From: Labyrinthula sp. Ha | Lineage: Eukaryota > Sar > Bigyra > Labyrinthulida > Labyrinthulaceae | Reading direction: 5' to 3' | Assembly: GCA_015227615.1 (NCBI GenBank) | Contig: JAALGZ010000043.1 | Span: 235,642-299,641 of the forward strand | DNA length: 64,000 nt | Translations under genes and position numbers: made by a program | Notes under the pieces: generated by a model | Databases searched by the model: none | What the model was told of the DNA's origin: nothing | What the model saw: the letters and a program-made list of their open reading frames with translations, nothing else | Part shown: positions 1-64,000 of the stretch, piece after piece | Numbering within the stretch: position 1 is the stretch's first letter | How the letters are laid out: every line of letters begins with the position of its first letter

Positions 1-3000
1 ATGAAATGGGGTTGTAGCGAACACAATGAACATATTCGGATGAAGTCTTGAGCGAGCTGCAGTTGTTGATTCTATTAAGCTGGAATCGATGCTGACAGAG
101 TTCGTTCCCTTTTCTTTGATATTTCTATTCAGCTGCATCTTTGTATTTCTAGGCCCAGTGTGTTTAAAAGTGGAAAACTTTTTCTTTTGCAAAAGCAGAT
201 CCGAGTTTCTATTGAGCTCCAGGCATGTATGCATAGTTATTAGCCAGTCAGCTTTGCTGAAATATTGGCAATCGTCTAATAAGAGAATTATAAAAACGTC
301 TGGTTTTCTCAAGACGGCATTCAAAATTTCAACAAGGAAGCCCAGAGTTTGTTTGAAAGCCTCATCTACTTGACATTTCTCCCCAGCTGGGTCCCAAAGA
401 TCTAAAGCTTAGGCAAAACAAAAATATACATGAATCGCACGAAAAGTATTTCTTTGGAAGCCTTCTAAGATAAGAAGCTGCGACAGGCTTAGGTAAAAGG
501 CTTAGAACCTGGGATATAACATCGCGCCAAACAAAGGCATATCGGTGCTGATTTTGAAAAGATAAAAAATTTCACCTGTTTCATCATCTCCACACTACCA
601 CTGGCGCTGACAATAAAAAATTTAGTTGATAAACCTTTGAAACTATAGGACTCTGCCCTCCCTACTTCTTGAAACCCATTTTTCGCTGGAATGGCCCCAT
701 ATTTGCTCTTAAGTGTACCATCTAACAAGTCCAGGAAAAAGCTTTTTCCTGCACCGCTGTTTCCAATGAGACCTATGGTGGAGACAGTGCCAGACGTTTT
801 CTTGACTCCATATATTTGGAGGAGATATATATCAAGATAATAAAGTATCGTAAGGTCAAAGCGAGAGCTATAAGTTGTTACCATGGGACTAGAGTGCTCC
901 TGCAAATAAATACCACTAGTCAGCTTTGAAGGCATTTCAATGCTCAATAGGGTTTCGGCCTTCCGCTTAATAAGATAGCCCTTACTATACGCAGGTTGAA
1001 ATATTTTCACGAGTTCAACTTTTCCCTTGAGCTTAATTGGGGGCAAAGTTTCGAAGACAAGTGTAGAATCAACAACACTCACACTACTTCTTACTTCTTC
1101 ACTGCACAAAATACACCCTGTAAACTGCATATTCTTTTTCATGCTGAGCTTAGAAGCTGCCTGCATCAACCTCGCTGAGGTATTTACCACATCACCAAGA
1201 ATTGAGTACTCCCGCCTACTCCCACTTCCAACAGGCCCTGACAAAGCTTCCCCGCTGGTCAACCCGATATAACAAACTTTTCCGCGAAACTTTTCTTCAG
1301 CAAGAAGTCGTGTGATTCTCTCTAACCCCTGTTGGGCCTCCTTGTAAAGTGTTTTCGAGTGCTTACACTCATTTAGCTGGAGATGCTTTAAAATTAATGA
1401 CTCAAGTGTCCCTTCATCAAAAAGATTGTACCCTAGCTTCTCGTTACAGTACTGAAGCAAGACTTTGATTGGAAAACCAGCTAAGAAATAGTCCAAAGCT
1501 TCGGTTATTATATTGTTAAGTCGAAGGATTTTCAATTCATGTACAGCCTGTAAGGCAAAAAACATTGCCCTAGCTGGGTCATTATAATGGGTCAAAGGAG
1601 ACAATCCAAAAACCACAAGTAAAGTAGAGCCCTTGTCATCAATAAGAAACTTATTAATGCTGCCCTCTAAGCCATATACAATCTTTTGCACTATGACAAA
1701 AGTTTCCTGGACAGATTTTAATATCTTTTTGATCCTCTTTTCGGTATGAGCTACCTTAAAAGAATCTCGTATTTTTCTACGCTGTACTTTTTTCAAACCT
1801 CTTTTCCGCAAAACTCTCGCCATAGCGCGTTCAAAGTAAATCTTTACGAGATCATTTAAGAATCTGTTAGGAATACTGGATTCAAAAGCTTCCACAAAAC
1901 CACTGGAGAACATATCGTTCATTGACCTTTCACGAAAAACCTCAGCTAAAGCTTTTAGAACTTCTAGATTCAGATTTACAAAGCAAACAGCAGCTGTTCT
2001 GACTTCAGATGCCCTGTACATATAGAAAAGCAAAATATACCAGGAACTCATTTGTTGGTCAAGAAAAGGTTTCACCGCGGCTGGAACATACAACTTCAAC
2101 GCTTCAATTTCCAGCTCATGCTGAAGAAGAGTTTTTCTTACGGATATTTTCTTTAACCTTCTTCTGTTTCGTAGCAACTTCACGTAGGCATTGCTCTTAC
2201 AATGTTTCCCTATTTCTACGATTTCAACCCTATCCTGTACTTTTTCTCGCTCTGATGATTCTAAAGTCAATGAGGAGCATGTCCCCTTTTTTGGCAAGTT
2301 GGTTTTGTGGAAGGACTTCCCTGCTTTCAAAGCAAAGCTTGATCTCCTTTCCAAAGGTGCCTTGGAAGAAACACGGATTGAGCCATTCATGAACTTTTCA
2401 TCTGAGGGAAAACGCTCAAGACTTCTTCCTTGCCTAAGACCTCTAAAAAATGAGATACTGCCTTTCTTTCCTCTTAGTTTCCACTCGTTTACGTTCTTAT
2501 CAGTGAACTTCTTCATCGAGCTCTTTGGATCCAATTGTATACTATCCTTCCTCTTGATCTCTTCTCCATTAAAGTTATTTTTTATGAAATCCCATACTTG
2601 AGGTGAAACAATAGTATCTCCAGGTTTGCATAGTGCTTCACAATCAAAAGCATCTAAGAGTGCTTGTCCACAGAGTGTGTATTCAGCTCTCTTGCAAAGT
2701 CCACCTAGATGCATCATTGTCACCATCTCGCAGCCAATACCCACTTTTACCGAAAAACAGACATTTTTCGCTAACTCAGCTCCATGAAGCTCTTCTTGAA
2801 TTTCTAAAGCGCATTGGGCCGCCCTGCAGCACATGTTTTCAAGATCCAACTCTTCTTCTCCACTATTTCCTTTCTTGTATGCAGGCTGCCAGAGAGTGAT
2901 TAAAGCATCACCAGCGAATTTGATTACATCTCCACCACTTCCATTGAGCATTTTAACAATTCTTTCAAAATATCTATTCAAATAAAATCCCAACTGCTCC

Positions 3001-3242
3001 ACTCCATTTTCAGAGTTATCCGCTAGCATTTCAGTAAGAGCTGTAAATCCACTGACATCAATAAAAACAGCTACTGATTTAAAATATTGAACTGCTGGAA
3101 CATTAATCCTTCCCTGTTTCTTCTTTATATAAGCGGATATGTGTTCAGGTACAAAGTATTCTAACTGTCCCTCTTGAACATTTCCCCCTTGTCTTCCTGA
3201 AACAGGAGATGATTTGCCTATCATGCTCTCTAAATTTTTCAT
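1..3242 (-). CDS. Soluble adenylyl cyclase-like protein (ADCY10/sAC type), 3' end beyond the window
   Basis: Tandem class III cyclase followed by an NTPase domain, the layout of soluble adenylyl cyclase, which makes cAMP and is often bicarbonate/calcium-regulated and ciliary. Three exons join in frame: 3242-576, 547-430 and 401-1, giving at least 1062 residues. C1 has both metal aspartates (D62 in FIDVSGFTALTE, D112 in KFAGDALI). C2 (about 530-700) has a Lys in DDKGST and the Asn/Arg pair in GDVVNTSARL (N687, R691), so one complete catalytic site looks intact. A P-loop (GLIGNSGAGKS, about 833) follows. After the introns come HRYAFVWRDVISQ and a Walker-B-like FIILLLDDCQYF, matching the AAA/NACHT-like part of sAC. 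Without the two 28-nt introns the frame would stop at 489. The C-terminal region lies to the left of base 1. The family call is strong; actual bicarbonate regulation is not visible. Confidence 0.88.
402..429 (-). other. 28-nt intron 2 of the cyclase gene
   Basis: Begins GTATAT and ends CTTTAG on the minus strand, phase 1. Removal joins ...YFSCDS to LWDPAGEKCQVDEAF and then to the Walker-B-like segment, open to the window edge. A competing donor 11 nt upstream (GTGCGA) would give 39 nt; the 28-nt form has the better donor and the right frame. Confidence 0.75.
548..575 (-). other. 28-nt intron 1 of the cyclase gene
   Basis: Begins GTGAAA and ends AAATCAG on the minus strand, phase 0. Removal joins ...MMKQ to HRYAFVWRD, the expected sAC continuation. 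Retention leads to an early stop. Confidence 0.82.
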
Positions 3243-3540
3243 TGATATTACTTTGTTCTAACGGATTTTTCCATTCTTAGATTATTTAAGGATACTTAAG
3301 ATACTATAATTATTCTTATTGCTTATCTGTTAGAAATTATAATAGCTAATACAACATGGCATTACCCGCTAATATGTGTAGAATAAAATTGGAGAGTACA
3401 GCATGTTTTCGGAATAATATTTATCTACGCTGGCGTATAATACGCCACTCTTCCAATTCTAGCAATACCACAATTGCGCAAAATAAGAAATCAAAAAACC
3501 AACAATTAAAATTAAAATTACAAATGAAAAAGTAAGAATA

Positions 3541-3715
3541 TTCAAGGCATATCGATTTTCAAGCAAGAATGATCAAGGGAAAATGATTTTGTACGAAGCA
3601 GGGAAGAGTGACAAGGATCATCAAGCAAGAATTTTCAAGGGAAGACGAATAACGAAATTCAAGCATCGTTCAAGGATTCAAGGGAAAGCAAAATTCAAGG
3701 TTATTTTATTCAAAT
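3541..3715. repeat. Degenerate CAAGG-rich tandem repeat
   Basis: TCAAGCAAGAAT followed by TCAAGGGA occurs at 3559 and again 62 bp later at 3621. Further TTCAAGG and TTCAAGGGAAAG units follow to about 3715. The rest of the spacer lacks this density. Confidence 0.45.
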
Positions 3716-3971
3716 CAATATAAAAAGATATGAGTTCAACGAATAAGGGAAATGAAAGAAAAATAATTTTTACAGAACTAGAATATTTTGTATTAGCCTT
3801 AAACCACTTAAGTTTTAAATTTTAATTTTAAGAAAAATCTTAATCTTCTCAGTTTCAGTTTTCAAAATCATTTGTCTTAAGCTTCTAACTATGTCAGTTC
3901 ACAAATATATTTATAAACGTTCAGATGTTTTTTCAAGTTTCTGTATTCAACCTATGGAAAAAGATTTAAAT

Positions 3972-4027
3972 CCATCCTCATCTTCATCGAGGGCCGAGTG
4001 GGGAGGGAGGGCCGAGTCATGGGGGCG
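3972..4027 (+). repeat. GC-rich dispersed repeat, copy A
   Basis: Starts CCATCCTCATCTTCATC and continues into a G-rich stretch with two GGCCGAGT motifs. The first 17 nt are identical to the reverse complement of 13702-13718, and the following ~35 nt are recognisably related (GCCGAGT versus GCTGAGT, CCGAGTCATG versus CCGAGTAATG). Confidence 0.5.
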
Positions 4028-6542
4028 ATTTTTAAAGACGCGGTAAGCATGAAAGGCTCTCCGCTACGCTAAGGTCAGGAAAATTTACATTTTATTGTGT
4101 TTTAACTTTAAGAGGTATCAAGTAAATATTAAGTGTACTTCACTTTTTCCTCTGCCCCCTCTATATTTTGTCTAAGTATGGGCTGGGGTTCATAGTGTTG
4201 TGCTTTGAAGTTCTGCTATTAAGCTTCCGTTAAGCTTTATGGAATTCCATTAAAAATTACTACCGGTACGCTATTTCCTTATCGCCTTAAAACCCCGTAC
4301 AAACCCTAACGGAAGAGTGGCGTTTTTAACTCTGGAGTGTAAGAATCCGGTTCCCATGTTTTCACTTCAGCGTTTCTCACGTCATTATTTTCAATGATTT
4401 TTTCAAATTTCCCAAAATATAATGGCGAAAGTTAAAATCTAAACTAAAATATAGTCGAAAAGATAAATGTTAAAAGATCAACGAAGATGAATTTTAAGTA
4501 AAGGGGAGACTAAGGAAAGCTTCCAAGCTGTCCTCAATTGTATCAAAGTACAAGAATATATTGTGCTTTGTCATAGATTAACGAAAATATCAACATATAA
4601 AAGTATCAAGTCAACTAAAAGTCCAAGTTTTTTACCTGCGTATCAGAGAACTCAAACTAAGAACAAGAAGAACTCATGCTTAAGATGAAGTCAAAGAGAA
4701 GACTCCATCGACTCTATTGTTAGCTACTGAAATGTAACACATGCTAGAAGAGCGTTCAATAATTATTCGAAGCTGATCCGAAGTGGATCATCTCAAGGAG
4801 CCATCAGACAAGGCTTCGATGGAGGTGATGATAAATGTTTCCCCTTTTGACCGTGTACAGGTTTAAGTACAGCTATTAGAAAGTATGCTTTGGTAAGATA
4901 AAGGGCTTTCTAATTCAAGGATGAACAAAAGGATTAGAGTCATTTCATATTTCTTAAATAGTGGTGAGAATCGTAATGTAAAAGTGTATGGTTGAAAGGT
5001 TTGAAATGTGTCTGTATTCGTTAAATGAAAATAGTTATGAAAAAAACAAGAAGAGGGTTTTAAAATTGAAAGGTATGTTTGTACCGTTGGAGACTTGTAA
5101 ATGTTTTAAATTGAAACAGACTTTTTGATTAAAGGGTTAGTTACAGAAATTACTCTTTCGATTTTTAATTAGGAGGTTGGGTGGTCTACCATTTCTGTTT
5201 AGATCAATGAAAGTTATGATTTCAATTTAAACCAAACCGGTACAAGGTTCTAGTTTTAGCTCAAAAATATTTCAAGAGGTGAGAGAGTGTAGCTGGCTTA
5301 CATTCAAAACATATACTCCACGGAGGGGTTGAGGCAGAATCCGAAGTTTGAAATTAAAAAGTCCAAATTAAAGATTTGAATTGGAGAAGAGGAAGCTCAA
5401 ACTTCAAGAGAAAAATATTGTTAAAGATTAGGAATGAAAGCTTGGACGTGAAGCATTAGCCTCGACCTCGACATCTCCCTTGAATTTTGTGTTTTTTATG
5501 ACAGGTGATATTTTATTCAGTGGCCACTTTTGTAAAAAACTTTTTTGATGAGCAGAAAACTTCTGAAATGCACCATCTAAATTTTAACTTAAAGACATTC
5601 ACATCATTTGGGCTGCAGCAAAAGCGTTTCTCCATTGTTCATCGGAATGAGAAAGTTCGGTGCAAAGCAACTAAAATATCGACAGGAACCTTGAATATTT
5701 TGATAATAATTTATTTGGAGCTTTTAGGTTTTTCAACTTTGGGTCATGAACATTAAACTCCGTTGTGTCAGACACCGATACAGGAAGTCTACCAAGACTT
5801 GTAAAAAATTTTTATGTAAAAGATGATCTTGACATTTCCATCTTCCAGGAAAAAAATAATTTTCTAGATTGTAGGCTAGTGTTTATTAGTACATACACTA
5901 CCAAACTGTTTGCAGGAAGATGCATGTTCTTCCACTTAGAATATGAACATGTAAGAACAATATTTCCTTTCTCCTCGCAAAGATTTACGATGTACGATAT
6001 TTTACCTTACTGATCAAAAAACTTTAGCTTCAGTTTCAAATCTTTCTGTTGGGATAAAGTAACTATAAACTTCACAATGTTTATCTTGAAAAATTAGAGG
6101 ATCCCATCAGATAAGGAGGAATCTTTGCAACTCAGTCTTTCAATTTATACAGGATTTCTTAGTTCAAACTTGTTAATAAGATCACCTTGATTAGTTACCA
6201 CTTATCCAAAATACCTCCCCTTTGTGATATTTCTAACTCTTCTTTAGATATAAACTGACGGTGAGTGGGCTTGACCTGTTAAATGAATTTGCTTAAAGAA
6301 ATAAAATCTTCTGAGTAAATGTCCAGCAAATAGTATTCTTCTCCTTTTTATTTCCTAAGAAAACTATACTGGACATTATTTGGAAAAATTGTTAAACGAT
6401 CTTTAACAGAAGGGACGAGGCTTGAGAGAGGTACAAAGATTTCTAATATCGTTTTAGGTGCACTGTTGTGGAAGGTAACTGAATTTTTCCCAGATAATAA
6501 AGTTTGGCAAGATCCAAGCGATGTTAGAACATGATTAACACA

Positions 6543-6890
6543 TTACACATGATTTGCATTTAAGTCTCTAACTATTCGAGGTAGAGCTTTGGGTCCATAG
6601 CTCATGAATTCTTTGACGTTTCCCAAGCGAAGTACTTTGAGGCCTTTGATGATATCCGGGCGATCTCGGTTTCCATAAAAGTACATTGAAAAAATGTATT
6701 CATAAGATAATGCACATTTAAAGGAAAATAACAAGCACTTGCAGCCCGAAATATCTTGTGTTGTATCAATTTGCATACAGTGGGAATAGATACCAGCAAG
6801 GTGTTTTTGAATATTAATTTGATATGTTAGTCCATTTAATTGTGCTCGATCATTTGTAGTTTTGTTGAAATAAATCTTAGGAAAATTCAT
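6543..6890 (-). other. Unassigned 115-codon open frame
   Basis: ATG-started open frame of 115 codons in otherwise empty DNA. It has five Cys and many aromatic residues but no domain I recognise. No splice-linked continuation was found. It may be a lineage-specific gene, a decayed fragment or chance. Confidence 0.2.
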
Positions 6891-9800
6891 CTCGGGTCAA
6901 ACATAAATCACCACATTTATATCTCCTGTATCTTTTCTTTTAGTTTGCCCTTCTTAAGCTTTCTTATAGTTAACTATTTATTAAATAAAATGCATGGGAA
7001 TTCTCTTAAGAGAAATAATTCTGCGTGACTGGTATTTGTATCTGCCTTCCCAGATTCTTGAATTAAAGTAATTCCATTGACAGTGATCTATGAGACATAC
7101 TTACTTATATTAAAATCCCTTTTAAGCCCATGTCCAAGGTGTCTAATGTTAATTATAATGATAATGTAGACCTTTCTTGCCAGGCTAAGCTGAATGCTTA
7201 CTTTCAAAGAAAAATTTCTTAGTTTCAGACTTAGTTTTGCATCTGTGAAATCTTCTATTACTTGAAGCAAATCTATCCACTGGATCTACCTTTCAGATAT
7301 AGTAAGAGCTCTTCTTTGACAACTTAAATCGAAATACAACATACGTTCTTATTGTCTCCACCAATTCATCATCTGAAATATAACTTTACAGTGTCCAAGT
7401 ATCATCTAGGTTTATTTTTTGTTGTTTCTTAATACCCTTTCTTATGTTTTTTAACCTTTTATTTGGATCTGTATTTATTTATGTTTGAAATTTTATTTAA
7501 GAAGTTTTGTGGTTCTTAATGGCCGAAAACATGAATCAGCCAATCAGATCATGTGAAGTGACAAACCCCTGGGTTAAGAAACCCGGTGCCTAATTGGAGT
7601 TTAATTTCTTATGTAGCTAAGAAAATAAGATAATACTCGGACTTAGATATTTTGAGAATGAGACTGAAGAGTACTTTCAGTTCCAATATAGGCTATCATC
7701 ACTAGCTCTTTGATTACTGAGGTATGTGACAATACTCTCTGTTATCTCTTTCTCTCATTAATAGAACTTCACATTTGTATGATTACTTTGATTATTATGC
7801 GCTAGTTATTATCTATAGAAGGTCATACTTAGCCTGTGATTATATTGCAAAGTAGCTTTTTAGGGAAATATCTATGTAAGTAGGAATTTCGGGCAATTAC
7901 TTAATGTTTGAGCAATACACTGACCAGAAGGAAAAGTCCTCTTAAGGTAATAAGGGTTCAAGAAACAATAAAAAAATAACTAAAAACGTTAGCAAACAAG
8001 AAAACCGGCTTCCACTAGAGAAAGGATAAGTTAATCAAAGATCAAAATAATAATATTATAGTGATAAAGGTGATGCTGCTTTCGATATGCTATAGTGTTC
8101 TTTCGCTATGTTGCTAAAAATCACCGAGATATACTCTTTTTGAGCTATATTTCAGTTACATACTCAAATAAATAGTTCTAGTAACTATATATTCTACTTA
8201 AATAGAGCGAGGTATCTTTAGTCTATAGGAAGAGCATCATAAAAGTGGTGATCATACCTTCATTGCATCTTCATTGTTCTAAGTAAAGGTACTTTTAAGC
8301 GCTTGTAACTCGTGAACGCTCCGTCAGCTGGTAAGCAATATGTAAGCTTGTGCTCGATTATTTAAACGCGCTCTAATAGCAGATAAGATGAGATGAATTT
8401 ACTTCGTTGTAAAAAAAACTGGTTTAATTAAGTCAAGTAATATCCTGTACTATTGAGCACACATTCTGCATGCAAGACTTTACCATGGTTTTGAAGAAAG
8501 AGACCATGCAACATTAAGAGTCCAGATTGTAACAGTAGGAGAAACCAAACTAGTAGCAAGTTAATAAATGATGGGTTTCTTAAATAATAAAGAATTTGTT
8601 CCTAAACTATGGTTCATAGTTGTGTATGCAATTGATACATTCGGCATTGTGGACCACGGTTTATTGCTCGTGTTGGTACTAGTAACTATCTTTTTCACGT
8701 AATGTAATACTCCCAGTCTAGTTACATTGTAGAAAATTAAAATAGTTAATAATATACCTTAGATATTCGGAAAAGTAACTTCTTTAAGAAGATAATATTT
8801 CTTTTAGAAAAATTATGGATACCACAGCGGCAAGAGCATCTGAATTAAAGCATATGTCGTACTCCACTGGTTTGAAAAGCACTGAATCTACAACCTAGTC
8901 AAGAATCATGATACTGATTTCCAGGCATCCTTTTACAGGTATAAAAATATTCTTTATTAGCATTCACGGAGTTGTAATTACACTTGCGATGAAGGATTCA
9001 GTAGTTAATTAGGTTCTGCTAGTTATACAAAGTAATTTCTCATTGGGGCGTATTTCGCGGTTTCTTGGGAATTTTTCGTGTTACTTAGTGAGTTTCGATG
9101 TCACATTCAATACTGAATAAGGCATTCATTGAGAACTTCGAGTTCTGTACCTAAGCATTCAGGATCTTAGAAAGCTATATAATTTTCTGTGAACGAGTTT
9201 GCGTATGCTTAATTTGTCGATGAGGGACTTTCTTTTATCTGTATCAGTAGGATCTAGTGGCACTCTGAGCAGTCAACTAGTTGCGAAGACAAGCGTAAGA
9301 GCATCGTCAAGAAACGGAAACCACCTCTAAAATGAAAATTAACTTCTGAGGTTGGAGAAATGTTACAAATTAGGATATGGGCGCACTATGATCAAAGTAG
9401 CGATTCTAATAAAGCAAAGTGTATCTTCAATGTTAACATAATAAGCGTTTTTTCAGAGAGGAGTCAAGACGTATTAGTGAAATAATAACCAAGGGGTAAG
9501 CTCTTTAAGAGTTAATAATACTAAGAAGCACTGGTTAATCTAAAGCTGAATTCAAAGTTAAGCCAGAATAAATAGATAATCTTAATTTAGCACTCCAGGA
9601 GAGAATTCCAATACCAGGCTTATCGCTTAGGCTTCATCTATTCGACGGTTCTTAAAGAACTATATAATGGAGAATTGCAAGTTATATTTTGACCTTTTTT
9701 AGCGCTTATTTTAGGTGAACTGTTGCAGGGATTCTACCTATAGTTAAGATGCTAGGAAACAAATCTACAAGTACCCACCTAGATGTTCCAATATGAACAA

Positions 9801-10701
9801 GATAGTTTTTTACTAGATTTGTAACCTATTAAATCAGCAGCTAAGGATCAACTTCCGTAATTGGCTGGAAAATTTGTACCTGCTTTATTGAAAATGATCG
9901 GATACCTCCTCTAGTTTGTTTCTTAGATCATTTATAGCACACCAAGAGTGTTGTCATATTTTCCTAGAGAATATATCTTATGCCATTAGTATAAGTGTGT
10001 TTAAAGGGCACAATATTTTGAAGTGAAGAAATAGTTTATTATTGTGTACATGCTAGGAAACACTGTAGGCTAGTACCTTGTTTTAGCAGTTGCTAAACAG
10101 AGACAAAAGCAACAAGAGTTAATTATACCAATATTAGAGCTATTTTACTACGGATTAACTATACACCTTACAATGCACAAAGAAAACTTATGTATATAGT
10201 AAGAGTATTGAGCTCAACGAAAAGTTTTGCTATGCCATGGTAATTATGATCTCTTTCATCTAAGATCCTTGGAGAAATAGAATTCTCCGTAATCAATTAG
10301 GGTCAAGAAACTAGAAAGTGTTAATAATATTAGGAGTAGGCAAAGGGAAAGGAAGTTTTAATCACTTTTGTCGGTCGAGTTTTACTGCACCAATGTTATT
10401 GAAAGTTACTGTTCTAGATATTACTTATCCTTTTATTTCAACGTGTTCCTGGTATTGAGACTTTTACTCTCATGAAGATATACTTAAGGAAAATTCCGAG
10501 TATGAAAAAACTATTTTCCTTCTATTGATTTAACTCTTGTTGTTTAAACAGATCTCTCACATGATATGTATTGATTCTGCGAAAACTAAAATCTAGAAAT
10601 ATCCCAGTACGAAAATTTCAAGAACATGAATACTTGATTTACATCCTAATAAATTATATACTATAACTCTCTATATCCTAAAGGAAAATATTTTTTGAAA
10701 C

Positions 10702-12263
10702 CTAAATAGAAGATCTATGAGATATTTCATAAGCTTGTCGTTTATAATCGCGTTTTCCTTTTATTCTCCAAACTAAATAAACTGGAATAACCATAGCAAA
10801 AGAACCAATAAAAAAAGAAAACTGTCTACCTGTAAATAAATCCCCTTCATATCTTTCTGGTGGAATAGTTGATACAAAAGTTAAACTTGCCATATTTATC
10901 AAAGTTCTATCTATTCCAACAATATGTCCTTGTAAAGCAATATTATGATCATAAACATATTCTACTTTTAGTTCATAAACACTAATTTGCCAAATAAGAT
11001 ATGCATCTAAAGCAATAGCAACTCCAATTAAGAATAATATATCAAAAAAGTATATATCAAAAAATAAGCATATTGTACAAAGTAACCAACAACTTGCACC
11101 TAAAGAATATCCAGCAAGCGTAAACTCATAAAAGTTTTTTTGTTTACCAAGTTTTTTTCCAAGAATATAAGAAAGAGGAATAGCAATAATAATAGATAAG
11201 CCAGCAGCAATAACAGCATAATCACTTACAGAAGGAGGAACTATTCTTGAAACCGTTACAAAGGCAAGATTAACAGGACCAGCTATAAGAAAATCAGCAA
11301 AGCAAAGAGTTGCATAATTTGAATGAGAAAACATAGTTTTTATAGCTTTTGGAAAAGAAATACTATTTTTAATATTTGCCGTTGGTCCAGGTTTAATAGA
11401 AGGTTTCTCACGAATAATAATAACTCCAAGAAATCCAACAAAACTTACAAGAATAGCTAAAACAAGGTTCATACTATAAAATAAAAAAAATAATAAAATA
11501 TATACAATTCAATATCAGTTTCAGCAAAACAACAAAATTGTTCTTCTGCTTCTTCAGTACATAAATATCCACCAGATTTTTCATCAAAGGTAAAATTAGA
11601 TATTTCAAATTGAATAATAAAATCTTCTTTACAACTTTTTAAAGTAATATCTATAATATCTTCACCAGTTGTAAAAAATACTCCTAACATTAAACTAGCA
11701 CCATTTCCAAGAACTCCAACTATAGCACCAATAGCTATTGCTATAGGTCTTTCAACTGGTGGAAACCAATGAGCAACAACACGAAGTGTACAACACACTA
11801 TCATAGTATGACATAAAGAAGAAAATACTTTAGTTACTATAATAATATTGAAATTATCTTTTGCAAAATAAAATAACCAACTATTAGCAGCACTTAATAA
11901 ACCACCTAAAACCATAATATTTAAGCCATATTTTGAAACAAAATAACCACTTAAAGGATAGAAAAATAAAGAAAGAATATTTCCTAATACTGTTAGAAAA
12001 TCTATCCCTAATTCGTTTGGTGGATTAAACTCATTCGTTGTATCATAAAATTCTGCAAACTCTGGAACTAAAGCAAGATATCTACTTCCTTGTAAACCTG
12101 AGCAAAAGTAAAGAGAAGCAAACACAGTTATTACAGCCCAACGATATGGAAACACTTTGTATTCAGTTTGTTTACTTAGGCTATCTCCTTTTTTTGTTGA
12201 TAATTTGTCTATCTCCTGGTCCTCTTGTAGGGATATTGGTGTTGGTTCTAATTCATTTAACAT
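10702..12263 (-). CDS. Major facilitator superfamily transporter, SLC49 (FLVCR-like)
   Basis: Two exons (12263-11506 and 11473-10702) join across a 32-nt intron to give 509 residues. The protein has an acidic cytosolic N-terminus and many hydrophobic segments spread over both halves, as in a 12-helix MFS carrier. The opening YRWAVITVFASLYFCSG and the later VAHWFPPVERPIAIAIGAIV resemble FLVCR/DIRC2-type SLC49 carriers, whose reported substrates include haem, choline and pyridoxine. Substrate cannot be read from the sequence. A Cys-containing loop (residues about 215-250) lies between the halves. Third codon positions are almost all A or T, more so than in the cyclase or CFAP44 genes. The gene is isolated, with over 7 kb of spacer on each side. 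Start is the only suitable ATG (12263). Confidence 0.83.
11474..11505 (-). other. 32-nt intron of the MFS transporter gene
   Basis: Begins GTATATATTT and ends ATTTTATAG on the minus strand, phase 2. Removal joins two MFS halves in frame (..ETDIE-F-MNLVLAIL..). Without it the first half ends shortly after at 11469. Confidence 0.85.
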
Positions 12264-12329
12264 TATACTTGTATTTTAATAAAGCAATGAATTTTCTTTG
12301 TGTATTTTCTTATGAACTCCTCTCTTAGA

Positions 12330-13020
12330 CTGATTCTTAAGAAGACCCGCTGTTTTTGTAATAGCAGTCAGAATTACGTTTACATACCCAGTAATAGATG
12401 TTAACAAAAAATAGAAATATATTTATTCTTTATAAGAAATTAATTGAGATCTCGTTTAAGATTTTAATTAATATGTAAAATTAATATTAACATAATAAAA
12501 AGTTATAATAAATATATTACCATTATATAACAATATATATAATAACTAAACTTATATATATATATATATATATATATTAAGGATAATTTATTACTGGTAT
12601 ATTAACGATTTGTTATTACAATAGATTTCTAATTTTTTTTTTAACGAGAGTTTATTATTGATTTTTTTTTTTTAAACTCATATAAATTTGTCTCATTATA
12701 TAATATAAGGATGATACAAATTTAGAACTATTATTATAAAGGACATTTTCCAAAAAAAAAAAAAATATCACAATTAAATTGGTAATTCTATAAATATGAA
12801 AATTAATATAAAATTGAATAACATATTATTTAGATAGTTATACTTTATCAGAGTTATTAGTTAAATAAATATGGAAAGAACAAAAAAAAACATGAACCGC
12901 TTGCTAAAATTAAATTAACACATCATCTAATTAAAATCTTCATTATAACTTTTTTTTTATTAAATAATATAATGAATATTCTAGTTAAAATAAAAGATTG
13001 CAAATTTGTACTATTTATTC
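12330..13020. repeat. Extremely AT-rich low-complexity block with (TA)n tract
   Basis: Nearly all A/T, with A- and T-runs of 8-13 nt and a pure (TA)n tract at 12553-12577. It begins about 70 bp upstream of the MFS start and ends abruptly near 13020, where base composition returns to that of the rest of the spacer. Confidence 0.7.
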
Positions 13021-13277
13021 TCTTAAGTGTTAGCAGGAAAATGATCTAGGAACCTGCTTGAAATGTATTGTGTCCTCTTATTTTCTTCACATTAACCACA
13101 AAACCTAAGAGAAATAACAATTCTTTCAGACTCAAGTTTGGAGTCATAGCTGCTACGCATTCATAAAGCTCAATTAAGTTAGCAATACTACATGAGTAAC
13201 TACATTTAGCTTGCATAATTTCTCAGTCATAGACCCATTCGACGGTGACAAACTAACGTTTTAGGAAACAAAGCTTT

Positions 13278-13583
13278 CTAGAAAGGAAAATGCAAACCTC
13301 CGTCTATTAGACTGTTATTCGTTCCCTTGTTGTAAAGAACCCCGAGAATGAAACCATAAAATAGCTCAAATAATATACGAATCACTTTCCTTGACTCCGA
13401 ACTTAAAAATTCCAAGGAATGTAGTTTGTCACACAGATCTCGGTCATATTGCCTAAACCAAGAGGAAAATGTGTCGAAAAATACAGAAAGGGCAGATAAA
13501 AAAGTGAAACCAGCTACAAATACCAAGTGAACACTATAAAGTAAGAAAAGTAAGATTAAGCTGTTTTTTGAACATGTCTTCAT
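13278..13583 (-). other. Unassigned 101-codon open frame with hydrophobic N-terminus
   Basis: ATG-started. Residues about 8-40 are strongly hydrophobic, like a signal anchor or two short membrane segments, and a second hydrophobic patch lies near residues 70-82. No family recognised. The 3' end runs into a T-rich ...TTTCTAG resembling the splice acceptors here, but no continuation keeps an open frame. Confidence 0.22.
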
Positions 13584-13663
13584 GAAGTTACAACCGGTGA
13601 TAGCTTCTCTTGCAATTCGAAATTAATCCTTGAAGCAAGAGTGAGCAGTGATTTTTGGAAGTG

Positions 13664-13718
13664 GCCCTCATTACTCGGTACTCTCCCTTCACTCAGCCAA
13701 TGATGAAGATGAGGATGG
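13664..13718 (-). repeat. GC-rich dispersed repeat, copy B (inverted relative of 3972-4027)
   Basis: On the minus strand it starts with the same 17 nt (CCATCCTCATCTTCATC) and continues with a related G-rich stretch. Because the copy lies 9.7 kb away in opposite orientation, it fits a dispersed element rather than a tandem duplication. Confidence 0.5.
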
Positions 13719-14321
13719 TCTTACATCCTATTTCCTATCCTGAACATGCAGGCTTTGAAGCCTGTGCAAAAATTATATAACAGGTGTTAAAGATATGGCA
13801 ATGAATATTTCCACAGCCTGGAAGTTTAAAACCGAATTAGAGCAATTGTGGGCTTTGCCTGAACCAAAACCAGACTCTTGAACTTGAGCATTTTCTACAT
13901 TATTAAAAACATTTTGCTGATGTTTGAATATATCTAATATTCAAAGGTGTACTTGTGTCCTGCATACCATCTTGATCCAGGCTCTAACTTGTGAGATGGC
14001 CCTTTTTAGCTGCCTTCAATATCTTCTTTGTGAGTTCCAGCAGGGGTTTTCACACTAACTTTCAATTTTCTCCGGAATTTGTATCAACTGAGGCGATAGC
14101 AGCTAGATCTATTCTTTGCTCAAAGCGTAAGTCCTTAGAACTCGCTTTTCAAAATGGGGCAAGTGTTCTTCTTCCAGTGAAAAACTGTTACGTAGTGCAA
14201 AATCAGTTACAAAATCTTATTAGTCTTCACAGAACCATTGTTAGCAACCAGAAGCTCACCTTAGGTTAAGTTTTCAACAGTTGCCAAAGCCTGTTTAACT
14301 CCCTTCCGGTTCCTATTAAGT

Positions 14322-14663
14322 ATGGTTGAATGTGTACTTGATGTTAGTAAACTTAATATACGGAAGTTAATTCCGCTTATCAGAATTCATAGATTCTATA
14401 TCCGGAGCAGAACAAATCTATTTGACTATATCAACCCTCTAGTCCAACGGGGAAGGAACACAAGACCTTTGTTTCATTTGAAACCTATTAATAACACGAG
14501 TTATTTCTCTACTTGGTGTGACTATTATTTTTATAAACAAGTAAATCTTGAAATGAAGCCTTTTTTCACTTATAATCTTACCTTACCTGGGCAAAGAAAT
14601 AAAAATGTAGAAGTGGGTTTTACTTGTTTTCTTTCGAGATCCGTACACCATACTTGCAGTTAG
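14322..14663 (+). other. Unassigned 113-codon open frame
   Basis: ATG-started and basic, with Cys near both ends. No domain recognised. It lies in the 13-15 kb stretch with other short open frames on the same strand (13991-14269, 14752-14997), which could be exon remnants, but no frame-preserving tiny intron links them. Confidence 0.2.
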
Positions 14664-17291
14664 AGATGGTAATCTAGGGCTGCAAAGCTTATAATTGTTT
14701 ATAATTCCAGGATAGCTGAGTTACTTTTGCTTTATTTTCAGTTCTAGTTGTTTGATTCAGGAGGTCATCTTATTATCAATCGTTCCACTGATATATAGCC
14801 TTATTTTGCTTCATTCTTTGGGTATAACATCCAAAGAGTCACTGGGCCCTACTCAAAAAGAAGAAGAATGCTTAGTGGCTGAAATACTTAGCGCCAGAAA
14901 GGATAAGAAGTTATTGAAAATGAAAGATAAAGCACAAGTAGAATCATTTTTATATGAATTTGCAACAAGTAACCTATATACCGGACTGAACCTTTGACCA
15001 TAAAAAGCTAGTGTTCGCGACCACTTCCACAAGAATATTTCAAAATTCTATTCCTCTTACAGATATCTATTAATCACGAAAAGCCAAGAGGGGAGTTAGA
15101 CATAGAATCTGTTAACTTATACTTAGATAAATATGAAGATATTCAACGCAGTAAGTGGGTGGGCAAGCAACGATAATCTCAACAAGAAAAATAAAACCAG
15201 TTAAAAATAAAACATATATCATGGCCTAATAGCATAAGGTAAATTAGCATTAGCATGCTCCGTTGCCCTTTCCTGTTCTTCTTCTGTTCAAATCTTGGAA
15301 CCAGCTCCTTGAATGAATCTAAAATTTCTGCTATTTTTAAGAAGGCTTTTTACTTAAAGCTATAGTTTTTCATTCGTATTACCCTTATGTTAACAGATGA
15401 AAAAAAAGGGGGGGTGGAACATGGCATTTTAGAGTATAGAGTTGGATGCAACCTTAGAAGTTAGAACTTAGGCCGTAAATTGAAATTTATAATTTCAGAA
15501 GCCTAGCATATATTTCACCTGCCTTTTCCTAGTTGCAATAAATCCTGATATCAGAAATGTCATAATAGACACAACTGTGGGGTTCATAAGACTTGGAGGA
15601 TATATTTCTTACAGCTATCAATTCTATATACACCAGAGCAGTACTACATTTCAACTTCATAGAAGAGATAGTTCTTCATATTAAACCCCCATCGCCGTGA
15701 TAGGCATATATAATAAGTACCACGTTATTCTAGTGCAAGCAGCGATCATAAGCTAAAATTGGTAAAAGAAACAGAAGTCAACCTAAATTAACTCCATACT
15801 AAGAATATGGTCAAGAAATTAAACACCGCTAAGATATTTTTAGGCTAATTTCACGGGTATTTCGGCTTTTAATGGATCAATTCTCTTTCCTAGATTAATT
15901 TGTCAAAGTACCTAGTGAAGCCAGTATATATCGAGTTTCTTAACTTATTCCAATATTTTACATTAGTAGCTACTATAACTTCACTACAAAATAATTCACC
16001 TAATAGATATATTACACAATTCTGCTACAATAATTAGAACTTCCTAACATACAATGAATCCCATACTTTCCGTTTATACATTGGCTTTGTCTGAAGAACA
16101 TGATCCCACTTATGCGTACTGCCACGTTTACCCTCATTAATCTAGATTTTAGCACTGGGTTTCAAATAAAAAAGCCAGAAGATCCAAAAGGAACCAACTA
16201 TTAGAATTAAAAATCACAAACACAAAACGAATTTCTTAATGTTTATGAAGTTAGCCAATATGTTCAAATATTTTTACTACATGTTCACCTGCAGTTTTAG
16301 AGCACAAAAAACTTTAACTCCTTCATGTGAATGACTTATGATAATTTAATATTTTTCTTTTGACTTTTGAGTCCCTTTTGGTTGACCCAAATTTAATATA
16401 TTCTTAGAAATAGAGAGAGATGAACAGTTACTTGCTATTAGTGATTAAATGTTCAGAAGGTCTAAATGATTCTCTAAGGTATAATCACATATTGCTTCAG
16501 AGCACACGAAAACAGCAGAAATTAAATTGCATAGGTGACATTGATTGAGTGAATTAAAATTAGTAAAAAGTTTTTCGTTAGTTTTCCGGGTTATAAGTCC
16601 TCTATACTGCGCTATCCTTCTAGGAACATGTTTTCTAATCTTTCTCGGTTAAGAAAAATATATGTCTAAAATGCAAGAGCTCGTTATGCTGTTTAAAACA
16701 ATATTTCGCCAAAGTTGTAACATGTGCTCATATATTAGTTACAACAACTTGCCAAAGCTCATGGCAAATTTTGATTACTAATGCCGTTCTTAGCGATTTT
16801 GTGCCTTACAAACTAACACTGGTGTCAAATACACGTAGTCTACGTATCGAAAACCAACTGTTGATAGCGTTGTTTAGGTATACGAGTATTATCGTGTACG
16901 GCTAATTTGTTACATCCTATATCATAACCGTTCTCACCTGTAGCTGTAATACCTATAGGCATCGGATTTCATAAGAGTCATCAACAATCATTTGTTAGTG
17001 GTTCTGAGTCTGATTACTAATGAAGTAATTGGGGTTATGATTCTGATATTATTGGGTTGTCATTTGATTATTAGAATAAAGATAGTCTATGCGACCCTCT
17101 TTCCAATTGGGGAAAATCCCTTATTTATTTTCTACGTTATATGAAAACCTTTATAAACTAGCAACACGAAATGGAAATTACCTGGTAATAGGATGAGGAT
17201 GTGTCATTTTGCTAGTCCTTGAAGCTTTGCATACGACGCAAAAACTAAAAATTATTGGATATTTGATGCAGAGTCGTGTGATGCAGCCTTG

Positions 17292-17317
17292 TATTGATAA
17301 TCAACTGATTATCAATA
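17292..17317. repeat. 26-nt near-perfect palindrome
   Basis: Arms TATTGATAATCA and TGATTATCAATA are exact reverse complements separated by AC. It lies in spacer with no gene within 2.7 kb. Could form a cruciform or bind a dimeric protein; no function can be assigned. Confidence 0.6.
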
Positions 17318-20077
17318 AGCAATCAATATGCTTTTGGAACTTTCAGAATCATTCAACAAGAAAAATAAAAGAAAAATATTATTAATATATTACAAATAAA
17401 TCAAATGAGATCCCTAATTACATTGAAGACAATAAAATATAAGGGTCTTTTTTAGAAGGAAGAACTTGTCCTACCAACACATATTGCTTACCGGGAATAG
17501 TTGTTGCTAGCAAGTAGGTTGTGCAGTGATAACACGAATAAGATCTGAAATTGTTAGGAGAAACTGAATGAAATAACAATCTCTATTGCCCATAGACAGA
17601 TGCTAGCATGTTTAATGATTTGTTGTTAAATATTAATCCGGGTGTATGCTTAACGAGAACGCACATATCTTCCATATTAACCACAAAATATACAGTAAGG
17701 AGCTCAGTTAATGTACCACTGGTTGGGGTCATTTCTGTTATTGCTGGGACTGAATTTATTATTTTATATAAGCGCATATCTGCTTTGAGCTCCAACTGCA
17801 TGAGAATTACCTAGATTTTTATTTTTTTGCTCTAATGGAAATGAGAGTTAGGTCTAAGGCGTTTCATTGAATGAAACTGGGTTTTCAAAGGATAACAGCA
17901 TTTATAAGGCAAGTCTTAGCATCAAGACTCAAATAAACATGCCTCAATTGGTGACAAAAGTGCAAAAATCTAGTTCTGTTTTGAATACCTGATATAATAT
18001 ACTTAATTTCAAAGGAAAATAAACCAGGGATTAATTGCACTAGTATTGACTCGCTACTTTACTTGCCTTTCGCACTGGAATCACAAAAATTTATTGCAAA
18101 ATATTGTAAAATAGCGGTTATGACTGAAACAAAAACAATATGTGTATATATTGAGAAAAAAATGAAAGCGAGATTTATTGGCCATAGTATCGACATTCGC
18201 AGAAAATGTTAACATAATTTAGGAGACAGTTATCTATTGTCGTGGTATCTTGGATAGCTCAATCGTATCAGAATAAATACAAGTGCGTAGTTACTAGAAA
18301 TAAGCAGGTACCAATATTATTTAATTTAAATAAATTTATTTCTACGAAGTATGTAATTAAAACAGAAACATAGAACTCACTCTGTTTACTGAGGATACTC
18401 TACTTACGTTGGGCAAGGATAAGGGGATACAGGTACTACTATGGTTTCTCAAACTTTTATTAACTTCTATACTGTTTTTTTTAAATATGGCAAAATATTT
18501 CGTATTTAGTATGTTAAATTAATGAATCCATCTACTAAGCACTTATTCAAACAGGAGGCCTAGATTAATGTATTCGAGTCTGATCAGTTTCATAGTCATT
18601 GCCTGAGACTATCTTCAACGTCTCTAGATTAAATGCCGACAAGGCTCAATTTTATTTGCAATAGCTATCCATATGTCTGTATATATTTCTTTTCCTGCAC
18701 TTTATTAAAGGTAAAGCGATGACAAGCACAGAAATATTAATCGAAATATGCCGTAAAATTGTTGCATCAATTGGTTGAACCAATTTAGTCAGTAGATACT
18801 TACGTTGCTTGTCTCCACTGTAGAGGATACGAAATTTAATATATTCATGAATTAATGTTTTATCGGTAACTAGTTGAAGGCTAGCCAGGTAAATGTTCTA
18901 TGACCCTGATACACACTTAAAATATGCGAACTAGGGTTTCTTATCGTGCTTATCGTTTACTATCAGAAAAATTAATGTCCAAATTTTGCTTACCGTGATT
19001 AACGGTATGGAATCTTTGACGGAAACTGAATTTTATGGAAACTACCATTAACCACGATTTTCACAATAAATTCTGGTATTCCCAAAAACCATTTAACAAT
19101 TTAATATTCTTTCACAAATCGTGTCTTCAAAATATATTAGACCTATATCCTTACTCTAAAGGAATAAAATTAAAACAAACCTGACTCAAAAGTAAATGTG
19201 ACATAGAATAAACATCATTTGCAAGCTATTCGATATGAAAAACTTCCTATGACTATTAATCTTACCCTTGAAAATATCTCAATCTCAGCTCAAAATGAAC
19301 TCCTAGAGTAGCAAATATTCTAAAAAAAATTGTAGACAACCTTAAAGAACTAATTCTACTCTCTGCAAGAAAATGCAACTGAGAAAATAAAGCTAATACC
19401 TTGGCCATAGCAAGAATATTGCATGGTCTTCATATAGAAATGCCCCTATCCTGGCTCAAACTTAAAAATAAGGTGAACTGTACCTAAGAGCAATTAGCTT
19501 AACGTCATCTTAGTTCAGTTAGCCAGTTTGGTTTGGTTGGCCTAATCCTAGCGTTTCTCCTCAAGAGCTAACACGTCTCTCAGATAGCTCAGCTAAGCAA
19601 AATCTCCAACAAGTAGAAGACAGCTAGTTTTGAACCTTTAGCTAATAAGTCAATGTTTGTTCATGTTTAAAAATAAATCCTAATTCTATTGGAATGACTT
19701 TTTTACTTCACACAAGGAGTTTTTTTAGAGTTTGTTTGGTTTTGGCTTTAACCAGGAAGCCAAAATTTCGGGTGTGGTGAATTTCCCAAAATATACCGGT
19801 ACATTCAGTTATTTATAGTGCTTTTTGTGCATTCTTTTAATTTCATGATTATTCCGTTTAACAATAACTCATGAATTTATCTTACCATCAATAACGGTAA
19901 GCACAATTAACGGAAAATTGCCATTAACCATCCTGAATCATAATACGATAAGAAACCCTAATGCGAACTCTACCGAACTCTTAAGTATTTTGCTTTACAT
20001 GTCAATAGTACATTACCCAAAAAACTTCAGGAGAATCTTATCCAAGCCACAAGTCAAAGAAATACATCTTATACAGA

Positions 20078-22063
20078 ATGAATCTATTGCGAAGAACTCT
20101 ACAAAGTAACAGTTTCCATCAAGTCAGAAAAGTTACTACTATAAGAAATATTTTTTTTCCACAATTCAAACCCATATCCTCTCTCAGGTATACCTCAAGC
20201 ACCACAGCTGTAAACGGGCAATCTTTCGAGTTTCAAGCTGAAACAGAAAAACTGTTAGATATCGTAACAAACTCAATATACACAGAAAAAGAAGTTTTTC
20301 TTCGAGAATTAATTTCAAACTCCTCAGATGCACTTGAAAAAGCAAGATTCTTGAATCCTGAAGGAAAGTATGAAATAGCAATTTCGCTCGACAAAGAAAA
20401 GAAAACTTTGGGAATAAAAGATAGTGGGATTGGTATGAGTAAAGAAGAAATGATAAAAAATTTAGGAACAATTGCAAAATCAGGTTCAAAAGAGTTTATG
20501 AGTAGCTTAGAGAATAATGACGTCAAAGATAAAATTATCGGGCAGTTTGGAGTTGGTTTCTACTCAGCTTTTATGGTTGCTTCAAAGATAGAAGTTTATT
20601 CAAAACAAAAAGAAGGAGGTGAATACAAATGGACTTCAACCGGTTCAGGGAGTTTCACTATTGAAGATATGAGTGAAAATTCTAGTGGAGAAGAATCTTA
20701 TACAAGAATAGTTTTATACTTAAAAGAAGATAGCTCATCACTTGGTTTTCTGGAAGAGAATAAAGTAAAAGATACAGTCAAATCATATTCAAAGTTTGTA
20801 TCCTTTCCTGTTTTGGTTAATAATGATATAGTAAATACAGTTGATGCCCTTTGGACAAAGAACAAAAGTGAAATAAAGAAAGAAGATTATAAAGAGTTTT
20901 ATCAATATTTAACTAATATGTGGGATGAACCTTTATATACAACTCATTTTACAGCTGATGCTCCTATTGATGTAAAATGTATTTTATTTGTACCAACCAT
21001 GAACATGGAAAAATCACCTATGGCAGGAAGATACACAAAAGGAGTTAGTTTATATTCAAGAAAAGTTTTAGTTGAGTCAAATAGTGAAAGAATACTTCCA
21101 AACTGGTTGCGTTTTTTAAAAGGTGTTGTTGATTCTGAAGATTTACCTATTAGCTTATCTCGAGAAAGTGTACAAAATTCAAGACTGGTTGCAAACTTGC
21201 AAGAACTCTTAGTAAAAAGATTCTTAAAACAATTAAAGGCAGAAACAAAAAAAGATAATGATAATTATTGTCAGAAGTTTTGGCCTGATTTTGGTTCATA
21301 TTTACTTGAAGGGGTGTGTTCTCAAGAAGGTATGAAATATAAAACTCAAACAAGTCCTTTGTTGAGATTTCACTCTTCTTATGATTTTGAAAATAAGAAT
21401 TTAGTTTCTTTGGATGAATATGTTTCACGAACTAAACCAGAACAAGATAAAATATATTATTTGAATGTAGGAAACTTAAGACTAGCTCTAAGTAGCCCAT
21501 ATTATGAAGCTTTCAAGGATAAAGGCATAGAAGTATTATTCATATCAACACCTTTAGAAGAATTTTCTTTAAATGCGCTTGGGGTTCATAATGATAAAGA
21601 AATAGTTTCTATATCTTCTGTTAAAGATTTGAACCTTCAAGAGAATGATGTTGATCAGACGAAGTTTGTCGATTTGAAAACTTTGTTTAAACTTAAGTTA
21701 GAAGGAAAAGTTAACGAAATTGAAGTTTCTCAGAGGTTAAAGTCAAGTCCAGCTATTGTTGTTGATGCTGAAAATATATCTTCAAGAAGACTTATGAAAC
21801 AGTTGAGCGTAGCCTCAGATGGAAACTTAGGGCTTTCAGGTGTTTTAGTGGATAAACTGGAAATAAATGTCGAAAACCCTTTGATTAAGAAAATTGAGGA
21901 GTTAAGACAAAGTTCAGAGAAGGAAGATGAAGAACTTGTTGATGCTCTAATAACTCAAGTTTATGATTCTGCTATGATAAATTCAGGTATTTTAGATGAT
22001 GCACGAGAAATGTTACCTCGATTGAACTTACTGCTAGAAAAGTTAGTAACTAGAACAAACTAA
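20078..22063 (+). CDS. Mitochondrial Hsp90 chaperone (TRAP1-like)
   Basis: Uninterrupted 661-residue Hsp90. Its GHKL ATPase motifs are ELISNSSDALEK (catalytic E77, Mg-binding N81), DSGIGM (115-120) and GQFGVGFYSAF (155-165). The first ~48 residues are Arg/Ser/Thr-rich without acidic residues, a typical mitochondrial presequence. The segment EFQAETEKLLDIV is the signature start of TRAP1/HtpG-like Hsp90s. There is no charged linker and no C-terminal MEEVD, which excludes cytosolic Hsp90, and no KDEL, which argues against the ER form. Length agrees with TRAP1. ATP-driven folding of matrix proteins is the expected role. The start is the ATG at 20078. It begins the dense cluster, and a 79-residue membrane protein follows 87 bp downstream on the same strand. 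Confidence 0.93.
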   Translation: MNLLRRTLQSNSFHQVRKVTTIRNIFFPQFKPISSLRYTSSTTAVNGQSFEFQAETEKLLDIVTNSIYTEKEVFLRELISNSSDALEKARFLNPEGKYEIAISLDKEKKTLGIKDSGIGMSKEEMIKNLGTIAKSGSKEFMSSLENNDVKDKIIGQFGVGFYSAFMVASKIEVYSKQKEGGEYKWTSTGSGSFTIEDMSENSSGEESYTRIVLYLKEDSSSLGFLEENKVKDTVKSYSKFVSFPVLVNNDIVNTVDALWTKNKSEIKKEDYKEFYQYLTNMWDEPLYTTHFTADAPIDVKCILFVPTMNMEKSPMAGRYTKGVSLYSRKVLVESNSERILPNWLRFLKGVVDSEDLPISLSRESVQNSRLVANLQELLVKRFLKQLKAETKKDNDNYCQKFWPDFGSYLLEGVCSQEGMKYKTQTSPLLRFHSSYDFENKNLVSLDEYVSRTKPEQDKIYYLNVGNLRLALSSPYYEAFKDKGIEVLFISTPLEEFSLNALGVHNDKEIVSISSVKDLNLQENDVDQTKFVDLKTLFKLKLEGKVNEIEVSQRLKSSPAIVVDAENISSRRLMKQLSVASDGNLGLSGVLVDKLEINVENPLIKKIEELRQSSEKEDEELVDALITQVYDSAMINSGILDDAREMLPRLNLLLEKLVTRTN

Positions 22064-22082
22064 TATACTAAATATATATACT

Positions 22083-22094
22083 AATGACGTCATT
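22083..22094. promoter_or_regulatory. CRE/bZIP-like palindrome AATGACGTCATT
   Basis: A perfect 12-nt palindrome containing the TGACGTCA core lies in the 87-bp gap between the Hsp90 stop and the next start codon, 56 bp upstream of that ATG. bZIP factors bind this core in many eukaryotes. Function here is inference; the core also occurs once by chance inside the Hsp90 CDS (20518-20525). Confidence 0.3.
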
Positions 22095-22150
22095 AAAGAT
22101 ACAGATAATATATCGGGTTTTGAAATTGGTTCTCTAAAGTGACGAAAATA

Positions 22151-22390
22151 ATGAATCAAGATGAGATTGTTGTAAATGCAGTAAGAGAAGAACCTGGAGT
22201 TGAAATAGTATCTCCACAAGCTTATGTTGATATGACTGAATTTTATGGAATAAAAGAAGAAACGCTATCAAAAGAACAAATAATAAAAAGGTTTATAATA
22301 CTTTTTGTTTCTATTGGAGTACTTATTGGTGTGCTAGTTTTCTTGAGAAGAAATTATCAAGAAGAAATATGGGGAACAACATCAAACTAG
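22151..22390 (+). CDS. Small single-pass membrane protein, 79 residues, unknown function
   Basis: I do not recognise a family. An acidic soluble N-terminal part (1-44) is followed by one clear transmembrane helix (about 47-65) and a short basic/acidic tail starting RRN, a tail-anchored-like layout. The in-frame GTG at 22139 is possible, but the ATG at 22151 is preferred. The stop TAG lies in the same CTAG that provides the stop of the convergent gene on the other strand. Coding potential rests on codon use like the neighbours' (AGA, GAA, TTA) and on the tight packing. Confidence 0.6.
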   Translation: MNQDEIVVNAVREEPGVEIVSPQAYVDMTEFYGIKEETLSKEQIIKRFIILFVSIGVLIGVLVFLRRNYQEEIWGTTSN

Positions 22391-23049
22391 TTTAGAACAA
22401 TAGCTTTAACATTTGTTGATTTTTTTATTGGTATTTCAGCTTCTACTGTGTTTTCTTCAGTTGTATTGTGATTATTTCTTCTTAGATAAACAAGAAATAA
22501 ACAAGGACAAGTGATTATTAAAGAAGTGAACCAAAATAATAGGTTCAAGTCTTGGTTCTTAGAAACTTCATTCTCTTCAATTGTGGGAGAGAAAGTATAT
22601 GTGGGAAAGGAAGTAGGGATACTAGCTGTGCATAATCCAGAACAATAACAATATCCCCATTGTCTTCTAACTTCTTCCTCATAGTTGTTATAATTTTCAA
22701 CAATAGGACACCAAGAATTCTCGTTTGCCAAGATATGTGTTGGTGGAGTTATTCCTTCTGTGCTGTTATTATTCAATGGATACGGAAGATAAGGTTCAAG
22801 ATCTGGTCGTCCAAAACTTGAGTTCATAGGAAGACACGGTATATCAACTTCAACAATACCAATATGTGTATTTATTATATATGGAGTAGAAGCACAACAC
22901 CTTTCTTTTTCTAAGAGACCACCTTGAGCATTCATTGAAGAAGTACATTCTGGAACAGCTTCTTCATATTCATAGTCTGAGTATCCAAATTCTTCAGAGA
23001 ATGAAAAAAAAATAAGGAGAAGAGATATTATATATGATTGGCATCTCAT
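22387..23049 (-). CDS. Putative type I membrane protein with Cys-rich ectodomain, unknown function
   Basis: 220 residues from the ATG at 23049 (an upstream in-frame TTG is disregarded). Residues 1-18 form a signal peptide with a leucine/phenylalanine core. The ectodomain (19-168) has ten Cys, including ERCCAS and CYCSGLC, and NxS/T sites at N77 and N95. A membrane helix spans about 169-189, followed by a polar tail. The topology indicates a secretory-pathway or cell-surface protein. I know no homologous family. It converges with the 79-residue membrane protein, sharing a CTAG at the stops, and diverges from the RCC1 gene across 250 bp. Confidence 0.68.
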   Translation of the reverse strand: MRCQSYIISLLLIFFSFSEEFGYSDYEYEEAVPECTSSMNAQGGLLEKERCCASTPYIINTHIGIVEVDIPCLPMNSSFGRPDLEPYLPYPLNNNSTEGITPPTHILANENSWCPIVENYNNYEEEVRRQWGYCYCSGLCTASIPTSFPTYTFSPTIEENEVSKNQDLNLLFWFTSLIITCPCLFLVYLRRNNHNTTEENTVEAEIPIKKSTNVKAIVLN

Positions 23050-23299
23050 CTTCCTGTCTATTTGCAAGGAGAGAGCGCGGTTTTCGAGTTTTGGTAGCTG
23101 TGATTTCGTAATTAAATTAATTTGTATTTATCAATCTCAAAATCAAAGCAGAATATGAATGTAGAACATAATTATAACAAATTTTATCATACCAGTATAG
23201 TTATAATAGGATTATACCGAAATATTATGTTTTAAGTATCAAAGACTAGTAACGTTATGTGCGCAGAAACAGTTCAAAATATAACTTATACGTTGAAAA

Positions 23300-25213
23300 A
23301 TGATATCAATAGAAGGAGTTTCTGAGAAAAGTTCACTTGAACTAAAATATCAACAAAAGTTCATAGCAATTGAAACTTTTAAACATTATGTACTATACTT
23401 GGAGAAATCAAAGATAAGAGGTCACAAGATTGATGGGTCTGTTAATCACACAATGTTTGTGGCCGCTGCACCAGAGGGTAACTTGTTAAGAAGCCTTCAC
23501 ATAACCTCGAACACAGGAAGAATTTTTGCTACAACTTTAAAGCAAACGTTACTATGTATAAATAGAACATTTTTGGATAGGATGCAAGAAGAAGTTACAC
23601 TCTATCCTGAAAAGTCTCTATTACAGTGGAAAGTAAAGCAAGTTGGAACTGGATTTGATCATACTCTAGTTCTTACAACGTCTGGAGGAGTGTATGGTAT
23701 TGGGAGAAATAAAGAGAAACAAATTCTTCCACTTGAAGATAATGAGTACTATGAAGTCCCAGCTAGAATAAAGTTCTTTGATTCTTCAAAAGTTAAAGTT
23801 ATTGCTGCAGGAGGTAATTCCTCAGCATGCTCGCTTATTTCTAAAAATGCAAAATACTTTGATGATCTTGCAGATCAACAGGAGAATACATGGACTACTT
23901 TATCTTGGGGAAAGAAGTTGTACCATATTGAAGAAACAAACTCATTTGGGTTTAGAGCTCAGAATAGTCTGATAAACAAACAAATATCTTGTCTTAGTAT
24001 GGGTATTTCTCATGTTATTGCTACCATTCATCCAATAGGTACTGTATATAGTTGGGGAGATAATACTTATGGACAACTTGGAGTAGGTACAAATTTTTCA
24101 TATAAACAAGCAACTAAAATATATGGAATATCTAATATAAAGAAAGTTATTGCAGGTGATTATTCAACCTTCCTGTTCACAGATACTCATAAGATCATCT
24201 GTTGCGGACTCATGCTATATAGAGAGAACAAACACTTTGTCCAACTTAAATTTAGCCCTTTAAGTTTTACCACTGGAGAGGATATGAAAATTTCAAACAT
24301 CTTGCATCCACTAAAGTATACACTTATTGCAGAAGAGAAGATCACTATTCCACCTGAACAAAAGCCTGGTTGGTTTGATTTGGCTAGGTTGGAAGAAGAG
24401 TTTTCAATCAAGCTCTCAAACAGAAAAAAAACAGGTAACTTTTTATGTGAAACTATTCTTAGCTATTTGTACCAAAAACCGTCCAGCAAACGAGGTATCT
24501 TCGTTGCTTTGTGGGCCTGTCAGTCGAAAAGGAGTACTTGAGTGGCAGTTAAAGTTTATTGTTCCTGGAAGAAAACAAGCTAATTTTCTACGGTCAGATG
24601 TGTCTATTGGCATAGCCCAGCTACAAGAGAGTTTTTTAGTGGAAACTTATTCAGCTTCAGATCTTATATTTCAGTATCTTCTTCACCAGGTATATATTTC
24701 AGCTATATAAAGTAGGATGGAACAAAGGAGTCATTTGGATACTTGAAAGAGTGGGGTGAACCAATACCACCAAATCAAAATATAAACTTGTTTCTAGATC
24801 TCGAAAAAAATACTTTATCAATATCTTATGATAATAAAAAACCAAAGCTCTGTCATTATTTAAGTAGTGCAACAGGAACATCAAACTCCAGCGATGCAAC
24901 AACCTCAGAAGAAATGCTTCCAAAATATTGCGCTATAGTCAAAATAGTGCCGCAAAGAGGAATAAGCGTCCAAGTCACCTTTTATCAGCACTCATCAAAA
25001 AGTAAGGTAAATAAGAAATATGATCAGCCTAGGTTGATTCAGCGATGTTCCGCAACTAACGCTAGGTTTGATAAAGTTTTGATATATTGCTCTGTTTGTA
25101 ACTCCAAAGTTTGTAGGTTCTGCGCGCGTCAATACCATAATAAACACTGCCTTAAAGTGATAGTAAATAAGGAATATTGGAAATGCTCTAACGAACAGAA
25201 TGAAGCTGTTTAA
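23300..25213 (+). CDS. RCC1-repeat / SPRY / Cys-His zinc-finger protein
   Basis: Three exons (23300-24434, 24463-24689, 24716-25213) give 619 residues. RCC1-type blades are visible as GFDHTLVLTTSGGVYGIGRN (about 115-135) and GISHVIATIHPIGTVYSWGDN, then YGQLGVG (about 235-262), with weaker blades around them. The region from about 378 to 490 reads as a B30.2/SPRY-like fold (GVLEWQLKFIVPG; NINLFLDLEKNTLSISYDN) and is only recovered when both tiny introns are removed. The C-terminus (about 563-602) has a Cys/His cluster, YCSVCNSKVCRFCARQYHNK, resembling a B-box or UBR-like zinc finger. RCC1 plus SPRY occurs in large ubiquitin ligases (HERC, MYCBP2), but no HECT or RING is present. A role as adaptor in protein turnover is inference. 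Its last 26 nt overlap the convergent karyopherin gene. Confidence 0.75.
24435..24462 (+). other. 28-nt intron 1 of the RCC1/SPRY gene
   Basis: GTAACT...ATTCTTAG, phase 1. Removal shifts from a frame that stops at 24541 into the SPRY-like frame. Confidence 0.82.
24690..24715 (+). other. 26-nt intron 2 of the RCC1/SPRY gene
   Basis: GTATAT...AAAGTAG, phase 0, the shortest intron here. Removal joins ..YLLHQ to DGTKESFGYLKEWGE in frame; retention brings an in-frame TAA. Confidence 0.78.
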
Positions 25214-28200
25214 AATATGACTTAAATTTTTTCAATAGCATATTCCCTTTATTCTTTCGTATATTTTGCATGAACTGAACTGCCTTTCGCTCATTGTTTC
25301 GTAATCTGCTTTGTAAAGCTTCGTTAAGAATATGTATAAATAAGGAACCACCAAGTTTTTGATATTCAAAGAGTGCCTCAGCTGCTTTTATATGACAGCT
25401 ATCTGGTAAGGATCCAGCGACTCCAAGAATGACACATTCTGCAAAGGAAATAGCACCTTTCAAATATCCAAAGGATTTCTGTTCATCAAAAGTAAAATAT
25501 GATGTGAACTGGGTATATATCGTGTTAAAGTCAAGACATAAAGTTAGGATTTCGCTATCGCTATATTGTAGTTTTTCATGTAACGATAAAACTTTCAAAC
25601 TAACACTCATTGTTTGAAGGATTAGATCTTTTAACAAAATAAAGGAGTTCTTTGGCAAAGAGCTATCACAAACAGAGAGTAGGAGTGAAAACATATTTTT
25701 CATAAACTTTGTATCAAAAGTAGCTCTTTTTAAATGCAGGTCTGTGCCTGGTGTAGTAAGAAATGTATTAAGTTGTCCTTGATATCCTGAATATTGTGAA
25801 TATATGGTCTCTATAAAAGAAAGTAATGGTAGTATTTTAATAGCGAGTTCTTCAGAGAGTGGAACTTGAAGCACAGTGTTTGGCTTTACTAATTTTGAAG
25901 CTTCAATTAAACTTCTCAGCACTTTCAAAGATATTGTCTTACTTTTCTGTTGTGTATGACTTCCTAACTGTAAAGAAGTTAAACAAACATGTAAAAGAAA
26001 TGAGCAGAAACTGTCAACCTCAGATTTACATTGGTTATAATTCAAAAGCTTTGTTTCTCTCAAAAGAATTAATAAAAGTTGAAATCCAAGAATTTCTTGT
26101 CCTTGTAAAAGAGCCCGAAACTGTGCACAATGTTCAGATAAAAAACGAATACTATGTGGAACTCCATTAGATCTTGGATCTAGGTACATTTTTGAGGACT
26201 TGAAACACGTCTCCAACAAAGATAATTTATGTTGCTCACCGCTTCCATTTACAGTAGATTCTTGGCACAAATTTTCAAGTGCTGACATTGAAAAGTTTAT
26301 GCCAATAGTGTTCACTAGTTTAGTACTTCTTTCAATGTTCGACTCGTTTGAATACAATTGAGTAGTTGACTTGTTGTTTAACGTCTGAATAAGTGATAAT
26401 ACAAGTTGTTTAAAACCTGGATAAGTTTCATGTTTATATTTCAGATATATTGTTAAAAAAAGTGCTTCTATTAAATACTCTCTTGATTTTGAGTTTTCTG
26501 AGGTTGCAAGGGATGATGAGTATATACCTTTGAATAACGAGTTTTCCAATATATTTAGTGCTTCAGATGATATAATGTGTTTGTTCTCTACAATTTCTTT
26601 CAATATTCCTTTTAACAAAATACAAGAGCAATGAATTGTTATTTCTGGTTTTTGATCATCCTGTACAGAGAAATCAACTTCTAACAAAGGGTTATCTGAA
26701 TTATCTTCTTCAAGAAATAATAATCCATAAAGAGATAAATTAAATATAGAGTTCAGTGAAGAATTGTCTATCCGCTTTTCATGAAACATATACTGAGTAA
26801 ATCCGGTATAACATTTTATACAACCCAGGAATATTGCAGGATGCGGAACTTTACCAATCAACAGGGGTATATCAGATAAAAGTTTGTTCAAGGCATTTTT
26901 TGTTTCAGCATTTAGAGGGGCATTTTTACTCGTTGCTTTTGAGTAAGCTAAACCAGAAACTGCCTCTAAAGAAAAAAGAAGTGACTCCAACTGAGTCCAC
27001 TGCAGGGCATTATTTGAAGTTACAAAGTGGTTAAAACCAGGTTGAATAAGTCCCATCATCATTTTTAAACCAATGGCATGGAGAGTTAAGTCACGAAAGG
27101 TTTCTCTTACATCGGTTCTAAATTCAGAAAATTCTTCTTTAGATTCAAATTTCCCAAAACTAGTTATACTGGAATTTTGTGCAAAATTAGGGTACATTAT
27201 CTTTTCTATTAATTTTTCAATAACTTTTGTAAAAATATCTTTTTTTGATATTTTTGTCTTTATGTTTTCAACAACAATTGTCCTTTTACATAATAAAGAA
27301 AAATCACTCCAGAAATTAATAAAAGATAAAACAACATCTGTGTTTCTATGGTTTAAGAAATCCAACGCTATTTGAAGACAACTCATATCTTGTTCAGAGA
27401 GAATTGTTTGGGTTTCAATATAAGAAATACCTGCTTCATCTAAAACACTTTCTTCTCCAGTTACAAAAAGTTCTGAACAAAATGATAACAAACAAGATAA
27501 AAAATCAGCTAAGCTTGAAACCTCAACATCTACAGAAGTGTTACTTGGCATAACAACTTGAAACAAAGGCTCAGAGTACTTTAGCAACATGTCAGCTAGT
27601 TGTTTATTTGCTACTCTTCTCTTTTCCTTGTCTTGTTTTGTTTTCTTATCAAGTTTCTTCTTTAGTTCCTCTTGTCTTTTTAATAGTGCATTTCTTCTTT
27701 GTCTTCTCTTTCCTTTCTTTGATTTCTTAGTCTTTGAAGACTTTAGTTTCTTTACTTGTTTAGTTTCTTCTTGTATTGCTTCTATTTCAGCTTGTTGTAT
27801 ACTTCGTTGTACTTGATATAAACCAGAAGATAAAACTTCAATTGCATATTCAAAACAATTATGTTTCAAATTAGGATTAGCAGTATTAAATAGATACTGT
27901 AGCATATTAGAGTCCAAACTCCTAAATGAACATATATCTGCATTCAAGAACTTCAATAAAGTATTTAAAATAATTTTCACTTCTTTCGGCTTTGAGTTTT
28001 TTTCCTTCAAATAGGCTATAAGACCGGATAAAAGGGCATCTCCTTTTGCAGCAATTTGTCCAAGGATTGTTTCTTTTAGTTTAGGGTCCGCTCTCGTTCT
28101 AGATTCAACGTGTGATTCATCAATAAGATGGCTTAGAATATGAAATAAAGCATAACACTTATCTAATGTTGTACTTAATCCAGATATTAATTGCTCAACT

Positions 28201-28568
28201 TGGTTTTCTGGCGAATACTTATTCTCATGGATAACCAAAACAGCCAAAGACTGACAGAGTTTAGAAAACAAAGGGTGCTCCCTTAACGTTGGTGTATCAA
28301 ATTCTGCAAAAGATACGATAATTTGAATAAGAGTATGTTTCAACTGGCTACTCATCGAGTTATTTTGATCCACTTTTAGTTGATAGTAACGTTTTTGAAG
28401 TTTTTGAAGAAGAATCGAAGAAGTAACGTATGCTTGATCAAGGAGCTGTATATTCTGTACTAAGCTTTGAATATCAGACAAATTCATTAACATAGGAGCA
28501 ACAACAGTTTTCCAGCTTTCTACGTCATTAATTTGAGTATCTACAGCATTAAAGTTAAGGGGATCCAT
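25188..28568 (-). CDS. Importin-beta family karyopherin, TNPO3/importin-13 (Mtr10) group
   Basis: Intronless, 1126 residues, helical HEAT-like throughout. The middle (about 400-560: HRNTDVVLSFINFWSDF; FSEFRTDVRETFRDLTLHAIG; LQWTQLESLLFSLEAVSGLA) matches the order and spacing of TNPO3/importin-13, and the N-terminus (QKLQKRYYQLKVDQNNS) fits its early helices. TNPO3-type receptors import SR splicing factors and other cargo with RanGTP. The protein is longer than TNPO3 (~920). Part of the excess is a Lys/Arg-rich insert at about 268-320 (KKSKKGKRRQRRNALLKRQE), absent from known members. The start ATG at 28568 is 54 bp from the divergent POP5 start; the 3' end overlaps the RCC1 gene by 26 nt. Confidence 0.8.
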   Translation of the reverse strand: MDPLNFNAVDTQINDVESWKTVVAPMLMNLSDIQSLVQNIQLLDQAYVTSSILLQKLQKRYYQLKVDQNNSMSSQLKHTLIQIIVSFAEFDTPTLREHPLFSKLCQSLAVLVIHENKYSPENQVEQLISGLSTTLDKCYALFHILSHLIDESHVESRTRADPKLKETILGQIAAKGDALLSGLIAYLKEKNSKPKEVKIILNTLLKFLNADICSFRSLDSNMLQYLFNTANPNLKHNCFEYAIEVLSSGLYQVQRSIQQAEIEAIQEETKQVKKLKSSKTKKSKKGKRRQRRNALLKRQEELKKKLDKKTKQDKEKRRVANKQLADMLLKYSEPLFQVVMPSNTSVDVEVSSLADFLSCLLSFCSELFVTGEESVLDEAGISYIETQTILSEQDMSCLQIALDFLNHRNTDVVLSFINFWSDFSLLCKRTIVVENIKTKISKKDIFTKVIEKLIEKIMYPNFAQNSSITSFGKFESKEEFSEFRTDVRETFRDLTLHAIGLKMMMGLIQPGFNHFVTSNNALQWTQLESLLFSLEAVSGLAYSKATSKNAPLNAETKNALNKLLSDIPLLIGKVPHPAIFLGCIKCYTGFTQYMFHEKRIDNSSLNSIFNLSLYGLLFLEEDNSDNPLLEVDFSVQDDQKPEITIHCSCILLKGILKEIVENKHIISSEALNILENSLFKGIYSSSLATSENSKSREYLIEALFLTIYLKYKHETYPGFKQLVLSLIQTLNNKSTTQLYSNESNIERSTKLVNTIGINFSMSALENLCQESTVNGSGEQHKLSLLETCFKSSKMYLDPRSNGVPHSIRFLSEHCAQFRALLQGQEILGFQLLLILLRETKLLNYNQCKSEVDSFCSFLLHVCLTSLQLGSHTQQKSKTISLKVLRSLIEASKLVKPNTVLQVPLSEELAIKILPLLSFIETIYSQYSGYQGQLNTFLTTPGTDLHLKRATFDTKFMKNMFSLLLSVCDSSLPKNSFILLKDLILQTMSVSLKVLSLHEKLQYSDSEILTLCLDFNTIYTQFTSYFTFDEQKSFGYLKGAISFAECVILGVAGSLPDSCHIKAAEALFEYQKLGGSLFIHILNEALQSRLRNNERKAVQFMQNIRKNKGNMLLKKFKSYFKQLHSVR

Positions 28569-28622
28569 GGATGCTATTTATTTGAAAAAGTACTGAACCT
28601 ATAGTAATGCTATATTGGCATT
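28569..28622. promoter_or_regulatory. 54-bp shared intergenic region of divergent karyopherin and POP5 genes
   Basis: Only 54 bp separate two divergent start codons, so both 5' UTRs and core promoters must fit here or overlap the neighbouring CDS. It is AT-rich; no canonical TATA box is obvious. Confidence 0.55.
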
Positions 28623-29093
28623 ATGGTAAGAGTAAAGAATAGATGGATTATATTCTATTCGGATAGGTATTATGATAGATTAACCGCTTCTACTTTGAAC
28701 ACAACTATATCTGAATTATTAAAAAGGGATTCATTTGAGATAGAACAGATACTTCGTAAAGATATGTTCTCTATTATTGGTATCTTGGTTGACAAACCAC
28801 AAAAGAACCGGCAACAAGAAAGACGAAGGGTACCATGTTTAGTTTATTAACTTTAGCAGCTAGGGAAACGTCAGTTGATTATTTGTAAAGTTGAAACGAA
28901 AATGTCAAGGTTGTTTATTAATTTTCTCAAGATACTTCAAACTGGTGAAGGCGAACTGCTACGTTTCCAAACCCTTCACACTGCTGGAAGCAAACGTCAG
29001 CTACAAAAAGCTGTGGCAAGACTTTACCAGGAAAAGCAAATTCAAAACAACTCAACCGTGTCCTTAATAAATAAATTTCTGGACCGGGCATAG
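28623..29093 (+). CDS. POP5: RNase P/MRP protein subunit POP5
   Basis: Two exons (28623-28829, 28857-29093) encode 147 residues, close to the usual POP5 size. MVRVKNRWIIFY matches the MVR-K-RY-L start of POP5/Rpp14 proteins. The second exon holds GKRQLIICKVETKMSRLFIN, corresponding to the G-x-x-L-R-C-x-x-E/D-Y segment, and FQTLHTAGSKRQLQKAV, matching the LHVGGTIRTCQK motif. POP5 is a core protein of RNase P (tRNA 5' processing) and RNase MRP (rRNA processing) in nucleus and nucleolus. The stop abuts the stop of convergent CFAP44 with no base between. Divergence is high, but motif order and size agree. Confidence 0.78.
28830..28856 (+). other. 27-nt intron of POP5
   Basis: GTACCA...ACTTTAG, phase 0, followed directly by CAG, so a TAG|CAG tandem acceptor could add or drop one Gln. 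Although its length is a multiple of three, retention gives an in-frame TAA. Confidence 0.82.
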
Positions 29094-32000
29094 TTAAACT
29101 TGCAAAGACGTTCTTGCAATTTCTTCTTCCAATGTCGTTATTTTTTTAATGTTGTGCTCCACCTTAGATGCCAATGATTCCACATCAGGTTCTGCTGGCA
29201 TGACAACATCACTACTCCTTTCTCTGCAGGCCAAGGAAGAACGCTTTCTTATAGTTTCTTGACGTCGCAATAAAGAAACCTGCTCATTTAAGAGTTTCGA
29301 ATTTACTCTTGTAAATTCAAGAAGTGTTTGCTTTAGTTGTTTAATTTCTTGGTCCACTGCACTATGCTTCCTGTTAAAAAATATTTGCTCGTGTTTCATT
29401 CTTGATTCGAGTACCTCCACATTCCTCTTTTTCACTTCCTCAATTTTGTCAACTTTGTCAAGATCAATTATCTTCCCAAATTTAAGAATTTGAATCGCAC
29501 AACATTTTTCTTTCAACTCTTGTATTTCCTTAACTTGTTGACGTTTTGAGAACTTCAAACCAGTTAGTTGCTTCAACATATCTTTCATGCTATTCTTGGC
29601 AGTACTATTTTCCCTACAAATTGTATTGACCTTTTCACTCAACCCTACAAACTTGCTTTCACTTATGAAAATGAGACTAGGAACATTTTCTTGAGTCACA
29701 CTAGCTACATTATTAATTGATCTTAATTCACAGGGCTCTATACAGAAAGCATTATTTGTAAGGAGCAACTTTTCTGTTTCTATTTTCTGAAACTCCATTT
29801 TAATGTTCAATCTTTCTTTCTTTAATTGGTTAAGGTTGGCCTTCGTTCGATCTAAACTAGTTCTTACTTCAACTATGTTCTTTTCAACTTCAGCTATAGA
29901 ATTTTCTGTGCTTTGCCTTTCTTCTCTCAAGCTTAATAAATCTAAATACCTGGGGGCTCGAATCAAAAACTCAATATCTGATTTATTTAACCCTTTCTTT
30001 TTCCCTGGAGCCTCGTCTGACTCTTCCTCCTCTTCTGATTCAGAGGTCTCTTCCTCTGAACTTGAGGGTTCATCTTCCTCTGATGAATCTTCGCTAGATC
30101 CAGCACTTCCACCGCTTTTTTCTTCTGCAGCGTCTAATACTTCTGGCTTCACAACTTTAGTCTTAATCTTCTTCCTGAAAATCTTTGTCATAGAAAATAT
30201 AACATCTTCAGTTGAAATAGTTTTGCTTTTTTGAAAATGTGCTCTCATGCCTTCGCACAAATCCTTAAAACTGGAATTTATTTCCCCAAGGATAATTTCA
30301 TGTTTCGAACCTTCCTCTTTCAATATAGTTAACTCATCCTCGCCTTCCCTTAACTGTCCTTCTACTTTGGTCACATCTTTTTCGTTTTGCTCATATCGAG
30401 AAAAAACTTGGTCCAGCTTTTTCTGAAATGGCATCAGAACATGAATTTGACGCATCAACAAAATCTCCCGAAAAGCATCTCGTGCAAAGTTTCTTGATGT
30501 ACTAACTCTTTCCCTCCTCCAAACAGAATCATCTTCACTGTTTCTTGCCGCCGAGGAACCAAAAGCCGCTATCAGCTCTCTTTTCGCCTTTAACGTGGTT
30601 GACTTTTTTGAAGAGAGTACAGACTGTTTCTCTTGGAGGGAAACAAAATCTTGGGGTATTACTTTGTGGTTATTTTCTAAAGCCAAGTTACAAGTACCAA
30701 TCTGACTGTGTACAACCTCCCTTATATTATCCTTCTCCTCCACTGATAAAAAACTATCTGGTCTCGCTTCGAGCAAAGCAATTTTCTTTTTTTTTCTCTT
30801 TCTCCTCATTACTCTACGTAACTCCCATCCTGTTACTGAATGTGTACCACATACTGCATCAGCTTCCTCTTGAATACTGAGCGTTTGATGCAAGGGGTTC
30901 CCAGATTCATTCAAACTTCTCAACACCTCGGAGGTTGACCATAAGGAAGTACTGATTTTTCCCCATGAAGAGCTAACTTGTGTATCTGGAATGGTAATGC
31001 CTAAGCTATTTGAAAATATTGGGATTTTTGAGTCTGCTCTGGATATCGCAGTTATATGACTGAAAAACGCACTCTTCAGTTTCTTGTATAACTGTTTAGC
31101 TAAGTGCAAGTCAAATCGTAATATATTTTCAACTTCCCTCTTGGCTTCCCTGAGTTGAAACACCCTTAAATGCTTCAAATCAGTATTGATCTCGAAGTGT
31201 TCTGGGGCAGAGTGGAAAATATGACTATAGCGTGCCTTCACTCGACCAAACTCCATCTGTAACCTATGAATATTATACCTAGTTTCTTTCTTCTTCGCCT
31301 CACTAGCTTCGTACATTTGTTGCTTATATTCATTACTTTTGCATTTTTCAATCGTGGTCTCCGGAAAAGAAATATTTTCCAAGTTAGGTAAGGCAACCAT
31401 ATTAGATGAAGTGTGGTGTTTAAACTTTGTTTGGGCCATGCAACCAAGAGCGCTCAAGGCATCTTTGGTCTCAAAATACTCGTATAAACTAACAGCGCCG
31501 TTGAATGAGGCAAATGAGAAATATTTAAAAGGGTAATTCAACTTTGGTTGATAAAGACTCATCGAACGGAGGGCATTGCCAAAGTTAGAAGCATAAATTC
31601 CTATAGTTTCCCCTTCCACGAACCCTTCAGATTGTTTTAGCTCAATAAGATATACATGCCCATCTGAGCTCTCTAACAGTAATGTATCACCAGCGTGTTC
31701 AACAAAAAGTATAGTATATCCACTGTCAGGAGAAAGACTAAATACCTTCTTACATTCAGCACCAAGCTTTGGATGATCATAAATGACAAAACACTCTATC
31801 AAAGTAAATAATATAGCTTCTAACGGAATTTGTACACCGGCGCAGGTTTGGATTCCGCGAAGACCTTTAATACGTGCCACAAGTTCAGTTTTTTTCCCAT
31901 TGTCCAAACTGGTCTCTCTAGATTCTTTCACTAAACTGCTCAAACTGACACTGTAAGATCCGGCAGGTACTAGGGAACAAGCTTTAGATATTGCGTCAAT

Positions 32001-33689
32001 ACATATTAATTTGGTTTCTCGCTCGCCCTCGAGGTTACTTGAGTTCAACTCAACCTCAGAAGACCTTAAACAAAACAAGCTTTGTGCTGCTGGGGGTTTG
32101 AAGACCCCAATGTATTGAGCTTTGACCACAAACAAAGGGGTAAAAGTGATACTTTCTGTGACAGCTTCTACCTTTGAAAAGCAAACTTCCATAGCACATG
32201 ACACCAACAACATTTCTGTGCCCATAGTTTCTTGAAAGCACTTTATTCCGTTTACTGTTTCTTCATGTGGTTTGAAAACTCCTTTCAACACATGCAAACT
32301 AGAATCCTGATAACGAAAAGCAATCACAGCTCCAACTGAAAACCCAACATATATACGATCTTCGCTCAGACAAAGTGCTGATGGCGATCCTTGAGAAAGG
32401 TGAACGACGTCAAGTACTTTTGATTTCTCATATTCCACAATACTGAGAAAACCGTTTTCATGGGCTAGAAAGGCATGACACTTCTTCACAACAACTTGAT
32501 CCTCGGAAAGGGTAAAATCGTTTAAATATCTCGCGGCTATAATTTTCCCGGGGAATCCATGAGAAATCTGCTGCAACTTAACTTTAAAAGGCATTGCCAA
32601 ATCAGCCCCTTTCTCTGAAGAAACCTGGTAAAGAGATCCCTCAGGAGTTGAACCAAAAACTGACACAAAGTTCTCAGAACCAAACAAGACGAGGTTTGAA
32701 AAAAAACTCGATTTTGTGAGAGAAGTTCCTACCTTGATATTGGATAATTCCTTTACGAAGCAAAATTCTTCGTTATCGGCTAAATTAGCATCTTCAATGT
32801 CCTCTAATCGCCATATATTTAAACTGGAATCAGCCGCACAGGTATAAATGATACTTTGACTAACAGATACAATAACAACAGTCACCATTCCAAAATGCGG
32901 CAATTCCGATTCACCATCACCTTGTTTTCTTCTGAATTCAAGCTTAATAAACTGTCCTTCCCATAGCAATAAAGAACCTGACTCTGAACCAGATAATATT
33001 TTTCCATCAGGAAGAAAATCGAAGGCAACAATGTCACTCATCTCAACAGCTCCAAATTTTCCTACCTCTCCTTGTAATTTAAGACCTGTAAATGTGTCTG
33101 CCATTTTCCAAAACTTGATGTGACCTAATCCACTTGTGCATAATATACCAGCATTAGTTGGGAAAAACAGAACTTTGAAAATCGTTTGAGAAAAGCCTTT
33201 AGTCCGCAATATAACAGTTTCTTTTCTCCAATCCCACACTGCAAGCCAGAAGTCCGGAAAATCACCAACAGAGGCTAAGCTCTGTTCATTGGAATAAAAT
33301 TTGACCGCAGAATATTTATTTTCTGTTCCATTTGTTAAGTTACCGCATTGACTGAGCTCTAGCGAACAAAAGTTATCTTCTTCAGCGCTTATAAAAGGAT
33401 CGAAGCTATAAAGGAATATATTCGGTGATCCCTCCTTTGCAAAGTTTTCACCAGCTAGGGCTATGAAACAATTAGATTCAGTCACTAAAGTGTCAGATGC
33501 AGATATTATTTCATAAGTAGGTGTAAAGAATGGCAGGGTTTGAAGAGAGCGACCTTGAGCGCCCTCGCCGACACAAATTATTTTTGCAACATTGTCCACA
33601 CAAGAAAGAAAAAACTTAGGTTCGCTTGACAAAGGCCATAAGTTATCTTGTCTATCAAAGTTAAAACCAAAATGGTTCACTAGTTTCAT
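29094..33689 (-). CDS. CFAP44: Cilia- and flagella-associated protein 44 (tether/tether-head complex)
   Basis: Intronless, 1531 residues. The N-terminal half (to about 750) is a series of WD40-type beta repeats (LAVWDWRK, HIKFWKMAD, GSLLLWEGQ, SLNIWRLED). A conserved segment at about 770-870 (FPETTIEKCKSNEYKQQMYE; FEINTDLKHLRVFQLREAKR) and the coiled-coil C-terminus follow. The C-terminus includes EKCCAIQILKFGKIIDLDKV, the CFAP44 'LQLLKFG-x-x-x-DLEKL' segment. An acidic Ser/Glu tract at about 1190-1230 precedes the coiled coil, as in other CFAP44 proteins. With CFAP43 it tethers the I1/f inner dynein head to the axonemal doublet. CFAP43 was considered; the acidic tract and LKFG segment favour CFAP44. 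It is shorter than human CFAP44 (~1850). Confidence 0.85.
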   Translation of the reverse strand: MKLVNHFGFNFDRQDNLWPLSSEPKFFLSCVDNVAKIICVGEGAQGRSLQTLPFFTPTYEIISASDTLVTESNCFIALAGENFAKEGSPNIFLYSFDPFISAEEDNFCSLELSQCGNLTNGTENKYSAVKFYSNEQSLASVGDFPDFWLAVWDWRKETVILRTKGFSQTIFKVLFFPTNAGILCTSGLGHIKFWKMADTFTGLKLQGEVGKFGAVEMSDIVAFDFLPDGKILSGSESGSLLLWEGQFIKLEFRRKQGDGESELPHFGMVTVVIVSVSQSIIYTCAADSSLNIWRLEDIEDANLADNEEFCFVKELSNIKVGTSLTKSSFFSNLVLFGSENFVSVFGSTPEGSLYQVSSEKGADLAMPFKVKLQQISHGFPGKIIAARYLNDFTLSEDQVVVKKCHAFLAHENGFLSIVEYEKSKVLDVVHLSQGSPSALCLSEDRIYVGFSVGAVIAFRYQDSSLHVLKGVFKPHEETVNGIKCFQETMGTEMLLVSCAMEVCFSKVEAVTESITFTPLFVVKAQYIGVFKPPAAQSLFCLRSSEVELNSSNLEGERETKLICIDAISKACSLVPAGSYSVSLSSLVKESRETSLDNGKKTELVARIKGLRGIQTCAGVQIPLEAILFTLIECFVIYDHPKLGAECKKVFSLSPDSGYTILFVEHAGDTLLLESSDGHVYLIELKQSEGFVEGETIGIYASNFGNALRSMSLYQPKLNYPFKYFSFASFNGAVSLYEYFETKDALSALGCMAQTKFKHHTSSNMVALPNLENISFPETTIEKCKSNEYKQQMYEASEAKKKETRYNIHRLQMEFGRVKARYSHIFHSAPEHFEINTDLKHLRVFQLREAKREVENILRFDLHLAKQLYKKLKSAFFSHITAISRADSKIPIFSNSLGITIPDTQVSSSWGKISTSLWSTSEVLRSLNESGNPLHQTLSIQEEADAVCGTHSVTGWELRRVMRRKRKKKKIALLEARPDSFLSVEEKDNIREVVHSQIGTCNLALENNHKVIPQDFVSLQEKQSVLSSKKSTTLKAKRELIAAFGSSAARNSEDDSVWRRERVSTSRNFARDAFREILLMRQIHVLMPFQKKLDQVFSRYEQNEKDVTKVEGQLREGEDELTILKEEGSKHEIILGEINSSFKDLCEGMRAHFQKSKTISTEDVIFSMTKIFRKKIKTKVVKPEVLDAAEEKSGGSAGSSEDSSEEDEPSSSEEETSESEEEEESDEAPGKKKGLNKSDIEFLIRAPRYLDLLSLREERQSTENSIAEVEKNIVEVRTSLDRTKANLNQLKKERLNIKMEFQKIETEKLLLTNNAFCIEPCELRSINNVASVTQENVPSLIFISESKFVGLSEKVNTICRENSTAKNSMKDMLKQLTGLKFSKRQQVKEIQELKEKCCAIQILKFGKIIDLDKVDKIEEVKKRNVEVLESRMKHEQIFFNRKHSAVDQEIKQLKQTLLEFTRVNSKLLNEQVSLLRRQETIRKRSSLACRERSSDVVMPAEPDVESLASKVEHNIKKITTLEEEIARTSLQV

Positions 33690-36280
33690 GTTTTCTAACT
33701 GTCAAATTTTTTCATAACCATTGAAAAATATAATTTTGTTGAAAAGTGTTTTCTCATATCGAATAATATTATTTTGAAGATAGTTTTATAAAATAAAAAT
33801 TATATTTATATTTTCTTTTTCATCAAACAATGTATTTATAATGATTTGAAAGGCATTCATTGTCTAGGGTGAAACATCTCTTGTCACAGTTCAATTATTC
33901 ACGAAAAGCTTCCTGATTCCTCTTGTATTCATGATAGTTTTCGGTATCAGACCAGTAAACTTTTTCCTTTTCTCGTTTCCCGTTATTCTTGATGACATAA
34001 AAACTCTCGGTTGTATTTCCCAAAACTCAACTAAAATAAATTGATTCTAATTGTTATACAATTTCTTTAAATTTTATTTTATAATAAATTTTACTCGGGA
34101 GTTTAACTGAAATTCATTCGGATTTTCCCCATCACAAACGATTTCTCATATTCATACAAATAACGCTTGACTGCGCGAGTGGACAATGCATATTGATGAA
34201 CTAGAACTAGGAAAAATCTCTTAAGTTTCTTAGCATTGATGATGATCATACTCTTTATTAGTCTTTCTGAAGTTTTTTTTTTAATGAGTAAGGAACTGTT
34301 TTCAACGTCTCCTCTTATTCACGAAAAGGTGAAGTAGACAGCGAAAATAAACCAAGGCAAGAGGAGATTGAACTTCTATTTAAGCTTTATAGTTATTTCA
34401 GTACTACATGAAAATAGAGATAATGCTTGATACATATGCACATCGTATCATTGGATATTTATTCCAAGAGTGACAAGGAATCTTGACCATTCTTGGTCTT
34501 AATTCGCTTCGTTCACAACAATGTATTATGATGTTTTCAAAGAAGTAGATAAATCTTAGTGACCATAGGTTTCCTTAGCATCATACAAATCTGTGACTTA
34601 CCTTCCCCCTAACAGAAGTGAAATATTTGCAAATGGTGGTGGAAACTGTGTGAGAAACTACAGCAGCAGCCTTCAGATATGAAGCATTATATAGTTACAG
34701 TAGAAAGAATTGGTTGATTAGTTATGTCGCCAGCGTTTATTTGGGGTATAAAAATAAGTGCTAATTAGGTTTTCCCAAAACAAGAATTCCTAAATATAAA
34801 AAATCATGTCTTGGAGATCTCTACAGGAAAACACCGCTCCACTCGACGCCTAAGTACATATACCAAGTATAATAATGTATTCGTAAGGGAACTAGAATCC
34901 ATATCTAACTAAACAGTTTATTAAACCAATCTCGTACACTAAAAACATTTTATTAAAATAAGCAAAGCCACCAATTATTAAACTAAAAGAACTTATAGTA
35001 AAGAGGAAGGCAGGTTAAATAGATATTTGTGATCGAGGTCGCTGTAAATTTCATTTGCCGAACGAGGTTGCGTCAGCATCCGAGTCGGTACAAAACCAGC
35101 GTCACAAGATATGTACAAGGCTTTATAGCGACGCATGAATCGGATCTCTTTGGTGATGTATTGAAATAAATTCGACACAACCTTCAAGAATAATATCGAG
35201 ACAATCAGATAACATTCGCCAAAAGTTTAGAGTTAAATTCTTTTGTCCTAAATCGGAAGCATTCACACAAGTTGCAAGATGACTGTGGTGGCAGATCAGA
35301 ATAATTCATACAACTTAGGTTTCGACTCAACCTCATACTCGACCAGTAAAAAAAAATTTCGAGCGAATTCCACCAAAATTATGGCATTTCAATTGAGTTT
35401 CGGATGAGTTAGGGGATCTGAATGATTAGTTCAGAGTTTGTACAAGATGAATATCGATTTTCAGATCTAATAGGACGAGTGATCGGTAAAAGGTGATGAA
35501 TTTCTTGTGTTTAAAGTCGACTGTAATATCAATTTTACAGGATGTGCAGCTACAATAGCTTTAGTAAGTGTAATAGGATTTCTGTAGCTTCACTCGACAT
35601 TAAGTTAAATGTTTTTTGGACGAATTACCTGTTTGTTCCCCCAGGAATATTATTTACGCAAATGACCTATTCTGTATCAGATAGGCGGCAACTTCCAGAA
35701 AACTGGGGTCTTACGGAATAAAAAAGTCCATGCCCGTCTTGTACTACAGAGATATACAAAGTACTTTAAGAAAGCTCATTCATAGCTGCTTACCCGCTAT
35801 TTAATATTTGTTTGAAACAAAATTGAATACATAAACATTCATTTGTGTATTCTTAACATCAAAGAATAGTAGGAGATAACAGTTTGCTACTTCACAAGAC
35901 ACCTTCAACAAATGCTCTACAGCATCATCCCGATTATAGCTTCTATAAACCTAAAAGAAAATAAACAAATGTTTGAACTTTAAATACCTTTCAACTTACT
36001 GATCATTTTTTATATATATAAATTGATTTTGATTTTATTTTTCTTCCTCAAATACCTATATATCTTATAGGTGTTTTTTTATCAGGAAGAAACCAATAAA
36101 GGCTAGTACCCGAAAACAGATAGACTTTGATATGAGTTAAAGATTTCCCGTTTCTTTTTAAATTCCCGTAATATTATAATTTCTTGATACTCGAATAAGA
36201 TTAATGATGACGTGGCACAAGAAGAATGTATGATATTTTACTAATGAACTGCCCAACAAATAAACAACAAACAAACTAAA
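33690..36280. other. 2.6-kb spacer
   Basis: Mostly anonymous AT-rich DNA. A direct repeat TTATTCACGAAAAG occurs at 33895 and 34315. The stretch 35000-35200 is less AT-rich and holds an open frame of 64 codons on the minus strand (34993-35187) without a recognisable domain. The last 80 bp form the lipase promoter region. Confidence 0.5.
36208..36217 (+). promoter_or_regulatory. ACGT-core element TGACGTGGCA upstream of the lipase
   Basis: Located 64 bp before the lipase ATG. The TGACGTGG form is bound by bZIP factors and resembles the unfolded-protein-response element of animals. Whether it acts here is inference. Confidence 0.25.
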
Positions 36281-37638
36281 ATGGTTCCTATTGTTTTAGT
36301 CACAGGTTTTCTAAGTCCATCAAATTATAGTATTCTTCAAACATATTGGGTATTTGTTTTATTTTTTGTGAATAACAGGGTGAAGCTGCAAAACTGAGTG
36401 AAAAAGATTCCCCAATCATAATTGCACAAGTTGCTTCGATAGGCAGTGCTCACGATCGCTCCTGTGAGCTATTTGCACAGCTTTTAGGTCAAAAAGTAGA
36501 TTTTGGGAAGGACCATTCCGATTATTTCAAACACAACCAGTATGGAAGAGATTACACTAATGAGGCTCAACATCCGAACTGGAGTGAAGAGAAGCCAGTT
36601 CATCTAGTAGGTCATTCGTTTGGTAGAAATACAATAAGATATTTTGTCTATTTAGTTTCTATTGACTATTGGAAATTTGGAACTTCTACAAAATGGATAA
36701 AGAGCGTAACAACTTTGTCTTCTCCTATAAAAGGAACTTTGCTAACATATGCACTAGGTGGAGAACATAAAATTGGGGAACAGTGGGTAGATAATTCATA
36801 CTTGGTGAACGAGGAACAGAAAGAATATTTTTTCGAGTATCTTTCACCTAGTTTTCTTCTTTACGCGTTGGTTCATTTTGAATCTATTTTTTCTAACCCT
36901 GTTACTAAAAAAGTGTACGACGCTGGATTAGATCACTTTAATCTTAGACAGGAAGGAATTTCTGGGCTTTTTTATGCCTTGAGAGATGGAAATAGTGGAG
37001 GAGGAACACCACCTGTTTGGCGAAGAGATAACGCCGCATTTGATTTGTCAATGGAACAAGCGCTTTTACACCAGAAATTGTACAAAAAACATGTTGATCA
37101 TGTTAAATCGAACTTAAGAGAATATCATTTCATAGCAACAAGACATCAAGATTATTCTTTGAAAGATTCTAGAAAAATATTTCGTAATCACCAGAAATCA
37201 AATCCAGGGTCCTCTACATTTTACTCCTCGGTCATTGTTTTTCGTGACATTGCAACAAGTTGGTTAAGTTCAAAGATTCAGAAACATGTCATGGATAATA
37301 ATTTTGAAAACATGTCTTTTTTCACTAAGCTTGGCCTTAGAAAAAGACTTATAAACTCAGATGGACTTTGTTCTAGTTTTTCTCAATACTGTGATAACTC
37401 AATACAGTTAGATTTAAAAGATATTGACAAAACTTATTTCTCATCTGAAGTAGCCACTGAAAAATGCAGTTATGACTTGAACTCATCTTTCAAATCTCGA
37501 ATGAATGTTGCTGCAGGGATTCATCGCATTGAACTGAAAAACAAAAATCACTTTGGTATTGTACCATTTCCTGATAACTTTGTGCAACAAAAAAAGTTTT
37601 TTACTAACTTGTTTAATGTGTTAAGAACCTTAGACTAG
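36281..37638 (+). CDS. Alpha/beta-hydrolase lipase (family I.5-like, GHSxG)
   Basis: Two exons (36281-36349, 36379-37638) give 442 residues. The short first exon supplies the oxyanion-strand motif MVPIVLVTGFLSPSNYS. The second carries the nucleophile elbow HLVGHSFGRNT (S103), a probable acid in INSDGLCSSFSQ (D351) and the catalytic His in NKNHFGIVPF (H414). The spacing and the NDG-x-V-like and DHF/NHFG motifs resemble the large bacterial triacylglycerol lipases of family I.5 and related eukaryotic enzymes. Esters of long-chain fatty acids are the likely substrates. No signal peptide is visible, so a cytosolic location is suggested. The sequence between S103 and D351 probably forms lid elements. 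Single gene with spacers on both sides; the spliceosomal intron argues against bacterial contamination. Confidence 0.8.
36350..36378 (+). other. 29-nt intron of the lipase gene
   Basis: GTATTTG...AATAACAG, phase 0. Removal joins ..LQTYW to GEAAKLSEKD in frame; it brings the ATG and oxyanion strand onto the lipase body. Confidence 0.85.
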
Positions 37639-40600
37639 TCTATAATCTTGGTTTTATATTCATAAATAATAATATAGTTTTTACAACTTCTCTTTCACTC
37701 ACAATCATGGGTGTTTTTCCAAATTTAATAAGCTAAAAAAATAACTTTAAGGAGGTATTAACGTTTAAAAGGAAACATGTATTTATGCTTTAATAGTGTC
37801 TTTTTCTCAGAAAGAAAAGGTGTCTCGTATCTCAAGGCTCGTATTCAACTCAGTACCTAGGACTAGGGTGATACAATAGTATGTTCACTCATCACAGCAA
37901 AATATCTTTAGCATTAATAAAAATAGAATTCTTTCTATATACTTTGTTTGAACAAGTAAATATTATCTTATTCAAATTTTAAACTTTTTATATGTAACAA
38001 AATAAATAGACACTGGGTATTGTAAAGACTTCAAAATACATAGTTTCTTGCATGAATGTGGCGATAACTAAGGTACATTAACACAGAAGCTAAGTTATGT
38101 TTTCTTCTACAAGTCAAGATAAAGGTTCTGTATTGTTTTTTTATAATTAAATCTAACTGGCCTGAAAACAGGGATATCAACCGCGTAGGAATTCACGTTT
38201 TCTCATGTAATTACTTCATTACGTAATAGGTTACCTTAGGATCTATAAATTGAAGCTGTATCTAACTTTCTACTATATATGATCGAAAACCCATTCTCTG
38301 TTTTTTATTTTCAACCATCGCGTTTCCCTTTTACCTTCAGTTCAACGTTGTAGACAAGTTTTGTTTTTCTGTCTTCTAACTTCTGAGTATCCACTTCGCT
38401 AATAACAAAGAACTAATGCTGTTTACGTGGAAGCTATGTTCAAATTTTTTCAGTTTATAGCACTAAAATTACTATGTTGAAATCATAATCTTGATACAAT
38501 AAATACTAAATTCTTGGGAGTTTCTTTAAAGGGCATTCAAAACAATATCAAGTGAAAAAAAGCTTCCAAACAAACTGAATTTCTAAATTGTTCAAAAAAG
38601 TTGTGTAACCTATAATTTCGACGTAAGATTCCTTTGCATCATTTCTTACAATCTACCTATTGATGAAGTGGTGTTTGTAGAGTACAGCACCTGAGCGTCA
38701 TCATTAATGTCCACTCTTTCCTTAAATTTAGAGAATTGTATAAATTTCCCGCAATTTATGAACTACCAGAGAGATGTCTACAATGGTACGGTTCTTGACT
38801 GGAGCCGTTGGTTTCGAATATATACCTGTTATATGAAATACACAAATTGGTTGGCTTAGATAAGATTTAAGTGCTATTGATTTGAACTCATATAAAAAAG
38901 AGCTATAAAATCTATCATTGTAATTACTGAAAGGACCAGTTCAAGAAAACTAACGTTTTATGCAGTAAGATATACGCTTAGGGACATTTCGACCTGAACA
39001 TCTGTAGTAATCAAGCAGGTTATCACCAACTGTTTTCTTAACATTACTTCACGCTTGAGTTAGAAAACAGAATGAAAGTAATAGACTAACTAGTGGTAAA
39101 CACCTCTAGCTGTCTTCAGTAGCACAAAGGTTAGTGTTTCTGCTTGTCTCATGGATGATCCAAGGTCACTAGTGTGATATGTTTCCAAATAAGAGTAACG
39201 TGTTGATAATATTCTTCGATAACAGCTAAGAGAAATGTCTATGATTGCTGTGTTCCAAGGATCAGTTGGTCCAATAAATTGTCTTTGACTTTTCTTTTTT
39301 GTTGGTTATCCGATGAATGACTCAAACTTTAGTAACGCACCATTATACTATATAACGGCACTTAACGTTAATAAGTGTTTTTGCACTTATATCACTCTAG
39401 CCTTCTCCAGCAGCTTGAAAATCTGCAGCACATAACTTTCTTTAATTTAAGTTAAAGAGCACGACCATACTGAATATATAAAATAAAATAATAATTTATT
39501 TCTCGACCTTAAAAAAGCTGTGAACAAGATTCTGAAAGGTTATACCCGAGTAGAATCCTACCATCATTAAAAAGAACTAGAAAACAACTGTCACAAGGGT
39601 TTAACATTCTGTAACGTAACCACAAACTGGTCAAACTTATGTTTAAGACCCGGTACATGTGGTAGGGACAGAATAATGTAACTGCTGAGGCAAAATACAG
39701 CCAACATCTTTTGGATCAAGTAAGATTGAATTTATTATATCTCTTACCTACCCTGTAGCCGTTTTTTCTACTCAATTATTTTTCATAACTGGGTGTGCAA
39801 AATAAACTCAAGAAACTACAGTTGCTTCCCGATAGTACGATGAGTCATTTAGATCCAAATTAAAATAAAGAGAAGTGGTTCTAAGTAGAATGCAGTAGAT
39901 TGCTCTAGTTTCTTTTCTTCATAGCCTAGAGATTTGGAACTAATTTTTTGAAATAAATAGTCTACTAAATTAATTTTTCTAGTAAGTAAAACATATATAG
40001 ACGACATCAACAATAAAAATTTTAAGTAAACGAAGATTACATCCTAATTAATTCGTTAATGAAAAAAAATTTCCAAATGCATTAAAAACAATACAACAAC
40101 CAATATATATTAATAACATCAAAACAGAGCAATACATCCAGAGAAAACTATACAACTAGATAAAAGAAAGCATAGAAAGTCATTGCTAGAATAAAATTAG
40201 TAAACCTCTTGCACAAATAAACTTATTAACCTTCGCATTTTTAAATTAATGAATTGTAGACGGAACATCCTACCACCCACACTGTGTAGAAAATATAACA
40301 AAGCAAAAACGAAGTCTCTGTTACACTCCGCTAAATGTCCAAATACTGTGAGGCAGAAAACAGCGAGTATTCCCTATATAAAATTTCTACATACGTCGGA
40401 TCCTTAACTGTTCGACTCATGGGGCTTATAAAATTATAGCAGAGAGTCACAAATACCTTTACAGGGAGCATTAATTCCTCCTAAAATTTTAAACATCCAG
40501 GACTGCTGAGGGCGGGGATAATAATATAACAAAGGAATAAAATTTGTGAAATATCTTTGTACAACATAATAGAATTCATAAAAATAGGGCAAACAGAGGG

Positions 40601-43600
40601 AACAATCCATGAAGCACATAGGGACTAATCTTATGAACTCATGGGATCTTTCAGAGCGAGACTTCCGAAAATTGATCTTACAATGGAATAGTGAATTTAG
40701 TAAGACGGTAAAAAAAGCTAGAACATTACATCCCAGGTAAAGCCCCTTAAATCTATATAACGATTACTTAATCGCTGCGGTTAACTGCTTGGAATGCTTC
40801 ATTTGGCCAGACAAGGTGAAAAACATTCCCCGCTGAACTTTCTCACCTTTTTCCTTTTTTTTTTAAATATTAGATGAATTTATTGGGGATTCCATGAAAT
40901 TAGAATCTTGCAAAATAAATAACATGGACATCTTAGGTAACAGGGTTCTAATCTGCTGGCATGCTGATAATAATCAAGGGATGCACACGAAACGAGAGCA
41001 AATAAAAACCCTAAGAAACTCCAACGAGGTAATAAATGAGATAAGACAATTTTCTAGCAACATCAACGGCATTGATATTCATTAGAGCCTCAAGCTGGTA
41101 TGGGTTAGATCAAACCCTGAGTATATATATATTACCGATGACACCCCTTAAAAAAAGTAAGTACATTGTAGCTAATACAAATAAAAGGGGACAAAACTTT
41201 ATGTATCGCAAATGTAACCTAGCTGTGTCACAATTAATATACCGTCAGAACAGGAAAATTAACTTGAGGTATAGATGCACTACTATTTCCTAAAATTTAA
41301 AGCAGAAAGAGGATACATACTAAACGTTTTCCGGCAATGAGAAATGTGGAGACAAAAAATAAATAATGGATTCTAGAAAATTTGAAAGGCTCGCATCACA
41401 GCTATTTCTCAAGAAAGTACAATATTCAGCAGAACTACTTTTGACTTTGAATAATGATCATCACACCACCTAGAAATTAAATTCTATCGAGAAATATGTC
41501 TAGCTGCCAGCGCAAATTTACAAATGACTTGGTAAACAGGCAGCTAATGCGGGAATACCATTAAATGGTGGTTCCATCTGCATTCTCTCTTTGACTTGTC
41601 ACAGAGACTGTAACTGGAATAAATATATTATTCATTGCTAATGAGCTCTTCCAATACTATTAATTGGATACCTACTGCAGAGTCTTAAAAAATTAAATAT
41701 GATAAGTCTTCTGCATTTAACCAAATATCTCAATTAAACAAATGGTACCATTGATAGTTTCAACATTAATCATATAACTCAGTAACCGTTAAGGCAAATA
41801 TTCAGATCCCATTCCACAACCCCTGATTTAACAGTTCATTTATATATATATATAACAAATATTGGAGACTCTTTATCTAAAGATCAAAAAAGTATACCCT
41901 ATAAAATATTCATTAAGAAATCTTGAAAGATAGCAACTACTCCATTCAGACATTTTGACATCAAAGAATTGCTGATACAAGATAAATGCATTAATTCAGT
42001 TACTTAAAATCACCCATTATAATAATCACTATTGTACTATACCAACTCGGTGCTAGCCTACAATTTTGTAAGATATAATATAAGTTATGATGGACCAATT
42101 CTTTGGATGTTAATCTATAATACTTCTAAAATTAATCTGTACCATAGTAAAGCAATACACTGCATAAAGTTAAGATAGGGGTGACAGGACTATATCTGTC
42201 TTAATATTCTCCTTTGTTTATTCAAATTTCTTCTTCTACGACATATGATATCATACTAAAAAAACTGAAGTAAAAATAATTGTTTCAAGGAAAAACTTTA
42301 ATAAAATGTGATAACATTTTAACACGAACGTTGAATCGATCTTGATCCCAAATATAAATTGGCGGGTATTGTGGCAAATCTAGTATCTTGCTCCAAATTG
42401 ACATTTAACGCCCCATTGCTGAAAAATTTGGTCCAACTTCAAAAAAATATATATAATATAAGTAAGAAATAGCCAAACTAAAATTTCTTGCCAACCAACT
42501 GAGTAAGTAAAAGGTTGGGTGTATACATTCAATAAAAGCAAACGACAAAGGGTCTCATGGTTGGGATAACTAAAGGAAGAAGCCGGAAAACCTAAAGACT
42601 ACTTTTAATACAATCTCCTCAAATACGTATAGTTTCACCTTCACCTTCAATGGAAACAGCAAGAAAGATGTGAAAATCCTAAGGAAAGATAAACCTACTG
42701 CACAAGCTAAGCTAAAATATAGAATTTCAAATATATCACTATATATGCTGATGCACTCATATGTCACTAATAGTATATTAAAAAATTGGTTCTGTGGTAA
42801 TCCATCAAACCCAATCAATTTAAAAAATATATCATAGAGTCATATAATTGCTAGGATACTAAATAACACTTTCACTCCATACAGACCAACTATAATCTTG
42901 AGTGCAAGTTTCAAGTCATTAAAAACTTATGTACAGCCTACCCAAGTCCATTGTTCGATAACTTCATTTCTAATGGTTATTGCAAAGCTATAGCTGTAAC
43001 TTTCAGCCTATGATATATGATAAGCTTATTAACTAGAGGCTAAGTAATTGATTTCACTTGATGGTTCTAAGCATGAATTTGCCTAAGGTTCTTAATACAA
43101 CTGATCTTGCGTTCTTGAAATTTGTCAATTAATAATATAAAGTATTCAATGTAACATCAAAAAATAACTACCTTAATATATATCGTGTTATTATTGGAGT
43201 TTGATGCGAAAGAAATGATCTTGAAGGAGCCGGGTCTTAAAATATGGATTATGGGAGGTGGTTCCCTCCAACTGATAATATATGTTCTATGGTTCTACTG
43301 CAAGGTAAAAAGCACACAACTGAAACACTGTTAAAGCTATCAAAAACACAAACATTTAATAAATCATCAGTGGGAATATATAGCTGTAGTAACTCCTGTA
43401 GAAAGTTATATTACATCTGTTTTCAAATAGCATCTGAATCTGGAAACATATTACTCCCTGTAATACACTATGAAAATATAAATTATTGAACATTCTTCGA
43501 AGGACTTCAAATCCAAGACAAAATTATAAAGTAATCTATTAACCTAGTGCCTTCTACCGTTTTGTGCAAACCTTTTAACATAGTATTTCTCACCTGGTGG

Positions 43601-46600
43601 ACCACTTATCCATGGTATCTCAGATTATGCAATGAATCAAGTATTAGAAAGTCACGTGGAAATCGTGAGTAAAAAGCCCTATAGTGACAATATAATATAA
43701 AATAATACCTTTTGGAATGTCGAATACTATAAAGAAGAAAATTATATATTACCTGAATTAGTTTGTTCATGTTGCGCTATCTTGAACCTAATATGTCAAA
43801 CAAAGTAATATCTCATACAGAATAGGTCGTACCATTTGATTTTATCGGAAAATAAAGATATCATTTCAACAAAACAAGTAACAAAAATAAAATGAAATTT
43901 ATTGCATGAGCTTGTCCTGGTTAGTTATCTGTGCAATGTAGAAACTTTTCTAAATCTTTAAAGGTATACAAAATACCGACCTCATTCTATGCAATTTCAC
44001 CAAACCCAAGAACCATTCGACAGCACAACTTCATAAGGGAATATTGAGACCGCTATATTAAGTAAATATGCCATGAACACCAATATAACCATGTTAAAAA
44101 ATCTCTCTACAACTAATACCAGTGCACCACAAATATGCATAAGCATTCAAAAACTGTGAGGCAGAATAAGATGCCTAAATCTCTTTATATGGGGCCAGAA
44201 GAGGTATATTCGAGAACAAAGCATCCCTCTATCATAAATCCCAAGAATCCGTTTGCTGCCCGGGTCATGGACAATCATAGCTAGATACGGGAGCAATCTA
44301 TAAACATATCCCAACCCATTAGAAATACATAAATGCTAGCCCCCACTAAATTATCTAATCTTGAGCATGTTTCCGCTAATTCAATTTCGTCGTCTCGTCA
44401 TATGACTGTATTGCAAGAGACAACAATGTGTGATCACTAATTTCAGACAAATTGTGTTGAGAATCTGTGCATAGCAAGAGCTGAAATGAATAAAACATAA
44501 AACCCAAGTGCTGAGCCATATAAACCTAATAGCTAAGATCAGTTCCATCCTCTGCTGATAACACATCAATATATCTACTATGGAAAACTAAAAATCCACA
44601 CACAGAAGGATAAGACCCGAAACAAAAGCTTGGAACAACCTTGATATATTCCTGGTATCATACCTCAAAACGAAAATAACCTCTCTTACTTTACATTGTG
44701 TCACTGTGGCGGCTATTTTATACTCCAACTTATGTCAAAATCTGATATACCGAAAGAATACCATGATGTATAAATAAGAGTCTGAAATTTAGTGAGCATC
44801 TATGTACAACTTTTACTTCAACATATATATACCAGTCTGCAGCCATTGGAAGAACGGACCCTTAGATTGGATATCATCAGCTGTTCTCTATTCCTGTGTC
44901 ATTTCTCTAGATTTCTTAAGATCAATTTGATAAATCTTCAGCATTTTAGGCATAATAACGATGTTGGGCACAAAAAAATCAACATATTTCCTTAGAGCCT
45001 TTATAAATTTGTGTCAACTGTCAAAGAAAAAAATGAAAGTAACATAGCTAGATAACAATAATACCAATAATGAAATACGACCAAAACACTAAAGAATACG
45101 TATTCCATAGAATGCATCTGCAAATTATCATATTATAGCAGTTTTTTCACTAGTCGGGTATTGGGTAAGCACAGATTCCCAATTTACTTCTGGTATTATA
45201 TATATAGTGAAATCTTCTTCCAAGCATACTATTGTTTTACAACTAAGGTTCTCAGTTCACCTCCCATTACGGTTATTGGTATAATTTTGTACTGTCTAAG
45301 GTTTGTCTTAACCTTAAATCTTGTGTTTTATATTCCTTTGCTTATTGCTAAGCCTTAGGGAGTAGTTAGCACTAGGTTTTCTAAATCTGGCCCAAACTAC
45401 TAATGTTCGTCATCTTCTTTCCATCAGAAGACCTGATCCGTTAGATCCTATGAGAAATATTTTAATATGGAATTGCCAAATATTGCCTTGAATCTCAATC
45501 AATACTTTGTCAAATGATAATTTTTAACCTTTGAGCAATCCCATAAAGCCACTTCTTGAATAACAAGGCCTCACTTAACCCCTGAAAAAAAGGTGAGAAC
45601 TTTCCCCGACTAAGATCAACCAACAATATTCTGTCGTTTAGTGAAAACGGCCAGACAACAATACTTCTACTTCCCAATATGGTCTATATCCATGTTGCAT
45701 ACAACATCTCCAGTCAATTCAGCATCCAAGTATGGCAGCTAATAATGAATGGAGTACATCTAGAGTCTCCACCATGAGATCTGTGACTTTATGTCTTGAA
45801 TCGAATCCTATGCCTCGACTGCCAAATATAAAGAACTGAAGCCTTCAGGATATTTTCAAAAAATTATAATATTGTTTGATTAATTACAAAATAATTATTA
45901 TTGAAATATAATTAAAGTGCTTCTATCCTCAAGAAGCGGTTGCAAAGTTATTTTTGACATGGTATTATTCTCTTCAGGAATAAACTTCTTACTACCCTTC
46001 AATATCCACTCTAATTTTCTCTTTTTCGCTTTGCAGGATTTTGTCAATCTCTTACAGCTTTCTTTCTTCAGATTAATTGGATGCAACAATCTTCGCAATT
46101 GACCCCCAAAAGTGAGCATTGACTAAAGTGTTACCTTAAACGGTGTTGTGTTCAGAAAGATAAAGAATTGTGAATCCTTGATAAATGTATAGAATACATG
46201 GCTCGTTTCTACTTCTCAATCAACCAAAGCAAAGAAATTAATAATAATTAACCTTGGATTACTACAAAAAATGTTTCAAACGAGCTCTGAGTGCATCCCC
46301 GTTGGCAGTATTTAGACTATTTCTAACAACTCAATACTATGGATTCATTTAGAGTATTGCTACCTTTCAGCACCTTTTTTATCTATGAAACTTTTAAAAT
46401 CTTGTTTGGTTCATAAAAACATTTGATAAGCGTTATTATATTTTAATAGTTTGCATTAAAAGTGATATTTGTCATACTTCATTGAAAAAACATTGACTTT
46501 ATGCTTGGTATGCGTTCGATTGAGCCCCTCTAAAAAGTTCCGCAGATCTTCATTTGCGCGGATAACTCTAGAAATCACCCTATTATATATTAACTTTAAC

Positions 46601-47236
46601 CTAACAAATCCTCCTTGTGCGAACTCACTATACTTAACCCATAGGTTACTATAAAATCTGTCAGCGTTGTTTGTTTTTATGTTTTATAGATAAAATAGTT
46701 TAACAATTAGGGATGCTCAAGTGATGTCAGGTGTTGGGACAGTTTTCATTATTTTTTTGACTGTCTTATCTAGATTCGTGAAACTGAACATCTTGTGGTT
46801 TCGTTCTGAAGGGATACTTCAGTGTTGCTGGTGCCTGGGCATCCCTAGTACATTATATTTATGTATCGTATAAGATAATACACTAACTGCTATATTATTG
46901 AAAATTTAATGTGCATCTTAACTATGGTAATACAAATTAGTATGTAACATAGTAATTACCACGACTTATAAAGCTGCGGCAATTGGTATGGTGTTGTAAA
47001 ACTCAAACAGAACATAGGATTCTTAATGCAATATCTTCTTTAAATGATATCACATTATCTGTACTGAGCCTATATTTCCTTTATCCTTTCATAAGGGTAT
47101 TTTCGATGTCTAAACACTTCAAGTATTATCAATACGTCAACAAGGTTGGTTTTCAATCCATGGTTCATAAATGTGGGAAGCATGAAAAGAGAACAACCGT
47201 TTAAATTATAGTGTGGATAAGAATATATATTTCTAT
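37639..47236. other. 9.6-kb gene-poor spacer
   Basis: No recognisable gene, tRNA or snRNA was found. Open frames are short and mostly lack ATG; the best is 45898-46119 on the minus strand (73 codons, ATG, Lys/Arg-rich, no domain). A (TA)n tract lies at 41839-41856. A 14-nt word ACTGTGAGGCAGAA occurs at about 40347 and about 44153 without wider similarity. Confidence 0.5.
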
Positions 47237-49157
47237 ATGGAATCTGAACAAAAACGAAATATTACACTGAGTAGACTTCTGCTACGAAAACCAAGAGGCG
47301 AAACTGCTAGAGAACTGTATGAAAAGAAGCACCAAACGAAAGTATACGACTACAAGTACTTAGTTAATCGCAAGTCCAGAAGTTCATACGAAAAGGAACG
47401 AAATAAAAATATTTTTAAGAAAATCTCAATGAAAAAAAGCAAAGAAACTGATCTATCTTCCTCCATCGAAGTTCAGAAGAGGACTGCTGAGTTTGAAGCA
47501 GAGTTTTCATTAGATAAAGCAAGATGGTGTAGACTCATGAAGAAACCTGAAAGTTGTAAGATTTTCACCTGTGCAAAGGGATTTCCACAAATTGCGGAGA
47601 GTTTAACAAAACGAGGATGGATAGAAAACCCCAACCCAAAAAGTGATATTTTTGATTTTTTATTCACAATGAGAGTAAAAAACATAAGAAAAAATTTAAA
47701 AGAGGGACAGATAATAAATAGGTTTGTTAAGACTAGTGCACTTTGTTCCAAACTTGGACTCTTACAAAGTATGAGAAACTTAAAGTGGTTTGCTAATATA
47801 GATGAAGATTCTTGCGTGCCACGTGCATATAACTTAACCAGAATAGTAGGAAAAGATAAGGCGGAAGAAGAATACGCCTTTGCCTATGACTTTCAAGTTA
47901 CTGCCCTTGAAAACTATTTCGGCAAAGTTTTGCACCTACACAATAATAGAAATTTAACAATTTCGTCTAATCTTAATGCGGAAAAAGCGATCTTAGAAGA
48001 CTGTTTAAGACATCTAGAAAAGTATTACTTGTCAAGAAACAGTTTTTTTCAAAAGAGAAGGAATAAAAGTAGCTTCTTAAGCATAGAATTATGGTCGGCC
48101 TTTAAGAAGATCGAAGAACAGAGTGAAGTTCCAGAAATTTCGTTTGAACTTCTAGAGAAGATACTGAAATTAAATCCAGAGAAGGACACCCTGCAAAATA
48201 AAATAAATGGAAAGTTAGGAAAAAATATATGGATAGTAAAACCAGCTGGTAAATCAAGAGGAAGAGGTATAAGGTGTTTTCGTGAGTTGAAAGATATTTT
48301 GGAATATACAAGAGAACCTGTAAGTAGTCAGTGGATAGTTCAAAAATATATTGAAAACCCACTTATTATTTTTGGAAGAAAATTTGATATTCGTCAGTGG
48401 GTACTAGTGTCCTGTTGGAATCCTTTGACAGTATGGTTCTCAACAGATTGCTACCTACGGTTTTGTGCCTCTGATGTAACTTTTTTGTGTTTAATTTATG
48501 TTTTAGTATTCTGTTGAGACTAAAGATTTGAGTGATTGTTTTGTTCATTTGGCAAACAACGCTATATCAAAACATTCAAAAGAAGTTGACTCCAGGTTTC
48601 CAGGAAATATGTGGAGTAAGAGCACGTTTGAAAGTTATTTGAGAGAAAAGTTTCCACAGAAAGATGTTTGGTCAGCAATACAAAGAAAAATGAAAGAACT
48701 TGTTAAGCACTCTATTAGTTGTGTACAGAACATGATAGAAGTATATTCATCTTTGTTTTATACTTAGACACGAAAAGATTCGTTTGAAATATATGGATAT
48801 GACTTCATGATATCTGAAGATTTTGATACTTTGCTAATAGAAGTTAACTCCTCTCCAGCAATGGATTATTCAACTTCTGTTACGGAAACTATAGTGAAGC
48901 AGAGCTTACAAGACTTGCTAAAAGTTATTCTTGATGTTAAGCATGACAAAAAATTAAAACGAAAGAGCTCATTAGATAAAACAATAGATACTGGCTTATG
49001 GGAAATATTGCTGCAACAGAAAGAAATATCAGTAAAACCAGAAAGTTTAGTGTACTTGAAAACCCTACAGATTTCGGGAAAAGAACTTAAATCAAGAAAA
49101 AAAATAAAGAAGAAACCAAAAAAGACCGTAAACATCAAGTTCCACGATACTGAATAG
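47237..49157 (+). CDS. Tubulin-tyrosine-ligase-like enzyme, TTLL3/8 (glycylase)-like
   Basis: Three exons (47237-48475, 48507-48740, 48768-49157) encode 620 residues. The ATP-grasp core is clear: KPAGKSRGRGI (about 334-344), WIVQKYIENPLIIFGRKFDI then RQWVLVSCWNPLTVWF, and the metal-binding E-V-N-S-S-P segment (about 515-520). The long GRKFDIRQW-x-L-x-x-x-WNPLTVWF stretch, the following VHLANNAI and the MWSKSTFESYL segment are typical of TTLL3/TTLL8, which add glycine to axonemal tubulin. Polyglutamylases differ in these parts. A basic N-terminal region (1-100) precedes the fold. The tail after residue 560 is Lys-rich and may bind tubulin. ATG 47237 is chosen over an upstream GTG. The gene converges with the BART gene 12 bp away. 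Confidence 0.85.
48476..48506 (+). other. 31-nt intron 1 of the TTLL gene
   Basis: GTAACT...ATGTTTTAG, phase 0. Removal joins ..LRFCASD to YSVETKDLSDCFVHLANNA, restoring the TTLL3-type order. Confidence 0.87.
48741..48767 (+). other. 27-nt intron 2 of the TTLL gene
   Basis: GTATAT...ATACTTAG, phase 0. Removal joins ..VQNMIE to TRKDSFEIYGYDF. Retention would end translation at the TAG of the acceptor. Confidence 0.86.
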
Positions 49158-49169
49158 TTATGAAGACGG

Positions 49170-49946
49170 TTATTCTTGTAAACTCTTACGAAGTTTTTCA
49201 CCAAGAATTTGAGTTAAGCTTTTAACCCGCTTTATCTTGGTTCCTGCAGCTTCAACCTGGCATATCTTAAAATTTGGACACAAAAGTTTTTTCTCTTCTT
49301 GTAATCGTTGTATCTGGTTTTGAACCAACCGTTCTTTAAGAATCCTAATCTTTTGTGGTTCAATATCAAGTATAGGAAGAACTCGTGGTAAAGGAGTGGA
49401 ATCACACAATTTCTCCATAACATCAGATTTTTCTTCAGTTACATCATTCAAGGAGTTATTATGAAGACCTTTCTTATCTTCATTTCCTGAAACATTGTTT
49501 ATTATTTTAGCTTGATGAACTTTAGTCTGTGTATACTTCTCTCTGTTCTTATTGATTTGAAGTTTATTCCATGCATCTTCTTCAAACTCTTTATTCTTTT
49601 CATACATGAGACCTCTAAAGTAACTGAAATCAGATAGTTTAACAAAATTTTCAAATATATTGTTTTTCTCAAGTAAGGCAAGTTTTTCTACTTTTGGAAT
49701 ATTATTGTCATTTAAACGAGATAAGACTGAATCACAAATTACCAATAACTCTTCTTGACTAATTTCATTGTCTTTTAATATTATTAATAAACATTCATCA
49801 ATAATTTGAATAAATTGTTTATATATTTCATATTCATTATGTGATATTTCTCTATTGATATTGAATAACAAGCAATATTCAGTTATGAATGATTCTTTTG
49901 TTATCTTTAATAATTCATTATCAAAAAATTTCCAAATATCTTTCAT
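49170..49946 (-). CDS. BART-domain protein, CFAP36-like
   Basis: 258 residues from the ATG at 49946 (an upstream TTG is not used). Residues 1-115 fit the all-helical BART fold of CFAP36 and ARL2BP: FITEYCLLFNINREISHNEY matches the F-x-E-x-x-C-x-x-F start, followed by the IIDECLLIILKDNEISQEEL helix pair and FSYFRGLMYEKNKEFEEDA. BART proteins bind ARL2/ARL3-GTP and act at cilia. The remainder is charged, with a predicted coiled coil near 195-225 and a basic C-terminus. CFAP36 is somewhat longer (~340). The neighbour TTLL gene supports a ciliary context. Only 32 bp separate it from the divergent PABPN1-like start. Confidence 0.68.
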   Translation of the reverse strand: MKDIWKFFDNELLKITKESFITEYCLLFNINREISHNEYEIYKQFIQIIDECLLIILKDNEISQEELLVICDSVLSRLNDNNIPKVEKLALLEKNNIFENFVKLSDFSYFRGLMYEKNKEFEEDAWNKLQINKNREKYTQTKVHQAKIINNVSGNEDKKGLHNNSLNDVTEEKSDVMEKLCDSTPLPRVLPILDIEPQKIRILKERLVQNQIQRLQEEKKLLCPNFKICQVEAAGTKIKRVKSLTQILGEKLRKSLQE

Positions 49947-49978
49947 TTCCAATTAATTAAACGAAACAAATCAAACAA
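49947..49978. promoter_or_regulatory. 32-bp intergenic region between divergent BART and PABPN1-like genes
   Basis: Two divergent start codons are 32 bp apart, with AATTAATTAA and an A/C-rich stretch between. At least one promoter must extend into a CDS or be exceptionally small. Confidence 0.55.
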
Positions 49979-50437
49979 ATGGATGAACAAAATAAAATCA
50001 TTCCAGAAGATGTTGAAGAGATTAAAAAACAATCAAATGATGATTTTGTACTTGCTAAAGATCAAAATTCAGTTCATATTGCTAATTTAGATGATGAAGT
50101 TACACCAGAAGACTTAAATAACTTTTTTATCAACTGTGGTGTTGTTAACAGAATAACTATCATGGTAAATAAGTATACAGGAAAAAGTAAAGGTTTTGCT
50201 TATGTTGAGTTTGAAGATGAAAATTCTGTTGATATGGCACTTGGATTATCTGAAACTGAATTAAAGGGTCGTGCTGTAAGAATATCAAGAAAAAGAACTA
50301 ATATACCAAAGTTTATGCTAAGAGGTCGCGGAAGAGGAAGTAGAGGAAGAGGGAGAGGAAGAGGCTTTAGAGGTAGAAGTAGAGGAAGAGGTTTCAGAGC
50401 AAGGGGTCGAGGAAGAGCAAGAGGTTATTATAAATAA
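49979..50437 (+). CDS. PABPN1-like nuclear poly(A)-binding RRM protein with RG-rich tail
   Basis: 152 residues. One RRM has RNP2-like VHIANL (32-37) and RNP1 KGFAYVEF (71-78), with NCGVVNRITIMVNKYTGKSK before it and AVRISRKRTNIP after it. These are closest to nuclear poly(A)-binding protein PABPN1/Pab2 (GCGSVNRVTILCDK; VIPKRTNRPG). The tail from about 114 is almost entirely Arg/Gly with RGRGR repeats, as in PABPN1 and a target for arginine methylation. Expected role: binding nascent poly(A) tails in the nucleus. It is shorter than animal PABPN1 (~300), lacking the alanine/acidic N-terminal extension. Codons are strongly AGA/GGA and A/T-ending. Confidence 0.85.
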   Translation: MDEQNKIIPEDVEEIKKQSNDDFVLAKDQNSVHIANLDDEVTPEDLNNFFINCGVVNRITIMVNKYTGKSKGFAYVEFEDENSVDMALGLSETELKGRAVRISRKRTNIPKFMLRGRGRGSRGRGRGRGFRGRSRGRGFRARGRGRARGYYK

Positions 50438-51687
50438 TATTAGCAATATACTCTGAAAAGTCTCATAGGTTTACCCTGGAAAACTACATTATAGAGTTCG
50501 AGTACAAACTATGTATAACTTCAACTGCAAGTAGTTGATATTAAAGGGTATCTTAGCATTTCTTATTTTTTTCCATAAATTTAAGTTTTATGCTAAACTT
50601 TTGCAGTACTAAGTTGTTTTTCAGAATTTTTAAAATACACACTCAATATGATCAGATTTCCAAGTTAACTATGTATCAAACCATTTGCCCACAAAAACAT
50701 TTTTGAAAAGCAAATGAGACTGTGTGAAAGAACCACGTTCAAAATATACTTTGTCGAACTATTGTAAGTTTGCAAATCTTACAAGAAAACAAATTAAGAC
50801 TTATGCTTAAGCTTAACTATACCAACCGTTAGAAGAATTTATTTAAGAAACTACCACAGTAGCATGAAAACATAATTTCCTCATAAATATAAAGCTATTT
50901 AGAGAAAAACAAAAATGCTAATCTTAGAGTATCTTTAGCTCAGAATAGATATTTTACTCTAAAGATATAACAGCAAATTAATACATATTACAACTTCAGA
51001 GCAGGAACTAGAGTAGAACAGGAAAAGAGAACATTACCGTCCAAACTTGAGAACTTCATCACAATCTTACTAGCTTTCTTATCCTTCAAGGTAGAATCTT
51101 CACCTCTGGACTACACAGTTGCCAATAAACTTCACTTTTATTTTGTGACATTTCTTCAAACCAACCTCAACTCCAACCTTAGCTGTTGGAAGTTTTCATG
51201 CAACTACTAGATGGACAATTAGCTCAAATCAAAGATAGTTAAAATCATGTTCGGAGCAAGGATGTTATCTCCACAATGTTATTATCCCCCCATATATTCT
51301 CTATTCGGCGTTGCGAGAACAAATATGGAAAGATATATTCTCCCAGTGTCCAGTATTTCAGAAATGAACTTCAGCTAAAGTATTATTTAGAAATTTCTAA
51401 CGCATTGAATTAACTAGTTTTTTTCTTATATAAAATTTCATCGCTTTTTGAAACTTCCAAAATTGTCAGTTTGAAAGAGAAGAGTCTTTACTAAGTAAAG
51501 AAAGAAAAACACAGTTTAAGCTAAGACTAAATTTTGTAAAATTGACACGGGACCAACAAACTGAAACAAATAAATTAAACAACCTGTTTCAATGTAGCAC
51601 TTCCTTAGAGAATACCTAATAAATTGTCCCACCAAAACGAAAATCTTGCAAATTGTCAATAGCCTCGAAACGAAGAACCACTTTTTC
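50438..51687. other. 1.25-kb spacer between PABPN1-like gene and transposase remnant
   Basis: AT-rich, without open frames of interest except noise on the minus strand near 51516-51812. The 3' terminal inverted repeat of the adjacent transposon should lie here, but none can be recognised. Confidence 0.45.
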
Positions 51688-52690
51688 TTAAAATCTTTGT
51701 AAGCGAACTGGATCAACTTTCTTAAGACTCTCAAGAGCCCATTGTTGCATCTTTTGCCTATGCAAATACGCCATGGTCGTGTTAGTAATGCCTTCAGATA
51801 AAGAGAGTACATTTGTAGACACTTTTCTCCTAATGTAGGCTTTCATCATGCTACAAGTTTGCCCAATGGAATTGAGTACCGGACTGTAGGGCAGTAATCG
51901 CAAGAAAATTAGCCCGGAATTAGCTACATCCTGCAACCTGGACTCCAATTTAATGTGAGAAAGCTCATTTTCTAGGACGATTACCGAATTACTTTCTTCA
52001 ACTTCCTTTTCTTTCGTTGTATGAATGACGGACACAATCCATGCATCATGATCTTTTTTGTTCACGGATCAAAAATGAACAGCGAGCTTAATTGCCCAAC
52101 TTCTTCATTGATGGCACCCGGAGTTTGAAGATTTGTTCCTCTTGAGTTTAATTGTTTGCCAGTACCTCTGTAACCTTGTGGTGATCATCCTCGAGAGATG
52201 GATCAAAATAGATTATAGTTTGCTTCGTCTACAAAGACGATGTCTTACCCCAAAACAATTAATCTTGTAATTTTATGGACGTAAGCCATTGTTTCATCTT
52301 GTTTGCCATGGAGTTTGCTCCTATCGGTTCATGAAATATCTTTTCGAACGTGTAACAAATGCAATGTTTTACTGATTATAGCTCCAGTTAGATCAAGATC
52401 AAATTCCGCAAGCAATTTCGATCTCAATGTTAATATTGTAAGTTTTGCGATCAACTCCAGCCGTTCCTTAGTGAAGACTTCTTGAGTTTTAATTAGAATT
52501 GATGAGTTAGAACATCCCCATCTTTTCTTCACGGGCACCCTATCCTCATCAACATGATTGCTCGTACATCAACTTCTTAATGTCCAGATGCAAACCCCCA
52601 GAATGCGCGTAGCTGTTTTACAGTCTTCACCGTCATTTTTCATTTTAGTAAGTTCTTTTCTGCTCTCTGCAGGCCCCTTTACGATGTTTT
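51688..52690 (-). pseudogene. Decayed DDE transposase (IS630/Tc1-mariner type)
   Basis: Read on the minus strand, one frame carries an N-terminal helix-turn-helix (MKNDGEDCKTATRILGV), a second DNA-binding part (TLRSKLLAEFDLDLTGAII) and the first catalytic block DIVFVDEANYNLF. After a frameshift near 52065 it continues with VIVLENELSHIK and LLPYSPVLNSIGQTCSMMKA, the usual second (D-N) and third (LPPYSP-x-LNPIE) blocks. At least five in-frame stops (for example near 52580, 52327, 52247, 52209 and 52191) and the frameshift break it. The second Asp is replaced by Glu and the third acidic residue by Gly, so the catalytic triad is lost. No terminal inverted repeats were found. It lies about 220 bp from the satellite edge. 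Confidence 0.72.
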
Positions 52691-52913
52691 CTTTTTTTTC
52701 TTATACGCGAGCTGGCATTGTTTTTCTTCACCACTAGGGAGAAATATTTCTCTCTTCAAACTGGAAGTCTTGGGAGATAACAAAAGTGATGAATAATTAT
52801 TGCCCGAAGCTTAAACAATTAGTTCAATGTGGTAGAGCTTCACTTACCATGTTGTAGAACTCTTTCAAAATAGCTGCTATTCTATTGAAATTAGGCACCG
52901 GGCTAGATTCAGG

Positions 52914-53250
52914 TTTCATACTTTGATTTCCCTATGGTGCCCTAATACAGCTAATTTCTGCATAAAAGTGATCCTTTTCCCAATAGAATGACATTTGTGC
53001 AGATGCCAGTAGAAACCTTACTTCCACTGTAAAAACGTCATCAAATTCTTTTACAAGTCGCTTTAATTTTTTATAGTGACTATAAAATCAACATAAAATA
53101 TTTTTTCAAAAAAATATTCGTGTTCGATTCAGCTATTTCAGTTGCACAAAGTACCTAGTTTAAAATTTTAGTAACAAATTAGGCAAAGATTTATTCGTTA
53201 ATACCTGTGTTCGACTAAAATCATTTCATATAGCCATTTTACCATAAAAT
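52914..53250. repeat. Diverged edge monomer of the satellite
   Basis: The leftmost unit differs from the array consensus (GATGCCAGTAGAAACC, GTCGCTTTAATTTTTT). On the minus strand its frame reads FDDVFTVEVRFLLASAQMSF and YWEKDHFYAEIS, and after one TAG continues past the array edge (GNQSMKPESSPVPNFNR...) to a stop near 52824. Array copies are cut off or frameshifted there. Confidence 0.6.
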
Positions 53251-56200
53251 ATCACATCTGTAGCAAGTTTCATACTTTGATTTCCATATGGTGCCCTTGT
53301 ATAGCTAATTTCTGTATAAAAGTGATCCTTTTCCCAATAGAATGACATTTGTGCAGATGCCACTAAAAAATTTGATTTCACTATAAAAACTTAGCCAAAT
53401 TCTTTTCCAATTCACTTTAAATTACTTTTAGTATCCATAAAATCAACATAAAATATTTTTTCATAAAATATTGGTGTTCGATTCAGCTATTTCAGTTGCA
53501 CAAAGTACCTAGTTTAAAATTTTAGTAACAAATTAGGCAAAGATTTATTCGTTAATACTTATTTTTAAGAAAAAATCATTTCATATAGCCATTTTAAAAT
53601 AAAGTATCATATCTGTAGCAAGTTTCATACTTTGATATCCATATGGTGCCCTTGTACAGCTAATTTCTGCATAAAAGTGATCCTTTTCCCAATAGAATGA
53701 ACTTGTGCAGATGCCACTAAAAAATTTGATTTCGCTGTAAAAACTTAGCCAAATTCTTTTCCAATTCACTTTAAATTACTTTTAGTATCCATAAAATTAA
53801 CATAAAATATTTTTTCAAAAAAATATTCGTGTTCGATTCAGCTATTTCAGTTGCACAAAGTACGTAGTTTAAAATTTTAGTAACAAATTAGGCAAAGATT
53901 TATTCGTTAATACTTATTTTTAAGAAAAAATCATTTCATATAGCCATTTTAAAATAAAGTATCATATGTTTAGCAAGTTTCATACTTTGATATCCATATG
54001 GTGCCCTTGTACAGCTAATTTCTGCATAAAAGTGATCCTTTTCCCAATAGAATGAACTTGTGCAGATGCCACTAAAAAATTTGATTTCGCTGTAAAAACT
54101 TAGCCAAATTCTTTTCCAAGCCACCTCAAATTACTTTTAGTATCCATAAAATCAGCATAAAATATTTTTTCAAAAAAATATTCGTGTTCGATTCAGCTAT
54201 TTCAGTTGCACAAAGTACCTAGTTTAAAATTTTAGTAACAAATTAGACAAAGATTTATTCGTTAATACCTAATTTAAAGAAAAGATTATTTCATATAGTC
54301 ATTTTACCATAAAATATCATATGTTTAGCAAGTTTCATACTTTGATTTCCATATGGTGCCCTTGTATAGCTAATTTCTGCATAAAAGTGATCCTTTTCCC
54401 AATAGAATGACATTTGTGCAGATGCCACTAAAAAATTTGATTTCACCATAAAAACTTAGCCAAATTCTTTTCCAAGCCACCTCAAATTACTTTTAGTATC
54501 CATAAAATCAGCATAAAATATTTTTTCAAAAAAATATTCGTGTTCGATTCAGGTATTTCAGTTGCACAAAGTACCTAGTTTAAAATTTTAGTAACAAATT
54601 AGACAAAGATTTATTCGTTAATACCTAATTTAAAGAAAAGATTATTTCATATAGTCATTTTACCATAAAATATCATATGTTTAGCAAGTTTCATACTTTG
54701 ATTTCCATATGGTGCCCTTGTATAGCTAATTTCTGCATAAAAGTGATCCTTTTCCCAATAGAATGACATTTGTGCAGATGCCACTAAAAAATTTGATTTC
54801 ACCATAAAAACTTAGCCAAATTCTTTTCCAATTCACTTTAAATTACTTTTAGTATCCATAAAATTAACATAAAATATTTTTTCAAAAAAATATTCGTGTT
54901 CGATTCAGGTATTTCAGTTGCACAAAGTACCTAGTTTAAAATTTTAGTAACAAATTAGGCAAAGATTTATTCGTTAATACCTGTTTTCGACTAAAATCGT
55001 TTCATATAGCCATTTTACCATAAAATATCATATGTTTAGCAAGTTTCATACTTTGGTATCCATATGGTGCCCTTGTACAGCTAATTTCTGCATAAAAGTG
55101 ATCCTTTTCCCAATAGAATGACATTTGTGCAGATGCCACTAAAAAATTTGATTTCACTATAAAAACTTCACCAAATTTTTTTCCAATTCACTTTAAATTA
55201 CTTTTAGTGACTATAAAATCAACATAAAATATTTTTTCATAAAATATTGGTGTTCGATTCAGCTATTTCAGTTGCACAAAGTACCTAGTTTAAAATTTTA
55301 GTAACAAATTAGGCAAAGATTTATTCGTTAATACTTATTTTTAAGAAAAAATCATTTCATATAGCCATTTTAAAATAAAGTATCATATCTGTAGCAAGTT
55401 TCATACTTTGATATCCATATGGTGCCCTTGTACAGCTAATTTCTGCATAAAAGTGATCCTTTTCCCAATAGAATGAACTTGTGCAGATGCCACTAAAAAA
55501 TTTGATTTCGCTGTAAAAACTTAGCCAAATTCTTTTCCAAGCCACCTCAAATTACTTTTAGTATCCATAAAATCAGCATAAAATATTTTTTCATAAAATA
55601 TTGGTGTTCGATTCAGCTATTTCAGTTGCACAAAGTACCTAGTTTAAAATTTTAGTAACAAATTAGGCAAAGATTTATTCGTTAATACTTATTTTTAAGA
55701 AAAAATCATTTCATATAGCCATTTTAAAATAAAGTATCATATCTGTAGCAAGTTTCATACTTTGATATCCATATGGTGCCCTTGTACAGCTAATTTCTGC
55801 ATAAAAGTGATCCTTTTCCCAATAGAATGACATTTGTGCAGATGCCACCAAAAAATTTGATTTCACTATAAAAACTTCACCAAGTTCTTTTCCAATTCAC
55901 TTTAAATTACTTTTAGTATCCATAAAATTAACATAAAATATTTTTTCAAAAAAATATTCGTGTTCGATTCAGGTATTTCAGTTGCACAAAGTACCTAGTT
56001 TAAAATTTTAGTAACAAATTAGACAAAGATTTATTCGTTAATACTTATTTTTAAGAAAAAATCATTTCATATAGCCATTTTAAAATAAAGTATCATATCT
56101 GTAGCAAGTTTCATACTTTGATTTCCATATGGTGCCCTTGTATAGCTAATTTCTGCATAAAAGTGATCCTTTTCCCAATAGAATGACATTTGTGCAGATG

Positions 56201-56750
56201 CCACCAAAAAATTTGATTTCACTATAAAAACTTCACCAAGTTCTTTTCCAATTCACTTTAAATTACTTTTAGTATCCATAAAATTAACATAAAATATTTT
56301 TTCAAAAAAATATTCGTGTTCGATTCAGCTATTTCAGTTGCACAAAGTACCTAGTTTAAAATTTTAGTAACAAATTAGGCAAAGATTTATTCGTTAATAC
56401 CTGTTTTCGACAAAAATCATTTCATATAGCCATTTTACCATAAAATATCATATGTTTAGCAAGTTTCATACTTTGATTTCCATATGGTGCCCTTGTACAG
56501 CTAATTTCTGCATAAAAGTGATCCTTTTCCCAATAGAATGACACTTGTGCAGATGCCACTAAAAAATTTAATTTCGCTGTAAAAACTTAGCCAAATTCTT
56601 TTCCAAGCCACCTCAAATTACTTTTAGTATCCATAAAATCAACATAAAATATTTTTTCATAAAATATTGGTGTTCGATTCAGCTATTTCAGTTGCACAAA
56701 GTACCTAGTTTAAAATTTTAGTAACAAATTAGGCAAAGATTTATTCGTTA

Positions 56751-57480
56751 ATACTTATTTTTAAGAAAAAATCATTTCATATAGCCATTTTAAAATAAAG
56801 TATCATATCTGTAGCAAGTTTCATACTTTGATATCCATATGGTGCCCTTGTACAGCTAATTTCTGCATAAAAGTGATCCTTTTCCCAATAGAATGACATT
56901 TGTGCAGATGCCACTAAAAAATTTGATTTCACTGTAAAAACTTAGCCAAATTCTTTTCCAATTCACTTTAAATTACTTTTAGTATCCATAAAATTAACAT
57001 AAAATATTTTTTCATAAAATATTCGTGTTCGATTCAGCTATTTCAGTTGCACAAAGTACCTAGTTTAAAATTTTAGTAACAAATTAGGCAAAGATTTATT
57101 CGTTAATACCTGTTTTCGACTAAAATAGTTTCATATAGTCATTTTACCATAAAATATCATATGTTTAGCAAGTTTCATACTTTGATTTCCATATGGTGCC
57201 CTTGTACAGCTAATTTCTGTATAAAAGTGATCCTTTTCCCAATAGAATGACACTTGTGCAGATGCCACTAAAAAATTTGATTTCACTATAAAAACTTCAC
57301 CAAATTTTTTTCCAATTCACTTTAAATTACTTTTAGTGACTATAAAATCAACATAAAATATTTTTTCATAAAATATTGGTGTTCGATTCAGCTATTTCAG
57401 TTGCACAAAGTACCTAGTTTAAAATTTTAGTAACAAATTAGGCAAAGATTTATTCGTCAATACCTGTTTTCGGCTAAAAT
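56751..57480. repeat. Higher-order segment, copy 1 (duplicated at 57814-58543)
   Basis: Two consecutive monomers match those 1063 bp (three monomers) to the right, including GACTAAAATAGTTTCATATA, TTCTGTATAAAAG and GACACTTGTGC in the same order. Indicates block amplification inside the array. Confidence 0.65.
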
Positions 57481-59891
57481 CATTTCATATAGCCATTTTA
57501 CCATAAAATATAATATGTTTAGCAAGTTTCATACTTTGATTTCCATATGGTGCCCTTGTATAGCTAATTTCTGCATAAAAGTGATCCTTTTCCCAATAGA
57601 ATGACATTTGTGCAGATGCCACTAAAAAATTTGATTTCACTATAAAAACTTCACCAAATTTTTTTCCAATTCACTTTAAATTACTTTTAGTGACTATAAA
57701 ATCAGCATAAAATATTTTTTCATAAAATATTGGTGTTCGATTCAGCTATTTCAGTTGCACAAAGTACGTAGTTTAAAATTTTAGTAACAAATTAGGCAAT
57801 GATTTATTTGTTAATACTTATTTTTAAGAAAAAATCATTTCATATAGCCATTTTAAAATAAAGTATCATATCTGTAGCAAGTTTCATACTTTGATATCCA
57901 TATGGTGCCCTTGTACAGCTAATTTCTGCATAAAAGTGATCCTTTTCCCAATAGAATGACATTTGTGCAGATGCCACTAAAAAATTTGATTTCACTGTAA
58001 AAACTTAGCCAAATTCTTTTCCAATTCACTTTAAATTACTTTTAGTATCCATAAAATTAACATAAAATATTTTTTCATAAAATATTCGTGTTCGATTCAG
58101 CTATTTCAGTTGCACAAAGTACCTAGTTTAAAATTTTAGTAACAAATTAGGCAAAGATTTATTCGTTAATACCTGTTTTCGACTAAAATAGTTTCATATA
58201 GTCATTTTACCATAAAATATCATATGTTTAGCAAGTTTCATACTTTGATTTCCATATGGTGCCCTTGTACAGCTAATTTCTGTATAAAAGTGATCCTTTT
58301 CCCAATAGAATGACACTTGTGCAGATGCCACTAAAAAATTTGATTTCACTATAAAAACTTCACCAAATTTTTTTCCAATTCACTTTAAATTACTTTTAGT
58401 GACTATAAAATCAACATAAAATATTTTTTCATAAAATATTGGTGTTCGATTCAGCTATTTCAGTTGCACAAAGTACCTAGTTTAAAATTTTAGTAACAAA
58501 TTAGGCAAAGATTTATTCGTTAATACCTGTTTTCGACTAAAATCGTTTCATATAGTCATTTTACCATAAAATATCATATGTTTAGCAAGTTTCATACTTT
58601 GATTTCCATATGGTGCCCTTGTACAGCTAATTTCTGTATAAAAGTGATCCTTTTCCCAATAGAATGACACTTGTGCAGATGCCACTAAAAAATTTGATTT
58701 CACTATAAAAACTTCACCAAATTTTTTTCCAATTCACTTTAAATTACTTTTAGTGACTATAAAATCAACATAAAATATTTTTTCATAAAATATTGGTGTT
58801 CGATTCAGCTATTTCAGTTGCACAAAGTACCTAGTTTAAAATTTTAGTAACAAATTAGGCAAAGATTTATTCGTTAATACCTGTTTTCGGCTAAAATCAT
58901 TTCATATAGCCATTTTACCATAAAATATAATATGTTTAGCAAGTTTCATACTTTGATTTCCATATGGTGCCCTTGTATAGCTAATTTCTGCATAAAAGTG
59001 ATCCTTTTCCCAATAGAATGACATTTGTGCAGATGCCACTAAAAAATTTGATTTCACTATAAAAACTTCACCAAATTTTTTTCCAATTCACTTTAAATTA
59101 CTTTTAGTGACTATAAAATCAGCATAAAATATTTTTTCATAAAATATTGGTGTTCGATTCAGCTATTTCAGTTGCACAAAGTACGTAGTTTAAAATTTTA
59201 GTAACAAATTAGGCAATGATTTATTTGTTAATACCTGTTTTCGACTAAAATCATTTCATATAGCTATTTTACCATATAATATCATATGTTTAGCAAGTTT
59301 CATACTTTGATTTCCATATGGTGCCCTTGTACAGCTAATTTCTGCATAAAAGTGATCCTTTTCCCAATAGAATGACATTTGTGCAGATGCCACTAAAAAA
59401 TTTGATTTCACTGTAAAAACTTAGCCAAATTCTTTTCCAAGCCACCTCAAATTACTTTTAGTATCCATAAAATCAGCATAAAATATTTTTTCAAAAAAAT
59501 ATTCGTGTTCGATTCAGGTATTTCAGTTGCACAAAGTACCTAGTTTAAAATTTTAGTAACAAATTAGACAAAGATTTATTCGTTAATACTTATTTTTAAG
59601 AAAAAATCATTTCATATAGCCATTTTAAAATAAAGTATCATATCTGTAGCAAGTTTCATACTTTGATTTCCATATGGTGCCCTTGTATAGCTAATTTCTG
59701 CATAAAAGTGATCCTTTTCCCAATAGAATGACATTTGTGCAGATGCCACTAAAAAATTTGATTTCACTGTAAAAACTTAGCCAAGTTCTTTTCCAATTCA
59801 CTTTAAATTACTTTTAGTATCCATAAAATTAACATAAAATACTTTTTCAAAAAAATATTCGTGTTCGATTCAGCTATTTCAGTTGCACAAA

Positions 59892-60300
59892 GTACGTAGT
59901 TCAAAATTTTAGTAACAAATTAGGCAAAGATTTATTCGTTAATAATTATTTTTAAGAAAAAATCGTTTCATATAGCCATTTTACCATAAAGTATCACATC
60001 TGTAGCAAGTTTCATACTTTGATTTCCATATGGTGCCCTTGTACAGCTAATTTCTGCATAAAAGTGATCCTTTTCCCAATAGAATGAACTTGTGCAGATG
60101 CCACTAAAAAATTTAATTTCGCTGTAAAAACTTAGCCAAATTCTTTTCCAAGCCACCTCAAATTACTTTTAGTATCCATAAAATCAGCATAAAATATTTT
60201 TTCATAAAATATTGGTGTTCGATTCAGCTATTTCAGTTGCACAAAGTACCTAGTTTAAAATTTTAGTAACAAATTAGGCAAAGATTTATTCGTTAATACT
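59892..60300. repeat. Higher-order segment, copy 1 (duplicated at 61667-62080)
   Basis: Shares private variants with the segment 1775 bp (five monomers) further right: GTAGTTCAAAA, TTAATAATTATTTTTAAG, GTATCACATCTGTAGC, TTTAATTTCGCTG and TTTTTAAGGAAAAATC. No other monomer carries this combination. Confidence 0.7.
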
Positions 60301-61387
60301 TATTTTTAAGGAAAAATCATTTCATATAGCCATTTTAAAATAAAGTATCATATCTGTAGCAAGTTTCATACTTTGATATCCATATGGTGCCCTTGTACAG
60401 CTAATTTCTGCATAAAAGTGATCCTTTTCCCAATAGAATGACATTTGTGCAGATGCCACTAAAAAATTTGATTTCGCTGTAAAAACTTAGCCAAATTCTT
60501 TTCCAAGCCACCTCAAATTACTTTTAGTATCCATAAAATCAGCATAAAATATTTTTTCATAAAATATTGGTGTTCGATTCAGCTATTTCAGTTGCACAAA
60601 GTACCTAGTTTAAAATTTTAGTAACAAATTAGGCAAAGATTTATTCGTTAATACTTATTTTTAAGAAAAAATCATTTCATATAGCCATTTTAAAATAAAG
60701 TATCATATCTGTAGCAAGTTTCATACTTTGATATCCATATGGTGCCCTTGTACAGCTAATTTCTGCATAAAAGTGATCCTTTTCCCAATAGAATGACATT
60801 TGTGCAGATGCCACCAAAAAATTTGATTTCACTATAAAAACTTCACCAAGTTCTTTTCCAATTCACTTTAAATTACTTTTAGTATCCATAAAATTAACAT
60901 AAAATATTTTTTCAAAAAAATATTCGTGTTCGATTCAGGTATTTCAGTTGCACAAAGTACCTAGTTTAAAATTTTAGTAACAAATTAGACAAAGATTTAT
61001 TCGTTAATACTTATTTTTAAGAAAAAATCATTTCATATAGCCATTTTAAAATAAAGTATCATATCTGTAGCAAGTTTCATACTTTGATATCCATATGGTG
61101 CCCTTGTACAGCTAATTTCTGCATAAAAGTGATCCTTTTCCCAATAGAATGACATTTGTGCAGATGCCACTAAAAAATTTGATTTCACTGTAAAAACTTA
61201 GCCAAATTCTTTTCCAAGCCACCTAAAATTACTTTTAGTATACATAAAATCAGCATAAAATATTTTTTCAAAAAAATATTCGTGTTCGATTCAGGTATTT
61301 CAGTTGCACAAAGTACCTAGTTTAAAATTTTAGTAACAAATTAGGCAAAGATTTATTCGTTAATACCTGTTTTCGACTAAAATCATT

Positions 61388-61600
61388 TCATATAGCCATT
61401 TTACCATAAAATATCACATCTGTAGCAAGTTTCATACTTTGATTTCCATAAGGTGCCCTTGTATAGCTAATTTCTGCATAAAAGTGATCCTTTTCCCAAT
61501 AGAATGACATTTGTGCAGATGCCACCAAAAAATTTGCTTCCACTATAAAAACTTCACCAAATTCCTTTCCAAGCCACCTAAAATTACTTTTAGTATCCAT
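61388..61600 (-). other. Satellite monomer with the longest intact ATG-started frame (70 codons)
   Basis: This copy reads MDTKSNFRWLGKEFGEVF then LVASAQMSFYWEKDHFYAE without a stop and resembles the edge monomer's frame, whereas several other copies are shifted by an indel at GAACTTGTG versus GACATTTGTG. It is probably not a functional gene, but it preserves the older frame. Confidence 0.3.
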
Positions 61601-62185
61601 AAAATCAGCATAAAATATTTTTTCAAAAAATATTCGTGTTCGATTCAGCTATTTCAGTTGCACAAAGTACGTAGTTCAAAATTTTAGTAACAAATTAGGC
61701 AAAGATTTATTCGTTAATAATTATTTTTAAGAAAAAATCGTTTCATATAGCCATTTTACCATAAAGTATCACATCTGTAGCAAGTTTCATACTTTGATTT
61801 CCATATGGTGCCCTTGTACAGCTAATTTCTGCATAAAAGTGATCCTTTTCCCAATAGAATGAACTTGTGCAGATGCCACTAAAAAATTTAATTTCGCTGT
61901 AAAAACTTAGCCAAATTCTTTTCCAAGCCACCTCAAATTACTTTTAGTATCCATAAAATCAGCATAAAATATTTTTTCATAAAATATTGGTGTTCGATTC
62001 AGCTATTTCAGTTGCACAAAGTACCTAGTTTAAAATTTTAGTAACAAATTAGGCAAAGATTTATTCGTTAATACTTATTTTTAAGGAAAAATCATTTCAT
62101 ATAGCCATTTTAAAATAAAGTATCATATCTGTAGCAAGTTTCATACTTTGATATCCATATGGTGCCCTTGTACAGCTAATTTCTG

Positions 62186-62515
62186 CAAAAGTGATCCTTT
62201 TCCTAGGGGAATGACATTTGCAGATGCTACTAAAAATTTATTTCACTAAAACTTAGCCAAATTCTTTTCCAATTCACTCTTTAAATTACTTTTAGTATCC
62301 ATAAATGAACATAAAATATTTTTTCATAAAATATTGTGTTCGATTCAGCTTATTTCAGTTGCACAGTACCTAGTTTAAAAATTTTAGTAACAAATTAGGC
62401 AAAGACGAATATTCTGTTACACTGCTTTTATCTAAAATAGTTTCTATATAGTCAGGTTTACCATATAAAATATCATATGTTTAGCAAGTTTCTACTTTGA
62501 TTTAGAGCCCTTGTA
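62186..62515. other. Indel-rich stretch inside the satellite
   Basis: About 330 bp contain many single-base gains and losses relative to all other monomers (CTGCAAAAGTG, CCTAGGGGAATG, AAAAATTTATTT, CACTCTTTAAATT, AGCTTATTTC, GCACAGTACC, AGACGAATATTC). Flanking copies are clean. The pattern looks like uncorrected long-read error. Confidence 0.55.
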
Positions 62516-64000
62516 CAGCTAATTTCTGCATAAAAGTGATCCTTTTCCCAATAGAATGACATTTGTGCAGATGCCACTAAAAAATTAGATTTCACCATAA
62601 AAACTTAGCCAAATTCTTTTCCAATTCACTTTAAATTACTTTTAGTATCCATAAAATCAGCATAAAATATTTTTTCATAAAATATTCGTGTTCGATTGAG
62701 CTATTTCAGTTGCACAAAGTACGTAGTTTAAAATTTTAGTAACAAATTAGGCAAAGATTTATTCGTTAATACCTGTTTTCGACTAAAATCGTTTCATATA
62801 GTCATTTTACCATAAAATATCATATGTTTAGCAAGTTTCATACTTTGATTTCCCTATGGTGCCCTTGTACAGCTAATTTCTGCATAAAAGTGATCCTTTT
62901 CCCAATAGAATGACATTTGTGCAGATGCCACTAAAAAATTAGATTTCACCATAAAAACTTAGCCAAATTCTTTTCCAATTCACTTTAAATTACTTTTAGT
63001 ATCCATAAAATCAGCATAAAATATTTTTTCATAAAATATTCGTGTTTGATTGAGCTATTTCAGTTGCACAAAGTACGTAGTTTAAAATTTTAGTAACAAA
63101 TTAGGCAAAGATTTATTCGTTAATACTTATTTTTAAGAAAAAATCATTTCATATAGCCATTTTAAAATAAAGTATCATATCTGTAGCAAGTTTCATACTT
63201 TGATTTCCCTATGGTGCCCTTGTACAGCTAATTTCTGCATAAAAGTGATCCTTTTCCCAATAGAATGACATTTGTGCAGATGCCACTAAAAAATTAGATT
63301 TCACCATAAAAACTTAGCCAAATTCTTTTCCAATTCACTTTAAATTACTTTTAGTATCCATAAAATCAGCATAAAATATTTTTTCATAAAATATTCGTGT
63401 TTGATTGAGCTATTTCAGTTGCACAAAGTACGTAGTTTAAAATTTTAGTAACAAATTAGGCAAAGATTTATTCGTTAATACTTATTTTTAAGAAAAAATC
63501 ATTTCATATAGCCATTTTAAAATAAAGTATCATATCTGTAGCAAGTTTCATACTTTGATATCCATATGGTGCCCTTGTATAGCTAATTTCTGCATAAAAG
63601 TGATCCTTTTCCCAATAGAATGAACTTGTGCAGATGCCACTAAAAAATTTGATTTCACTGTAAAAACTTCACCAAGTTCTTTTCTAATTCACTTTAAATT
63701 ACTTTTAGTATCCATAAAATTAACATAAAATATTTTTTCAAAAAAATATTCGTGCTCGATTCAGCTATTTCAGTTGCACAAAGTACCTAGTTCAAAATTT
63801 TAGTAACAAATTAGGCAAAGATTTATTCGTTAATACCTGTTTTCGACTAAAATAGTTTCATATAGTCATTTTACCATAAAATATCATATGTTTAGCAAGT
63901 TTCATACTTTGATTTCCCTATGGTGCCCTTGTACAGCTAATTTCTGCATAAAAGTGATCCTTTTCCCAATAGAATGACATTTGTGCAGATGCCACTAAAA

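Follow-up and report, generated by a model that had tools for sequence, protein, structure and literature searches.

The recognizable introns of Labyrinthula sp. Ha fall nearly all into a single size class spanning roughly 26 to 34 nt, and most of them measure 28 to 30 nt. We consider it likely (probability roughly 0.7) that they are ordinary U2-type introns forming one compact class, with a branch-point A at a fixed position, recognition by intron definition, and a U6 snRNA whose AUAGAGA box is matched to an A at intron position +5. Nine short introns were checked in the window, which is the whole 64,000-nt stretch of DNA analyzed, and 332.5 kb of the 50.8-Mb genome was then scanned.

All nine introns that the first-pass annotation reported in the window were recovered where it placed them, each unique and each with GT..AG ends. 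On the reverse strand, an adenylate/guanylate cyclase gene that runs off the window (1..3257; Pfam PF00211, E = 1.4e-10; spliced frame open) carries two 28-nt introns whose removal restores the frame, at 402..429 (GTATAT..TTTAG) and 548..575 (GTGAAA..ATCAG, an atypical donor), and both are also among the gene-finder predictions. An MFS transporter gene on the same strand (10702..12275; PF07690, E = 3.2e-12 when spliced), with exons matching different MFS models, has a 32-nt intron at 11474..11505 (GTATAT..TATAG) that leaves the frame open and was also found in scans without site weights. The remaining genes lie on the forward strand. In an RCC1-repeat gene (23297..25213; PF00415, E = 1.1e-16), introns of 28 nt at 24435..24462 (GTAACT..CTTAG) and 26 nt at 24690..24715 (GTATAT..AGTAG) both leave an open frame and were both also predicted, and the 26-nt one was called by a scan without site weights as well; the SPRY part of its product is unconfirmed, with no SPRY match in Pfam at E = 0.001. 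Removing a 27-nt intron at 28830..28856 (GTACCA..TTTAG) restores the frame of a POP5-like RNase P/MRP protein gene (28608..29093), for which the top Pfam match, PF01900, falls below the cut-off (E = 0.052) and a PDB match is absent at E = 10. A lipase-like gene (36269..37638; PF24708, E = 4.5e-18) contains a 29-nt intron at 36350..36378 (GTATTT..AACAG), and its Lip_C score rises from 55.3 bits for the second exon to 65.6 bits upon splicing. Finally, a tubulin tyrosine ligase-like (TTLL) gene (47186..49157; PF03133, E = 5.5e-66 when spliced) has introns of 31 nt at 48476..48506 (GTAACT..TTTAG; also in the length-neutral scan) and 27 nt at 48741..48767 (GTATAT..CTTAG; also predicted). Its TTL Pfam score increases from 112.1 bits for the first exon to 223.2 bits for the spliced frame, and both junctions align without a gap to a solved TTLL structure (chain 5vlq_A, E = 1.9e-72).

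The donors are GTATAT in four of the nine and GTAACT in two, with GTGAAA, GTACCA, and GTATTT once each, and five of the nine introns end in TTAG, in line with the earlier description of these sites. The further statement that each removal restores the order of a known family stood in part: a single open frame results in all nine cases, but known-family support is uneven. As a separate observation, the 26-nt RCC1-repeat intron contains an inner CAG ending 13 nt from the donor.

Decoy scans and genome-wide motif counts bore out the narrow size class. In a length-neutral scan of the 332.5 kb, which excluded the satellite part of the window and six loci that carry rRNA genes or duplicate copies of snRNA genes, 17 GT..AG candidates measured 26 to 32 nt; the eight decoy pairs yielded 0, 0, 3, 0, 0, 2, 1, and 2. 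A Viterbi gene finder, run separately, returned 17 introns of 24 to 36 nt versus 1 to 6 for 13 decoys. Across the genome, GTATNT..TTTTAG occurs 1280 times at 26 to 32 nt versus 857 in the control. Two-site spacings of 26 to 32 nt, counted on the sequence analyzed locally, were likewise in excess for GTATAT..TTAG (16 versus 7.5), GTATGT..TTAG (10 versus 4.5), and GTAT[ACT]T..T[TC]AG (63 versus 44.5), but not for the looser pairs GTA..TTTAG (96 versus 100.5), GTAA..TTAG (90 versus 91.3), and GTAC..TTAG (40 versus 47.2). Candidates of 12 to 19 nt made up 3 of the 59 in the length-neutral scan, with decoys at 0 to 4. An initial local scan with a 75-nt scanning window, which was too strict, gave zero GT..AG candidates.

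To count composition, we used 35 distinct introns, comprising 30 automatic ones, the window introns not yet among them, and one hand-read on locus L038. The 30 were kept from an automatic pool of 43 introns of 18 to 60 nt with both flanks above 5, after dropping 13 outside 26 to 34 nt (21, 24, 25, 39 twice, 41, 42 twice, 44, 45 twice, 48, and 60 nt). A donor weight matrix whose span includes +5 was used to build this curated set; a second set of 18 introns was found without site weights. The first-pass annotation had supposed that such introns have hardly any space for a branch point or polypyrimidine tract. The analysis does not support this: 16 of the 18 introns and 31 of the curated 35 have an A at 8 or 9 nt from the 3′ end, the interiors are 58 to 59% T, and homologues of SF1 and U2AF-large exist in the assembly. 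CTAAC-like branch motifs are not enriched over shuffles in these introns (TAAC, 4 versus 1.9, P = 0.12; YTRAY, 9 versus 8.3), and the position of the A alone is informative. We infer that this A serves as the branch point. At donor position +5, the curated set has A 14, C 7, G 4, and T 10, and the 14 A's compare with 5.7 expected from intron interior composition (P = 0.0007). The set without site weights has A 6 (P = 0.06), T 7, G 3, and C 2. Since T remains frequent at +6 (27 of 35, P = 0.02), the donor still appears to be read.

Profile searches of the assembly, suggested as a check in the earlier annotation, recovered homologues of SF1 and U2AF-large. An SF1-HH domain matches at E = 5.8e-18, and the U2AF-large model matches at E = 5.1e-73 over model positions 67 to 506 of 510 in a single 464-aa frame, with a score of 249.6 bits that is below the curated cut-off of 310.3. 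The U1 5′ end, AUACUUACC, and the U2 segment, GUGUAGUAUC, are canonical, and U4 is present. With the GT..AG ends, the homologues of U1, U2, U4, U6, SF1, and U2AF-large point at the sequence level to a U2-type spliceosome in this genome. Because U1 is unchanged, U1 pairing does not explain the A at +5. In contrast, the U6 box is AUAGAGA, rather than the canonical ACAGAGA, in the sole copy found.

We propose that each intron would be laid out as a GTATNT-like donor, a U-rich body, a branch A 8 to 9 nt from the 3′ end, a short U run, and AG, and that the whole would be read as one unit by a spliceosome still equipped with U1, U2, U4, U6, SF1, and the U2AF-large homologue. The changed U6 base would face intron position +5, so that +5G would no longer be needed and +5A would be favored; GUAUAU would pair fully with the AUA of the box. 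The changed box could explain the unusual intron starts. With wobble counted, the AUA box pairs at +5 in 18 of the 35 introns versus 4 for an ACA box, and all three positions from +4 to +6 pair in 12 versus 3. These few introns suggest a covariation between U6 and +5, and we tentatively take it, at somewhat less than even odds, to mean that recognition of the 5′ splice site was re-coded naturally, in that a U6 C-to-U change and a +5G-to-+5A shift (GUAUAU) would have evolved jointly with U1 unchanged.

Alternatively, the U6 change could be tolerated drift after +5 recognition had weakened, with +5A reflecting an AU-rich donor context. We regard this as possible but doubtful. It gains from the approximately equal enrichment of GTATGT and GTATAT at 26 to 32 nt, because of which +5G is not selected against, and from the nonsignificant +5A in the set without site weights. 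A hypothetical AGA box could also pair at +5 in 17 of the 35 introns, only one fewer than AUA, albeit at all three positions in only 6. Weak donors are reported in other tiny-intron lineages as well; among these, Stentor and the Bigelowiella nucleomorph reportedly keep ACAGAGA, and weak donors therefore do not require a U6 change. Against drift, +5A in the curated set exceeds interior composition, and the high +6T indicates a donor that is still read.

Another alternative is that a real class of longer introns, with short exons, in untranslated regions, or beyond 600 nt, was missed by scans based on open reading frames. The scans reached 300 nt over 332.5 kb and 600 nt on less sequence, 29 of the 59 length-neutral candidates exceed 60 nt, and the 13 dropped automatic calls lie outside the short class, all of which leave some room for such a class. 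However, the bins above the short class up to 300 nt were near decoy level, and GTATNT..TTTTAG shows no genome-wide excess at 56 to 86 nt (3811 versus 3965 in the control). We read 11 candidates by eye, namely eight of the 29 long ones and three of 12, 16, and 25 nt. Five of the eight long candidates had another reading, and none proved to be a long intron. L020, L021, and L031 are neighboring genes; L040, which we take to be leishmanolysin-like, is a 28-nt intron plus coding sequence; and L038, presumably LETM1-like, is a 33-nt intron plus coding sequence. L029 reads without any intron, and L005, L012, L017, and L027 gave no certain outcome. A missed long class is thus unlikely; no class of longer introns was seen in the scans or among the eight long candidates read.

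It is also improbable, and a little more so, that the U6 sequence found here represents a pseudogene or an error of assembly and that a working canonical U6 is missing from the assembly. Genes can be missing from assemblies, and only one locus was found: a search with RF00026 gave one match at E = 0.001 (59.9 bits; cut-off, 44), and a pattern with N at the changed base and one mismatch allowed occurs at a single place in the genome, with no second copy within one mismatch. The conserved core from the box through GCAUGGCCCC, however, carries one substitution only, and the locus retains the AGC triad, a predicted U4 pairing, and the overall family profile. Cofolding with U4 predicts the usual two stems at −36.9 kcal/mol. 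The stem II segment scores −18.3 with its own U4; putting the Rfam consensus in place of one partner or the other gives −8.6 and −9.0, the two consensus segments together score −29.8, and the own-pair score was equaled or bettered in 9 of 2000 shuffles. Because it pairs with the genome's own divergent U4, the AUAGAGA locus is probably a working U6 gene. We had also predicted loss of METTL16, whose target in U6 is altered, and rejected this, since a gene of its Pfam family, which also includes bacterial members, is present (E = 3.7e-41); this speaks against our main reading. Lastly, the notion that chance gaps, frameshifts, or pseudogenes were misread as introns, which did apply to some candidates such as a frame with a stop at L018 (transposase-like, we presume), is extremely improbable and largely ruled out by the decoy controls in both scans, the gapless TTLL junctions, and the donor, acceptor, and branch-A positions common to the introns.

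The stop codons of this genome are standard (TAA 38, TGA 18, and TAG 16 at 72 gene ends predicted by a gene finder that assumes these three as stops), and 121 of 132 PF00069 kinase matches lack an internal stop. Under ciliate code 6, frames are open everywhere, as expected once stops are removed. The first-pass annotation was right about the stops, but its use of them to exclude typical ciliates is weak on its own, because Stentor reportedly uses the standard code. Its size comparison with Blastocystis (Opalinata, stramenopiles) was fair: its introns are reported to have a mode of 30 nt in 54% in ST1 and to be around 32 nt in ST7, giving a narrow peak near 30 nt as here. Introns appear sparser in Labyrinthula, with at least 23 of 75 predicted genes carrying a 26- to 34-nt intron, than in Blastocystis, where 84.6 to 94.6% of genes carry introns. 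In Blastocystis, stop codons arise through polyadenylation, with the motif TGTTTGTT downstream; here TGTTTGTT follows within 60 nt at none of the 72 gene ends, a set selected because each gene has a stop codon. Stentor coeruleus reportedly shares the standard code, tiny uniform introns, a fixed branch A, and a retained U2AF, but its introns are 15 to 16 nt, half the length seen here, and its U6 keeps ACAGAGA. Mikrocytos (16 to 17 nt) and the Bigelowiella nucleomorph (18 to 21 nt) also have a narrow size class, with shorter introns and reduced genomes, and the nucleomorph U6 reportedly keeps ACAGAGA. Cyanidioschyzon merolae is reported to have a natural change inside the ACAGA box as well, but there the central A is changed to U, facing +4, whereas here the neighboring C is changed to U, facing +5; C. 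merolae is without U1, which is present here.

Introns this short are thus already a known kind, from Blastocystis, while the U6 change looks new. A literature search on the AUAGAGA string with "U6 snRNA," judged by titles and the starts of abstracts, found no earlier report. The variant was not found in viral and prokaryote collections, which carries little weight; in one of these searches the canonical form was not found either. Parker et al. 2023 report ACAGA as invariant across the 240 species examined, of which 230 are Saccharomycotina and 10 are outgroups, with C. merolae cited as the exception, and PMC3510501 gives ACAGAGA in all known U6 RNAs.

In this organism, introns of less than 35 nt coexist with SF1, a U2AF-large homologue, and full-length U1, U2, U4, and U6; small size alone therefore need not cost a genome its branch-point recognition genes. 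The U6 change, if real, breaks a near-universal rule, and because only U6 is changed, it would provide a natural genome in which the pairing of U6 at +5 can be told apart from that of U1. The re-coding, if true, would parallel, naturally and across a whole genome, the compensatory U6 and +5 mutations made by design, and it would affect a base that wide surveys report to be invariant.

All nine introns in the window, segments of 26-32 nt in six genes (cyclase, MFS, RCC1/SPRY, POP5, lipase and TTLL), hold as annotated: each has a unique placement and the length assigned to it, and taking it out gives one continuous open frame. The accompanying claim that splicing restores a known family's order was borne out for part of the genes only, because the POP5 family match is weak (E 0.052, with no match in a PDB search) and SPRY was not confirmed by domain search in the RCC1/SPRY gene. 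TTLL is the best confirmed of the six; its spliced protein aligns to chain 5vlq_A with no gap at either junction, and its TTL Pfam score rises from 112.1 bits for the first exon to 223.2 bits after splicing. For the lipase, the score improves by 10 bits once the intron is spliced out.

To check the size class without presupposing it, we took 24 stretches of 10 kb in addition to other loci and scanned 332,532 bases at 36 loci, including the non-satellite part of the window. The scan joined pairs of coding stretches by dropping 12-300 nt bounded by GT and AG; it favored no length and carried no weights for splice sites. It yielded 59 candidates, including 17 at 26-32 nt, whereas each of eight decoys, in which another dinucleotide pair replaced GT..AG, yielded 43-48, with 0, 0, 3, 0, 0, 2, 1 and 2 at 26-32 nt. 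Longer bins were alike in real and decoy scans (6 versus 4-12 at 61-100 nt, 9 versus 9-15 at 101-200 nt, 14 versus 8-14 at 201-300 nt). A separate Viterbi gene finder, run on the sequence in hand before the final four stretches were added, agreed (17 real versus 1-6 across 13 decoys at 24-36 nt). Among the 29 candidates over 60 nt, we read 8 by eye; five have another reading and three are ambiguous, and no long intron was proved among these 8. The first-pass observation of uniformly tiny introns is confirmed.

Motif counts extend the comparison to the whole genome. GTATNT followed by TTTTAG at a total length of 26-32 occurs 645 + 635 times on the two strands, versus 422 + 435 for the reversed pattern, whereas at 56-86 nt there is no genome-wide excess (1923 + 1888 versus 1922 + 2043). 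Per length, the short class stands at 183 versus about 123, and therefore this motif alone contributes about 420 surplus short sites. Since it fits 4 of 35 curated introns, the genome-wide total is probably, as a rough estimate, a few thousand.

Detection without site weights gave 18 introns of 26-34 nt, of which 16 have A at +3, 13 have T at +4, 13 have T at +6 and 14 have T at -3. An A occupies -9 in 11 of them, where 2.9 would be expected, and -8 or -9 in 16; the 31 of 35 in the curated set is not independent, as acceptor weights reach from -9 onward. Because A is concentrated at these positions and no CTAAC-like motif is enriched in the introns, the branch A is probably positioned by spacing and not by an extended motif. 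Intron interiors are 58-59% T. Nine of 30 introns have a length divisible by three, 4 of these 9 containing an in-frame stop, and in 25 of 30 retention would introduce a stop, either inside the intron itself or in the following 90 nt. Both SF1 and U2AF, which the first-pass annotation had singled out, have counterparts in the assembly (SF1-HH; a U2AF-large homologue at 249.6 bits, family cut-off 310.3). The interpretation in that annotation is partly supported overall, but its picture of a spliceosome with little room for a branch point or polypyrimidine tract is not supported. A member of METTL16's Pfam family is present, a family that bacterial genomes also match in a control.

Among the snRNAs we found U1 at three loci (66.2 bits, slightly below the cut-off of 69.5), U2 at three and U6 at one, together with U4 and U3. 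U1 starts with AUACUUACC and U2 contains GUGUAGUAUC. One contig (G000:C96:200293-222920) carries mirror-image copies of a U1 and U2 gene pair spaced by 4.6 kb, and another (G000:C135:72694-77477) carries the pair once more. In one further stretch (L034), U4 and U3 are near neighbours of U1.

Aligned to RF00026, U6 departs from the ACAGAGA box at a single base and reads AUAGAGA; GAAGAUUAGCAUGGCCCC is unaltered. No second copy was found genome-wide using a pattern with any base at the changed site and one mismatch allowed. U6 diverges in its stem II part and U4 at its 5' end, and the two are predicted to cofold into the pair of stems usual for U4/U6 (-36.9 kcal/mol). With its own U4, the stem II segment scores -18.3, versus -8.6 for consensus U6 with this U4, -9.0 for this U6 with consensus U4 and -29.8 for consensus with consensus; 9 of 2000 shuffles equalled the own-pair score. 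Because the divergent U6 stem II is predicted to pair with the divergent U4 of the same genome, we favor the reading that the AUAGAGA U6 is a working gene.

In yeast, according to passages of PMC4383343, the ACA of the box pairs with intron positions +4 to +6, so the changed base would face +5. In the 35 curated introns, partly chosen with a donor matrix covering +5, this position is A in 14, C in 7, G in 4 and T in 10 (A expected 5.7, p 0.0007). Counting wobble, AUA can pair at +5 in 18 of 35 and ACA in 4; pairing across +4 to +6 is complete in 12 for AUA, 6 for AGA or AAA and 3 for ACA. These counts are suggestive of a +5A preference and of donors that fit the AUAGAGA box. However, +5A falls to 6 of 18 (p 0.06) without the donor matrix, raw spacing counts show GTATAT and GTATGT enriched about equally, and a hypothetical AGA box would pair at +5 in 17 of 35, all of which count against such a fit. 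The cautious conclusion is that +5G has lost its dominance.

The surrounding genome comprises 50.84 Mb in 153 contigs at 32.5% G+C, and the window (G000:C92:235642-299641) is eukaryotic by the proteins it encodes (HSP90, cyclase, TTLL, MFS, WD-repeat and exportin-like). Its last 11 kb (52854-64000) is a tandem satellite of about 31 copies of a 354-355 bp unit, roughly 64-100% alike, that runs off the end and is perhaps centromeric or subtelomeric. Elsewhere, the sole full-length 18S gene seen (stretch L033, 53-1655, contig G000:C56) is missing roughly 100 nt surrounding the universal 530 loop, a gap that could reflect a decayed copy, an assembly artefact or a strange ribosome. CCAGCAGCCGCGGTAAT, allowing up to two mismatches, occurs once in the genome, on contig C1, in a form we take to be mitochondrial by its look. 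By eye, a putative poly-A-bearing 3' terminus of a non-LTR retroelement (stretch L032, about 1-1375, G000:C49) abuts the 3' portion of an 18S gene, placed as in an rDNA-specific element, and a hAT transposase-like frame with an in-frame stop lies on the reverse strand of stretch L018, near 3900-5300. On G000:C2, short-intron-like strings come in similar, recurrent pairs spaced by about 110 nt (e.g., 35377-35514 and 75059-75196), which suggests a multicopy family of genes containing two tiny introns.

Tiny introns are also described for Blastocystis (peak 30 nt), Stentor (peak 15-16 nt) and Mikrocytos (16-17 nt), so the size class here adds to a known sort. Mutational work of 1993 is reported to have addressed U6 and the 5' splice site. 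No published case of a U6 box altered at the C position was found in the portions of the literature searched. ACAGA is described as invariant across the 240 species surveyed (Parker et al. 2023), and Stentor and the Bigelowiella nucleomorph retain ACAGAGA; the C. merolae U6 is changed at the central A of the box, whereas here the C is changed. We regard this U6, located outside the window, as the most interesting point of the analysis.
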